Positions 1 to 64,000 of a stretch of DNA of 64,000 nucleotides are shown piece after piece. This DNA comes from Chlorella sorokiniana. Taxonomy: Eukaryota > Chlorophyta > Trebouxiophyceae > Chlorellales > Chlorellaceae. The stretch lies in the NCBI GenBank assembly GCA_025917655.1, contig CP084614.1, forward strand, positions 2,542,001 through 2,606,000, written 5' to 3'. Each line of letters begins with the position of its first letter. The first letter of the stretch is position 1. The position numbers were made by a program, and so were the translations under genes. Under the pieces are notes generated by a model. It ran no database searches. It was not told where the DNA came from and saw only the letters and a program-made list of their open reading frames with translations.

Positions 1-1444
1 CAGCAACGCAGACAGGTCTGCCACTATTTGGTCCAGCTGTCGGCGGCACGGGGGGTGGGGCAAAAGGAAGGCGGCGGCGGCGGTTTGTGCAGACACGTGC
101 ACAGTGTGAGGGGGAAGACAGAGCGGCGGCGAAAGGCAGGCGGGGCGCCACCGCCGCCGCTTTGCGCGCAGCGCAGCCTGAGTGCAGGCAGCCCTGTGCC
201 CGCCAGGAGCGGCACCGAGGCCGCCGACAGCGCACTCCTGCCAGCAGCAGGTGCTAGCAGCCCGTCTTCGACTGTCCAGCCCGCGGATGCGAGGCCACGG
301 CGGCACGCAACCCTCCCCCATCTCCCAGCTCTCCCAGCCCTCCCTGATGTGTGCCCCCCCCACCCACCAGCTCCTTGAGCAGCGGCGGCAGCGGCACCGA
401 CGTCAGCTGCGCAAAGGCGTCCTGCCAGCGCTGGATGGTGGTCAGCGGCGGCACCGCCTGCAGGTCTGGGGGAGGTACTGCACAAGCGCCCGGCCGTCGC
501 CGCGTGCCACCCACGCCAGGGCAACCAGGCCGCCGCCTGCATGAATCATGATGAGGGGCAGGCGCGGCGGCACAGCTGTTGCACCGAATAGAGCGTTGCG
601 CGCCTGCAGGGCCGCCAGCAGCCGCACACCGCCCAGCCTGCAGGCCTCCGAGCCAGCCATGCAGCAGGCAGCCGCAGCTGCGGGGTGGAGCAGTGGGGCA
701 GCAGCCGCCCAGCGGCTGGCGCATGCAGCGCACCCAGGCCGGCGCCCGACAGCACTGTGCCAATGAAGATGATGCCGCCGAACAGACGGCCCCGATCGAG
801 CGGTCCAACGACAGCACCAGAGAGGAAGCGCTGCACAGGAGGCAGGGCACCGCTGCGCAGCGCCTTCAGGTGGCATTGCCTGGAGGACACAGACAGCGCG
901 GCTGGGGGCAAGAGGGCCCCGGAAGCGTGGGTGTGCAGCGTGCGGGTGGCGGCTGCCAGCGCGGCGTGGCTTGCCTGTAGAGCACGCCGCACAGGCATGC
1001 CAGCGTGAACTGCAGGTCCAGAACGACGCAGAAGAGCGCTACAGGTGTGTGGGGTGGGAGGGTGGGGAGGTGTGTGGGGTTGGGGTTTGTTTGGCAGCAT
1101 AAGAGGCAGCCTGAAAGATTTGTTGAAGGTGTGCGCACACCAGGCAGCAACCCTCATAACTGTTGGCAGCGCTGGCAGCTCATGCGCGCGGCGAGGCGCA
1201 GGCCGTGCCTGCAAACAGCGCCCAACGGCGTTCTGGAGCGCCCACTGCACGGGGAGGGAGGCGCGGGGGGCCCCAGGTCAGCGACACCTCGCAAGGCAGG
1301 TGCTGTAACAAGGCACATCCTGCCCAGGGGCTGCCGCGGCTTCCGGCCAGCAGGCAGGTGTTCAATGAGCGGCGAATGTGGGCTCCTCGGCAGCTCACCG
1401 CCGCCCGCTCCGAGTGCACCAGCGCATGCAGGCAGCGTCGCCAT
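1..1444 (-). CDS. Unrecognised multi-exon membrane protein, cut by the left edge
   Basis: I do not recognise this gene. Reading the minus strand, an ATG at 1444 opens an Ala/Leu/Arg-rich stretch (MATLPACAGALGAGG...) that could be an organelle-targeting or signal region. Hydrophobic blocks follow in exon-like pieces: one around 1035-990 (LDLQFTLACLCGVLYRQ), one around 800-730 (RLFGGIIFIGTVLSGAGLG), and one around 600-500 (PRLPLIMIHAGGGLVALAWV). A more polar exon around 460-380 reads DLQAVPPLTTIQRWQDAF. The pieces lie in different frames separated by GT-AG-like signals, so introns are likely, but I could not fix the exon borders. The gene appears to run off the window. The hydrophobic segments suggest an integral membrane protein. 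No family motif was seen, so no function is proposed. Confidence 0.3.
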
Positions 1445-1689
1445 CTGGAGCCGTGCCCGCGCTCGGGATGTCCCAGAACGGTACCAGCTGACATGCCTCA
1501 GCGTCTGCAGTGGCAAAAGCAAGTTGCAAGCTTGGTCATCAACGTGCAAATCCAAAGGCTTGTGCGGGCGGGGAGGGGAAGGCGGGGGCGGAGCGGGCAG
1601 GCAACTTTTAGACCATCCACTGGGTTCCATCCCCATTTGCACGCTACATTCACTCAAGCCATGATCTTGGCAACGAAAGCGAAAGAGGT

Positions 1690-2930
1690 GGACACACCTC
1701 TAACTAAAACAGCACGTAAACAAACTCGCGCGCCGCTGCCTGTGTCCGCTCAAGACGCCTCTGTCAGATGCAATAAATTGTATCGTAGTTGAGATGATTG
1801 CCGATGTCACTGGTGAGAGCGTCCTCCGGTGTCCGCCGCTGCGCACCTATCCGCGCGCTGAAGGCATACGAAGCACTCACCACACGAAATTAACAACTGC
1901 AGTCACACACAAGCAAGGGTCGTGGGCTCTCCTTACCATTAATAAAACTTCCACGGCTCGCGCTACGTTGCCGCAGTGCGCTGCGCCCGCCCATGGGCCA
2001 TCAAGAGGCACTTCACGCATCATCTATGCTTGCAAAGGCCGCAGGCTGCCCCAAGGGGGAAGTATTTAAAGACCCATCGAGCTGATACTGTATCGAAGGG
2101 TCACTGCTATCAGGGGCTACCGCCTCCGCCCCGGGCTGTGGGCCGCATTCCCGCCGGCAGATGTGGCTATGGATGCTCTGCAACAGCAGGCCCACGTTAC
2201 ATGCCTGATCTTGCGATGGGGTAGCTCCCCTCCATTCTAGAGGATGTTGACAACGACGGGCTGTCGGGCAAGAGTTGCATCTTGCCTGGCCCGCCCTTTG
2301 CAGCGGGCATGACTGGAATCATGTCTTCGCCTCGCACAGTGGCGGCTCCGCCCTGCCTGCTGGCGCCGCCAGAGCGCTTGCTTTGCATCGCGCAAGCCAG
2401 CTCTACATCGTTGTCACAGCTGGGCGACTTCCTTGCAGGCAGGACAATGCTGAGGCCATCAGCTTTTGTTACCACCAGGTGCATCTCATTGATAACCTGC
2501 ATTCACGTTGGCGTGTTGCCAACATACTGCGGCAGCTGCCTGAGAGGCTGTTGAGAGGACAGGGGAGAACCATAAAGGGAAATACAGCAAGTGAGCGGCT
2601 CTGCAGCATGGCAGCGGCATGCGCTGCTATCGGTCGGTACAACATGCGCTGGGAAGCGGAGATACACTGATGCTAGGCGCTACAGCAGGCAGACTGTGCA
2701 TACGGCACAGTTGCGTGAGGAATAATAGGTGGAGTAAGGAGGGGCTACCATAGGTTCAGGGTGTTCTGTGGCGCCGCGCACGTGGCAGCGAAGCACGCCG
2801 GTATTATTGTTGGGGGAGCAGGGGAGGCTCTCACGCATGGGGAGGGCAGAGAACATGACATCAAAACTCAACGGCTTCTGCCGCGGAAGAAAGCACTGGC
2901 AGCCTGATGGGGCTGGCAGAAAGGGGCGCA
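1690..2930. other. Intergenic stretch without a supported gene
   Basis: About 1.2 kb between the left-edge gene and the mTERF-like gene. It is less GC-rich than its surroundings in places (for example 1660-1800). Only short open frames occur, with no recognisable protein motif. It probably holds the upstream region of the left-edge gene and the 3' untranslated region of the next gene. Confidence 0.4.
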
Positions 2931-2940
2931 GCCACGGCTG

Positions 2941-3900
2941 TCAGCTGGGCGGCGAGCCGGCGCGGCCGACTGCGTAGGAGACGACGTCGCTGCAGGTGGG
3001 CAGCAGCATGGCCGGCTGGCGCAGCACCAGCAGCGCGACTTCCAGCCTGCTGACGCCCAGCCCGCGCTCCAGCTGGCGCAGCCGCCGCGCCGCCAGCCGC
3101 ACATCCAGCTCTCCCAGGGGGCGGCAGCGGTCCAGCACGCACCTCGCCTGCGTCTCGCTCATGCACAGCTGCAGCAACAACGGGCCCAGGAAGCGCAGCA
3201 GGCACGCTCAGCTTGCAGCTTGATGTGTGCAAGATGGGCGCTGCGGCGCGGCCCAAACCCAGTGGCATAGACCCCGGCTCAACAGGGAGGTCGCTCCAGC
3301 GGCCCGCCACCGCACGGCGCGCACCTCCCGCTGCAGCCAGCGGCGCATGCACTCCCGGCGCTGCAGCGCCGCCATCCATGGGTACAGTGTGACCTGGGTC
3401 TGGCCACGAGGCACCTTGAGCCAATCGGTGTGGTTCCTGCTGGGTGGAAATTTGAATGATGGACGTTACCAATCTACACCCAAACAGGCTGCGAAGCGGC
3501 GCGGGTGGTGGGCAGGGCCGGGGTCGCTTGGAGAGCTTAAAAATGCCCCTCAAAGGCTCGTGCAGGGTGCCATGAACCTTCGCATACGCACAGCGAGCGG
3601 TAAGGAGCATGAAGGCCACGCACCAGTTCAGAGGCAGGTCGAAAATCGCGGTGGTTACTAGGGTTGTGTGGCGGCGCTGGCGGCGCCGCCTGCCCTGCAT
3701 AGGCTGCAGGCGGGACCCGGCAACTGAACTGCTGCTAGCTTCGAGCCGCCGACATGCTGCACCGCCTTGCAGTGGAAGGTGAAGCGCTGCGGAGGTGGGC
3801 GACATGGCGACGGTGCAACGCGTGCAGGCGAGGTATGTGGAGTGCCGGCGCGGGGCGTCCGAAACCTCAAGCGATGTGCCGATTGCAAAGGCACCGTCCT
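2941..3900 (-). CDS. Possible mTERF-like organellar protein
   Basis: The best coding signal is the last exon, ending in a stop at 2941. It reads upstream to about 3200 with a helical pattern (CMSETQARCVLDRCRPLGEL, then LERGLGVSRLEVALLVL followed by RQPAMLL). This leucine/proline spacing resembles mTERF repeats, which bind organellar nucleic acid. An upstream exon around 3400-3330 reads WMAALQRRECMRRWLQRE, and an Arg/Ser/Pro-rich stretch near 3900-3700 could be a transit peptide. The start codon and first introns are not resolved. Only one or two repeats are visible, far fewer than a typical mTERF, so the assignment is tentative. Confidence 0.35.
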
Positions 3901-4388
3901 ACCTACCTTCCAGTGCATGCCGCCCCATGCAGCAAGGCGCCAAGTCGCATGCCGACCTTAGAAGCTCGCCGTAGTTGTTGTTGATCAATTGGTTGATGAT
4001 ACATGCAGATTTGGATCTCGGTTTGAGGGGCACAGCACCTCGTGCGAGCAATGGGCATTGGGCGGCACGCGCCCAGTGCCGACCTGCGCCCTTGAGCCAA
4101 GCTCTTCACTCATCCGTCGCAGTGCACTTCTTTCACTTCAAAGGTGTGCTTTACCGCGTATTTCGTTTCACAGAGACAGCATGAGAATTGATGGACGTAG
4201 GACGGGGTCTACAAGCGAGCATGGTTCGTTCTGCGGCACGCACGACCGCAGACCCTTGCGTGCACAGGCAGCCCATCAACGCCGGCAGAAGGCTTGCAGC
4301 TGTTGCGGCAGGGAGGCGCCTGTCATGTGGGTAAGGCTACCCTTCATGCAGAGATCTGCGGTGCGGGCGGGGTGGCAGGCCGACACGG

Positions 4389-7100
<2,712 letters not shown>

Positions 7101-8451
7101 TCACTTCTGCTCATCCTGGAAGATCTCGTCCACCGCGATGCACAGCGCCGCCAGGAAGGCGAGGTCGGCGCCGGCCTGCGCCTCGATAAAGTATGCGTCC
7201 GCTTCGCTGAACATGGCTTTGGCAAAGGCGCCTGCTGAGCTGAAGCGCGACTCCTTGGATATCTACAATGTGTGTGTGTATGTAGGGGGTAGGGGTAGGG
7301 GGGGTCGCTTACGAAATATCTCCTAGAGGACCAGGGGCTGCCAGCCAGTGGAGTAGCCATAGAAAAGAGCACAGCAACACGGTGCACGCAGCAACGCCGC
7401 CACAGTACAACGAAGTCCCAGCCCGCGAAGCCAAATGAGGCGTGGATTGTGCTCACCCGCGCAATCTGGTGCTGCTGGCCGCCCACGACAGCAATGACCT
7501 CAAACTTCTTCGCCAGAAAGTTGCCTGGAGATGGGTGGGTGGTGGGGGTGGGGGTTGGGAGTTGGGGGGGAGGGCCAAGTAGAGCAAAAGGTCAGCCACA
7601 ACTAATGTGGCCCATCCCTGCCGGTGTGCGCTGTGTGAGTGACTGGCAGCGGAGGCGCACCCTTGCACTTGAAGGCCGCCTCCTCCTGGCCTTCCAGGTA
7701 CACATTCACCGCAGGTGTGAGGGTCATCATCTTCTTCCTGAATCAGGCAGTCCAGGAAAGTACGTTAGAGGCTCAGCCAGGGAAGGGAAGAGGCCAACGC
7801 CAGGCAAGCAGCAGACTGCACATCGGGACAGCAGTCACTGGCACCCTGAAGGGCTGACCGGCGGCTGCATCCTGTGTGCCCCTCCTCACTTGATGGTAGC
7901 CACGGGGCGGCTGAAGTCGGCGCCGTGGAAGAGCTGCCAGGCGGGCTTCAGCGAGATGAGCTTCTTCTGGAGGCCGGCGGCGGGGCGCCCCGCTGCGTCC
8001 ACAATCACGCGCTTCTCCCGCATGCTCATCAGTTTGGCATCCACACTGAAGACGGTGGGGAAGGGGGAAGAAAACAGTAGGGTGAGTGATGCGTGAGAGG
8101 CGCGGGTTGGGAGGACGGTGTGACAGGGGCGGCGGCAGCTCGCAAAGTCCCTGGCTGGCCGGCCGGGCGCACCGGAACCAGACGCCGCCATCGGGCCCAA
8201 TCAGGCTGAAGTCGTCACCGGTGAAGCTTATCTTCTTCTCCTTCGCCTTGACAGTGATCTGCGGAGAAGGTTCAAGGTGTGGGCAACGCAGGTGGAGCGA
8301 GGCCACCACCTCTGTCGCTGGCAGCAGCGGCGGCGGCGGCGCCGCCGCTCACTTGGCCTGGAGTGCAGTAGCCAGCGTTGACAACGGGTAGGAGCGGGCC
8401 GGCGGGAGGGGCAGGGCCGGGAGGAAGAAGCGCGCCAGCGGGTGCGGCCAT
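7101..8451 (-). CDS. LURP-one-related (tubby C-terminal-like) protein
   Basis: Six exons join in frame: 8451-8353, 8258-8173, 8045-7890, 7737-7661, 7524-7457, 7262-7101, giving 215 aa, typical for the family. The order matches LOR proteins: a Pro-rich N-terminus, NAGYCTPGQITVKAKEKK (the usual Y-x-x-P start), FSLIGPDGGVWFRVD, the core strand LMSMREKRVIVDAAG, SLKPAWQLF, VYLEGQEEAAFKCKG, NFLAKKFEVIAVVGG, and a C-terminal hydrophobic helix ending DEIFQDEQK. The LOR fold is a beta-barrel around a helix, related to tubby and phospholipid scramblases. Arabidopsis LURP1 acts in pathogen defence, but most members have no known role. I infer the fold, not a specific function. No start conflict: ATG 8451 is the only good Met. 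Confidence 0.9.
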
Positions 8452-8993
8452 CGCTCTGAGACTGGTTCGGTCAGAGATCTAAGGCGAGTGAGAAAGCCGC
8501 AGGGAGGAGTGGAAATGAAGTGATGCGAGGACTGTGAAATTCGCTTTCGGAGGTTTCTATGAGCCCCCACAAACCTTCGCCGTGGGGACCTGGCTGCCAG
8601 AGGCTGGCACCTGCGAGGAAGGTGCCTGGCCTAGCTTCCAACTCAAGACTCGCTGCATCCCACCCCCAACCGCTGCATTCCAACCTTTGGGTCACTTCCT
8701 GCTTAGCACCAGGGACGCAGTTGTGGAAAGCTGAGTTACGATCCGCCGCTACGGCACGCGACCATCACGTCGCAACGGGGCGAAGAGACAAAGTTTGTGG
8801 GGGAGTGCATCATGCACAGGCCCGGTCAGAGAGGCAGGAACTGGCAGGAGAAAGCAGGAAGAGATTGGGAGGGCAGGGGAGCTGGGGGATGGGGCGGAGG
8901 GGGCTACAAGGGATGGCTGAGGTTCTGGTGGCTGGGACTGCCACCAGGCGCCGGTGCTGGGTTCGAGTGAGGGGGGCCGAGCAGGCTGATGGC
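8452..8993. other. Intergenic: LURP-one promoter and phosphate-carrier 3' region
   Basis: About 540 bp between two minus-strand genes. Open frames here are short and compositionally unconvincing. I see no RNA gene or repeat. It most likely holds the 3' untranslated region of the phosphate carrier and the 5' flank of the LURP-one gene. Confidence 0.5.
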
Positions 8994-11847
8994 TCACTTC
9001 TTCTCAGGCTCAGCGCTGCCGGTGGTGGGCAGGCCCACATAAACCTTGACTGCAGAGCGGATGGGCAGAGCAACCGGGCGAGGGTCAGCAGTGAGGGCAA
9101 AGGCCCGACCACACCGGAGCACGCCCCCTCCGCTGGCCGCACCCCGGTTACGCAGCGCAGCAGGCAGGCAGGCAGCGGGCAGGCAGCGCAGCAGGGCAGG
9201 GCAGCTGATTGTCAAACAGAGCGGCACGTGCGCTCCATCTCACATGCGTCGTAGATGCCCCACTGCAGGCCGGTCAGGGTGCCGATCATGACGATACGCA
9301 GCGGCAGGCCGCGTGTGAACAGGTTGAACCAGCCCATCTCCTGGATGATGGCGCCTGCAGGGGGCAGCGCGCGCAGCCCAGCTCGCAAGCGCAGATGGCG
9401 GCAAACGACGTTGGGGCGCGGCGCGCTGGGCAGAGGGACCGGGGGCAACGCCAACCCTCCACGCCGTCCCCTGTTACCACCTGCCCCCAGGGAGTGCGAC
9501 ACACACACAGCTTGTTGGGCCCGCAACTCGCTGCGGCGCTCACTTGCAGGCAAGCCCTTCGAGGCGTTCATCTTTGACACCAGGTTGTCGGCGGGGTGGG
9601 ACACCACCGCGCAGAAGATGCCCGCAATGTAGCCCGCCGCGAACGACACCCCCAGCTGCTCCGTCTTGCTGCACTCCGACTTGGGCTTGGGCACAGCGTA
9701 CTTGTACAGCATCTGGACCACGTTCTCAAAGGCGCCTGCGGGGGGAGGCCAGAGGGAGGGCGGGAGGCCGCGGTTACTTGTGACCGCCTTGAGCTGCATG
9801 GAAGAGGCAGGCCTGCCAGCTAGCGTGTATGGAAGGGCAGCCTCCCTTGCCCAGCCTGCCGCGTGAGGCGCGCCGTCCCCACAACCGAACAGCAGCGCAG
9901 CGCGCGGGGGCTCACCGAACTTCATCATGGTGTAGGGGATCTGGCGGCCCCACAGCGGCGTCAGGCCCTTGAACAGCCCGCCCACGCCCTCCTGCTGCAC
10001 AAACTTGGGCAGGCCGTCGGCCATGCCGCGCGCGTATCCGGGCACCGTCTGCACCTTGACCTGCAGGCGGCAGAGGGGATGCTCGTGCGTTGGTGCGGGT
10101 GTGTACGCGTGCGCGTCACTGGGTGTGAACACTAGACATGGTTGGCAGCGCTGTGTACAACACTGCCTTTGGCCTGCCACAACTCTGTGCTCTGCCGGCT
10201 GCGTGGCGCCGGCACCAGCCGAGCTGCCTCGTTGCCTGCAGCTGCGCCTTCACACCAATCGTCCCAGGCCCCAACGGCCTCCTAAAAGCCACAGCCCCCA
10301 TCCCATGCCCTACACCGGTCCTGGTTGTGCAGCAGGGCGCGCCCCAGCGTGTCACCTTCACTGCCTCAAAGGGGCACAGCGCAATGTCGGCGAAGAACTC
10401 GGCCGATGCGGAGCCCGCCAGGAAGATGAGGTTCTGGTACTTCTTGGCTGCCTCAGGGCCCGCCATGTCAGAGTAGGTCCTGCGGGCAGGGGAGTTCGAG
10501 TGAGGACACGAGTGGCGTCAGGGGAGGGGCCACAGCAGGTCCCGGCCAGGCAGCGAGTGTGCGTGTGGCTGGGAGAAGGGGCACCGCGCTCAGAGCCCTA
10601 AGCGCGCTGTCAATAGCCGGAACTGCCCCGAGTGCGTGAAGTTTTTCGGGGCATGAGGCGCCCAGCCATGCCGGCTGTGTGTTGCGGCTGCGCCGTCCGG
10701 CTGAGGCGCCATCTGTGACACGCGCTGTGATGGCTGAATCTAGGAAAGCAAGCGTATGCTGCCCCACTCACTTCTTGAAGTACTCGTAGAGGCCAAACTG
10801 CAGCAGCAGAATGGGGCAACAAAAGCCATCAACAGGTGGGGCTGTGAGAACCCAGCAGATGCACGCTACAAAGCCCTGGAAGCAACGTTGGCACGCAGTG
10901 CCTGTGCTGCTGTCCGGCTGCCCAGCCAGTGTCTGCAGCCCCGAATGCATAGCTCAGCGTGCAAGCTGGCGCTGCTGCCGCTGGGTGCGGTGACGCCGCA
11001 CCTTGAACGCGCCCTGGGCCGAGTAGCCAAACATGGTGGGCACCCAGCCCCTGAACAGGCCCTTTGCGCCCTGCTCCGCAGCAATCTTGCGGAAGCCCTG
11101 CAGCCCGGCGAGGGAGGGGAAGGGATGACTCGATGCTCGTGCCGGCACGTGCAGGGAAACCCGCGCTGCAGGATCTTGGGCGCCCGACCCAAGCCAGGGG
11201 CTGGCCAGGGCCGCGCCTGAGGCGCTTGAAGAACCGCAGCAATGAAACTATTGCATGACAGCGAAAAAGGGTGCCAAGCGGACCTGGAGGATGCCGGTGT
11301 AGTTCTTGGGGTCGGTCTGCATGTTGCACTTGACCACGTCCAGCGGCGTCACCAAGGTGTGGGTGGCGCCGCAGGCCACCACGCCACCCAGGCTGCACGC
11401 AATGTAAAAGTCCTGCAGATGGGAGGGGGGCCGCGACTGACTGGGAGGGAGCCGGGAGGGAGGAAGCAGCAGGGAGGAGGTACACCCGCAGGCGGCCGTG
11501 GCGGAACGGCGGTAGAGTCATCCCCAGCGCTGCGGTCAAACCCTGAGCGTTTGCGCGCTCCAGAGCCATCTATTGATCCTGATGTGCACGTGGGACGCGC
11601 GGGCTGGGCTGGGGAGCCCCGCCAACACTGCCAAACGACTGCCCTGCATCAACCCACCTTGCTGTACATTTGCGATCTTCTTCTCAGAGGGGGCAGGGAC
11701 CCCCACGCCATTCCCCATCAGGAACCGCTGCGCCAGGGAGCCCTCAGCCACCGAGGGCACAACCGGGGCCTCCCGCTGCTGGGTTGCCACAGCCGCCGCC
11801 AAAGGCAGGCTTGCGCAGTAGAGGGAGGATGGAAGCAACGGCGCCAT
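8994..11847 (-). CDS. Mitochondrial phosphate carrier (SLC25A3/MPT3 type)
   Basis: Nine exons join perfectly in frame (352 aa): 11847-11668, 11412-11284, 11097-11002, 10797-10772, 10479-10356, 10060-9916, 9735-9544, 9354-9244, 9049-8994. Three mitochondrial-carrier repeats are visible, with signature prolines in PLDVVK, PFEAVK and PADNLVSK. Family-specific stretches include GLFRGWVPTMFGYSAQG, PLWGRQIPYTMMKFG and the C-terminal FKVYVGLPTTG. Carriers of this type import phosphate with protons (or in exchange for hydroxide) across the inner membrane to feed ATP synthesis. The N-terminus (about 60 aa, Ala/Ser-rich) is longer than the carrier core and may be a presequence. ATG 11847 was chosen; an in-frame ATG lies 23 codons upstream. 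The first intron uses a GTACAG donor. Confidence 0.95.
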
Positions 11848-12192
11848 GATCCACTGCAGCAACCGGGAGCCGAAGGAGGGGATATGCGCACAACCCCAGC
11901 TTTGGGTTGCGATCATTTGCGCGGGTGGAAACCCCGGGCTGCTGTCCTCCTACGCTCCCCCTTCCCAATCGCCCGTTTGCAGTAGATGTTGTCAATTCCG
12001 CAACTTGCAAATCCATCCAGCTGCCGGGCTTGAGGCCCCAGTTTCGAACAGGCGTTGACTTGACGTTCTGCTCAGCAGGGAGCCTCTGCCTCCCAGGCTT
12101 GTGGTAAACAACGTGCAGGTTCGACCGCGGGGCGTTCGACACTCAACCGGTCGCGAGCAACCACCGGCTGGCAGCAGCTGTTCGCGGACAGC
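11848..12192. promoter_or_regulatory. Divergent intergenic spacer (phosphate carrier / CFAP184)
   Basis: The phosphate-carrier ATG (minus) and the CFAP184 ATG (plus) are separated by only 345 bp, so both promoters and both 5' untranslated regions must lie here. I see no convincing TATA box. The arrangement suggests a shared or overlapping promoter; that is inference from spacing alone. Confidence 0.45.
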
Positions 12193-13756
12193 ATGGCCGC
12201 TACTCCGCCACGGCGAGCAGTGCGACTGCGCCTCATCCTGACCCAGGATGAAGCACGGCCGGTGGCAGCAAAGCTGGAGGTCGTGCCTGAAGGACTGGTG
12301 TGCCTGCGGCTGCTAGTTGACGGGGATGGGCATGTCACGGTTGGCCTGGATCCTTGCCTCGGCCGGCTGGAGGACGGTACTGCCGAAACATGCCCTGTGG
12401 GCCTGCTCTTACCATCACACCAGCCCAGCAGCGGCGTCACGCAGCACACATCGGCAGCGCAGCCCCTTGGGACCGCTCTTGAACAGCGGCACGCGGCTCT
12501 GCTGCAAGAGCACGCCTGCCTGGAGGGCCTCGTTCGGCGGGTGCGCTCGTGGCTGGTGGGGTAGCTGCTGCGCTACATCCCTTCGTGGCACAGGATCGAC
12601 ATCCATCATGCATGCCCAGACGATGACGCAATTGCGCGTTCTCCCTGCCCACAGCACCTAGATGACGTCGCCGAGGCTGGCCGGCCGAGGCCGCAGAACT
12701 TGCACGGACAGCAGGCAGCAGACGCCGCGGAACAGCGGTACCTGCTCGCCCTGCAGCAGCTTCACCGCCTGCTGGGAGAAAAGGAAGCTGCGGCGGCCGC
12801 TGCCGAGGCTGCTCTGGCGCCCGCCAAGGCGCGCCTCGCGGCGGCGGAAGCCAGGGTGCAGGCCCAACGGGTGGCGCTGCGTGCGTTTGTGTCTGACGTC
12901 GCCGCCGCCTCGGCTCGAGCGGCGGCGGGGGTCGCGTTAAGGCAGGCGTCGCCCGGCCGCCCTGCAGCACTTCCAGTCTGCAGAGCCCGCTGCTGTGGCG
13001 CGCGTGGCGGCACTACATAACGCCCACGCGCGCCTCACCCACCAGCTGGCCGCCTTGCAGAAGCGGTACAAGCAGGCCGACCTGCTGTCTGCAGAGGGGC
13101 TGCATTTGGTTGACTACGAGCAGCTGCGCATAGAAAACGCGGGGCTGGCGGCGCGGCGGGAGGCGCGGGCGGCAGAGGTAGAGAAGCTGCGCGGCAAGCT
13201 AGCGCAGGCTGTGCAGGTTGGCCTTGGGGGCGTGTGGGCAGAGGCGGTGGGGGTTGATGACGTGAAGAGCCTGCATGTCGCTGTTTGGGTGCGCATGTGG
13301 CTGCACTGGACAAGTGGAATATGCATGGGCTGGGGAGCGGCGCACGAATTGCCGACACGGAGCCCAGCAGTGCAGCTCCCAACACAAAAGCCACAGAAGC
13401 CAGCAGGAGCACCTGGCATCCACTTTTTAGCCACAACCCTGCATTTCCCCACATACACCCAGATAACTGCCCATGTGCGGGAGAAACTGCACCGCACCAG
13501 CCACGAGCGCTCAGCGCTGGCGTGCCGCCTGGCTGCGGCCGACGCAGAGGCGGCCGAGGCTCGCGCGTCGCTGGGCGCGGCACGTGCGGCGCGCGAGCGT
13601 GCGCAGCGGGAGCGTGGTGAACTGGCCCAGGACTGGCGCATTGTCAGCGACCCGCGCTGCCTGGCAGACATGCGCCGGCGAGCGGCGGAGCTAGAGGGGC
13701 TGATGGCGGAGGCGGCGGCGCTGCAGCGGCAGTACGAGGTGCTGGGCGGCGCATGA
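12193..13756 (+). CDS. CFAP184: CCDC96/CFAP184-like coiled-coil protein (ciliary family)
   Basis: Four exons join in phase: 12193-12540, 12655-12930, 12977-13216, 13463-13756, giving 385 aa. The N-terminal third is globular or unstructured. From exon 2 on the protein is an almost continuous coiled coil. The diagnostic part spans exons 3-4: GLHLVDYEQLRIEN, then ITAHVREKLH, and a final RRAAELEGLMAEAAALQRQY. These match the conserved C-terminal domain shared by CCDC96 and CCDC113, whose animal members carry G-L-H-x-x-D-[FY]-E-Q-L-K-I-E-N and V-K-E-K-L-H. In ciliates and animals the two proteins form a complex near the base of radial spoke 3 of motile cilia. The GLHL start favours CCDC96 over CCDC113. 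The protein is shorter than animal CCDC96, lacking a long acidic N-terminus. Whether exon 1 belongs to this gene is likely but unproven. The intron at 12931-12976 would be only 46 nt. Confidence 0.8.
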
Positions 13757-14386
13757 AACAGCCACACATATTCTGTGGGCCGCCAAACTGTCAAGCATAT
13801 TGACAGAGCCGCATTATGCAGCTTATTGATGGGCTTAATCTATTCTGGCATCTCCTTCACAGAACTGCAAGGTGAAGAGGCGCGAGGCGAGGCTTGGCGG
13901 CAGGACTGTTGGTGGGGACTCTGCAACTGCAGCACCTTGCTGGCCCCTTAGCGGGGGTTGCCGTGCCCTGGGAAGGCTTACAGCCAAGCTGACTAAACTT
14001 CAAGCTCCCTTTGAACCTAGGGAGGGCAAGGAAGACGGCAGAAGTTCAGACACCAGAATGGTGTCGGCACGGTATTGCGGCGATCCATCCAATTCACACA
14101 AGGATTGCTTGCTTCAAGCAAGGCAGCCGATGTCGTTCTGTTCAGACGCCGGTCGGAGTACCCAACGTACTGCCAGGAGCGGGGTGAAGACAGGGGCGCC
14201 TGCAGCCCATCGGTCTATTTTCCGGCCTTGTGTAGTGCTGAAGTTGTGCTTTGGAGCATCTAGCAATCCCTCACACGGCACTGGCCGCTCCTTTCGGCCG
14301 CTTCACCGGGAGGCCCCCAGACGGAGAATACAGCGCGTACTTGAAGCGACCAGTTGCTGGGACACCGTGCTAGGCAGACGCGTGCA
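13757..14386. other. Intergenic: CFAP184 3' region and TOP1 upstream region
   Basis: About 630 bp between two plus-strand genes. AT content rises at 13780-13860 just after the CFAP184 stop, as expected for a 3' untranslated region. The rest should include the TOP1 promoter and 5' leader. No additional gene is supported. Confidence 0.5.
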
Positions 14387-17300
14387 ATGAGTGACAGCGA
14401 AGACGATGTGCCGCTGGCCCAGCGGGTGGCAGCCCCCGTGTCTGCCGCTCCCCGCCAGCTCAGAATGGCGCAGCAGCAGCCGCCAAGCCTGTAGCAGCGG
14501 CGGCACCCGCCAACGGCGTCTCCAAGCCCGCAGCGCACTTGCATGGGCGGCAGGTGGGCGTCGCAGGAGGTTGTCGCTTTGAGCGCTGGTATCTGCTTGA
14601 AAGCTGCATGTTGTCACGGAGCTGTTGGCAAGGATTCTCAAAACTGCAGAGGGAGTCATCAATGCATGTTTTGTTTGCACGACAGAACACGACCGCCGCG
14701 CCTCACTGCTGTTTCCCCCGCCTTGAAATGCGATCACTCGTCTGCATTGCTGCAGGTCGTCAGTGATAGCGACAGCGAGGACGATCAGCCGCTGGCGGCA
14801 CGCGCCCCGCAACCCGCCGCCAAGCCCGCCGCGGCAGCGGGTAACGCAGGCGCTGGCAAGCCTGCTGCGGCAGTGGCCGCAAAACCCGCTGCAGCGGTAC
14901 CAAAGCCGGCAGCAGCAGCCAAGCGCCCAGGACTGCTGGACGATGCTGTTGAGCTTGTGGCGGCGCCGCCCAAGCCCCGGCCCAAGCCTGTGGCGCCTCC
15001 CCCAGCTGCCAAGCGCGAAGCAGCAGACGACAGTTCTTCTGACGACGACCAGCCGCTCGCAAGCCGCAAGGCCAGGCTGACCCCTGGTGCGCATCGCAGC
15101 TTGTTGCCTAGTGCTGCCTCTGGCTTGTGACCCTGCCTGCCTCCCGGTCCGGCAGCAGCGGCGCCGCTTGCACTGGCTTCCCTGGCCAGCCTGCCGCTGC
15201 CTGCTGGCGTGCACGTGTCTTGCTGCGCCCTGCTGTCGGCTGCGTTTTGCCTGTCGCCACCCACTGCGTCTGCACCATCGGTGGGCCCTGCTGCCGCAGC
15301 GCCCAAGAAGAAGCTGAAGGCAGCAGGAGGCGGCGACAGGGGGAGCGGAAGGAGGAGCGCAAACGGCGGCCGAGGGGGAGCCTGAGGAGCCAAAACGCGC
15401 CTCCAAGCGCGCCAAGAGCGAAGGTACCAGCGCGAAGGGCGGCAGCAGCGGCAAGGTATGGCCAAAAGGGAAGGGCAACTGTGCGGGTGGCCAGCAAACT
15501 GCCGTGAGCAGCACATCCATGCTTGCCGCCGCCGCTGCCAGCCTTTGGTGGCCGCTGCACGCCCGTGGCTCTGCATCCCTTCCATGATGACGATGTGCCG
15601 CCGTACCGCAGATAATGTGGAACACGTTGGAGCACGCCGGGGTGCTGTTCCCGCCCGAGTACGAGCCACATGTGAGGGCACCGCCGCCTGCGCCGCCGCT
15701 GCTGCCCGCGCTCCACTCTTTGCGCATGCCCCCTCGCTCGCACGCCGCACCATCGCCGCCCTGCCGCGCCTGCAGGCGCCTCTGCGCTGCCTGCCATGGC
15801 CGCCTCAGTGCACCCCTCTACCGCGGCGCCTGTCTGCAAGCGCTGATGGGCGGTACCGCGGCGTTGCGCCCACCCGGTCGTACCGCAGGGGGTGAAGATG
15901 CTGTACGACGGCGTGCCCGTGGATCTCACCCCGGAGCAGGAGGAGGTGGCCACCTTCTTTGCTGTGATGAAGGAGACAGGTGGGGCCCTGCCGCCTTCCC
16001 GGGTGCTGCTGGTGCCAGAGTGTGGTGTGTGGATGGGGAGGATCCGCCCGCTCCGCCGCAGCCCCGCCTCAAGTCGGTTGATGGCTGTCTCTGCGCCGCG
16101 CATGCGCCACTCGCGTGTGCCTCCACTCGCCTGCTTCCACGCCCTCGACTGCTTGGCTTTTTGCAGACTACATGAACAAGGAGACTTTCCTCAGCAACTT
16201 CTGGGAGGGCTTCCGGGAGGTGCTAGGCCCCAACCACGTCATCAAGCGGCTCGACAAGTGAGGCCCCGCTGCTGCAGCTTGCGCTTGCGTGCGTTGGTGT
16301 GGGGCATGCAGGCGTAGCTAGCTGGCACCGCAGTAAGCTGCCTCTGGTGCTGCTGTTGGGGCGCCGCTGGCGGCTCAGGTTGTGCCATCCTCTCATGGGC
16401 TTATCCATTTGCCTGTCTCCCATCTTTTAAATCTTCAGTTGGGTTGCCTTGTTGCAGATGCGACTTCACCCCCATCTACGAGTATCACATGGCCGAGCGG
16501 GAGAAGAAGAAGAGCATGAGCAAGGAGGTGGGTTGTTGTGCGTTGGGTTTGCTGCTGCGCTCGAGCGACGCAGCCAGGGAGGGGTCTGCTGGCTGTCCCG
16601 CGCGCTGGAGCCTATTTCGAGGGCTGCCTCAGGGCCTGCTTGGCATGCGCACGTGACCTTCCAAGGGAGCGTTGCTGGCCGCCCTGCCTGCGGTGGCCCT
16701 TTGCCCCGCTAGCCCTTCTCCTGTCCACCCCCTCCCCGCCTGCGCTTCACCCTCTGCAGGAGAAGGCTGCCCTGAAGGCCGACAAGGAGGCCAAGGAAGC
16801 CAAGTACAAGTATGCGCTGGTGGACGGACGCCAGGAAATGGTGCGCTTGGAGGTTGAAAATCAGGGGTCTGTTCTTGCTGAAGGAGCCGAGGGGTCACTG
16901 TTGGGCATGGCTGTGGCCGTGACCCATGGGCCGCCCCTCCCCCGCCTTTATTCCCCTCCCCCTTGTTCCATTCCTTTTTCCTCTTATCTATCCTGCCTTC
17001 CCTGTCACCTTCACCTCACCCCCCCCCCCACCCCGGGGCCCCGCCAGGTGGGCAACTTCCGAGTGGAGCCGCCGGGGCTCTTCCGCGGCCGCGGAGAGCA
17101 CCCCAAGATGGGCAAGATCAAGAAGCGCATCTACCCTCGGGACATCACCATCAACATCGGCGAGGGGGTGCCCGTGCCGGAACACCCATATCCGGGTGGG
17201 TGGCGAGGGCATGGGTGTGGGCGACGCTGTTTCTGTTGCTGATGGCGGCTGGATGGGCGCAATAGCACGGCGGAGCAGGGGACTGCTCCTGTGCGGTGTT

Positions 17301-20300
17301 TTTCTTTGTTCCAAGTGTATGAAAGAAAGAGTGGGGCGGCTGCCGCCCACGGCAGAGCTGATTCGGCCCGGCCGCGCACGCCCTGCATCTCGCGCCTGTT
17401 CCAAACGGTCCTGCCGCCCGACCGCCCTGCTGTTTGCCGACCGCCATGCCGCCGTTCTGCAGGCCAGCGGTGGAAGGAGGTGCGGCACGACAAGACGGTG
17501 ACGTGGCTGGCGTTCTGGCGGGACCCCGTGAACACCAAGGAGTACAAGTGAGCGGTGCTGCGGTACATGCAGCACTGTACTGCTTTGCGGGGCAGCTTGT
17601 GCAACCTTTGGTACCTGGAGCGGCCACCATTTAGGGGTCAGGGATGTGGGACCACCGGTGGCCGGCCCGGCAGCAGCCTGGCGGTCGCTGTTGCAGGGCC
17701 AGCAGCAGGGGTAGGAGCAGGAGCAGCAGCAGGCAGAACAGTAAGCAGCTCTGCAGCAAAGCAGCAGCTGGAGCAGCCCCAAGTCGATCTGCGGCTGGGG
17801 CCTGCCCGCCTCCCCCTGGCTCGCCCCCACTGTGCCTCCCCCAACCACCCACCCACCCACTCACTCACACACACACATGTGCAGGTACGTCTTCCTTGCC
17901 GCCACCTCCACTTGGAAGAGCGAGAGCGACCTGCAGAAGTGAGAGCGCTGCAGTGGGAGATGTTAGGGATGTCTGCCAGATGCTTGCTGTTCAACCATCA
18001 CATACGTATGCTGTCCCCGCTCAAACCACACCACACCGACACCTCGTCACTCGTCGCGCACTCCCCTTATGTAATCTGTGCAGGTACGAGAAGGCACGCA
18101 AGCTCAAGGACTTCATCGGCGGCATCCGGGACACGTACACGCGGAACTGGGAGGCGCGGGACCGCGCCGAGCGGCAGGTGGAAGCTGCCGCGAAGCTGCC
18201 ACTGTGCCGCCGCTGAATGGCCAGCCTGCAGGCTGCCCTTTCAAGGAGCCAGGTTGCTGCCTGCCCTTGGCTAGGTGCAAGCATGCTACGCCTCGCGTGC
18301 CGCTCTTCGTGCTCATGCTGAGTTGGTGCTGTTGTTGACCCGCAGATGGCCACGGCGTTGTACTTCATCGACAAGCTGGCGCTGCGTGCGGGGCATGAGA
18401 AGGACGAGGATGAGGCCGACACCGTGGGCTGCTGCACGCTCAAGGTGCGGGCGGCAAGCGGAAGTGCCAGGGGTGGCGGCGGCGCTTGTAAAGCGCAGAG
18501 CATCCAGCAAGCGTGCCGTCAAGCTGCCCACTGCCGCCCGTTGCTGCGGCCGCACCTGGCGCTTTCCCGGCACAGCGGCTGTCCCAAAAACGCGGCGGTC
18601 CGCGACGGCTGCTGTCCCTCGCACCATGAACTGGCGCAGGTTGAGAACGTGGAGTGCCTGCCCCCAACCACATCAAGTTTGACTTCCTGGGTAAGGATTC
18701 CATCCGCTACGAAAACACGGTCGAGGTGAGCCGGCGCTGCCAGAGAGGGTAGCAGTGTGGGATGCTGCAAAGGGTACTTGCCGTAGCTACCACCAGTTCC
18801 CAGGGCCGCGCCTTCCACCCCGTCTGTCTCGCACACCCCATGCACATTGCCAGCCAGAGCCTCTCACCCCGCATCGTTCCCCCGCTCTATCACCCGGCAG
18901 GTGGATGAGCGCGTGTTCAAGAACGTGCAGCTGTTCAGGCGTGAGACCGACACCGGGCGAGGTGCGCTGATGATGCAGCCCAGCAGCGGGGTTGTGCTAT
19001 TCTCTTGCTGAGGCTCGCGCCTCGCCCTCAGTCCCCAGTCCTGCCACTGTGGGCACCTCCGGTTGCCACCCAACACTGCCACGCTGCAGCCTGTCCCCGC
19101 ACCCCCTCACACACGCGCCTGCCTCCCTCCCAGCAGCCAAGAAGGAGGGTGACCAGCTGTTCGAGTGCTTTGATGCCCAGGACCTCAACGTGCGGCTCAA
19201 GGAGCTGATGGAGGGGCTGTCGGTCAAGGTGGGGCGCTGCTAGGAGGGCAAAGGGGGCGGTGGGCTTGCGTGTGCGCCCACCGGGGTGTGTGTGTGTGCC
19301 CGGGGGGCAGGGGGAGGGTCTGGTTCAGCTTAGCAGTGGATGTATGCTGGGTTATGGAGGAGAAGATGGCTGCGTCGGCTCTGGCACAGGCAGGGTGGCA
19401 GCCGCAGCACACCCGTGTCGGAGGCTGCTAGGTTGGATGGAACGAGCAGCGGATTCGCCCCTGCAGCTCCCTGCGCAGCCCTTCATCGCCTCCTTTGCCA
19501 AACTCACACTTCCTTCTGTACTGCACTGCTGTACCGCAGGTTTTCCGTACCTACAACGCCTCCATCACGCTGGACCGCCTGCTGGCGGAGGACAGCGGCG
19601 AGGAGACGGTGGACGGCAAGGCTGCAGAGTACAACCGAGCCAACAAGGAGGTGGGCAGGCTTGTTTTGTTGCAGCATGCTCCGTCCGCTGTGCTTCCTCT
19701 GTGCCAGGCAGCCAAGGGATAGGGTAGCGGCTGAGCTGCATGCCTGTGGGTTGGGTGGTAGAGTCTGTGGGTGGGCTGACCAGCGGAAGAGCCGTGCAGC
19801 GGAGGTAGACAGGCAGACTCTGCCCCCTGCCTGCACTCAACCCAACACCCTGTGCCCCCCCCACACACACACAACCACCACACACACACACACACAGGTG
19901 GCCATCCTGTGCAACCATCAGCGGTCGGTGCCCAAGGCGCACGCCAACCAGATGGAGAAGTTGCAAGAGAAGCTGCAGGCGCTGCGGGACGAGCTGAAGG
20001 TGGGGCGGTGCCGTCCCCTGCAGATGCTGCGCACCACCGCCGCCGCGCTGTGTTGCGCTCCCTCCCGTCCCTCGGCCCTTGTTCGCTACCAATCAGCATG
20101 CTTTGCTGTCCATCCATCCCCTGCCGCAGGAGCTTCAAGCCGACCTGAAGCGGGCCAAGGAGGGGAAGAAGGGCGAGGACGGCAAGGTGCTGCGGGAGGA
20201 CAGCGTGCGCAGCAGGCTGGAGAAGAAGAAAGCGCAGCTGCAGAAGGCAGAGATCCAAGCGCAGGTGGGTGGGGAGGGACGGGAGGACGAGGAGGGGCGG

Positions 20301-20965
20301 GAGAGGGGGCGGAAGTGGCTCCCACGCCGCTTCCAACGCGGTTGCCGCGATGTGATTGGCGGTGTGTTCGCTATTGTGCCTGGCTTACCCTATCCCCCTG
20401 CACTGCCGGAACATATGCTCAGTTCGCCCTGGCCGCCCCCGCCCCGCCTCTGTGGCCCGGAAGATGTGCCCAGTTCATCCTGCCCACCTTACAGTTGATC
20501 CTACCCACCCACCTCCCACCCTGTCGCTCCAGGTCAAGGAGGACCTGAAGACCGTGGCGCTGGGCACCTCCAAGATCAACTACCTGGACCCCCGCATCAC
20601 CGTGGCCTGGTGGGGCTGCCGCGCCTGCTCGTCTCCCCACCTGTTCCCCGCAGCGTCCACAGTGCTGCTAGCATCCCAGCTCCCCTTTGAACTGCCGGTG
20701 TCAAGCTGCCTTGCCATCTGCGTTGTCTGCCTCTGCACCCTGTGCTTCGGCTCTTGGCCACTGGTGCCGCGCACACCTGGCCGGTGGCCTCTGCCTGCTG
20801 CTTGTCAGCGCTCCAGGCCTCACTCTCATGGGCGCCGCCGCCGCCGCCGCCGCCGCTGGGTGCAGGTGCAAGCGCAACGAGGTGCCGATTGAGAAGGTGT
20901 TCAACAAGAGCCTGCTGTCCAAGTTCCTGTGGGCCATGGATGTGGAGCCAGAGTTCCGGTTCTGA
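14387..20965 (+). CDS. TOP1: DNA topoisomerase I (type IB), about 21 exons
   Basis: The C-terminal three quarters are unmistakable. Exons begin at 15612 ([15 protein letters not shown]), 15889, 16167 ([12 protein letters not shown]), 16458, 16760, 17048 ([15 protein letters not shown]), 17463, 17885, 18084, 18346 ([14 protein letters not shown]), 18640, 18901, 19133 or 19136, 19540 ([10 protein letters not shown]), 19898, 20130, 20533 and 20866. The catalytic tyrosine lies at 20581-20583 in [14 protein letters not shown]. The protein relaxes supercoils by a 3'-phosphotyrosyl intermediate. A coiled linker (about 19898-20264) precedes the active site, as in other eukaryotes. The N-terminus is Ala/Lys/Pro-rich with three acidic DDxPLA repeats and basic NLS-like stretches. 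Four places change frame at runs of five C or G (14433, 15339, 15374, 18661), each apparently one base short. The conserved exons are otherwise intact, so I read the gene as functional. The exon at 18640 confirms this: [14 protein letters not shown] continues only after the frame change. Confidence 0.95.
19855..19897. repeat. (CA)n tract next to a TOP1 splice acceptor
   Basis: A CCCCCC-(CA)n run abuts the acceptor of the TOP1 exon at 19898. It serves as the polypyrimidine-like region of the intron and is a likely length polymorphism. Confidence 0.8.
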
Positions 20966-21306
20966 GCCGAGCGCCCGTGGCTGGGCGGCGGCGACGGCTG
21001 CGGCGCTCAGGCGTGCAGTCGTCTGGCCGCGAGGCGGCGACGGGCCAGAGCTGTGCTTGGCTGCTGGCCTGCTTGGCAGGAGACTCTCCCGGAAGAGCCC
21101 TGCTGCACCACGGTTTTCATCACTCATTATGCCGATTTAATAAATGACTGCTGAACTGACGCAGAGGTGTGCTGTGAGTGCGGCGGCAGCGCACGTCGTG
21201 CACGCCAGGTGATGACAAGTCAAAGCAGAGCTCACTGTCGCCCAATTGGGAATCCGCTAGAGATATTGCGCGCTCGTTAGGGCACCCGTCTGACTGCTGA
21301 GGTCCG
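20966..21306. other. Intergenic: TOP1 3' end and helicase upstream region
   Basis: About 340 bp. An AATAAA-like stretch (TTTAATAAATGA) lies near 21136 and is a candidate poly(A) region for TOP1. The remainder carries the promoter of the downstream helicase. No separate gene is supported. Confidence 0.45.
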
Positions 21307-24256
21307 ATGCGCCGGCCTGAACTACCAAAAGGGGTGCGGTCGACGAGAGGGTCGCTTGAGATGCAGAGCACATCGGGGGCCTTGACAAGCCGCGTTTATG
21401 CTAGAACTCGTCATCCTGGCATATTAGGGCTTTACACTCGGCGGCCACGCTCCAGCCGTTTCGACCGCCGCAGCCTGGTGCTCGTTGCGGCGGCAGCACG
21501 TCCAGCAGCGGCACAGGCAGCAGCAGCTGAGTTGACAACAGCCAAATGGTCGCCGGCTCATCCTGAGTGTTGTGAAAACGTCTTCAAGCTGAGGGAGTAT
21601 CAGGAAGATGCGGTGGAGAGCATCCTTGACGCGTGCTGCCGTGGTGTAACAAGGGCGCTCGTGTCGATGCCGACGGGTGCGCATTCTGCTGTGCACTGCT
21701 TGAAATGAAACACACGCCCGCGCAGATCCGTGCATGCCCTCATCCCCTATGTTTTGCAATATAACTACCCCCAGGCTCTGACAAGACGGGGACCGCGTTA
21801 CACGCAGCGATGCGCATCGGGAGGGCCACGCTCATTCTGGTGAACCGCATTGAGGTTGCAAAGCAGACGGTGCAGACGCTGCAGGCTGTCTGGCCAGCAG
21901 CATCAGTGGGCGTGGTGGGTGGCGGCTGTCACCAGTTGGATCGCCAGGTGGGGCGCTGCTGTGCTCTTGGAGGAGTGGCCCCGTTTCTGTGTTGCCGCCA
22001 TGGCCAGCGACGTCCTGGCCGGGCGGCTCATGCCCATTCTCCTTTCAAAGACTCCATGGCGCTGGACGCGCACCTCATTACGTGTGAGGTATGCGGCACT
22101 GCAGGTGGTCGTTGCCATGGTGCGAACGGCATCGAAGCCAGACGTGCTGCAGCGCCTGCATGCGCGGGGCTTCGGGGTGAGCGCAGATCGGGGTGCCCGC
22201 AGATCTTCCTCGTGCCAGCCGGCTTGGCCACGCCCCTATGCGGTCCCACCAGACGCAACAAAGGCCCTCTGCTGCCGCTGCACCATGTAACGGACTGGTG
22301 TGGTTGTGCAGACAATCATAGTGGACGAGGCGCACCACGCTCCCGCCCCCAGTTTTGTTGAAACCATCGAAGCGTGGGTTCCAATTGCTGCCCTGCCATG
22401 CGGCCGATGTGGGCCCACCCCAGGGGTGCCTGAGCCCTCTGCAACGTGCTGTCTGGCAGGCAGGCTCCCATGTCGCTGCTCACCTGACGGCAGTGCCTCC
22501 CCTTTACAATTGCATGTAGCTTGCAACGCGGCGATGATAACGGCGACACACCGTTCGTCGTGGGCTTCACCGCCACCCCTTACCGACACGACCGCAAGTG
22601 TCTGCTGCGCACCGGTGGCAGAGTGTTTCAGGTACCACCTGGTTTCTGCTGCTTCTGCCGCTGCTGCCTTTCAGGTGGCCTTCCGGCCAATGCGCCATCT
22701 TGCCTCGCCCGCTGCCCTGACACCGTTCCAACGGACCACAACTCTGTCCCCCCCACACCCCACACCCACACCCACACATAAGCACCCACTTCACCCACAC
22801 CTTTCTACCCATTCACGCTGCAGGAGCTGGTTTACAGAATTTAAAAAAACAAACCCTGGTGGCCTCCGGTCATTTGGTGCCGGTGAAAGGCCTCCAAGTG
22901 GGCTCCTGGGCGAACCTGCCAAGCGCAGGCACAGCGGTTGCGCAGCAGGTGAGTCGCGTGGCGAGAGCGGCCGGCGCGCAGCAGCAACAGCAGAGGTCCT
23001 CTGGGAGTTTCCTTCTTGACTGGGCGTGGTGCCAATGCCATGCCTCTCCCGCCGCCTGCTCTCAGCTGCGCCTGCCACTTCGGTCCCCATCCATCAGGCT
23101 GATGTGCCACTCTGCACCCTGGAGCATGCCAAACTGACTGTAAGGACCTACCAGGAGCTGGCGCTGGGGCGTCGCCATCTCGCCTTCTGCTTACGAGTGG
23201 AGGTGCGGTGAAGGGGCAGCGGGTGCATTCAGGTGCAGCGCTGGCGCTCCCGCCTCCTGAGCTGCCCCCTCCGCATCCTGGCACCTCTACCGCTGCATGA
23301 GAACCAACCTCACTTGGTTCTGTGATCACGAGCGTTGCCTCCTTGCCGCATGCTGTATTGCAACAGGACGCCGAGGCCCTGGCAGCTGCCTTCAATGCTG
23401 CGGGCGTGCCCAGTGCATGTGTGCACGGCGGCATGTCGGAGAGGGCTCGCGAAAACGTGCTGCAGCGGTTCATAAATGGAGAGATCCAGGTGACTGTTGA
23501 TGAGCTGCTCCACAGTTGGCCCGCATTTGCCCTTTCCTTCCTTGCCTCACTTACTGCCATGCAAACTGTTCTGCCGAGAACCACCACAGGCCGCCGCACT
23601 TCCACCCCCTGCCCATCCTTGCTCCGCCCCCGGCCTGCCATTATTCCAGGTCCTGGCGAACTGCAGGATTCTAAATGAGGGCTTTGACGAACCAGCTGTC
23701 GACTGCATCATCATTGCTTGCCCCATGCATTCACAGCCGCTTTTCGAACAGGCGAGCTGCCGCTGCCAGCTGTGTATGGTGCCTCAGCCTGCCATCAAAA
23801 TCCACAGCCATCCTCGACTTGGGCAATGCTTGGTGACAGCGGCACCTCTTGCAGGGTTGTGCCTCGGTCCTGGGCAGAGGGTCGGCAGCCAGCTGGTTGT
23901 GTGCTGGCGTTGGAACCGTTTGGTGTTGCCCGCCAGTAGGCGGCAGAGGAAGCTTGGTGTGTCGTTGCACTCTCCACCCATGCTGAGCGGCTTTTTGCTC
24001 GGCCCCTCCCACTGTACCACATGTGCAGTGCGTTGGACGCGGGCTTCGCACACACTCGGGCAAGCAGGACTGTCTGGTGATCCAGATGAGTGCCCAAGGC
24101 CCCGACCTGAGCGACATCTACAACATTCCGGCCTCCTGCATGGAGCACCAGCGGGGCAACACGGGCAGCGAGCAGCTAGAAAACAACATTGTTCCCTTTA
24201 GCAGGCGCGGGCGCTTCCGGGCATGGCAAACAACCACAGAACTGCCCCAGGTGTAG
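21307..24256 (+). CDS. Irc3-like SF2 DEAH helicase, probably organellar
   Basis: The exons carry the superfamily 2 (ResIII/Irc3-type) motifs in order: LREYQEDAVESIL (21590), motif I split across an intron (MPTG at 21676, SDKTGTALHAA from 21775), VNRIEVAKQTVQTL, VVVAMVRTA (about 22105), motif II VDEAHHAP (about 22322), FTATPYRHDRK (about 22568), LVPVKGLQV (about 22870), SACVHGGMSERARENV (about 23420), EGFDEPAVDCIIIACP (about 23680) and motif VI VGRGLRTHSGKQDC (24029 on). These ATPases remodel DNA or RNA; yeast Irc3 acts in mitochondria. The Arg/Ser-rich N-terminus after ATG 21307 or 21361 would suit import into an organelle. Oddities: motif I reads SDKT where SGKT is usual, and the frame changes near 22840 next to a T3A7 run. 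Exon borders between 21947 and 22320 are not resolved. Confidence 0.85.
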
Positions 24257-24805
24257 CGGCAGGCCTGCCCGCTGAGGCGGATGCACCTGATCAGGGGAGA
24301 GAGGCAGGAGGCAGAGGCGCCCTGGGGGCAGCGGTGGTGGAAGCGGCTCGGCGTGGAGGCTGCAGCCCTGGCTGCAGTGCTCCTGCTTCTCAGGACCCTG
24401 CTGGGACTTGTTGCCTATTTTAAGCTCGTCTGACATTGCTAATGATGGAAACATTGCCAATGTGTCATAATTGACCGCCTTGTCAATGCAACAGATCTGT
24501 TCTAGAATATTACATCCCAACGGCTTCCGACCCAGGGGCAGCGGCTGCGCCTACTGTGCATGGCGGCTGCCATGCAGCGTCCATGCAGTCTCATTCAAGC
24601 AGCAGTGTTTTTTATAAGCCTCACGAATGTCACCTCGTGCCATGACTGCCGCTATCGCCGCTGCCAAAGCTCGCTGCTGCCGCCAGCCAACATGATTCCC
24701 ATAACATGCTGCCGCATGTTCCAGCCGTGGACAGCATTCCGCAATCATTTACAAACAACTTTGAAGTGGAAGCATGCATTTGTGCCGGGCAATAAGTCGG
24801 AACAA
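24257..24805. other. Convergent intergenic region
   Basis: Helicase (plus) and LamG protein (minus) genes converge here. The stretch 24410-24520 is AT-richer than its surroundings, as expected for 3' untranslated regions. No gene, RNA or repeat recognised. Confidence 0.45.
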
Positions 24806-27800
24806 TCAATGGGACCGGACGTGTTGTCGCCTGCTGGCCTTGAGGGCGCCCGGCTGGGTGGCATCACGGCTGGCCTGCGCCCTCCGCCTGCGGGGGCGCC
24901 GGCGCCGCGGCCTCTGGCAGCGGCAGGTAGGTGCCGCGTGAGGGGGCGGCCGCAGCTGGGTGAAGTCTGGGGAGCCGCCGTCTCGGAAGTCGCTGTACAG
25001 GTCATCTGCAGCAGCATGTGGCAGGCAGGGTAGGCATGACGCTTTATTACCAACCCACGTTGGCACACGTACCGGAAAGCAGAAGGCTGAGCCATGGGCC
25101 GGCTGCAGCCACAAGCGCTGGCCTGAAAATTGCTTTGTTTCAAAGTCCGAAGTGCTCCCAGCTTGCCTGAGAAATCGTGGGTGCGGCGGCGGCGGGAAGG
25201 CGGTCAGCCACGGCATGTACCGCCCGCTCCACCTACAAGCGGAGCGGTACACGCTAGCTCTTGCGCAGCGCAGCGCCGCAGCGGCTGCAAGACTGTGGGT
25301 CAAGGGAGCGGAGCGCGCTGCACAGACCGCCTGTAAGACCGTATGCACACATGGGCAGCTCGCCTGTGGGAAGCGGTCGTAGATGCGGTCGCGGAAGGCA
25401 GCCACCCCTGCGGCCGCCGCCGCCACCACGCCCAAAACCAGGATGGCCACTGCCCAGCCGCCGTGGCCGCCGCCCCTGGAGGCGGCGCCGCTGGCCTTGG
25501 GGTCCGCGGATGGCGGCGGGTCTGGGGGTAGAAGGGGCGTCGCCTCCGCCGCCGCCGGGCTTGGAGTGGGGTTTACGGGCCGAGCGCTGCCGCCGTTGGT
25601 GCACACAGAAGGGCTGGTCTTGGTGCAGCTCCAGCCGGGCTCAACCTGCACGTGTGCGGCGCCGCATACGGCACTGAGAGGACACGCGAGGGCAAGCTTT
25701 GCTGGCGATTGCCTGGGCAGGCGATGGCGGCAAGTGCAGGGCATGCCTTGCTGGCGGCTGCTGCACAGGCTGGGATCCCTTGCACTGCAACAGTAGTACT
25801 TCCAGAAGAGGCCCACCTTGCACTCTGCAGAGCATCCGTCGCCGCCGCCGGGATTGCCGTCGTCACACTCCTCCAGCCCTTCCAGCAGGCCTGCGGGCGG
25901 CAGCTTGGGGAACAAGCTTGATAAGAGACAGCTGGCCCAGCGGGGAAGCGCTCGCTGAACAGCGGAGGCAGGGCACGGCAGGAAGAGGGTTGCCGGTCAC
26001 ACACCCTGCCCTGCTGCCGCGCAGGACAAGCAAGCCCACCGTCCCTGTGGGCCAGGCATCCAAACCGGCACAGGAGTAATGCAACAGCAGAACTGCCCCC
26101 TCCCGCCCCCAGCCCACCGTTGCCGCACACGCTGAGCCAGCGCACCACCTCCCAGCGCGGCGTCTCGGCGGCAGTCAGGTCGTGGCCGCGCCCGAGATGT
26201 CGTGCACCCGCCAGCCCTGCCCCTCATCGAAGTTCCTGCAAATCGCAAAAGGGGGGCACGCGCAAGGAGAGTCGCCTTTAGGCTTCCGTGAGAAGCTTCC
26301 ATGGCACTGGGCACCGCTTTCGGTGGCATGGGGTCCAGGAGGCTGGGGCCAGGAGGCGAGATGGTTGGAGGGCCTTTGAGGGCGCCACACACACAGCACA
26401 AACTCGTGTCGAACAAGACTTGTCTGGAACAAGGCAAGACAGAGCGGTACAGGCCCACCAGTAGGCCACCAGGTCGGGGTCGTGTGGGTCCACGCCGGCC
26501 TCCCCGCCCGCTCCCCCGTCACGCCGCGTTGGAATAAGCTGCCCCGCATGCCGTCCTGGATCTGCGCAAAGGGAGTGGGGAAGGAAAGGGGGGGGAGGGG
26601 GCACGCTTGAGAGGAGGAGTCCAGGGGGATACCCCTTGCAGGCACGATTGCAGTAGTTTTGTGCACCTCTCGCCGCCAAAGTGCCCGACAGCAAAAGGTT
26701 CAGCTTCACACGGCCAGCAGGACAGGCAGCGGCGACTGACGGATGCCACCGCCTGCTGCCAGCTGGCTCTGGGATGCTCAGGGCCAGCAATTTGCCGCAC
26801 CTGCTGCTGGTTGCGTGCGCGGCGCCACAGCCGCATCTCGTCGATGAGGCCGAAGAAGTCCTGCGGGCACAGCAGGCGCGGCCAGGCTAGCTGCGTGATG
26901 CTAGCAACAAAGCAAGCTCCAGCTTCTTTGCTTTTTGCACACTGTTTGGCTATTGACATCCAATTGTCGATGTTCATCGACAGGTGTGCTGCACACTGAG
27001 CCCTCTCCCCCTGCTCCCTGGACCACCCACATGCGCCCCCCCCACCCACCCCCCCACCCCCACCCCCACCCAACCCCCCAACCCCCACCTGCGCCCCGTA
27101 CTCCTGCTCCAAGCCGCTCTGGGTGTCCCCCGCAGCCCCCGCCGCGGAGTCGAAGCAGCCGCCCTCGCAGTCCTGCTCCCGCCCCACCACCAGCGTGCCG
27201 CCCGACGGGATGGCCTTGCCGCGCCCGCGCACCACAGACCACACCTGGGTGGCAGGAGGGGCGAGCGTCATGCAGGTGTGGAAACGGGGTGGCAGAGCGG
27301 GTAGTCGAGTGGGGCGGGATGGGTTGTCCCGGAGGTGGAATGGGTGCATGGTAGAGGGGTGTCTGCCAGGTCGGCGTGTTGAAGGCGACGCGTTCGGGGT
27401 TCATGCCTCCCGCACCGTCCCAGACAGCTCCAAATGGCATGGTCAAGCCGCTGCAAATGGCATGGTGGAGCCGTTGCCACAGCCGCTCACCTCCCTGCCG
27501 TTGTCGTACAGCTTGACCTGGCCGTCTGACGAGCGCCAGCTCACCGCCACGTGGTGCCAGCGGCCGTCGGTGGATCCCACGCCGCTCAGGTGGTCCGACA
27601 GGCCGCCCTCATCTTCCATCACAGACACCTTAATGGCACGTGGATATGGGGGCGAGTCAAAACTTGTCGTATGCCTGGGCAGCAAAAGGCCTCAGGGCAA
27701 TGCAAATGATGAGGCTGGACAGGCTGGTGCAAGGGCAGCCGGGAGTCGAAAGGGCACATCAGGCAGCGCCGCAGCGGCGGGCCGTGGGTGCGCACCCCCA

Positions 27801-30800
27801 GCTGTTGTAGTTGAAGAGCAGGAATGAGTTGTCTGAAGCCTCAGGGTGAAACAAGAGGGCAGTCAAACAGCTGTGTTTTTGAGCAGCAAGGCACCACGCG
27901 CATCGTTTCGAAGAGCTGCCCTTTGAAGCAGGCGCTCACGGCACGCCATGCAGGCGCAGCGTGCACAGCCTCCCACCTGACTTGGCGTAGGTGCTGCCCC
28001 CGCAGCGTAGCTGAACGGCACTCCCTTGCGGCAGGTGTCTGCAGGGGGCGTCGGGAATGGCTCGCTTGAATGATAACTGTGAGATATGTGCCTGTCGGCA
28101 GCACAGAGGCAAGCATGTGTGTTCTGGCCCTGCGGTTCCCTGATCATAACTCAAGCCTCCCATGTGGCCCACTCTCCTCCACTACCGCCCTCTGCCCGTG
28201 GGCCATGTGCCAGCGATACTTGCAAGGAGCGGTGAGGCAGCCATGCAGTGCCCCACCGGTGCTCATCATCCAGAACTCCAGCGTAAGCTCATCCGATGGG
28301 AAGTCTTTGAAGTCCTTCAGGATTAAGACCTGGTGGAAGAAAGGGGGAGGGCATGCAAGCGGAGGGAGATAAAAAGTAATGGTGCTGGCTAGCAGAACGA
28401 CTCTGCTAGCACCTCTCCCCTGCCGGCCCCAGAGCAGTTTCCAACAGCGCCCGAGTATGCATCTCGCTTTGCGACGGCACATGCGACTGGGTGATTGAAT
28501 CGCGCACCCCCTTTGCCAGCCCACCTGCTGGTCCGACAGGAACATGGCATGGCCGGCAGCCCCGGGGTGGGCGGCGCCACCGGCTTGCCGTCAGGCTGGG
28601 CCAGCGGTGCGGTGCTGTACACCCAGGACGGAGCGTCGGCGCCGAGGTACAGCTGGTTGGCGGCACCTGCGGGGCCCTCCCCCATGATCCTGGTCTGCGA
28701 GGCGGATGGGTGATTGTGGGGGTGTGGGTGGGTGAGTGTGTGTGTGTGTGTGAATGGCTGAATGAGTTTTGTGTGTGTGTGTGGGGTGGGGGTGGGGGTT
28801 GGGGTGGGGGGTTGGGGTGGGGTGGGGGGCCTGAGCGGATGGGATTGAATGAAACTAGGTGCGTGTGGCAGCCCCCTGCACCGGCTGCCCTAAAATCGCA
28901 GCCAGGCATGCGGTAGGGGTTACAGGCAGGCAAGCGATGCGGGAGCAGTGGCCTGCCTGCACCTGTACCGCTTCCGGGATGCAGCTTCAGGGGAGCCAGA
29001 CCAGGGGGATTGCAGCGGGCAGGCAGAGAGAGGTGCCCCTCCGGCGAACCCACCTGGCGGTCCTCGTCCCGCACCAGCTTCTCCGGCTCAAAGCTGTACC
29101 GCGCCACCAGACCCTGGCTGTGCTTCGGCTCCTCCTCATACATGCCAGCTGTCACCTCGTCTCTGCAGAGCAGGGAGAGAAGGCAAAGGAGTCGTGGGCT
29201 GGCTTTCAGCGGCGGCGGCAGCCCTTGCGGGGTTTTGCCGAGCATGGCAGGCCGCGAGTGGATGCTCTGCAGTGCCCTGCCTGCACAAGTGTGCTGATGG
29301 ATATGCTCAGCGGTTTGTGCTGAAGCGCAGCGGCTGATAGAGGGTGCGGCAGGCCTCCACCACTAGGTGGAGGAGGCGCTGCGCCCAACCAAACAGCAGG
29401 CGCAGCAAGGCACTCTCAAGAGCTTGAAAGGTGCAGTTGCCAACTCTGCCCTGGGTTGACAACTCGCCCCTTCAACCCTCAACCCTCAACCCTCACCCCC
29501 ACACCTGCTCAGCACTCGGTTCCACACCCGCAGGTTGGCGAGCTCGCCCGGAGAGAGTCCTCAGGGCTAAAGCAGCCGCCTGCGCGGGGCCAGAGCGGGA
29601 GCGTGGGCCTCGAGCTTGCAGGTGGTCAGCAAGCAAAGTGCCGTGTTGCCTCAGGGGGCGTGCGGCCGTCGGTGGGCCACATGTGACCGGGCAGGAAGCG
29701 GGCCTGCAGCAGGCGGGCAGTCCAGGCGCAGAGCTGCCGGCCTGCCCACCGTAGCAGTCCTGGCTCTGCCCCAGCACCAGGGAGCCGTTGGCGGCTCGGG
29801 TGGTGCGGGCAGCAATGCGCGGGTCCACGCCGCCGCGGGAGGGCGCCTTCACCTGCAGATTTCCTTGCCACAAAATCAGCCCGAGCCAAATAGGCTGCAA
29901 GGAGGGCTGAAAGGGGATGAGCCAAATAGGCTCTTCATCTTTCGTGGCCTCCTGCTGTTGGGAATCGTCCGCTGGGGCAGCTGAGGATGCAAGCGCATTG
30001 ATGACGGCAAGCGGGCAGCACAATGTGCACATCGATGCCTCCAGCAGAAGCAAGTTGCTGCCCCGATCAGCGTAGCCCGCCAAGACGCACACCACTTGCC
30101 TGCATCTGACCAGCGCGGGAGGCCCAGAAGGGCGTTTGAGGCTTGCCGTCGAAGTACAGCTTCACCTCGCCGCTGTCCCAGGCCCAGCTGACTGCGACGT
30201 GGTGCCAGGCGTCGTCCACCCTGCATGCATGCGAACAGCTAAGGTGTGGTTGGTGGTAGCACGAGCATGCTGCACTCCAGAGCTCTCAAAGCTGCTCGCG
30301 GCCGCTCCCTGCTTGTGGCGATGCCTGCCCGACTTGCAGGAAGGCGCTGGAGAGTGCGAAGCCTGGTGGACTGCAGGCAGGAGAGGCAGGGTCCGCCCAC
30401 CAGCCAGTGGCAAAGTCCAGCCAGTGGTCGTATCGCTTGCCGTTACCCTCGCGGTTGGCGTTTATGTGCACCGACAGGGAGCCGCGGGTGGAGAAGCTCT
30501 CGTAGTCCAGCCAGTGGGAGCCCTGTGTGGGTGGGTGGGTGTGGGTGGGTGGGGTGGGTGGGTGGGTGGGGGTGGGGGGTGGGGGGTGGGGGGGGGGGGG
30601 GGGGGTGGGGGGGTGGGGGTGGGGGGTGGGGGGTGGGTGGGTGGGGGAGGGCGGGCGGCGGGGGAAGTGAGGGAGGGCGGGCGGCGGGGGGGAAGTGAGG
30701 GAGGGCGGGGGAGGAAGGGAAGATGGGTGGGTGGGGTTTGGGGGCAGGGGGTGCACTCGGCGGGCAACAGGATAGGCAGCCACCACGGGCATGATTGCGC

Positions 30801-33800
30801 TGTTGCAGGGTGCAGCACCAGCAGCTGCAGCAATGCATCGACCCAGCGGGGTAGTAAATGCGGGAAAATCTGCCAGCAACAGGCAGACCCCCGCCGCGAG
30901 AGGAGCCTGCCTCATTGCCGAAGGTGCGGCACATTTGCGGTACCGCAGCGGTACAGCCCCACTCACCCTGTACTCCTTCATGTACTTCTCGATCAGGATG
31001 GCATCGGCCAGGAACACGGTGGGGGCCAGCGAGTCTGCACGCAGCCAGGCACACGCGGTGAAGGGAGCAGGTAGTGGCCAGAGGATGGTGCGCTGTCCCA
31101 GCCAGCAAGTCAGTCAGAACGCTCCCCACTGCCTCTGGGTTCCCGCAGGCACCCTCCTGCTGTCCTTGCATGAAGCAGTGGCTCATTCCATCGTCCAAAG
31201 GGGTTTAAACCAGCTGCCCACGCTCACCCTCGTCGCGGATGAAGGTGGCGAACGAAACGAACTCGGAGTTCACTTCGGCGGTGCCATTCCTGGAGGAGAA
31301 GGCCGGCGTGCGAGCCCAGAACTCGATCGTCAGGTCCCTGCATGGGGACAGGCGGGCCAGAAAGGGTTAGAAGGGCAGCAGACACACACTGCAGTGGATC
31401 ACTGCCCGTTCCAGTCGCAGCGCAGGCAGTGCAGCAGCCGCATGGCAGCCTCAGCGGCTGAGGGCGGATGTGCGCCACATGTGAGCCGCCCGGGCGGCTC
31501 GCCCCACGGCAAGCGGCGGCTCACTTCTCAGGCATCCCTGCCCAGCCCTGGTTCATGGCAAAGTTGTTGTGGAAGGCGAGGGCGCCGGTTTCAAGCCGCT
31601 TGCCGTTCTGCAGAGCGGGCAGGGGGATGCAGGGGCTCATGATGCACCGCCATGTTGCAGCTGCGGCAGCGGCGGCAGGCGCCCCTGGCCTCCCCCGCCC
31701 GTGCTCTGCCGCAGCAGCGCGGGCGCGCGGGCGCCTCTTGTCCCAGCCTCCCCCGTGCAAGCTTGGCCAGTTGCAAAGGCAGGCAGCAAGCAGCGCACGC
31801 GCAGCAAGCTTCAGCGGGTGCCCACCCGTTCTATGGTCTGCAGGCTGGCGGTGGGCAGGATGATGAGGGGCAGGTGGTTGCCCCGCCCGAGGAGTCGCGC
31901 GCCACGGCTGTCTCCCGCAGCAGCCCGTTGGCCTCCGGGTCGTTGAACTGCCAGTAGGCGGCGAGGTCCTGCAGGGGCATAAACGGTGAGTGGCGCTGGG
32001 CACCTGCCCGTGGCATAAGATGTGTGGAGTGTGTGTGTGGGTGTATGTGTCCGGCGAACGGCCTGGAATACTAATCTCATCTCTCTCCAGAACGCTGCCA
32101 CACGACGATAAGTGCAGCACAGCACACATTGTGCAGCTTCGTTTTCAAACTGGCAAGCGTCCGCCCCCTGCCGCTCACCGGGTGGTTCTCCAGGCCGCTG
32201 CCAGCCCGCATGTGGGCCAGGATCTCCGCCTGGGTGCGGGCGGTACGCCACAGCCGTACCTCGTCCATCAGCCCGTGGTAGCTCTGGCTCCTGCGGCGGC
32301 GACATGCAAGTGCAGGAAATGGGTGGGCTGCGTGAGATGCAGACTTTTCATGAGCGGCAGGCAACCCCTGGACAGCACAGCGCAGGAAAGCTTGAAACGA
32401 GCAGTGCGCTCGGCGCGGAGGTGCGACTTGGCTTGGGCTGGCAGATGAGCCAGCTTTTCCGTGCAGGCTGCTGCTGAGGATGCCGTCAGCGCACCCCCTG
32501 TGACAGCACATCGTTTATGCTGCCTCGAGCCTGTGGCTGCGCTGCTAGAGCCGCTGCTGCTGCGCCCCTGCTTGCCTGTCGCCGCAGCCGCCGTAGCAGT
32601 CCTGCTCCGAGCCCAGCATGAGGGCGCCCCCGGGCATCAGCGGCCGCGTCTTGTGCGTGACGGCGGAGGCCATCAGCAGGCCATCCCAGTAGATCTGTGT
32701 GAGGAAAGTGGGCGGGCGGCGTCTGCAGCTGAGCTGTGAGCGAGGGAGGCTGCCGCCGGCTGCTCTGTGTCACAGCGCTGCTGCGCACCAACGCCGAAGA
32801 GCCGCCCGCGTGGCTCCCCTGCATGTGTCAAGGCTGAGGCTGTCTTTCTTCTCTTGCAGATTGGCACCGGCCCCCAAACCTGCGTCAGCCCGTCCTTGGC
32901 CCCGTCCCAGGTCACCGCCAGGTGGTGCCACGCCCCGTCTCGGCTCACGAAGCTGGGCAGCTTGTCAGAGTGGTTGAAGGCGGCCATGCAGGAGGACCGG
33001 CTGGGGTCGGGCCACAGGTCGCTGCGAGGGATCACAAAGTTGGGCCCACACGCATCCATTTAGGGGCGAGCGAGGGAAGGGGAAGGAGCACGGCGCTGGC
33101 GCTGCAAGGTCGAGTGCCGGGCGGGCAGCTTTCCAGCCCAGCCGCCCCCGCCCCATGACGCAAACACGTGCAGGCCCGGAGCTCCCCTGCCCTGCCGCTT
33201 TCGCGTCCCTCACATGTACTCAAAGTCGTGGCAGGCCACCAGCTGAGCGGGGTTGAAGATGACGAAGTGGTTGGCGTCGGCGGTGCGCTGGTGGTCGTCG
33301 GCGCCCGGCGGCGAGCGCGTGGCGTACGAAAAGATGGCAGAGGAGTGGCAGTAGTCTGTGGTGGACAGCCAGGCCTCAAATGTGAAGGCGTCTGGGGCTG
33401 CGGGCAGACAAGGGGTTCGATGGGCGAGGGGTCAGACGGGGCGTTGCAGCGCCCCAATTGGTGGGCAGGGCGGCTGCAGGAGGCTTGTAAAGCAGGCAGG
33501 CCCCGGCTGCTGATGCCGAACCCTCGACGGATTCTGGCAGCGCACATGCCTACACAAACACCACGCCTTTTCCTCAATGTTTCTTTCTAAATGTTTCTTT
33601 CAGAGCACTCACCTAGGTCCTTGAAGCCCTCTATCAGCACTCCGTGGTCTCTGAACAGCAGGGCATGCCCCGCACCACCCGGGCGCGACACGTCGGCGGC
33701 GGCGCTCGCCAGCAGGCCTGTGCGGCGGGGGAGGAACATGGTTGCCGTGCCTGGTTTGCCTGGCATGCAGCTCGCCAGGACCTTAACACTGAGCAGCGAT

Positions 33801-33898
33801 TAGAGGAAGAAGTCGTGGCCAGCCGAGGGCTTGGCAGACTCACCCAGCCAGAAGAAGACTGGGAGGGGCCACAGCCTCCTCATGCAGGCTGCTGTCAT
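24806..33898 (-). CDS. Large LamG-repeat, DUF4215 single-pass surface protein
   Basis: A long gene of some 25 small exons. ATG 33898 starts a signal peptide (MTAACMRRLWPLPVFFWLG). Three or four concanavalin/LamG-like modules follow, recognised by recurring cues: AFTFEAWLSTTDYC (about 33380), DGAWHHLAVTWDGA (about 32930), MLGSEQDCYGGCG (about 32610), GLMDEVRLWRTARTQAEI (about 32260); LTIEFWARTPAFSSRNG (about 31310), DAWHHVAVSWAWDSGEVK (about 30200), LVLGQSQDCYGG (about 29780); LTLEFWMMSTGG (about 28290), RWHHVAVSWRSSDGQVK (about 27560), VVGREQDCEGGC (about 27200), GLIDEMRLWRRARNQQQV (about 26850). Then comes a DUF4215/Myxo Cys-rich motif (ECDDGNPGGGDGCSAEC, about 25870), a Pro/Ser linker, a transmembrane helix (WAVAILVLGVVAAAAAG, about 25450) and a short tail. 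LamG folds usually bind glycans or proteins, so an extracellular adhesion or sensing role is inferred. The tail frame changes at a G5 run (24942), so the stop could be at 24864 instead of 24806. Confidence 0.75.
27021..27092. repeat. C-rich/G-rich low-complexity intron tract
   Basis: A run of C8, C7 and CCCAC repeats on the plus strand, inside an intron of the minus-strand LamG gene. The transcript is therefore G-rich just after the donor, with G-runs spaced to allow G-quadruplex folding. Confidence 0.85.
28721..28836. repeat. (TG)n plus G-rich low-complexity intron tract
   Basis: GTGTGT repeats grade into GGGGTGGGG repeats on the plus strand. In the minus-strand LamG transcript this becomes a C-rich stretch upstream of the exon encoding GEGPAGAANQLYLG, acting as an extended polypyrimidine tract. 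Confidence 0.85.
30524..30730. repeat. Long poly-G/GGGTGG tract in a LamG-gene intron
   Basis: About 200 bp of almost pure G and GGGT repeats, including a G run of 15 or more near 30590-30605. It ends next to the acceptor of the exon encoding SHWLDYESFSTRG. The minus-strand transcript reads it as a very long C/CCCA polypyrimidine tract. The plus strand has strong G-quadruplex potential, and such tracts are hard to sequence, so its length may be unreliable. Confidence 0.9.
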
Positions 33899-34256
33899 CT
33901 TGGAGGGATGCAGCAGCCAGGCCAAGGCTTGTGGTGGGGTGAGACAACTTCTGGGCCGTAAGTCACGACACACAGACACCCTCAAGCCCTCTGAAGTTCC
34001 CGTGAGCCTCGAGCAGACAATGTCAGCGAGGCCATGGGCCCCTGGACAGCCCAACTCATGCAACACTGTACGGCGGCAGCAGGTGGAAAGATGGATGGGC
34101 GGATTGCCACGGGCTGGAGCATGCTTAAGCAAGAACGTGTCCCGAGTTTGCAATCAACCACCCATTACATATTTTCGGGATCCCCGCTTCGCAACAAGCG
34201 CCGGTCTGGGAACATCTGCCTGCCGGACTCTTGGTTTGGTGCATTTGGTGGGCGTA
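33899..34256. promoter_or_regulatory. Divergent spacer (LamG gene / RRP41)
   Basis: The two start codons, on opposite strands, are 358 bp apart, so both promoters lie here. AT content is raised at 34130-34190. No specific element could be identified. Confidence 0.4.
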
Positions 34257-35731
34257 ATGGAGTTCATTTCTCCGGAAGGACTGCGACTAGATGGCAGGTG
34301 CGTCGCTCCAATCCGCTTTGCGAGGTTTGGGCAATTGCGCAAGAGTGCAGCTTGGCATGGCAGGCCCGCGTCCTTGAAACGGACTAAGATACGCAATCTG
34401 TGTGCTGCTTGGTCACCCCAGCGCGCCCTGGCGCTGGCCGCTCAGCTCTCAAGTGCCGCCGCCGCCGCTGCCGCCTGCCGCCGTTCCATCCAGCGGCACC
34501 CCATGCTCACGCCCTTTCACTGCGTTGCTTCCCACCCCAGGCGGCCCAAGGAGCTGCGCCAGATGCGAGCAGAGGTGGGGGTTCTGTCCTCGGCCGCCGG
34601 CTCTGCCATTTTCGAGATGGGCAACACAAAGGTGCTGGCGGCGGTGTTTGGTCCGAAGCCTGTGGACAACCGCAGCGAAGAAGATGAAAAGAAAGCCATC
34701 GTCAAGTGCGAGTACGCCATGGCTGTGTTCAGCACGGGTGAGAGCAGGGCGTGGGACGGTGGGGGTGGCACACGGGTGCAGCTGTTCCCGCTGCCAGAGC
34801 GGGCGCAGGCTGGCCAGCAGCGCGCCCGCGGGAAAGCGTGCAGCGAGCAGCCTGCGTCTCTGGCTCCGTAAGGCCCCCCTCCTCGGCCACTGCCCCTCCC
34901 ACCATATGGCCTCTGCCGTGCCCTTCCACTGCCTGCAGGCGAGCGGCGGCGGCGCGGCAAGGCGGATCGGCGGGCCACCGAGATCGGCATGGCCATCCGC
35001 AACACGATGGAGCAGACGATCCTCACGCACCTCCTGCCGCGCACCCAGATAGACATCTACGTGCAGGTGGGCCCTTATCAGATTGCCTTGGGGGCAACTT
35101 TGAGGGCAAGGCATCACTGTGCTGTGTTTTGATAAGTGACTGATGTGTCGGCAGCACGCGGCAGACCTGCCGCTGGCCAACAGGAGGGTGCCGGCGGTTC
35201 CGGCTCAGGCCCCTCCAGGCTTGGGCCGCCTGCCGCCAGCCCCCCACTCACGGCGCGCGCAACTCACTTACTTCCCCGTTTTCCGTTTCGCAGGTGCTGC
35301 AGGCCGACGGCGGCACCCGCTGTGCGTGCATCAACGCGGCGTGCATGGCGGCGGCGGCGGCCTCCATCCCCATGCGCGACCTGGTGGCTTCCTGCGCGGC
35401 GGGCTACCTGGAAGGCACCGCCCTGCTGGACCTGAACTACATGGAAGATTCCGGGGGCGGCCCGGACGTGGCGGTGGCCATCCACCCCAACTGGGGCGAC
35501 CGCGTCGTGCTGCTGCAGCAGGACAGCCGCACGGCGGTGGAGGCGTTCGAGGAGGTGCTGCAGCTGGCGGTGGCGGGCTGCCGCGCAGTAGCGGCCTTCA
35601 TGCGGGAGCGGCTGCTGCAGTACACGCAGGCGCTGGGCGACGCGCGGCAAGCAGGGGAGGAGGAGCTGCGGCAGGCTGCCGAGGCGGAGGAGGGAGAGGA
35701 GGACGACATCGACGATGGGGGCGCCTACTGA
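34257..35731 (+). CDS. RRP41: Exosome core subunit RRP41 (RNase PH family)
   Basis: Four exons (34257-34297, 34541-34737, 34939-35066, 35294-35731) join in frame to 267 aa. The start MEFISPEGLRLDGRRPKELR is classic for Rrp41/EXOSC4. Other family stretches are GSAIFEMGNTKVLAAVFGP, GMAIRNTMEQTILTHLLPR, VLQADGGTRCACINAA and LDLNYMEDSGGGPDVAVA. Rrp41 forms the six-member RNase PH ring of the RNA exosome, which trims and degrades RNA 3'-5' in nucleus and cytosol. Plant Rrp41 keeps phosphorolytic activity; the acidic EDSGGGPD segment expected at that active site is present here, so activity is plausible but inferred. The C-terminus adds an acidic tail (AEEGEEDDIDDGG). No irregularity seen. Confidence 0.96.
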
Positions 35732-36123
35732 CTGGCAGGGCAGCTCAGCACCGCTCTGCAGCCCGTGCCCAGCCCTGCTGCCCCGCTGGCCGGCCGACGT
35801 GCGCGCGGCCTTGCTCATGCCACTCCGGACGCCGTAAATAACTTTGCTGTGCGCTATGCTGCCTGCCGCTGTCCTCTTGTGTCGCAGCTGGCATGCCACC
35901 CTGCGTTTGGTCGCCCTTGATTCAGCAAAGACCCCTTTTTGACTGACCGCACTGCTACATGTCTTCGACCTTTCACATCAATCCACCCTTTCCACGACTT
36001 TCCAACGCTGCAACGCTGCGCACCCGCAACACCCCGCTCAGCCACAGCAGCAAGGGCGCCGGCTGCCGCCACGGCTGCGTGTTAGTCACGTCACCACTGC
36101 AGCAGATCCCCCGCCGCCGTTCC
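35732..36123. other. Convergent 3' intergenic region
   Basis: RRP41 (plus) and the PGYxG-motif gene (minus) converge. The segment contains GTAAATAA near 35835 and CATTTTTGAC-type AT-rich bits near 35930, plausible for 3' ends. No gene recognised. Confidence 0.4.
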
Positions 36124-37668
36124 TCAGTTGGTGTACTTGGCGCCGCGGGGGCGGTGGCAGAGGCACGCGGGATCTTCATGCGCCCTTCCAGCGGCCGCGA
36201 CGTTTCGTGGAAACGGGCGGCCTCGGTCAGCCCGTTTTCAGACACCCAGGCGCTTCCGGCGGTGAAGAAGTCGGGGCCCAGCAGCCCCTGCCGGCTGTTG
36301 ATGGCGTGGGTGGCCTCGGGGGCAGCGGCGGCCTGCGTGGGGGAGGGCGGCGCAGCGCCTGCCTGATGGAGGTGTTTGAGGCAGTGCAGCCACAACAGCG
36401 CCCGGTTTGGCCCTGCCTGTCGCAGCAGCACGCTCCCAAGGAGCCCGTTCCTGATGCAGGGAACTCAACATGGATCCCCTTCCCCCTTCCCCCTCCCCCC
36501 ACCACACACCCACACCATCCCCCACCCCCACCCACCCACACCCACCCACCCACGCGCACACACCCTCCTCCTGCTGCCCAGCCCTTCCACCTGCGCAGCG
36601 CCTGCTGGCTGGCTGCTCCCCAGGTGGTGAGAGCGGTGGGCGGCGGTGGCTCCAGAGCAGCGCCGCCGTGCCGCGTCCGGTGGCCGGTGTAGCCAGGCAG
36701 GCGGCCGTGGGAGTGTTGGTCCAGCGCAAAGAGCAGGGCGTCCTCCTTGCGGGGGCGGGGGGCTGCGGCGGGCGGGCAGGCCGCAGGTCGGGCGGCAGCT
36801 CGACCGGATCTGCAGAGGAGCAAAAAAAAAACAGGTGGGCTGATTTGCGAGGACGGTGGCAGGCAACAGCGTGCAGCGGCTGTGTCTGTGCACTGTGGGC
36901 AGCGGCGGAAAGCAGGTGGGTGTTCGCTGCGGCAGGCTGGCACCTGGCAGCAGGGTGGGCGCTGCTGTCGCGGTGCAGCCGTGGCGCCCTCTGCGCTGGC
37001 AGGCAGGCTGGCTGCCATCGGCTGTTGGCCTGATGGCCTGCGGATGGTTTTCGACCTGCCGCCAACGGGCGGCAAACTGCTCTGCCGTCAGCCGCTGGCT
37101 GGCGGCGGATGTGGTGAGGTAGCCGGGGTGCACAGCAGCAACGCTCGCCCGCTCTGCCGGTGTAGCCGTTGCTGAATCGCTTCCCTTGCCTCCCATATGA
37201 CTGTACGGGCCGCAGCTATCGCGATGCCCTGCATTGACATCGCCGGTGTCACGGTGCAGCATCTCCGCTTGGTACGTGGACTTTGCGTGGAAGGGCGCTG
37301 GCGGACGCCTCTCCCGCGGCCGCCGTTGCAGCGGTTGTGCTTTCCGGCGCGCGGCGCACGCGTGGGTCAACGGTGTAGTCGTGACCGGGGTTGATTGTGA
37401 AGGCAGCCTTGTAGGAGGTGGTTCTGCCGCCGAGCGCAGAGTCCTCTTCGGTCCAGCTGACTGGCTGCCGCTGCTGGCCGCCGGGCGGCGCGGCTGGGTC
37501 CCGCTCCGTCAGTCGCGTGTGCAGGGCAGGCGGCACGCACATGCTGCCCGGCACGAAGCCGCTGTAACCCGGCACCGCATCGGGCCGGTAGCTGAGGGCG
37601 TTGCCGCCCGCACACACAGCGGTTGCCCTGGCGGGCGGCCGCCGGCCGCGCTGCAGACCGAGGGTCAT
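36124..37668 (-). CDS. PGYxG-motif protein, CIMIP2/FAM166-like (putative ciliary microtubule inner protein)
   Basis: From ATG 37668 the first exon reads ...YRPDAVPGYSGFVPGSM..., then SYKAAFTINPGHDYTVDP, with a donor near 37360. A second exon (about 37285-37050) gives GPYSHMGGKGSDSATATP and PGYLTTSAASQRLTAEQF. The third (about 36812-36598) carries ALDQHSHGRLPGYTGHRT. The last (about 36322-36124) holds LGPDFFTAGSAWVSENG and ends KYTN. Repeated PGY[ST]G[FH] motifs are the hallmark of FAM166/CIMIP2 (DUF2475) proteins, known as microtubule inner proteins of cilia and sperm tails. Outside these motifs I cannot align it. The frame changes at two G5 runs (36147, 36751), each apparently one base short, which makes exon joining less secure. 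Other PGYxG axonemal families are possible. Confidence 0.5.
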
Positions 37669-38207
37669 GCAAACGGTCTATGGCGATGAATATCTCACAG
37701 TTCAAACTCAATTCGTGGGATGACAGGACCGTGAAGGGTGTCGACGCGAGTCAGAGGAACGAGCGATGTTGGGATGGAGGGCGGAAGATAGTGAAGTGCC
37801 CGATTGGCGTGCTGTGTGCCTCCCGTGACTGTTAAACACTGGCGAAGAACGCCAACGACGGGTTTGGATGTTGTGGCTCGAGCTGCCACCTTGGCATCCC
37901 CCGGGGCCCCCAACCTCACCCCGATGGCTTTTGTGCCCTAGTTTCCGTCAAGCCTTTCTTTTGAGCGAAAGACGAGGTTGTGCCTTCCTGTTAAAACCCA
38001 CAGGACCTCCACTGTCGTGGCTGGGCCCTTGGGAAGGGTGGGGCATAGCGGCACTCACGGGCTGAAAGCTCAAAATGTAAAGTTTGTAGGCGGCAACCGG
38101 CTGGATAAGCCGACGTCCAGGAGCAGTTCGGCCCGCGCAGCGAGCGGCGGGCGACAACTGCCCACCCGCCGTCTCTGTCCAACGGTGCAGTGGGGTTCGT
38201 CACGCTG
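37669..38207. other. Intergenic region before the 114-bp repeat array
   Basis: About 540 bp. It should include the upstream region of the minus-strand PGYxG gene. Long open frames run through it, but they gain their length from the adjacent repeat and show no family motif. No gene supported. Confidence 0.4.
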
Positions 38208-38757
38208 GCGATGGAGGGGGTCCATGCCCGCTGGAGGGTCTCCAGCAGCTGCGCACACCCCTTCTGCAGCCTCCCGCCCCAGCCAGGCGCTCTGCGCCAC
38301 GATGGACCCCCTCCATTGTGGCGATGGAGGGGGTCCATGCCCGCTGGAGGGCCTCCAGCAGCTGCGCACACCCCTTCTGCAGCCTCCCCGCCCCAGCCAG
38401 GCGCTCTGCGCCACGATGGACCCCCTCCATTGTGGCGATGGAGGGGGTCCATGCCCGCTGGAGGGCCTCCAGCAGCTGCGCACACCCCTTCTGCAGCCTC
38501 CCCGCCCCAGCCAGGCGCTCTGCGCCACGATGGACCCCCTCCATTGTGGCGATGGAGGGGGTCCATGCCCGCTGGAGGGCCTCCAGCAGCTGCGCACACC
38601 CCTTCTGCAGCCTCCCCGCCCCAGCCAGGCGCTCTGCGCCACGATGGACCCCCTCCATTGTGGCGATGGAGGGGGTCCATGCCCGCTGGAGGGCCTCCAG
38701 CAGCTGCGCACACCCCTTCTGCAGCCTCCCCGCCCCAGCCACGCGCTCTGCGCGGCG
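38208..38757. repeat. Tandem array: five copies of a 114-bp unit with internal inverted repeats
   Basis: Copies start at 38208, 38321, 38435, 38549 and 38663. The unit is 114 bp; the first copy is 113 bp, one C short. The middle copies look identical by eye and the last diverges in its final 25 bp. At each of the four copy junctions lies a perfect 15-bp inverted repeat, ATGGACCCCCTCCAT and ATGGAGGGGGTCCAT, with a 7-nt loop (first at 38302-38338). Inside each unit is a second palindrome, GCTGGAGGGCCTCCAGC, with 8-bp arms. Because 114 is divisible by three, several frames stay open on both strands; I treat these as by-products. It sits 174 bp upstream of the NTAN1 start codon. Confidence 0.95.
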
Positions 38758-38930
38758 ATGGGCGATGGGCGCTGGGAGGCTTCTGCTTTCCTTCTGGACC
38801 TAAACATCTTCGCGTCATTTCAACACTTGTTGGAAAAAATTGCTTGTGAAAAGCTTCGCCTGCGCGGGGGCCGCTGGGTGCAACCTGCAAGCGGTGGTGT
38901 CGGCATAGGCTGCTGCTGGTGTTGATTTCC

Positions 38931-40149
38931 ATGCTGCTGCGCGATGGCAAGATCATTAAAGCTGATGCCCTCCTCGAGCACCCAGCCCTCCGCCAGACTT
39001 CCGAAACCTTCCTGGCTGAGTCCAGTGAGGTGCCTGGCGGCTCCACTGTATTATACGCCTGCCAATCAGAGATTGTGGATGTCGACCTGCGCGATCAGCC
39101 AGCATATAGTGGCGTAGCGGCGCCGCCTGCGGAGGCGCCAGCCCCGGCCAGCCTGCCCTCGGCCATTCTGTGTTCCAGCGATGCGACAACGTGCGTGATT
39201 GTGGCCATAGTCGCTGGTGTGGAGGATGGAAGCGCAGTACACACCGTAGCCCGCATAGCGCACCACGATGAGGGCACCACAGGCAGCCCGGTGGCCCTGC
39301 AGCAGACGGTGGCTGGGCTGGCCCCTGCCGCCGACCGCCACACCCCGCAGCCAAGCTGTGGCTGGCAGGGGCGTACGCCGACGCCGGCGGCGTTGGCGCG
39401 CGCGTGCTGCACCGCCTCCTGGGCTTCCTGCAGCGCTGCAAGGCGGCGTTGGAGGTGCAGCTGTGCTGCGTGGGGCGGTGGAACACGTCCAGCGGCGGTG
39501 CTCCCCTCTGCACCGCTCTGGCCCTTGATCTTCGCACCCTGCAGGCCCGCCCCGCAGCACCCGCAGCCGCAACCCGGGGCCCGCTGCTGCCGGCCCGGTG
39601 TGCGCAGTGGTGCTACTCTACCACATGCAGCGACGGCCAGGCCGGCCCGCTGCGCTGCTTGCGGTGGCGCCCAATTGAGCGGCCGCCCACGCTGCGACTG
39701 GCCTTACGGCAGGGGCGGCCGCCGGAGCAGCTCGCGGCTCACGCTGCTTTCTTGCTGGCCCTGGACGACGAGCAGCTGCTGGGAAGCTGGTCCACCAGCC
39801 CTCAGCACGAGCCGCCACACTTTGTCACGGGTGAGCCGCTTCCTTGTCCCAGCGGGGACGCCGCTGCTGCGGCCTTGTGGCGCCAGCGCCAACGGTGTCA
39901 GCTATCGCTGCAGAGCCGGCAGGGTTGCCTGTAAAGGTGGATCGTTCACATCTAACAAGTGCCCTGTGCCTCGGCGCAGACGTGCGAGAGTCTTGCCGCT
40001 GGATTCTGCAGCAGGCGGGCCCTGCGCGGCTTGTGGAGCACGCTTTCACATGGGCTGCGGGCTGCTGGCAGCCTGTGCAGGAGGCCAGCGCAGAGGCCGC
40101 AGAGCCAGCTGCGCATGGCCTGTCGCTGGCAGCTGTGGCTGGCTCGTGA
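38931..40149 (+). CDS. NTAN1: Protein N-terminal asparagine amidohydrolase (NTAN1)
   Basis: From ATG 38931 the protein reads MLLRDGKIIKADALLEHP, a TVLYACQSEIVDVD strand, and CSSDATTCVIVAIV (about 39170-39210), matching the S-D-D-A-T-T-C-H-I-V segment of animal and plant NTAN1 that contains the catalytic cysteine. An intron lies around 39280-39349. The next exon gives LWLAGAYADAGGVGARVLHR, and the C-terminal part has GSWSTSPQHEPPHFV (39785-39830), joined to DVRESCRWILQQ (39980-40149); family members end S-T-S-P-x-x-E-P-P-H-F-V. The enzyme deamidates N-terminal Asn to Asp, creating an arginylation substrate in the N-degron pathway. The body is Ala/Arg-rich and divergent between these anchors. 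The exact first intron is unresolved. Confidence 0.85.
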
Positions 40150-40458
40150 AGAGACTTTGTAATACCCCTGGGGCGCTTGCAGCATTTGAGTGGATTGATG
40201 GTATCAGCATGGATTTTCAGCCTAGGGAGGAGAATGGAGGGCTGTACAGGCGGAAGCGGTGGAAAGGGAGGAATACAGGGGACGGTTGGGCTGGATGCTT
40301 GCCCTGTGCCTGCCGTTGCAATAAATGGAAAGCGCCTGCGACAGGCACTTGGCCTTCGGTGGCTGGTCAAGCGAGTCCGGTGGGCAGCCCGCCCTTGCCA
40401 GCTGCCTGGCGTTGACGACACAGTTGCTAGCTCGGGCAAGCCTGGCGGCGGCGATCGG

Positions 40459-41081
40459 TCACTCGGCATGGTGCATCGCCTTGCGGCGGTCGCCCTGCGC
40501 CAGCACCGCCTGCTGCGCCAGCTGCAGCCCCAGCGCCATCTCAGCGTGTCCAGGGCTCAGCTCCAGCCCGCGGCGGTACGCCGCCATCGCCGCCCGCTGG
40601 CGCCCCAGGCACAGGTTGGCGGCGCCCAGCCGCGCCCAGCCGCGCGCCCTGCGAGACGATGGCAGGCGGGGAGGGAGGGGGAGGAGGGCGGCAACCACAG
40701 AAGTCAGAACAGCGAAATTGGGGACGGGTGCCGTGCGGCGTAGCCGGCCACCAGCCCTTTGCCGCCACTGACAGGATTCCAGGGCCACCGACAAGAGCGG
40801 CACCCGGCAATCTCAGCAGCTTTATGAGCAACGGAGAGCGAAGCAGGAAATTTGTACGATGTGCCGGCCCAGCCCACCAGTCAGGGTTGAGCTTGGTGCA
40901 GAGCAGGGCGTCGTCGAGGGCCTGGTCGTGCTTGCCGCTGTGCAGGCAGCAGGCGGCCCGCAGGTCGAACACGATGAAGCTCCCGGGCTTCCCCCGCCTC
41001 CTGGCTCAGCAGCTTGTGGGCGGTGTCGAAGTCTTTGAGCTTCATGGCGCGGGTGGCGCGGAGCAGGCGCTCGTCTGGCAT
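40459..41081 (-). CDS. Small STI1-like TPR protein
   Basis: Two exons: about 41081-40885, then 40649-40459. ATG 41081 begins MPDERLLRATRAMKLKDFD; in-frame ATGs at 41182 and 41300 would add a Gly/Ala-rich leader. Tetratricopeptide helices follow: FIVFDLRAACCLHSGKHDQA, LLCTKLNPDWARGWARLGAA and AYRRGLELSPGHAEMALGLQ. This A/B helix spacing and the P-x-W-x-x-G-W-x-R-L-G pattern are typical of STI1/HOP TPR1 domains, which bind the C-terminal EEVD of Hsp70/Hsp90. The protein has only about two to three repeats, roughly 140 aa. The frame changes at a C5 run (40991), here apparently one base too long. A co-chaperone adaptor role is inferred from the fold only. Confidence 0.6.
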
Positions 41082-41577
41082 GGCGACGGCGGCGGCGGCG
41101 GCGGCACCGCCGCGCGGCTGGCCGCCGGCCTGCGCGTCCAAGGCCACCCCCTGCGCGGAGATGCGGGCGAAGAGAACGTGCATTAAGAACCCCTGGGTGC
41201 TGCATTGGGTGAGAGGCACAGGAGAGGGCTTTTGCAGCCTGCCCACCGCTGTCACGTCGGCATGCCGAGACAGCTGCTGCCAGGCTGCTGCTGCTGACAT
41301 TGAGCTCTTTGGCTTTTATGCTGTGGTGTGGCCGTTAGGGAGGCGCGGGGCGAGGCCTTTGGGAAACTTCATGGGAGATGAGTGGTCAGATTGGTGGAAT
41401 GGCGGCGCTGCCTCGCTGGCAGCGGCGCATTCAGCACTCGCTCGCAGTCACATGGCGCCGATCCATGGTGCCCTTTACCTTCTCTCAAATTTCCTTGTTG
41501 TCGCTAGCTGTAGGGGATCGATTTCAACAGGCCTGTAGTGGAGTTTGGTTCTCCCTTTGCTCGGCACCCTTGCAAGC

Positions 41578-42356
41578 ATGCCGCCGGTGCAGCTCACTAT
41601 GCAACCGATAACCCAAAGCGATCAGCCGGCCGTTCCGCTGCGTTGGAGGGAGGCTCTGCACAACATGGAGGCCGCCCAGAACACACTCAGCGACCTGGCC
41701 AAGCAGCTGGAGGGAGCGCTGTACTTGGACGACGAAGCTTGGCAGCAGGCTGTGCCCCACGCGCAGTTCACTGCCGCTCTGCACGTGCGTGAGCGTGCGG
41801 CGCTCTCCCTGCCGTCGCGTGCAGCACCCGCTTCGGCGCGTTCTGATGCCTTGGGGAACTCACGACTTTAATAGCACTGCATATCTATTTGTTGGTTCGT
41901 GATGCAGGGCCAGCAGCGGAAGATCCAAGAGCTGCAGCAGCAGCTGCAGGCGATGGCGGCGCGGCTGGAGGAGAGCGAGCGGGGTCGGCGGGCGGCGGAG
42001 CAGCGTGTACAGGAGCTGAGTGCGGAGCTGGAGAACAATGCCTCGGTGTTCAAGCTGCATTATGAAGGCGAGGCGAAGGGGGCCTGACCCGACACGCGCC
42101 ACCGCTCTGCAGCCACACCCTCTTGCCGCCGACGAAGACTCCCTGCGTGCCTGCGAGTGCTGTGCCCCAGCCGCTGGACACAGCACTGCCGCCACCCCCT
42201 CCCCCTGCAGAGCTGCTGCGACGAGACCAGGAGGTTCACGACCTGCAGGCAGTCATCTCAGCGCTGTCGCTGGGCGGCGATGGCGGCGGCACGCGCGGCG
42301 GTAGCGGATCCGAGACACCCCTGGGCAGCGGCGGGGGCGACAGCGATCTCATGTGA
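41578..42356 (+). CDS. 170-aa coiled-coil protein, family not recognised
   Basis: Exons 41578-41784, about 41908-42067 and 42211-42356 join in frame to 170 aa. The N-terminal exon reads WREALHNMEAAQNTLSDLAK, LEGALYLDDEAW. The second exon is a strong coiled coil (IQELQQQLQAMAARLEESER). The junction of exons 2 and 3 yields VFKLHYEELLRRDQEVHDLQ, AVISALS, followed by a Gly/Ser-rich tail. The joined stretch looks conserved, but I cannot name the family. Exon 2 to exon 3 requires a GC-AG intron (AAG|GCGAGG at 42067/42068), because the frame otherwise ends after six more codons. No localisation signal seen. Confidence 0.6.
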
Positions 42357-43208
42357 AAGAATTCCAGCTTGCCGCTACACCACTGATAGCTCGTGCTGAT
42401 TTTTGCGGGACATGGTTTGTTTGTCCTCGTTGCCGCTCATTTGCAGTTCCCGTTCCTGTTGCCGCTGTTATGCTGCGCTCGCTACCGCCGGATAGCTTGT
42501 GTCTGTTTTACAACGATTGTGGTACACAAGGCCTGCCTAAAAAAGAAATCGATGCAACGCGGTGTGTGGTTTTGAGGGGAGGCATCGCGCTGGCACAAAA
42601 GGGCGCGTATGCCAGCGCCCGCTGTGGCAGGGTGCGGCAGACAGGTGGTGGGCGAGGGATGGCGAGTGGCATGACCGCTGGCGCCTAGTCGAAAGATTTG
42701 ATTCATAAACGAGTCAAGGTGCAGAGCAGGACAGGTGTACTTGTGTGAGCAAGCCTAGGCAGACAGAAACTAACGGGCAGTGGAAGATGGAAAGATCCAC
42801 TTGATGCATAGACGGCTGCGTGCTGACGGCTGAGCAGCGGAAAACGAGCAGGGACGCAGGGCAACGGTGCAGGCAACGCCGAAGCTGCCCTGCGTGCGCT
42901 GCATCAAAAGCGCAGCGCAGACTGTCATTCTCGAGCAGGCAAGGCGGGCATGGCTGCGCTGGCAACAAGCTTGGACATGATTCCCCTGCGAAAGAGCAGA
43001 GGCGAGCACTGCGGGTTCAGCGGCGGACCGACACAGCCCAGCCCACAGCAGCACACACATGCACGCCAGAGCGGGCTGCCCCTTGTGGGGGCTGTCGCCC
43101 ACACCACACACGCGGTCTGCTGCCGAGCGTGGAAGCATGCGGCTGCTGGGCGCACAAGCACGAGGCTGCACATCAACCATCCCACATGCCTGCACCCGGC
43201 TGCAGGCC
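42357..43208. other. Convergent intergenic region
   Basis: About 850 bp between the coiled-coil gene (plus) and the first receptor-like kinase (minus). The first part (42360-42720) is AT-richer and probably 3' untranslated sequence. Open frames here are short and not conserved to my eye. No RNA or mobile element seen. Confidence 0.45.
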
Positions 43209-46200
43209 TCACCGCAGCTCCGTGATGGCCTCTGCAAAGGAGGGCCGCTCAGAGGGCTCCTGGGCCCAGCACCGCCGGATGAGCGCCGTGTAGGCGTCGT
43301 ACGATGCCAGCTGCACAGGAGGGTTCGCGGGAGGCAAGCACCTGAGTGTCAGAGGCACTTGTGGATGTCCAAGCTGGCATTTCAGGTAGAAGGGATGATT
43401 CAGACAGTTGAGGGAAGTAGATGAGTACAAACCCCAATCACACTGGGCAGGCGGGATCACCTGGTCAGCCCCGGCAGCTCGCCGGGCGGCGGGATGGGCA
43501 GGCGCTCGCCGCGGCTGACCATGAAGACGAGCTGGTACAGGTTGGCGCCCTCCCAGGGCAGCCGCCACGTCAGCAGCTCCCACAGCACCGTGCCGAACGA
43601 AAACACGTCGCTCTCCGCGGTGGCGGGGCGCCCCATCAGCACCTCGGGGCCAGCCAGCGCGGGTTCAGCATGCCGCCGGCGGAGCTGGAGCGGGCGCTGT
43701 CTTCTAGCAGTTTGGACAGGTTGAAGTCACAAACCTGCATGCAGGGAGAGGACCAAAAGGCATCACTATTGGTTGGAGCTGAAGAAAGGCGCAACAGGAA
43801 CGCATGGGCCAGCTCCTCGCTTGCAGAGGCTACAGCAGCCCCCTTGGGGTACAGCAGATGCGACGGCATAGCATGAATAGAATGAGCTGTTTGCCTCCTC
43901 ACGCACCTTAACCCGCCAAGCAGCGTCGACCAGCAGGTTGGGGGACTTGAGGTCGCGGTGCAGGATGGGTGGGCTGTGGGCGTGCAGGCACAGCATGCCC
44001 TTTGCCGCATCCAGGGCCATGCTCAGCCGCCGCATCCACGTCAGCTGCTGCGCTGCCTGGGGGAGACGTGGCCCGCACGCAGCACGTCCAGCAGAGAGCC
44101 TCGCGAGCAGTACTCTGCGAGACGGGGAGGGAAGGGGGGGTCATCTTGCAGCGGAACATGGGATTGCATGCACGGCGACGTGAAGCTGCGTCACCACATT
44201 GCCTGCCCTAGTCTGTGCACGCACGCAGCCAGCCAGCCACCCCCACACCACACAACCACCCACGCACCTGTGACCACCGCGGGCGGCGAGCTGCAGACTC
44301 CGAGAAAGAGGACAATGTTGGGGTGTCGCAGGCTGGCCATCAGCCCCGCCTCCTTCTCAAGCTCCGCTATCGCCGGCGCCGGCAGGGAGCGCAGGCCGCC
44401 GCCGCTCCTGGCCGCCGCCGCCGCGTCGTCCGTCGACAGCAGCAGCTTCACCGCCACCAGCGTCTCGTTCCAGGTGGCCAGGAACACCTGCGGGCGCGAT
44501 GAAGGCAGCGCAGCCACGGGTAAGAGGCCGCCCAGCAGCCAGCGCCGGGCATCGCAGGCTGCCACAAGCCGCCGTACTGTCCGCCCCCGACAGCTTGCCT
44601 TGCCGCAGCTGCCCTCGCCCAGCGGCCGCTGTATGCGGAGCTCGCTGTACTTGAGCTGCCAGGGCTTCAGATCCACCAGCCCGCTGCTGCGCCGCAAGGT
44701 CAGCGAGGACGGCCCGCCCGGCTGCTGCCGCCGCTGGGCGCCGAGCGCTCCACCTCGCTGCTCTGGCGGGATGGCGGCGCCGGGGGCAGCGCGTCGCCCG
44801 CCCCCCGCCTCCTCCTGCAGCTGGCTGTTCACCCAGGAGAGCAGCGGGTCGCTTTGCACGCTGCAGGGGGCGGGGAGGGGGGCGAGTCAGAAGGGTGAGG
44901 GTTGCTGTTTTTGGTGGCTACGCCGGGTGCTTGTGTGAGCAAAACCAGGGCAGCCGCCAGGCGGTGGCTGAGACCATCCCAGCCAACTGCCTCCCCTCCT
45001 GGTCCCCCCCACACCCACACACACACACACACATGAAAACGCCACCCAAACCACAAGCAGCAGCATGGCACGCGTCCTCCCTACCTGGGCGGCTGTGACA
45101 CCGTGGCTGAGCCCCCCATCTGCAGCATCTCCAGCTCGTCCTGCTGCATGTGCTCCGTCACTGTGGTGGCCGCCGCCGAAAAGGGCGGCGAAGGCGGCAG
45201 GACCGTGCCAGCCGCGCTCCCTGCTGCAGACTCGCCGGCCGCCGCCGCCACGGCCCACAGCTGCGCGACGCCGGCCATCCCATACGGCGACCGCGGCGTT
45301 GCCGGGGGCCGCCGCGATGATGCCGCTGGCCGCCGTTCCGCCGCCCTCGCTGCCCGCGTAGCCGCGTGGGGCGGCGCGGCGGCGGCCGAGATGGCCACGC
45401 CGCGCGAGCCGCCGCCGGGCTTGGCTGCACCGGTTGCCCGGCCAGGCTGCTGCCGCCGCATTCAAGGGAGTCCAGGGGTCACACTGCAGCTTTCCAGTGT
45501 CTGCAGAGGAGGCGGAGCCGCCGGGGTGCAGGCCCGGCGGCGCGGCGGCGGCTTGCGCGGCCTGCCGGCACCGCTTGTGCCGCCGCCGCAGCCACATTAT
45601 GAGCGCCGCCGTCACCACGATGAGGGCTGCAGGGGCAGGGCAGGGCAGCGTGGGTGTGGGCAAGCATGTCGGGGCCGCAGGATAGGCCTTCATGGGGCGA
45701 CCAGCAAGCAGCTCTGGCGCCGCCGCTCACCATTGCCGCAGACGACGCCCGCCACAATGGCCCCCACGTTCACAGTGGAGCTCTTGGAGGTGGAGGTCTT
45801 GTTGGTGTAGGTGGGGTGAGGCACCACCCACCACATACGGCAGCCTGAAGAGGTCCAGGGCCCGAACCAGGGCTGCAAGAACGGGCGGAAGGGGGCGTGT
45901 GGTGAGACGGTTGCCGAACGCCCCTCAGACCCAGTTCAAGGTCGGCAGGGCCGAGCATGCGCCGGCAGGTGCCGCGTGCTCGGCTCATGTGGCCCGCCCC
46001 ATCAGCAGCCAGCGCACCCCGTATGAGGTAGTCGCAGTCGTCCTCCTCTTTTGGGCAGTACAGTCGGTCGCAAATGTCGCTGCGCAGGGCGGTACGGGCG
46101 CGTCGCGGAGGGGGACGTCAGCGGGGCTGCCGCAGCAACGCGGCGGCGCTGCCGAGAGGCTTCACGCGCCGTGTACCAACAGAGCAGGGTGTGGACCCCG

Positions 46201-47119
46201 TGCCGGGCGCTGGGGGCGCAGCGGGCGACAGGACGGGAGGCAGCGGCGTGGTGCAGGGTGTGTTGCGGCGGCGGCGGCGCAGCTCACTAGGGCTGGGATG
46301 CGTTGGCGGGCTTGGGCCCTCGGTAGACCGGCAGCTGGCGGTCGACGAATTGGGCACACGAGGTGGGCAGGTTCTGTGGGTGGATGGGGGGTGGCAGGGC
46401 ATGGGCAGGGGCAGGGGCGGAAGCGGGGGCAGCAGCAGGTAGTGGAGGGAGTAGCAGGGCAATGGCTGTGACCCCGGTTGTGCGCCAAGTGGCGGCCAAA
46501 GGGCGCGCGGCCAGCAAGACAGCCAGCCGGGCCGCCCCAGCCCGTAGCAACCCAGCTCACTTCGAACATGCCGTGGCATGTCTGGGGGCACTCTGCGGTG
46601 TAAATGTCCTCCAGCTTGACCAGGTCATCCTTGCAGAGGGTGAGGTTGCGCTGCAGGGGCCAAGCAGGGCGCACGGCGTGAGGCGGCGGCAGCTGCGCTG
46701 TACCTGCGACGTAACCACGACGCGCGCTGGCCGTGCGTGGCGGGCGGCGGCGGGCTGGGCACACCTGCACGCCCGCGAAAAACCTCTGGCAGCGGTAGTC
46801 GCTGCCGCTGGCTGCAGGGGGTGGGGTGGCACCAGCGCACTTCAGTCAAGTCCTGTGCGCGCACCAGCTGGCCCGGTGCAACGGCGGCGGGGTAGGAGCT
46901 CGCGGCGGTTGACAAGTCGCCGCCATGTGTTCAGGCCGTCCCGCAGTCCCTTAACGAGCATTAGAAGGCAACTGCCGAGAGGCGGTTTGACAGGCGGAGC
47001 ACGTCGGGCGCGGGTTAGATGAAGCCTCGGCAAGCCGACACACCTTGCGCTTCCCCGCTGCAAACGATGATCAACGATATGATCTGCAGCAATGCCACCA
47101 CTCTCCGACTGGCGCCCAT
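43209..47119 (-). CDS. Receptor-like TKL protein kinase, paralog 1
   Basis: ATG 47119 begins a signal peptide ([22 protein letters not shown]). The ectodomain is Cys-rich: [66 protein letters not shown]. After [14 protein letters not shown] comes a transmembrane segment ([15 protein letters not shown], about 45610), a long Ala/Gly/Pro-rich juxtamembrane region, and a Raf-like kinase domain. The domain has [69 protein letters not shown] and a terminal [13 protein letters not shown], with the stop at 43209. The DFG triplet is DFN. Near 43646-43649 the frame breaks in NPRWLAPEVL; paralog 2 reads straight through at that spot, so this copy is either one base short in the sequence or damaged. It likely senses an extracellular cue; the ligand is unknown. 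Confidence 0.8.
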
Positions 47120-48277
47120 CCTGCGCGCCGCAACTTGAGTGAACCGCCTCCTATTCCGCGTGATGGCTGGCCGAAGGCATTGCTAGAGCATTTAGACCAC
47201 CAAATCACAGTAGTTCTTTGCTTGTAGCCAAAGGCTCAACGGGCATTTTGCGTTGCGAGGGCATTTTGGCAGCCAGCTCAGCGCTTGCCAGGCATGACAC
47301 TGCCTGGGCAGCCCAGGGCCCCTTGGCAGCCCTGGGAGGGCATTGGGAAGGCAGTGCAAGCGTTGTGTCCCTTGAGACCCCCAGCAATACTGGCAATACA
47401 TCTTCAGCCCCAAGCCAGGTTGTCAACCCAGGCTGTCAACGCATCAAGCCGAGGGGGCGCATGCAGGAACCCGAGGAGCATTCAAGCAGTCTGCACTTCC
47501 TACTGCCAAGCGCTTGGAAGCAGCCTCTTACAACCAGCCATCAAGCTCAATGTAGCCGAAACCTACCGCTATAGTGTAAAGCGTGCAGAATGTGTCGGTG
47601 GCGGTACAACGGGGGGGGCCGTGTGGCCGCAGTGTTGTGTCATGGACAAGTACAACAAAGTGAGAACAAGGGAAATTCGAGGGGAAGAAACAGGGCGGCA
47701 GGGGCAGGGGGAGTGTTGTCGAGGCATGAGGAAGGGGAGAGGACGGCAACAGCGGCCACTGCGCGCAAAATGGCTACGCCCTTCATCCTCAGCACGGTCC
47801 AGGGGAGGAGAGCTGCTGGCGGGTGCCGTGAGTCAGGGAAGCGGGTGCCACGCTCCCGAAAAGAGTTTGCAACATATTTTGTCGTTTTCAGCAGAGCATG
47901 TGCCGCTGCAGATTGCGGTGCTGGTGAGTCAGGACGTAGCAGCCTTGGGCAGGGCTGCAGGCGCCTCCTGCCGGGCCGCGGCGGCAGCAGCGGGCGCATC
48001 GGCGACGGGCGGCGGCGGCGCTGGTGCAGCAGAGGACGGTGCGGCTGCAGCGGCTGCGGGCGTCGTCGGGCTTGCCGCCACGGCATGCGTGATGATTCCT
48101 CTGCACGCCAGGAACCAATCCCAATCCCACGTAAGTGAGCTTCAAGTGCCTGTCCAGGTGGCAGCGCGCACCACGCCAGGGCAGACAGCAAACCGGCTCC
48201 TCGCAAGCACACCAGGCACGTGTGAGGGACACGTGCGACTGGTGACAGCACGGGGCAAGGCACGTCGTCTCCACTGC
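47120..48277. other. Spacer between the two kinase paralogs
   Basis: About 1.16 kb between the start of paralog 1 and the stop of paralog 2, both on the minus strand. It should hold the paralog 1 promoter and the paralog 2 3' untranslated region. I see no coding exon with family features. A 531-aa open frame on the plus strand that runs through here is mostly antisense to the paralog 2 kinase exons. Confidence 0.5.
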
Positions 48278-51200
48278 TCACCGCAGCTCCGCGATGATGT
48301 CTGCAAAGGATGGCCGCTCCGAGGGCTCCTGCGCCCAGCACCGCCGGATGATCGACACGTAGGCCTCGAAGTCTGCGGGCCCCAGCGCTTCAGCCCCCGG
48401 CAGCTCGCCGGGCGGCGGGATGGGCAGGCGCTCGCCGCGGCTGACCATGAACACGAGCTGGTACAGGTTGGCGCCCTCCCAGGGCAGCCGCCACGTCAGC
48501 AGCTCCCACAGCACCGTGCCGAACGAAAACACGTCGCTCTCCGCGGTGGCGGGGCGCCCCATCAGCACCTCGGGCGCCAGCCAGCGCGGGTTCAGCATGC
48601 CGCCGGCGGAGCTGGAGCGGGCTGTGTCCTCCAGAATCTTGGACAGGTTGAAGTCGCAGACCTGCGTACGGCAAGCAAAGGGGCTGTTCGGTGCAACGCA
48701 GCGAAAAGGGATCGGGCTGAGAGACGAGTTAAACCACACGGGCTTCCGGCAACAGCGCGGCTGGAAGCTGTTGACAGCTGGAAACGAAGCAGAAGTAAGC
48801 TGGCTGTCGATTGTGGGGAGCAGGCAGTGAGAGGCGGCTGGCGCCAACGATCCCAGCCCAGCTGCGGTTCCCCACCTTGACCCGCCAAGCAGCGTCGACC
48901 AGCAGGTTGGGGGACTTGAGGTCGCGGTGCACGATTGGGGGCGCCCGTGCGTGCAGGCACAGCATGCCCTTGGCCGCATCCAGGGCCATGCTCAGCCGCC
49001 GCACCCAAGTGAGCTGCAGCGCTGCCTGGGGCGAGACGTGCCCCGCACGCAGCACGTCCAGCAGAGAGCCTCGCGAGCAGTATTCTGCGGGACCGGGGGA
49101 GGAAGGGGCCCACCAACCTCAACGCGCAGCTCCTCTCACGGGCAGCGGGAAGCATTGCAAGGGCAGGGTGACGACTGCGCTGAGGAATGGTGGGTGCTTT
49201 CCAGGGCTCTCTTCCATCATCACCCCCTCCGCCACGACTGTTCCCACCTGTGACCACTGCGGGCGGCGAGGTGCAGAGGCCGAGGAAGAGCACCACGTTG
49301 GGGTGGCGCAGGCTGGCCATCATCCCAGCCTCCTTCTGCAGAGCCTCCAGCGCCGGCTGCGGGAAGCCCAGGGAGGCGCTGCCGCTTTGGCCGCCGCCGC
49401 CGCGTCCTCCGTCGACAGCAGCAGCTTCACCGCCACCAGCGTCTCGTTCCAGGTGGCCAGGAACACCTGTGGGGCACGATGAAGGCAGCGCAGCCACGGG
49501 TAAGAGGCCGCCCAACGGTCAGCGCCAGGCATCGCAGGCTACCACAAGCCGGCGTGCTGATGGTCCACTCGGGGCTCAAAGGGTCCAAGGCTGGGCTTGA
49601 GGTTGATGGCAAACGGGCAGTCGGAAGCCATTCGCGGAAGCGCAGCAGCCTGCTGTGGAGCGGCTGTCACTGGCAGCCCCCCGACACACTCGCCCCCTCT
49701 TCCGCCTTGCCTTGCCAAAGCTGCCTTCCCCTAGCGGCCGCTGCATCCTGAGATCCTTGAAATCCAGCAGCCAGGGCTTCAAGTCCACCAGGCCGCTGCT
49801 GCGATTGGAGTCGAGGGCGGTCCAGCCGCTGCTGCGCCGCCGGCTGCTCATGCCCGCAATGGGCGCTGGGAAACCCGCTGCAGCTCCCCCACCCCGTCGC
49901 GGCCTTCCTCCTGCTGCTCCTGCTGCTCCTGCTGCTGCGGCTGGGCCTGCTCCCCCTCCTGCTGCGGCTGGGCCTGCTCTCCCTCCTGCTGCGGCAGCAC
50001 CTCGCCGCTGTCCGCGACGGGCGACAGCGTCGCGTCGCTGGGGCGCGCGCCGATCGATGGCACCAGGGGCGGGGTCTGGCTGCCGGCAGGTGCCGCCTGC
50101 TGCTGCAGCTGGCTGCTGACCCAGGAGAGCAGTGGATCGCTTTGCATGCTGCAGGCGGCGCGCCAATCGCAGGCCGCTCTCTCAGCATCAATGGGACAGC
50201 CGTCCCAACAGCTGGATTTGTAACCCCACCCACCCTCCCCCCCAAACACACACCACCACCACCACATGAAAACAACGACCATAGACACGAAGTCATCCCG
50301 CAGAACAACCTTCAGGCTCCCCACCCACCTCTTCTCCCTTTCCGAGGGCGCCGTCATGCTGCCCAGATGCATCATCTCCAGCTCGTCGTACTGCAGGTGG
50401 CTGGCGGCGACGGTACCGCTGGACAGGGGCGGCGAGGGGTACGGCGGCGACCACCCTGCCGCCACAGCCGCCTGGGCCCAGGCGTGCGCCAGTGCCTGCA
50501 TGGCATCCGAGGCAGTGGTTTGCGGGGCGGCGGGGCTGTGGCTACGGCTGGAGCTGCGGGCGGGGCGGGGCCGAGCGCAGCGGCGGCCACCTCGGCGGCT
50601 GCCAGGGGCGCCGAGGCGGCAGGCGCGCGGCGGCAGCAGGGGCTGCCGTGGCAGCAAAGGAGGGGCCCTCGGCAGCAGGGGCGCCAGCTGCGGCAGCGTC
50701 ACGCGGCATAGCTGCGGGCGGCGCTGCGGGCTGCAGGCTGGGGGCGGCAGCGGGCGGCGCGGGCGGTGCGCCTGCCGGCGGCCAGGCTGCAGCTGTGGCG
50801 CCCGCGGCGGCGGGCGGCCGCAGCGGCGCGGCGCCGACCTGCTTGCTGGGAGGGGCGTCTCCGCGCTCCGCCGCATCCAGCCCCAGCCCGCCGCGGTGGG
50901 CGTAGATGGCGCTGCTGCTGGGGGTGCCGCTGCCGCCGCCGTGGCCCAGCACAGCCCCGGGGGCAGGTGCGGGTGCAGGTGGTGGGGCGGGTGGCCCATC
51001 TCCAGCGCCTTGTGCTGCGCGGCCACCATGCGCGCTCTGTGCCGGCGGCGGCGCAACCACACAAAGCCGCCCACGATCGCCACGATCACGGCTGCGGCAG
51101 GGGGCCAGCAACACGTGGGCAGCCAGGCTGGAGGCACAGAACCCACCGGCCCAAGGGGGAGACAGAGCGGGGCACGATCCAAACCCGCGGAACGGGTTTG

Positions 51201-52595
51201 GATCCCATCGAGGCGCGAGATGCAAGCGGGTGGCGCACCATTTCCAAGCACCACGCCCGCCACGATGGCCCCCACGTTCACAGGGGAGCCCGAGGAGGAG
51301 CTGCTGCTGGCCCCCACCACCTGAGTGCCGTCCAGGTTCAGGTACGGCAGCTGGAAGAGCGGCAGAAGGCGCAGCACTGCGGTAGGCGTGGCACGAGGGG
51401 GGCGCGGTCGGCGGCGGTGCATGCAGCCAGTGGGGGCGCTGGGCATGGCGGGCGGGCCAGGCCATCAGGGCATGCTGCGAGGGGCGGCAGGGCTGCGCCT
51501 TGGGCGGGGCTGCGCAACGGCGAGGAACGGCTCACCATCCAGCACGATGCCGCACTCCTGGGTGGGGCAGAAGAGCTTGTCGCAGATGTCGCTGCAGGGG
51601 GAGGGGGCGAGGGCACGCGTGAGGGTGCGAGCATGTGCATGTGGGAGCGGGCGTGGGAAAAGAGGAGCGCCGAGCAGAGGGCCAGGGGCCAGCCAGGTGA
51701 GCCAGCTGGCTGCAGCACGGCACGCCTGCCACGTGGTTGGCAGCGGCGCCAGCAGCCATGCTGGCGCCGCAAGCGGGTGGGGCAGATGCTGGCGCTGGGC
51801 GGCGGCGGCGGCTCACAAGTCCGACGCATTCTGGGAGGGCTTCTCCCCCTTGTAGGTGCCGGGCAGCATCTGGTCCACATACGGCGCACACGAAGGGTCC
51901 ATGTCCTGTGCAGGGGGCACGTGGAGCGCGGCGTGTCGAGGGCCTTGACCGCGTGCGCCTGATCGGCAGCGGGAGGCGGAGCGGCGGCAGCCAGGCAAGG
52001 CCGCCGGTGCGGCGCGCACCTTGAAGATGCCCTTGCACTGCTGGGGGCATCTGTCTCTCAGCCAGCTGTCCTCAGAGACGGCGCTCAGGGAAGAATTGCA
52101 GGCCTTCAGCTGGGGCTGCAAAGGGCAAGAGGTAGGGGCGGGCTTGCTGGCCGAATCCACCCAAAGGGGGTAAAAAGACACAGCTGGGCAGGCGTGCGCA
52201 CACGTGCAGAAGCCGTTGCCACGCACCTCCACTTCGTCAAAGTAGACCTCACATGTTACAACAGGATTGCCTTCGGCTGCTGGCTGGCCTGCAACGACAA
52301 GCAAGGGCTGGGTTGCGCACGGCGACCGATTTGCACTGGTACGACGGCAGGAGGCGGCGTGTGGCAACTGCCCTATGGGCAAACCCCAACCGCCGTCGGC
52401 TCGTCGCAGGTGCCATGCTAGTTGCACGAAAAAGAACGAGTGTAAGCTGCCGCCCTTCCGATCACACGATGAAGGACAAACGCGGAAAGCCAGCCAAGTC
52501 GAACCTGCCGGAGTTTGTTGCGCCGCAGCATGGTGGATGCAGCTAACATACGCTGCCACAAACAACAGCACGACAGCCCAGCGGGCGCACGTCAT
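48278..52595 (-). CDS. Receptor-like TKL protein kinase, paralog 2
   Basis: ATG 52595 opens a signal peptide (MTCARWAVVLLFVAAYVSC). The ectodomain parallels paralog 1: EGNPVVTCEVYFDEVE, LRDRCPQQCKGIFK, DPSCAPYVDQMLPGTYKGEK, DKLFCPTQECGIVLDG, then [14 protein letters not shown], a transmembrane helix (VIVAIVGGFVWLRRRR, about 51090) and a long low-complexity juxtamembrane region with a (QPQQEGEQA)-like repeat near 49930-50000. The kinase domain has [67 protein letters not shown] and [14 protein letters not shown]. The stop is at 48278. As in paralog 1, DFG is DFN. The C-lobe exon at 48400-48600 is nearly identical in DNA to 43475-43680, while introns differ. The frame changes near 49386 between the VAVK exon part and ASLGFPQPALEALQKEAG, apparently one base short. 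Confidence 0.82.
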
Positions 52596-53292
52596 GGTGC
52601 CAAAGCCACCTCAAGAGTCCGACGCCAAGGAAGCCATGTGAAAGAGGCGCTGCAAGTTCACCGGGGCAGGATGCGGGCTGACGCCGGCAAAGGCGAGGGG
52701 CCGGTGTTTAGTTAGGTAAGCGGCCAGCGCTCTCAGCGCCGCCGCCTGCATTGCTCCAGCGCTGCCCTTCTTTGCAGATGCGCCTCTTTACAGCGCTATA
52801 ACCACTACATTCGACTTTTACCTTAATATTATCCTAAAACCGAACACTAGGGCACGCTCACTGGGCTCACTGGATAAGCTTGAAGTCAAACTCAGTTGGT
52901 TGTCGGAGCCTGGCGAGCGTTGCCCCAGACAAAGACATTTTCGACAGGCCTGTATTTTGTAGTTTTGATACTTTTTGTTTGTTTTAACTAACTCAGCAAC
53001 TAAACCGAACTCAGCTGTTGGGCAGGCCAGGTAAAGAAGGTTTGATTTCTGGCCATTATACTGTCGGGCGGCTGCACAGCCACATGTGTATCAAACTGCC
53101 GGTGAATGGTTTCCTGCACACTTTTACATGAGTGGCAAGTTTGAACTTCACTGGGCGGCAGCAACACGCAGGAGGAAACACGAAAGCGCAGAGGAGGAAG
53201 CGCAGTGAACGGACAAAGGGTCAAGCATGGGGATGGGGAAACGGTGGCCAGCCTAGCTGCTGCTACTGGCGCATTTGCAGCCTGATCGGCAC
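52596..53292. other. Intergenic region with an AT-rich island
   Basis: The upstream flank of kinase paralog 2 and the 3' flank of the RING gene, both on the minus strand. From about 52795 to 53010 the sequence is strikingly AT-rich for this window (for example CTTAATATTATCC and TTTTTGTTTGTTTTAAC). An AACCGAAC motif occurs near both ends (about 52838 and 53003). No coding feature, terminal inverted repeat or transposase trace was found. Confidence 0.5.
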
Positions 53293-54510
53293 CTAAGCCT
53301 GCTGCTGCTGTTGCGGATGATGATGGAAAACAAGCTGCTGCTGCTGCTGCTGCTGCTGCTGGAGCCTGTGCTGCTGCCGCGCCGGCGCATGCACCTGCAT
53401 GCAGAGCCAGCGGCTCTCCTTCGCCGACACCTCCCCAGACGCCGGGCCGGCAAAGGGAGCCAGCCCGCGCGGAACGCTGTGCGCTGCCACGCGCGCCCAG
53501 TGCACGCTCAGCTCCCGCATCTCCTCCTGCTGCTCCCGGCTGGCATGGTCGAATGCGCAGCCTCCCACGCGGCCGAGCAGGGGCCGGCCTGAAGCGCCGG
53601 CGCGGAGCCGCGGCACTCGCAGCACATGCATGTGCAGCTGCAGCTCCCGTGCAAACGTCGGCGGGTCAGCGCCGGCACGCAGAGAGGCCGTGCGCTGCCA
53701 CCCCGCCTCGTAACTCAGCCAGCGGCTCTCCTCTGCAGACCGCTCGAGAGAGTATGCCGCTAGGTGCGGCGGCGGCGTCAACGGCAGCGCGGCTGCCAGC
53801 CGCTGCCCCGCCTCCACCGACGCCCGCACGAGCGCCTCCTCGCTCAAGTGCCCGGATAGTATCTGCGCCTGCTGCGGGTCAGCTCGCCGCTCCCGACGCC
53901 GCCACTCCTCCTCCGCCTCCCTCTCCCGCCGCCGCCGTTCCTCCGCCTCCCTCTCCCGCCGCCGCCGCTCCTCAGCCTCCCTCTCCCGCCGCCGCCGCTC
54001 CTCCGCCTCCCTCTCCCGACGCCGCTGCTCCTCAGCCTCCCTCTCCCGCCGCCGCCGTTCCTCAGCCTCCCTCTCCCGCCGCCGCCGCTCCTCCTCCGCC
54101 TCCCTCTCCCGACGCCGCTGATCTTCCACTATCTTCTCAATCTCAAGGCGCCGAGCTGCCACGCGAGGCCCCGCGGCAGCCTCCACTGCTGCTTTGAGCC
54201 GCAGGCAGACCCTTGGGATGGTTTCAGGCAGCGCCGCGCGGCACACTGGGCAGGACGTCCTGCCATGCTCCACCCTCCATGCCGTGTAGCAGTGGCTGCA
54301 AAAGTCGTGCCCGCAAGTCCCTACCACTGGATCCACCAGGACGTCGGCGCAAACGGCGCAGTCCCACTCTGTACGATGAAGACAGGGAGAGGGAGGGCGG
54401 CGGGTGGCGTACGGCGACAGGAGCAGCGCAGGAGGAGTGGGGGCAGGCGCCCACTTGAAGTCCCTCGGAGATTTGGCAGGGCGCTTTCCATCACAAGCAC
54501 GTGTCAGCAC
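53293..54510 (-). CDS. RING-finger protein with Arg/Glu decapeptide array and poly-Q tail
   Basis: The open frame has a C3HC4 RING near its N-terminus (about 54370-54240): CAVCADVLVDPVVGTCGHDF, CSHCYTAW, TSCPVCRAALPE. Then comes a charged region of about seven copies of a ten-residue unit (EAEERRRRER, 54115-53895), predicted as one long helix. A globular part with two W-containing segments of similar form follows (AEESRWLSYEAGW, AKESRWLCMQVHA), and a poly-Gln/His tail ends at the stop codon 53295-53293. RING proteins are usually E3 ubiquitin ligases; the target is unknown. No ATG exists in this frame before 54510 (the first possible start is GTG). A spliced upstream exon is therefore likely, or the ATG is missed, and the given upper limit is only the open-frame limit. 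Confidence 0.7.
   Translation of the reverse strand: MLTRACDGKRPAKSPRDFKWAPAPTPPALLLSPYATRRPPSPCLHRTEWDCAVCADVLVDPVVGTCGHDFCSHCYTAWRVEHGRTSCPVCRAALPETIPRVCLRLKAAVEAAAGPRVAARRLEIEKIVEDQRRREREAEEERRRREREAEERRRREREAEEQRRREREAEERRRREREAEERRRREREAEERRRREREAEEEWRRRERRADPQQAQILSGHLSEEALVRASVEAGQRLAAALPLTPPPHLAAYSLERSAEESRWLSYEAGWQRTASLRAGADPPTFARELQLHMHVLRVPRLRAGASGRPLLGRVGGCAFDHASREQQEEMRELSVHWARVAAHSVPRGLAPFAGPASGEVSAKESRWLCMQVHAPARQQHRLQQQQQQQQQLVFHHHPQQQQQA
53331..53363. repeat. (CTG)n coding microsatellite, poly-Gln
   Basis: About nine to ten CTG/CAG triplets encoding the poly-glutamine tract near the C-terminus of the RING protein. It is a simple triplet repeat. Confidence 0.9.
53895..54115. 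repeat. 30-bp coding tandem repeat (decapeptide array)
   Basis: About seven imperfect copies of a 30-bp unit (plus strand CTCCTCCGCCTCCCTCTCCC followed by three GCC-type triplets), encoding the Glu/Ala/Arg decapeptide array of the RING protein. Copy number variation is likely. Confidence 0.9.
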
Positions 54511-54780
54511 GCGTTAGAGTGAATGGATGCTCAGGGAAGCCACACCGCACCCGAACTGTCGGGCTCGCTTGTTCCACTGTGCGGGGTTCCTGAATTCCCG
54601 GGGGCCGCCATCTAGCTCACCATGACTCAATTTAAGTTTTACAGAGGCATCTAATGGCAGGAACAGCTCCACCCTGAGATTCACATGAAGGCCAGCTAGG
54701 ACCGCCTCGTGAAGGTAGTTTGTTGCCCTTGTTTTCCTTTGCAGCGTGCTTTCAGGTACTAACAAAGCCTTGTGGAGGTA

Positions 54781-57700
54781 ATGATGGCCGGAATGGGGGA
54801 GGCAACCACTCCGCCATTGCCTCAAGACCTGGCGAGCTTTCGGCAGCTCGTCTCGCAGCCGCTGTTGTTGCAATCTCCGCTTCAGGTGTTATGCATTTCG
54901 CGAGATGCCGCAATCCCCGGCTAGCCGTTTCAGTGGTCCAACCTCGCCACTGCCTACCGAACGCAGGGCTTGCTGGAGCTGCTTTTCAGGACCATCGAGG
55001 CGCATGAGAGCTCAATTCTCGAGCTGCAGGCCCAGGCGGCCGGTCAGGAGCGGCTGGAGGCGGCGGCGCTGGGTCGCCTGTCGGCGGCGCAGGATGAGCA
55101 TGCGGCAGGAACCACGCAGTCCCTGCGGAAGCTTGAGAGCCGCTTGGAGGGGCAGCAGCGCACCGCCGAAGCACAGCATGCGGCCGTGGACGAGCGACTG
55201 AAACGTCTGGAGCTGCGGCTGCGGGGCGTCAGCAACGCGGCGGGGCGGCAGGCGGCGCTGGACGACATAGCGTCCATGCTGGGCGTGGCTGTGCCCCAAC
55301 AGGCGAGGCACCTTTTATCAGAAGCACTTGCTAGGGTTTTCAATCTGCAGGGTTTGCCACTCGGCAGCCTCGCATGCACCGATGTGGCGGAGTAGGCCCC
55401 GAACAGCTTTTTGCTTACCTTCCACTCTGCCTGCCGTGCCCTGCTGCAGGCGCCGCAAGCGGAGGAGGACAGACTCGACGCCGCTGCCACCGCCAGCCAA
55501 GCCGGGCATGAGCTGGCGCTGACGCTCTCTGAATTGCCAGCAGAAGCGCCATCAAAAGAGCATTCTGGGCAGGGCAGCTGCGATGCTGGATCCGAAGCGG
55601 CACATACTGCTTTGCGAAGCCAAATGGCCTCTGCGGCACCCATTAGTGCAGCCCAGCCAGGGGTGGACGAGAGCAAGCAGGCAGATTTCACCAACGAGGA
55701 GGTTGAGGGGGCTGACACCCCGCCAGCGCCAGCGGCGGAGCACAGCGCGACGCATGCGGCAGGCGCACAGCATGTGGATGTCTCTGCAGGCTGGCCAGCA
55801 ACCGACCACCTCAGCAGCCCTGCTGCAAACTTGGCAGGCCGAGGCAGCGCCACGACGGATCAGGGCCCGACGCAAAGGCCGGGCAGCCCCTCAGCCAAGC
55901 CGTCGCGGCCAGCCAGCAGCGAGCGGACCAGCGCGAGCGGGCGCAGAGGGCAGCCGCGGGCAGCAGCCAGGCACCTCTGTTGGGCCCAGCAAGCGGCGCA
56001 GCTGTCGCCAGCCACGGAGGCGCGGCTGCTGCGGCTGACGGCTCGGTCTCTGCCATCCAGCAGCCCGCAGCAACCAGGCCGCGGACCTCCAGCGCTGTTG
56101 CCTCCCCTGCAGCAGTTATGGCTGCCGCGCAAGCCGACAGGGCTCGTCCTGCTGCAACGCAGGGTCGCACAGGCACTCCAGCCATGCCAGGGCGCAAACT
56201 TTCATCCGGCCACCCACGCTCATCCCAGCTGGCAGGCGGCACTAGTTACGTGCAGGGCCGGTCCCGCACCCCCTCCCGCCCCGCTGGCGTGGCCCCCTGC
56301 GCATGGGGTGCAGGGCCCAGCAGCACAGCCGCTGGTTCAGACGATGAGGGCTCTGGCTGTCCACCAGATGAGACTCAGCCGTCGGGCGCCGCCTCTCCGC
56401 CGCCCGCTGCGCGCCGCGACTCAGGTGAGAGCTTAACGCTGCAATCCAGCCACGATGCGTGTAGGGGGCGTCGCAGGCAGCACGGGGCAACCACGGCATG
56501 TGGGCCGCAGCCTGCGTGGCCAGTGTTTAGCAAAAACACAGTCAGCGCCATTGCCCTCGCTCGTCCCGCCTGCCGCCTCGCCTGAGCGCCCCTCACCGCC
56601 TGCCGTCGCAGACGCCGCCCGCTGCCTGCGGGAGGTGGGGGACCTGCTGCGGCGCCGGCCTAGCGTGCACGAGGGCGGGCTGCTGTGGAAGCTGCAGGCA
56701 TCGCTGCATGAGGCAACGGCGGAGCAGGAGCGGCTGCGCGGGTGGGCTGACAGCTTCGGGGCACCACTGTCTTGTCTTGTTCACATGCCTGACCCTCGTA
56801 AAGGCCCCGACCTGCCTCTCTTTGTGGGAGGCGGGCCCCCGTTGCACAGAAAGCAAGGGGGAGGCAGGTTCCAAACCCTGGCCTTGCCCCGTGCAAGCCA
56901 GCACACCGCGGCCAGCGGCCTTCCGCATGAAGCGTTGAGCATGCTTCCTGAAACTGCGTGCAGGGAGGTCGCAGAGCTGCAGCAGCGCCTGGTTGCGCAG
57001 AGCGCCGCTGCTGGCTCCGGGCTGGCGGCCTGCCACACCCGAATCGACGGTGTGGAGGCGGCGGTGCGGGCCGGGCGGCGGCTGGGGGCGTGCCCCGCAG
57101 TGGAAGGCTCCAGCGACTGAGGGGGTGACAGCACGGTGGGCTGCAGGGCTGCTGTGCCTGCTTTGGTGGGGTTGGGTGCACCACAGGAGGAGAGGCATGG
57201 CTGTTGCTGGGCAGAGAGCATGCCCGCAGGCTTGCATTGCCTCCCTTCTTTTGAATCGCCTGGGTATGTGTGTGTGCTCCGATCGCCCCGCCCCCCCCGC
57301 CCCCACACCCCCTCCCTCCTTCTCTCACCTGAGCTGCGTTGCCCCATCTCTCACACACGTCAGCAGGTCTTGGAGGGGCGGGTGGGTGAGCTGGAGGCCC
57401 TTTCCCGGCAGACAGCTGGCCGCCTGGAGCAGCTGGGAGGCCAGGTGGCGGCAGGGGACGCCCGGCTGGCCCGCCTGGAGGCGGCGCAGGAGGCGGGCGC
57501 CACGGGGCCACGCTGGCCCAAGCGTTGGCCAGCGGAGATGCCGCCGACACGGCCGCCGCGCTGCAGGGTCACCTGCTGTCGCAGCAGGCCAAGCTGTCTG
57601 CGCAGGTGGCGGGGGCGGCGGACGGCATTCGCCGGGGCTGCCGGGGCAGGTGGGCCGGGCAGGGGGTGCGCCGGTGCAGCAGCTCAAGCGACAGCACGCA

Positions 57701-59144
57701 GCTGCGAGCGCAAAGACGTGCGGAGCTATGAAGCCCCGCCTTGTACACTTGTACACTGAATCACCCTCATGCCTTGTACACAGCGGTGCAACTGGTGCTC
57801 TTGATTCTGTTGCCTCTGTTGCAGGTGCACGACGCGGTGGCTGGTGCGGCGGCCGAGGTGGGGCGGCGCCTGTCGGAGCGGCTGGCCACCAAGCAGGAGC
57901 TGACCACGCTCAGCCACAAGGTGGGCCGCCTCTGATGGCCTTCCGCCCCGCTCTGCCCGCATCGCTGTCCGGCTCTGTGTGCCGCGTCGTTGCTGTGGGA
58001 CAACCCAACCGTGCCAAGCTGAAGCGCTAGCACATGACGCAGCAGCGCTGCATCTAAGCGCTGCAGCTTAGTGCGCACAGAGTCGGCATGCCCCTCCCAC
58101 ATTGCTCACACTTTCCTCGCCGGCCCTGTGCAGCTCAACAGCAAGGCCTCCCGAGAAGACGTGGACCGCCTGCTGCGGGCGCACAAGGCTACCACTGCCG
58201 CTGCCGCCGCTGCGGCAGATGGCGGGGCGGGCCCTGCGGCGGGCCTGAAAGTCAAGTGCCTGAGCTGTGACTCGGACCTGCAGCCGTTCATGTTTGCAGC
58301 CGGCCCAGGAGCGCTGGCTCAGGGGCAGGGGGGCGGCAGAGCTGCGATACACGCAGCTGCCGGCGGCTTCCCCGCCGCGCAACCCATCCGCGCACTGGGC
58401 CTCCACTGCGGCGCCGCTGTCGCAGGGCGGCGGCGGCAGCTACGTCGCTCCTGGCAACCAGGTGCAGCCGCTGACCCAGCAGCCCTGCCCTGCCCGCCCC
58501 AGGCCCTCCACTGCCACATCACGCCTCGGCCAACAGGCCGGCTGGATGCAGCGGCTGCCTCACGATGTAGACGGCGGGCAGCTCTCCCCGGGCAGCTCCC
58601 GACGCAGCAGCGTTGGGCAGGCGGCAGGGCCACTGGCAAGGCAGGCCTCCCTGCCAGCTGCGCCGCCGCGGCGGCCGCAGACAGCTGCCCCAGGCGTGTC
58701 TGCCCTGAGCCGGCAAGGCAGCTCGGCAGCTGCGGCCGACCTCACGCTGCAGCCTCCTGGGAACTTGGTGGCGGGGGCAGGCAAGCAGGAGCAGCAGCTG
58801 CAGCAGCACCAGCAGTATCTGCCTCGGGGTGCCGACATCTGTGCAGCGAGCAAGCAGGACAGCCCAGTAGCCGACTGTTTTGAGGAGATCAGGGAGGTGC
58901 CAGAAGCGCAGCAAGAGGGCAGCCATCGCGTCGCTGGCGTGCCTGCAGAACAGGACTCGGGTGCCACCCGCATGTGCCTCCCCAGCGGCAGCAGCAAGGC
59001 CGCCCTGCCAGCCCTGTGCTCGCCGGGCGCATCAACGCCGCGCGGCCAGCCACGGCAGCGCTGCCTCTGGGGCCCGCGGCGGCAGGGCTGGGCCACGACA
59101 TTGCATCTCTGGGCGCAGGCAAGCGCCAGTCCGCCGGCTTGTAG
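54781..59144 (+). CDS. QRICH2-like DUF4795 coiled-coil protein (cilium-linked family)
   Basis: Exon 1 (54781-54885, MMAGMGEATTPPLPQDLASF...) joins exon 2 at 54934 (WSNLATAYRTQGLLELLF) across a 48-nt intron, giving the short N-terminal helix pair typical of DUF4795 proteins. Exon 2 continues as a coiled coil (ESRLEGQQRTAEAQHAAVDE). A long low-complexity middle follows (55450-56420), then further coiled exons: CLREVGDLLRRRPSVHEGG (56620), LEGRVGELEALSRQTAGRLE (57370), RRLSERLATKQELTTLSHKV (57868), and SKASREDVDRLLRAHKA (58140) leading to VKCLSCDSDLQPF (58250), the Cys-x-x-Cys-Asp signature closing DUF4795 in QRICH2. The tail is Ser/Pro/Gln-rich and probably ends RQSAGL at 59144. QRICH2 is needed for sperm flagella in mammals. 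Frames change near 55958 (G3) and 58328 (G6). A GC donor at 55303 is one option for the end of exon 2. Confidence 0.6.
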
Positions 59145-59797
59145 GATTGTGATCGCAATAAGAATGACTTCATTGCCGCTGGGCCTCAATTTTTCTGTCA
59201 AATCAGAAAGAGATACGCAGTGGCCTTCTGCTGCGTAGCAACACTGCCACACCCACGGCCCGTTGCCTTGCAAACCCTGCCGCCCCTCCCGCCGCCTGAA
59301 AGTATAGCGTCACCTGGCAGTATTCTTTTGATCTTGCAAGGAGTGAATGGTGCAATGGTTAAAAAGGCAGCAAGGAAGCAGCAGCGAGCAGCAGTCGGGC
59401 TGGAAGAAAGTAGAGCAGTAGCTGGAAGGAAACAAAGCGCCGCTGTGCCGTGAGGCAGCAGGGCAAAGGCACGGTAAGGGAAGAGGAGGGTTGCGGTTGC
59501 CGACTCACGCGGCGCACGGCGGCGACACACTGGAGGTGAAGGGCCGGCAGCGCAGGGCTGCGCAGTGCCCAGCAAAAACAATGCCACGGCTGGTGTGTCC
59601 TGGTCTCACGGGAGGGGGTAGGGTCAAGGGGTGGGGGTGGGTGGGGTTAGAAGGGGGGGGGGGGTGGGGGGTGGGGTGATGGCGTGCATGCCTGTACAGT
59701 GCTGCGCTGCCGCGCCGCTGCCCAACGCAGCAAGCCGGGCGCTGCCATGACCCGGCGGACGTCGCCAGAAGAGCGGAGGTAGGTGTCACGCAGGCGG
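59145..59797. other. Convergent 3' intergenic region
   Basis: About 650 bp between the DUF4795 gene (plus) and CUL3 (minus). AT-rich bits at 59150-59215 and 59320-59370 fit 3' untranslated regions. A G-rich low-complexity run lies at 59620-59675. No gene supported. Confidence 0.5.
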
Positions 59798-62700
59798 TCA
59801 CGCCAGGTAGACGTAGGTGGACCGGTCGGTGGCATCCCGCTCCAAAACTCGCGCTCTGGAGGCAGCCAAGGGGCGGGGCAGGTGGGTGGGCTGGAAGTAA
59901 ACCAGGCTGCCAATGCCAGGCGGCGGACATCAAGCATCAGCATCAGCAGCGCGCGCACCTGCTGAGCCACAGCAACCCCACACCCCATACACACACACAC
60001 GACTGCTTACCCCCGGGCCGCCCCCCCACCCTTCCTGTTGCCCCCACAACATCCCCCCCCCCCCCCCCCCACCCCCACCCCCCACCCCCCCCACCCCCAC
60101 CCCCACCCACACACCACAACCACACACACACACACCCACAAACGCACCTATGAGGCTCTCGATGCGTTTCTTCACCACCTGCGGCTGCGGCAGGAAGCGC
60201 GCCGCCAGCTGGCGAGTCACCTCCCCAATCAGCTCGTTGTGCCCTAGCCGCTTGCGCGACTTCATGATGCGTACGATGGCCGCCTCGATCTGCGGCTTGC
60301 GGTCCTCCTCCACCTTCTCACGCGTCTCCGCCTTCTCCCCCTCCGTCTCGCGCTGCCGGGGAGGAAGAGCGGCGGGCGGCGGCGGCGACAGGGCGTGGGC
60401 GGGCGGCGGCGGCAGCAAGGGGGGTGAGCTTGCTCACACAAGCCTTGTTTGCAGCTCGGCAAGGCGCAGCAGCGGTGCAGCGTGGCCTGCAACGCCGCCG
60501 TACGGCATCCCTGGGGCCCCCACCTCGCCCACATCCATCGCTCCCACCACACCGCCACCCATCCCACCCACCCACCACCAACATCACCACTCTTTAAGGG
60601 GGCCACCCCTCCGCACCTGCGCGGCCACCATGCCGATCTTGACCTTGTAGAGCTTGGAGGTGAAGGCGTCGTTGACGGAGAAGGCATCCCCCGCCCGCAC
60701 CTCCTTGCTCATCGGCTCCTTGCGCAGCACCGCCTTGCCCTGCAGCCGTGTGAGATCAGGGGTGGGTGGATGGTTGGGCGGCTGATGTTGAGTGGCTCAG
60801 GGGGTGGGTTGTTGGGCGATTGAATGGCTCAGGGAGTGGATGGGTGGGTGATATTACGGGCAGCACAACAAGTGGGTTTTGGGTGGTGTTGGGGTGGTGG
60901 AGATGAGCGACTGGAGGAAGAGGCGCACGGGCTGTAGGGTCCGTGACAGCAGCCAGCGACGGCACTCAGGCAAATCTGCAAGGCCTGAGCAGCCTCGGCG
61001 GCTGAAGCCCGGTGCCTGACAGCTGCGCCCCTGCCAACCCCCACACCCGGGGCCCCGCTTCCCCCTAACCAAACACCCCCAACTGCACACGCACACACGT
61101 CCACCCCAACACACACCCATCACCAGGCATCCGCCCACCGGCCCACGCACGCAGCCCACCTTGACGCATGCCAGGCTCTGCAGCACGCGCTTGAGCTCGG
61201 CCTCGGGGATGCCGGTGGCCGCCTCCACCTCCTCGTAGCTCAGCTGCTCCGCGTCGTTGAACAGCATCAGCACCGCCATCTGGTAGGTGGAGCACTGGAT
61301 CTCGTGCCTGCGCGCGCCGCCGCCAAAGGAGGCCTTCAGGTCCGCAGTGCCCAGGGACGTCTGCCAGGTAAGCCGCCGGCCTGCGAAGAGAACGACACAG
61401 AATGGCGAGGAGGGTCAGCTGGTGAGACAGGACAGGAAAACAGGTGCAGGTGCAGAGTACGGATGGGCGGGCGAGCGGCGATTTTTGTCGTTGGTGCTGC
61501 GAGAAGGCAGGGAGGCCTGGGACAGGAGGGCTGCAGCTGGCAGACGTGCCGCCACGTTGTGCAGAGGGTGGGACGGAGCCGCACATATTTTCAACTGCTC
61601 GCTGGCCCCTTCTCCTCCGTATCGCTCGCTATGCAGCATCAAAGCCTCTGCGTGCACGCTCATGTGCAGGCAAGGAGCAACCCAGGCAAGTGGCCGCGCA
61701 GCCACCCACCGCTGTTGGCGGCCAGGTAGTAGCTGGCGAACTCGGTGGTGCATTGCTCCAGCTCGCGGGGCAGCTGGCAGGTGGCGGTGGCGCTCGTCTG
61801 GGGCCACATGCCGCTGGTCAGCACCTGCACGCGGCGCACACACCGTGTGGAAATGAGGCAAAGACAAGACGATCGAAAGGGCACGACACCTTCAAGCCCA
61901 AGCAGTCTGGCAGTCCTTACAGAGCCTTGAATTGCAATGAAAGCGACAGCCTGGTAGCATCCACCCGCGGCGCCCCCAAAGGCTCTCAATGGGACACTCA
62001 ACAGGCGCGCCTCCCCCTCAACAAGCGCACCTGCACCGACATGTCAACGCCCAGCTGGTGCCCCTCCCGCTCCAGCCACTGCTTGAAGTCGACCATCTTC
62101 TCTCTGTCGGGCGGAACCGAGAATGAGCAAGGAACAAGCGTGAACAACACAGCACTCCCGCAAGTGTGGCTTTGCAACTTGGCTGACTGCCGCTCGGTTC
62201 CCGGGTGCCGACCCGCTGGCTGTGCAGGCGGCTCTGAAAGCCATCATCTCTCAGGCGAAGCGCGCCCATCTGTTGAGCTGTTCAATGTGTTGAATTTGGG
62301 CACAGCCCCCTCGCCCACCCAGCCGCGCCGCCCACCTGCTCATTTTGATGTCGCTGAACATTGTCTCCAGCTTGGAGGTGAACTGGTAGCCGCACTCCGT
62401 CTTGAGCTTGGTCAGCAGCAGCTGCTCTGCAGGTGTGAATAGAAAGCACGCACAGGCGGAAAGTGTGAAAAGAAAGGGTGCAGGGGAGGTTGCAGAGGGG
62501 AGAGGCCGTCAGCCTAAGTGGTGCAGGCGAGGCCCTGTGGAAGAGCAAACGACAAGGCTTGGAGCAACAAGAAAGTCTCAGAAGCCGCCCGCTTGTCTCC
62601 GCTTCCCCAGCCCGAGCAGCGCCGCACGGCCCTCCCCCACCTGCATCCTCGCTGCTCGACCGCCCGTGCAGCAGGCGCTTGGCCAGGTGCTGCTTGTAGT

Positions 62701-63950
62701 ACTTCTCAAACACATCCTTCTCCTGCAGGTAGCGGAAGAGCATGATGCCCTTGTCCAGGACCACCTCGATGTCGTCCTCGCTCATGCCCTGCAGCGCGGT
62801 GCGGCAGCCGGGAGAGAGAGGGGTGGGTGTTGCTTGCAGGGAAGACAAGAGGAGTGGGTGTTGCAAGGCACAAAAGGCGAAGGGGTGTAGCTCGGAAGAA
62901 AGAGGGGTGGGTGTTGCTTGCAGGGAAGGCAGAGGTGTGGGTTTTGGCCGGAAGACAGAAGGGTGGGTGTTGCACGGAAGACAGCAGGGCGGAGCTTGTC
63001 TGCGAGTGTGTGTGGATGGTTGTGGTGGTGACAGTGCTGGGTGGAAGATGTTGCTGGGGTGGGGGCGGAGGGGAGGGCTTGTGCGGGAGTAGGAACAGCG
63101 CGTGGAGGACAGTCATTAAGACACTGGCTTGGGGCGGGCCGGGTCGGAGCAAATCCAAGCTCCCCCGACCCACACCTCGATGCTGGTGTTCCCCCACCTT
63201 GAGCCCCTTGCGCAGCTTGTCATCCATGAAGAGCGAGATGTACTCGGGAGCGAGGGTTCAGGTTGAGCAGGTGCTCAAAGGCGGAGTTGAGCGCGGCGAC
63301 GAACAGCTTGTCGTTGGCAAAGGCGCGGGCGATGAGCGCGTCGTACTTCTCCTTCTCCTGCGGTACAACAAGAAAACCAGGGGAGGGAGGGGGTTCAAAG
63401 CAGAGCGCTCTTGCGCGCTGCGACTAGCGTAGCCTTCATACCCCTCACTGCTGTCCTTGCCAGCGGAAAACTTAATGCTGGCCTTGTAAAGCAGGCGGGT
63501 GGCGTTGGCCCCTGAGCGGCTCACCTGCAGCAGTCGGTGCACCCACTCTGCGGGGTCCTTCTGCCGTTCAGGGTCCAGCACCAGCGCCTTGCCCACCTCT
63601 CGGAGGTGCCCGCCCATCGTCTGGAGGTTGAACGGTTTGGGAGGTAGGGGAGCAAGGAAACGGTAAGGGAGCATAGGGCACACAGATGCATGCTCCAGGG
63701 ATTGCGTGTAGGGATTGCGCATCATCAGCAGCGAGCCCCAGGTCTCCTCCAAACGCGCATCAAGTGGCACCCAAGCCCAAGCACCTCCCACCTGCCGCAG
63801 CAGCTCGTTGCCGCCCTCCACCCGCTTGAACAGCACGTACATGCGGCCGAGGTCGGCAAAGCGGTCGGCCTGCAGCAGCGGCACCAGCCCGCTGCCATCC
63901 ATCTCCACCAGGGACCGCATCTGGCGGCTGATCAGCTCCGTCTCCACCAC
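59798..63950 (-). CDS. CUL3: Cullin-3, C-terminal part (5' end beyond the window)
   Basis: Exons on the minus strand: 63950-63792 ([18 protein letters not shown]), 63620-63525, 63357-63198 ([14 protein letters not shown]), 62788-62641 ([20 protein letters not shown]), 62426-62336 ([20 protein letters not shown]), 62103-62031, 61824-61710 ([19 protein letters not shown]), 61380-61160 ([13 protein letters not shown]), 60739-60617 ([18 protein letters not shown]), 60352-60148 and 59855-59798. The neddylation segment [18 protein letters not shown] and the winged-helix end STYVYLA are intact. CUL3 is the scaffold of BTB-type ubiquitin ligases; the C-terminal half binds RBX1. Alignment from memory favours CUL3 over CUL1 or CUL4. 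The frame changes at 59844 (REF/LERD) and around 63246 (NPRS/EYISLF); all other junctions are in phase. Confidence 0.95.
60045..60135. repeat. C-rich/CA-rich low-complexity tract in a CUL3 intron
   Basis: A C run of about 18, CCCCCACCC repeats and CACACA on the plus strand, within the last CUL3 intron. In the minus-strand transcript it is a G-rich tract shortly after the donor, with G-quadruplex potential. Its length is a sequencing risk. Confidence 0.9.
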
Positions 63951-64000
63951 CTGTGGAGGAAGGGAGGCAAGAACACGCGTGAGCCAGCAGGGGGGGGGGG

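What the first reader, a model, noticed from the sequence alone, without database searches (positions are those of the whole stretch)
12193..59144. Three cilium-family genes in one window of a probably non-flagellate alga
CFAP184/CCDC96 (12193-13756), a PGYxG CIMIP2/FAM166-like protein (36124-37668) and a QRICH2-like DUF4795 protein (54781-59144) all belong to families known mainly from motile cilia or sperm tails. If the source is a coccoid Chlorella-type alga, as I infer from gene style, their retention argues for a cryptic flagellated stage or for reuse of axonemal proteins. Chlorella genomes have been reported to keep many flagellar gene homologues, so this would extend a known puzzle. All three keep long conserved blocks rather than decaying.
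Basis: partly seen in the sequence, partly recalled or inferred. Interest (0 to 1): 0.72.

Follow-up and report, generated by a model that had tools for sequence, protein, structure and literature searches.

The report
Flagellum genes in a Chlorella-type alga
A Chlorella-type alga thought never to swim still carries genes for parts of a swimming tail, including just two of the usual many motor genes, which hints at a hidden swimming sex cell, an idea already raised for its relatives.

Summary
Two of the three genes are confirmed. 12193-13756 is CCDC96/FAP184 (PF13870 E 5e-26; best solved relative 8glv_Fy, E 4e-22). 37668-36124(-) is a FAP129-type PYG-repeat microtubule inner protein (6u42, E 2e-7), the family that includes human FAM166/CIMIP2. 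The third, 54781-59144, reaches DUF4795 only below cut-off (E 0.016).

The 38.8-Mb genome is Chlorella-clade: photodecarboxylase stretches are 126/140 and 70/88 identical to the solved C. variabilis enzyme.

Three dynein families find the same two heavy-chain loci and no other: outer-arm alpha and gamma orthologues, with motor domains across the gene. IFT46, IFT144 and HAP2 are present. No inner-arm, outer-arm beta or IFT dynein was found; RSP3 and RSP4/6 gave nothing, without positive control.

This resembles the diatom Thalassiosira, whose gamete axoneme uses outer arms alone. Best reading: a rare flagellate gamete. The general puzzle is in print for C. variabilis and C. vulgaris; the two-dynein inventory is the addition.

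The parts
12193..13756 (+). CCDC96/CFAP184 gene; one consistent model: exons 12193-12540, 12655-12880, 12984-13216, 13463-13756 (the second intron is one of 18 that fit)
   Evidence: PF13870 E 5.3e-26, 8glv_Fy E 3.8e-22, intron enumeration
13022..13216 (+). core CCDC96 block (GLHLVDYEQLRIEN motif)
   Evidence: PF13870 exon hit E 4.7e-8 in whole-genome search
13460..13744 (+). C-terminal CCDC96 coiled coil
   Evidence: PF13870 exon hit E 5.1e-9
36124..37668 (-). FAP129-like PYG-repeat microtubule inner protein (CIMIP2/FAM166 family); first intron fits 37359-37281; later joins and exact 3' end uncertain
   Evidence: 6u42_7I FAP129 E 2e-7; PGY motifs read in translation; intron enumeration
   Evidence: PF16043 E 0.016 on C-terminal piece, below cut-off; no PDB match; coding potential

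Best explanation
This Chlorella-clade alga keeps a working but heavily pared-down flagellar gene set, used only in a rare, transient stage, most likely gametes. Inferred mechanism: IFT (IFT46 of complex B and IFT144 of complex A, both shown as genes) builds a short-lived axoneme whose doublets are lined by FAP129-type inner proteins and carry a two-headed outer dynein arm made of the gamma-type and alpha-type heavy chains; beating is driven by outer arms alone, without inner arms and perhaps without radial spokes, and assembly proceeds without an IFT dynein; gamete fusion uses HAP2. Gene presence and orthology are shown; the flagellum, the stage and the assembly route are inferred.
For: Three dynein families each ring at the same two loci and nowhere else at E<=0.001. 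Both loci are classed alike by two separate motor regions: alpha 671 against 495 bits for the next chain and 488 against 285; gamma 463 against 345 and 419 against 295. Domains run along the genes: kelch, DHC_N2, AAA_6, stalk, AAA_9, D6 and AAA_lid_11 in the alpha gene; DHC_N2, AAA_6, AAA_9, D6, AAA_lid_11 and Dynein_C to the last profile position in the gamma gene; the AAA1 P-loop GPAGTGKT occurs in both. IFT144 (8bda, E 6.8e-38), IFT46 (8bd7, E 6.9e-14), HAP2, CCDC96, FAP129. OADs without inner-arm dyneins or DYNC2 occur in Thalassiosira, which builds its axoneme only in gametogenesis (PMC2239267, passages, section 7 part 1 of 2).
Against: No flagellate cell is on record for these algae as far as I recall. 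CCDC96 in Tetrahymena bridges RS3, dynein g and the N-DRC and needs CCDC113 for docking (PMC7987202 abstract); I found no inner-arm dynein, no RSP3 and no CCDC113, so its retention fits a pared axoneme poorly. IFT144 without an IFT dynein heavy chain is odd. The radial spoke and CCDC113 negatives have no positive control. Thalassiosira keeps three OAD heavy chains and DYNC1H1, so the match is not exact. No transcript was seen, so intactness rests on profiles of hand-joined exons.
Confidence: 0.6

Rival explanations
1. Exaptation: the retained ciliary proteins serve non-flagellar jobs (trafficking, spindle, nuclear or cell-wall processes), and the flagellum is gone for good.
For: Precedent in print: Ostreococcus keeps both two-headed inner-arm heavy chains and an IC138 homologue with no known axoneme (PMC2239267 section 7 part 1). 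IFT dynein heavy chain and radial spoke genes were not found here.
Against: The kept set spans separate modules, namely outer arm, doublet lumen, IFT-A, IFT-B and gamete fusion, which is easier to explain by one shared structure.
Confidence: 0.22
2. Relics: the flagellum was lost recently and the genes are decaying at different rates.
For: The frame changes in genes 1 and 3 have no unique intron solution, and in gene 1 most solutions drop residues that align to 8glv_Fy; a seemingly truncated second IFT144 copy sits 21 kb upstream.
Against: Each frame change tested can be bridged by a GT-AG intron; two very long dynein genes (some 4,500 residues in the solved relatives) keep recognisable domains along their length. 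The truncated IFT144 accompanies a fuller copy.
Confidence: 0.12
3. The third gene, and so the 'three of a kind' picture, rests on a generic coiled coil rather than QRICH2.
For: PF16043 is below cut-off and second to TelA for the longer piece there; absent; no PDB match; weak PF16043 matches also occur in 3 of 14 prokaryote controls.
Against: DUF4795 is the only family for the shorter C-terminal piece at E<=10, and its best stretch is not coiled coil but the cysteine motif.
Confidence: 0.4

Closest known systems
Chlorella variabilis NC64A (Blanc 2010) and Chlorella vulgaris 211/11P (Cecchin 2019) flagellar gene retention
   Same: Coccoid, supposedly asexual Chlorella with outer-arm dynein subunits (C. 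variabilis), a HAP2-domain gene and 114 of 195 CiliaCut genes, gametes with flagella suggested (C. vulgaris)
   Different: Apparently another species (FAP 126/140 and 70/88 identical to C. variabilis; G+C of 159 kb of sampled loci 66%, against 61% for C. vulgaris); here the dynein heavy chain set is counted and classed. Blanc 2010 was not held, so its dynein list was not compared.
Thalassiosira pseudonana outer-arm-only gamete axoneme
   Same: No inner-arm heavy chains, no DYNC2, outer-arm heavy chains kept (PMC2239267)
   Different: Diatom keeps DYNC1H1 and three OAD heavy chains; here one OAD-alpha-family (Chlamydomonas gamma) and one OAD-beta-family (Chlamydomonas alpha) chain (families as); IFT144 is kept here
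Ostreococcus retention of two-headed inner-arm dynein without an axoneme
   Same: Green picoalga with axonemal heavy chains and no known flagellum
   Different: Opposite dynein class retained; here IFT-A and IFT-B members are also present
Chlamydomonas FAP184/CCDC96 and FAP129
   Same: Best solved relatives of genes 1 and 2 (species of 8glv recalled)
   Different: Chlamydomonas has the full axoneme around them

Membership tests
CCDC96/CFAP184 | CCDC113/CCDC96 coiled-coil domain PF13870 above cut-off | tested here: met
   91.8 bits, cut-off 31.6, best stretch 242-399, after the unresolved join
CCDC96/CFAP184 | Closer to CCDC96 than to CCDC113 | tested here: met
   8j07 CCDC96 E 1.7e-13 against 8j07 CCDC113 E 0.0032
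CCDC96/CFAP184 | Partner CCDC113 present | tested here: inconclusive
   Only other PF13870 hit is a RING coiled coil; CCDC113 may fall below the exon-wise threshold
PYG-repeat MIP (FAP129, FAM166/CIMIP2) | Sequence homology to FAP129 with PGY motifs | tested here: met
   E 2e-7; PGYSGFVPG and LPGYTGH read
PYG-repeat MIP (FAP129, FAM166/CIMIP2) | Location in doublet lumen | not testable with these tools
   needs microscopy or proteomics
QRICH2/DUF4795 | PF16043 above its cut-off of 34.8 bits | tested here: not met
   15.1 bits, E 0.016; none in genome at E<=0.1
Outer-arm dynein alpha and gamma heavy chains | Best relative is the named outer-arm chain in separate motor regions | tested here: met
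   7kzm_A (alpha) and 7kzm_C (gamma)
Outer-arm-only axoneme (Thalassiosira type) | No inner-arm and no DYNC2 heavy chains | tested here: met
   only two loci with three DHC families at E<=0.001, both outer-arm class; an assembly gap cannot be excluded
Outer-arm-only axoneme (Thalassiosira type) | Radial spokes absent | tested here: inconclusive
   PF06098 and PF04712 give 0 matches at E<=0.01 but no positive control rang
Outer-arm-only axoneme (Thalassiosira type) | Axoneme actually built in gametes | not testable with these tools
   needs culture work
IFT machinery | Orthologues of IFT-A and IFT-B subunits | tested here: met
   IFT144 E 6.8e-38, IFT46 E 6.9e-14; other subunits not tested one by one

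The most novel reading that the evidence does not exclude
A green alga has arrived, independently of centric diatoms, at a flagellum driven by a two-headed outer arm alone, made of the gamma-type and alpha-type heavy chains with the beta chain lost, and assembled by IFT without any IFT dynein although an IFT-A subunit is kept.
Probability: 0.4. Interest if true: 0.78.

Novelty: new member of a known kind. Interest (0 to 1): 0.48.

Why it matters
It turns a loose puzzle (why non-swimming Chlorella keeps flagellar genes) into a short, testable list: two dynein heavy chains, IFT46, IFT144, HAP2, FAP129 and CCDC96, which should be co-expressed if a hidden flagellate gamete exists. Finding that stage would allow crosses in industrial algae, and the two-motor set would give a second, independent natural case of a minimal motile axoneme.

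Tried and rejected
Rejected: gene-cluster reading (about 14 of 606 windows would hold two or more and about one three or more if 140 such genes lie at random). Not upheld: pseudogene reading of the frame changes, since each one tested can be bridged by a GT-AG intron, though the choice is not unique. Rejected: the C11 PF13870 hit as CCDC113 (RING domain). Rejected for species naming: the C10 GMC gene, which reads to me like an alcohol oxidase rather than FAP (by eye and from recall). Argued against by composition of sampled loci only: C. vulgaris (61% G+C in PMC6972661; 66% in 159 kb here).

Led nowhere: paper searches for a 38.8 Mb Chlorella genome (0 papers), meiosis and flagellar proteins, Thalassiosira IFT-A/BBSome. 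That the two-heavy-chain inventory is not in print rests only on the listings (6 of 7 listed; 25 of 474 listed) and 58, and on passages; Blanc 2010 and one paper that I asked for by a DOI from memory were not held, so the claim is weak. Kinesin-2 was not classed: PF00225 gives 78 exon hits; five of the fetched ones served only as codon training.

Flaws to tell: the codon model was trained on 1796 codons, of which 192 (L001 and L003) were read on the wrong strand (seen); the model only ranked exons, and identities rest on profile and PDB searches. Checked: of nine hand-joined queries, seven are made wholly of stretches of six or more residues found in the source frames; the IFT46 query has 5 and one alpha query 2 residues at the start that are not, outside the IFT46 match (73-152) and two of 357 residues for alpha. 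A frame at a join may still be the wrong one, as in the FAP129 query (residues 199-221 and 278-283 are my choice of frame). The species of PDB entries 8glv, 7kzm, 8bda and 8bd7 (Chlamydomonas) is recalled, not printed by the tool.

Full report
Source. The window is contig C6:2542001-2606000 of a 38,804,885-base assembly in 15 contigs. G+C of 159 kb of sampled loci is 66%. The fatty acid photodecarboxylase matches the solved enzyme 5ncc best (that 5ncc is from C. variabilis is recalled), with 126 of 140 and 70 of 88 identical residues in two of the three aligned stretches (the third was not counted). This is a Chlorella-clade alga, not C. variabilis NC64A (46.2 Mb) and, by composition of the sample, probably not C. 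vulgaris (61% G+C; figures from PMC6972661 passages).

The three genes. Gene 1 is CCDC96/CFAP184. Gene 3 is a coding region by codon usage whose C-terminal piece reaches DUF4795 at E 0.016, below cut-off, while searches show nothing of the kind; it stays a candidate. Of 10 neighbouring pieces scanned, 7 match a Pfam family at E<=0.001: a Ras-family GTPase, LURP-one-related, laminin G, RNase PH, TPR, protein kinase and cullin; these are ordinary.

Intactness. Each window gene changes reading frame within an apparent exon. Enumeration finds stop-free GT-AG solutions for the one tested in each (18, 6 and 7), for example 12881-12983 with GTGCGT donor and CTGCAG acceptor in gene 1. That solution drops residues that align to 8glv_Fy; the only two that keep the RAFVSDVA stretch are short with a weak donor. 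So decay is not shown, nor is splicing proven without transcripts.

Genome survey. DHC_N2 (PF08393) gives 10 matches, AAA_6 (PF12774) 9 and AAA_9 (PF12781) 8, all at two loci, C7 about 1.02-1.04 Mb and C13 about 0.96-0.99 Mb; every first-look candidate was scored. Of 14 prokaryote controls, 0, 3 and 0 ring, none over cut-off. Joined exons of the linker and AAA1 region rank outer-arm alpha 7kzm_A first for C7 (671 bits, next 495) and gamma 7kzm_C first for C13 (463, next 345); the AAA4 and stalk region agrees (488, next 285; 419, next 295). Selected exons from the rest match kelch, MT stalk, AAA_9, D6 and AAA_lid_11 in C7, and D6, AAA_lid_11 and Dynein_C up to profile position 309 of 309 in C13. 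The C7 C-terminus was judged by eye, and the C13 5' end may lie beyond the fetched stretch. So no beta outer arm, inner arm, cytoplasmic dynein 1 or dynein 2 heavy chain was found.

IFT and sex. IFT46 has one locus and its best solved relative is IFT46 8bd7_D. PF24762 rings at two loci on C1, one over cut-off: that one is IFT144/WDR19, a complex-A subunit; the other, 21 kb upstream, matches it at 87% over 2.2 kb, after which no further similarity beyond a 58-base piece is found in the stretch held. HAP2 has five exon hits at one locus, four over cut-off. RSP3 and RSP4/6 gave 0 matches, with the tool's warning that nothing rang anywhere.

Reading. Wickstead and Gull (PMC2239267, passages and section 7 part 1 of 2) place Chlamydomonas alpha in the OAD-beta family and gamma in OAD-alpha, hold that one of each predicts a two-headed arm, and describe Thalassiosira as building a gamete axoneme with outer arms alone and no DYNC2. 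The present set fits a two-headed arm and the diatom pattern. The same paper supplies the main rival: Ostreococcus keeps inner-arm heavy chains with no axoneme. I favour a transient flagellate gamete (0.6) because unrelated flagellar modules are kept together. Against it stand CCDC96, whose known neighbours RS3, dynein g and CCDC113 (PMC7987202 abstract) were not found, and IFT-A without its motor.

Prior knowledge. PMC7455551 (passages) states that non-flagellate species completely lack 'dynein heavy chains (DHC1-7)', central pair proteins and most IFT and RSP; if DHC1-7 means inner-arm chains, this genome does not contradict it on dynein. PMC4168999 (passage) reports outer-arm subunits in C. 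variabilis, and PMC6972661 (passages) reports 114 of 195 CiliaCut genes and a HAP2-domain gene in C. vulgaris and draws the Thalassiosira parallel. [quoted passage not shown] The finding is a new member of a known puzzle, with a sharper dynein count.

Noticed in passing
L041 and L042 (C1 about 700 kb and 679 kb): Two IFT144-like copies 21 kb apart, 87% identical over 2.2 kb including introns; the upstream one loses similarity after that and looks truncated. A within-genome pair for measuring constraint.
   Followed up: partly
window 43215-44490 and 48284-49469 (-): Two neighbouring protein kinase genes with very similar kinase exons, a likely tandem duplicate.
   Followed up: no
window 25300-33742 (-): Apparently one long gene: its first exons match laminin G/pentaxin; later exons look like repeats of it and end in a membrane-like segment, by eye.
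   Followed up: no
window 53326-54144 (-): RRREREAEE repeat followed by an unassigned stretch, no Pfam match, just before gene 3.
   Followed up: no
L043 and L046 (C3 4.53 Mb): Fatty acid photodecarboxylase orthologue, 80-90% identical to the solved enzyme in the two stretches counted.
   Followed up: partly
L036 (C11:541543): PF13870 weak hit is a coiled-coil protein with a RING finger, a false lead for CCDC113.
   Followed up: yes
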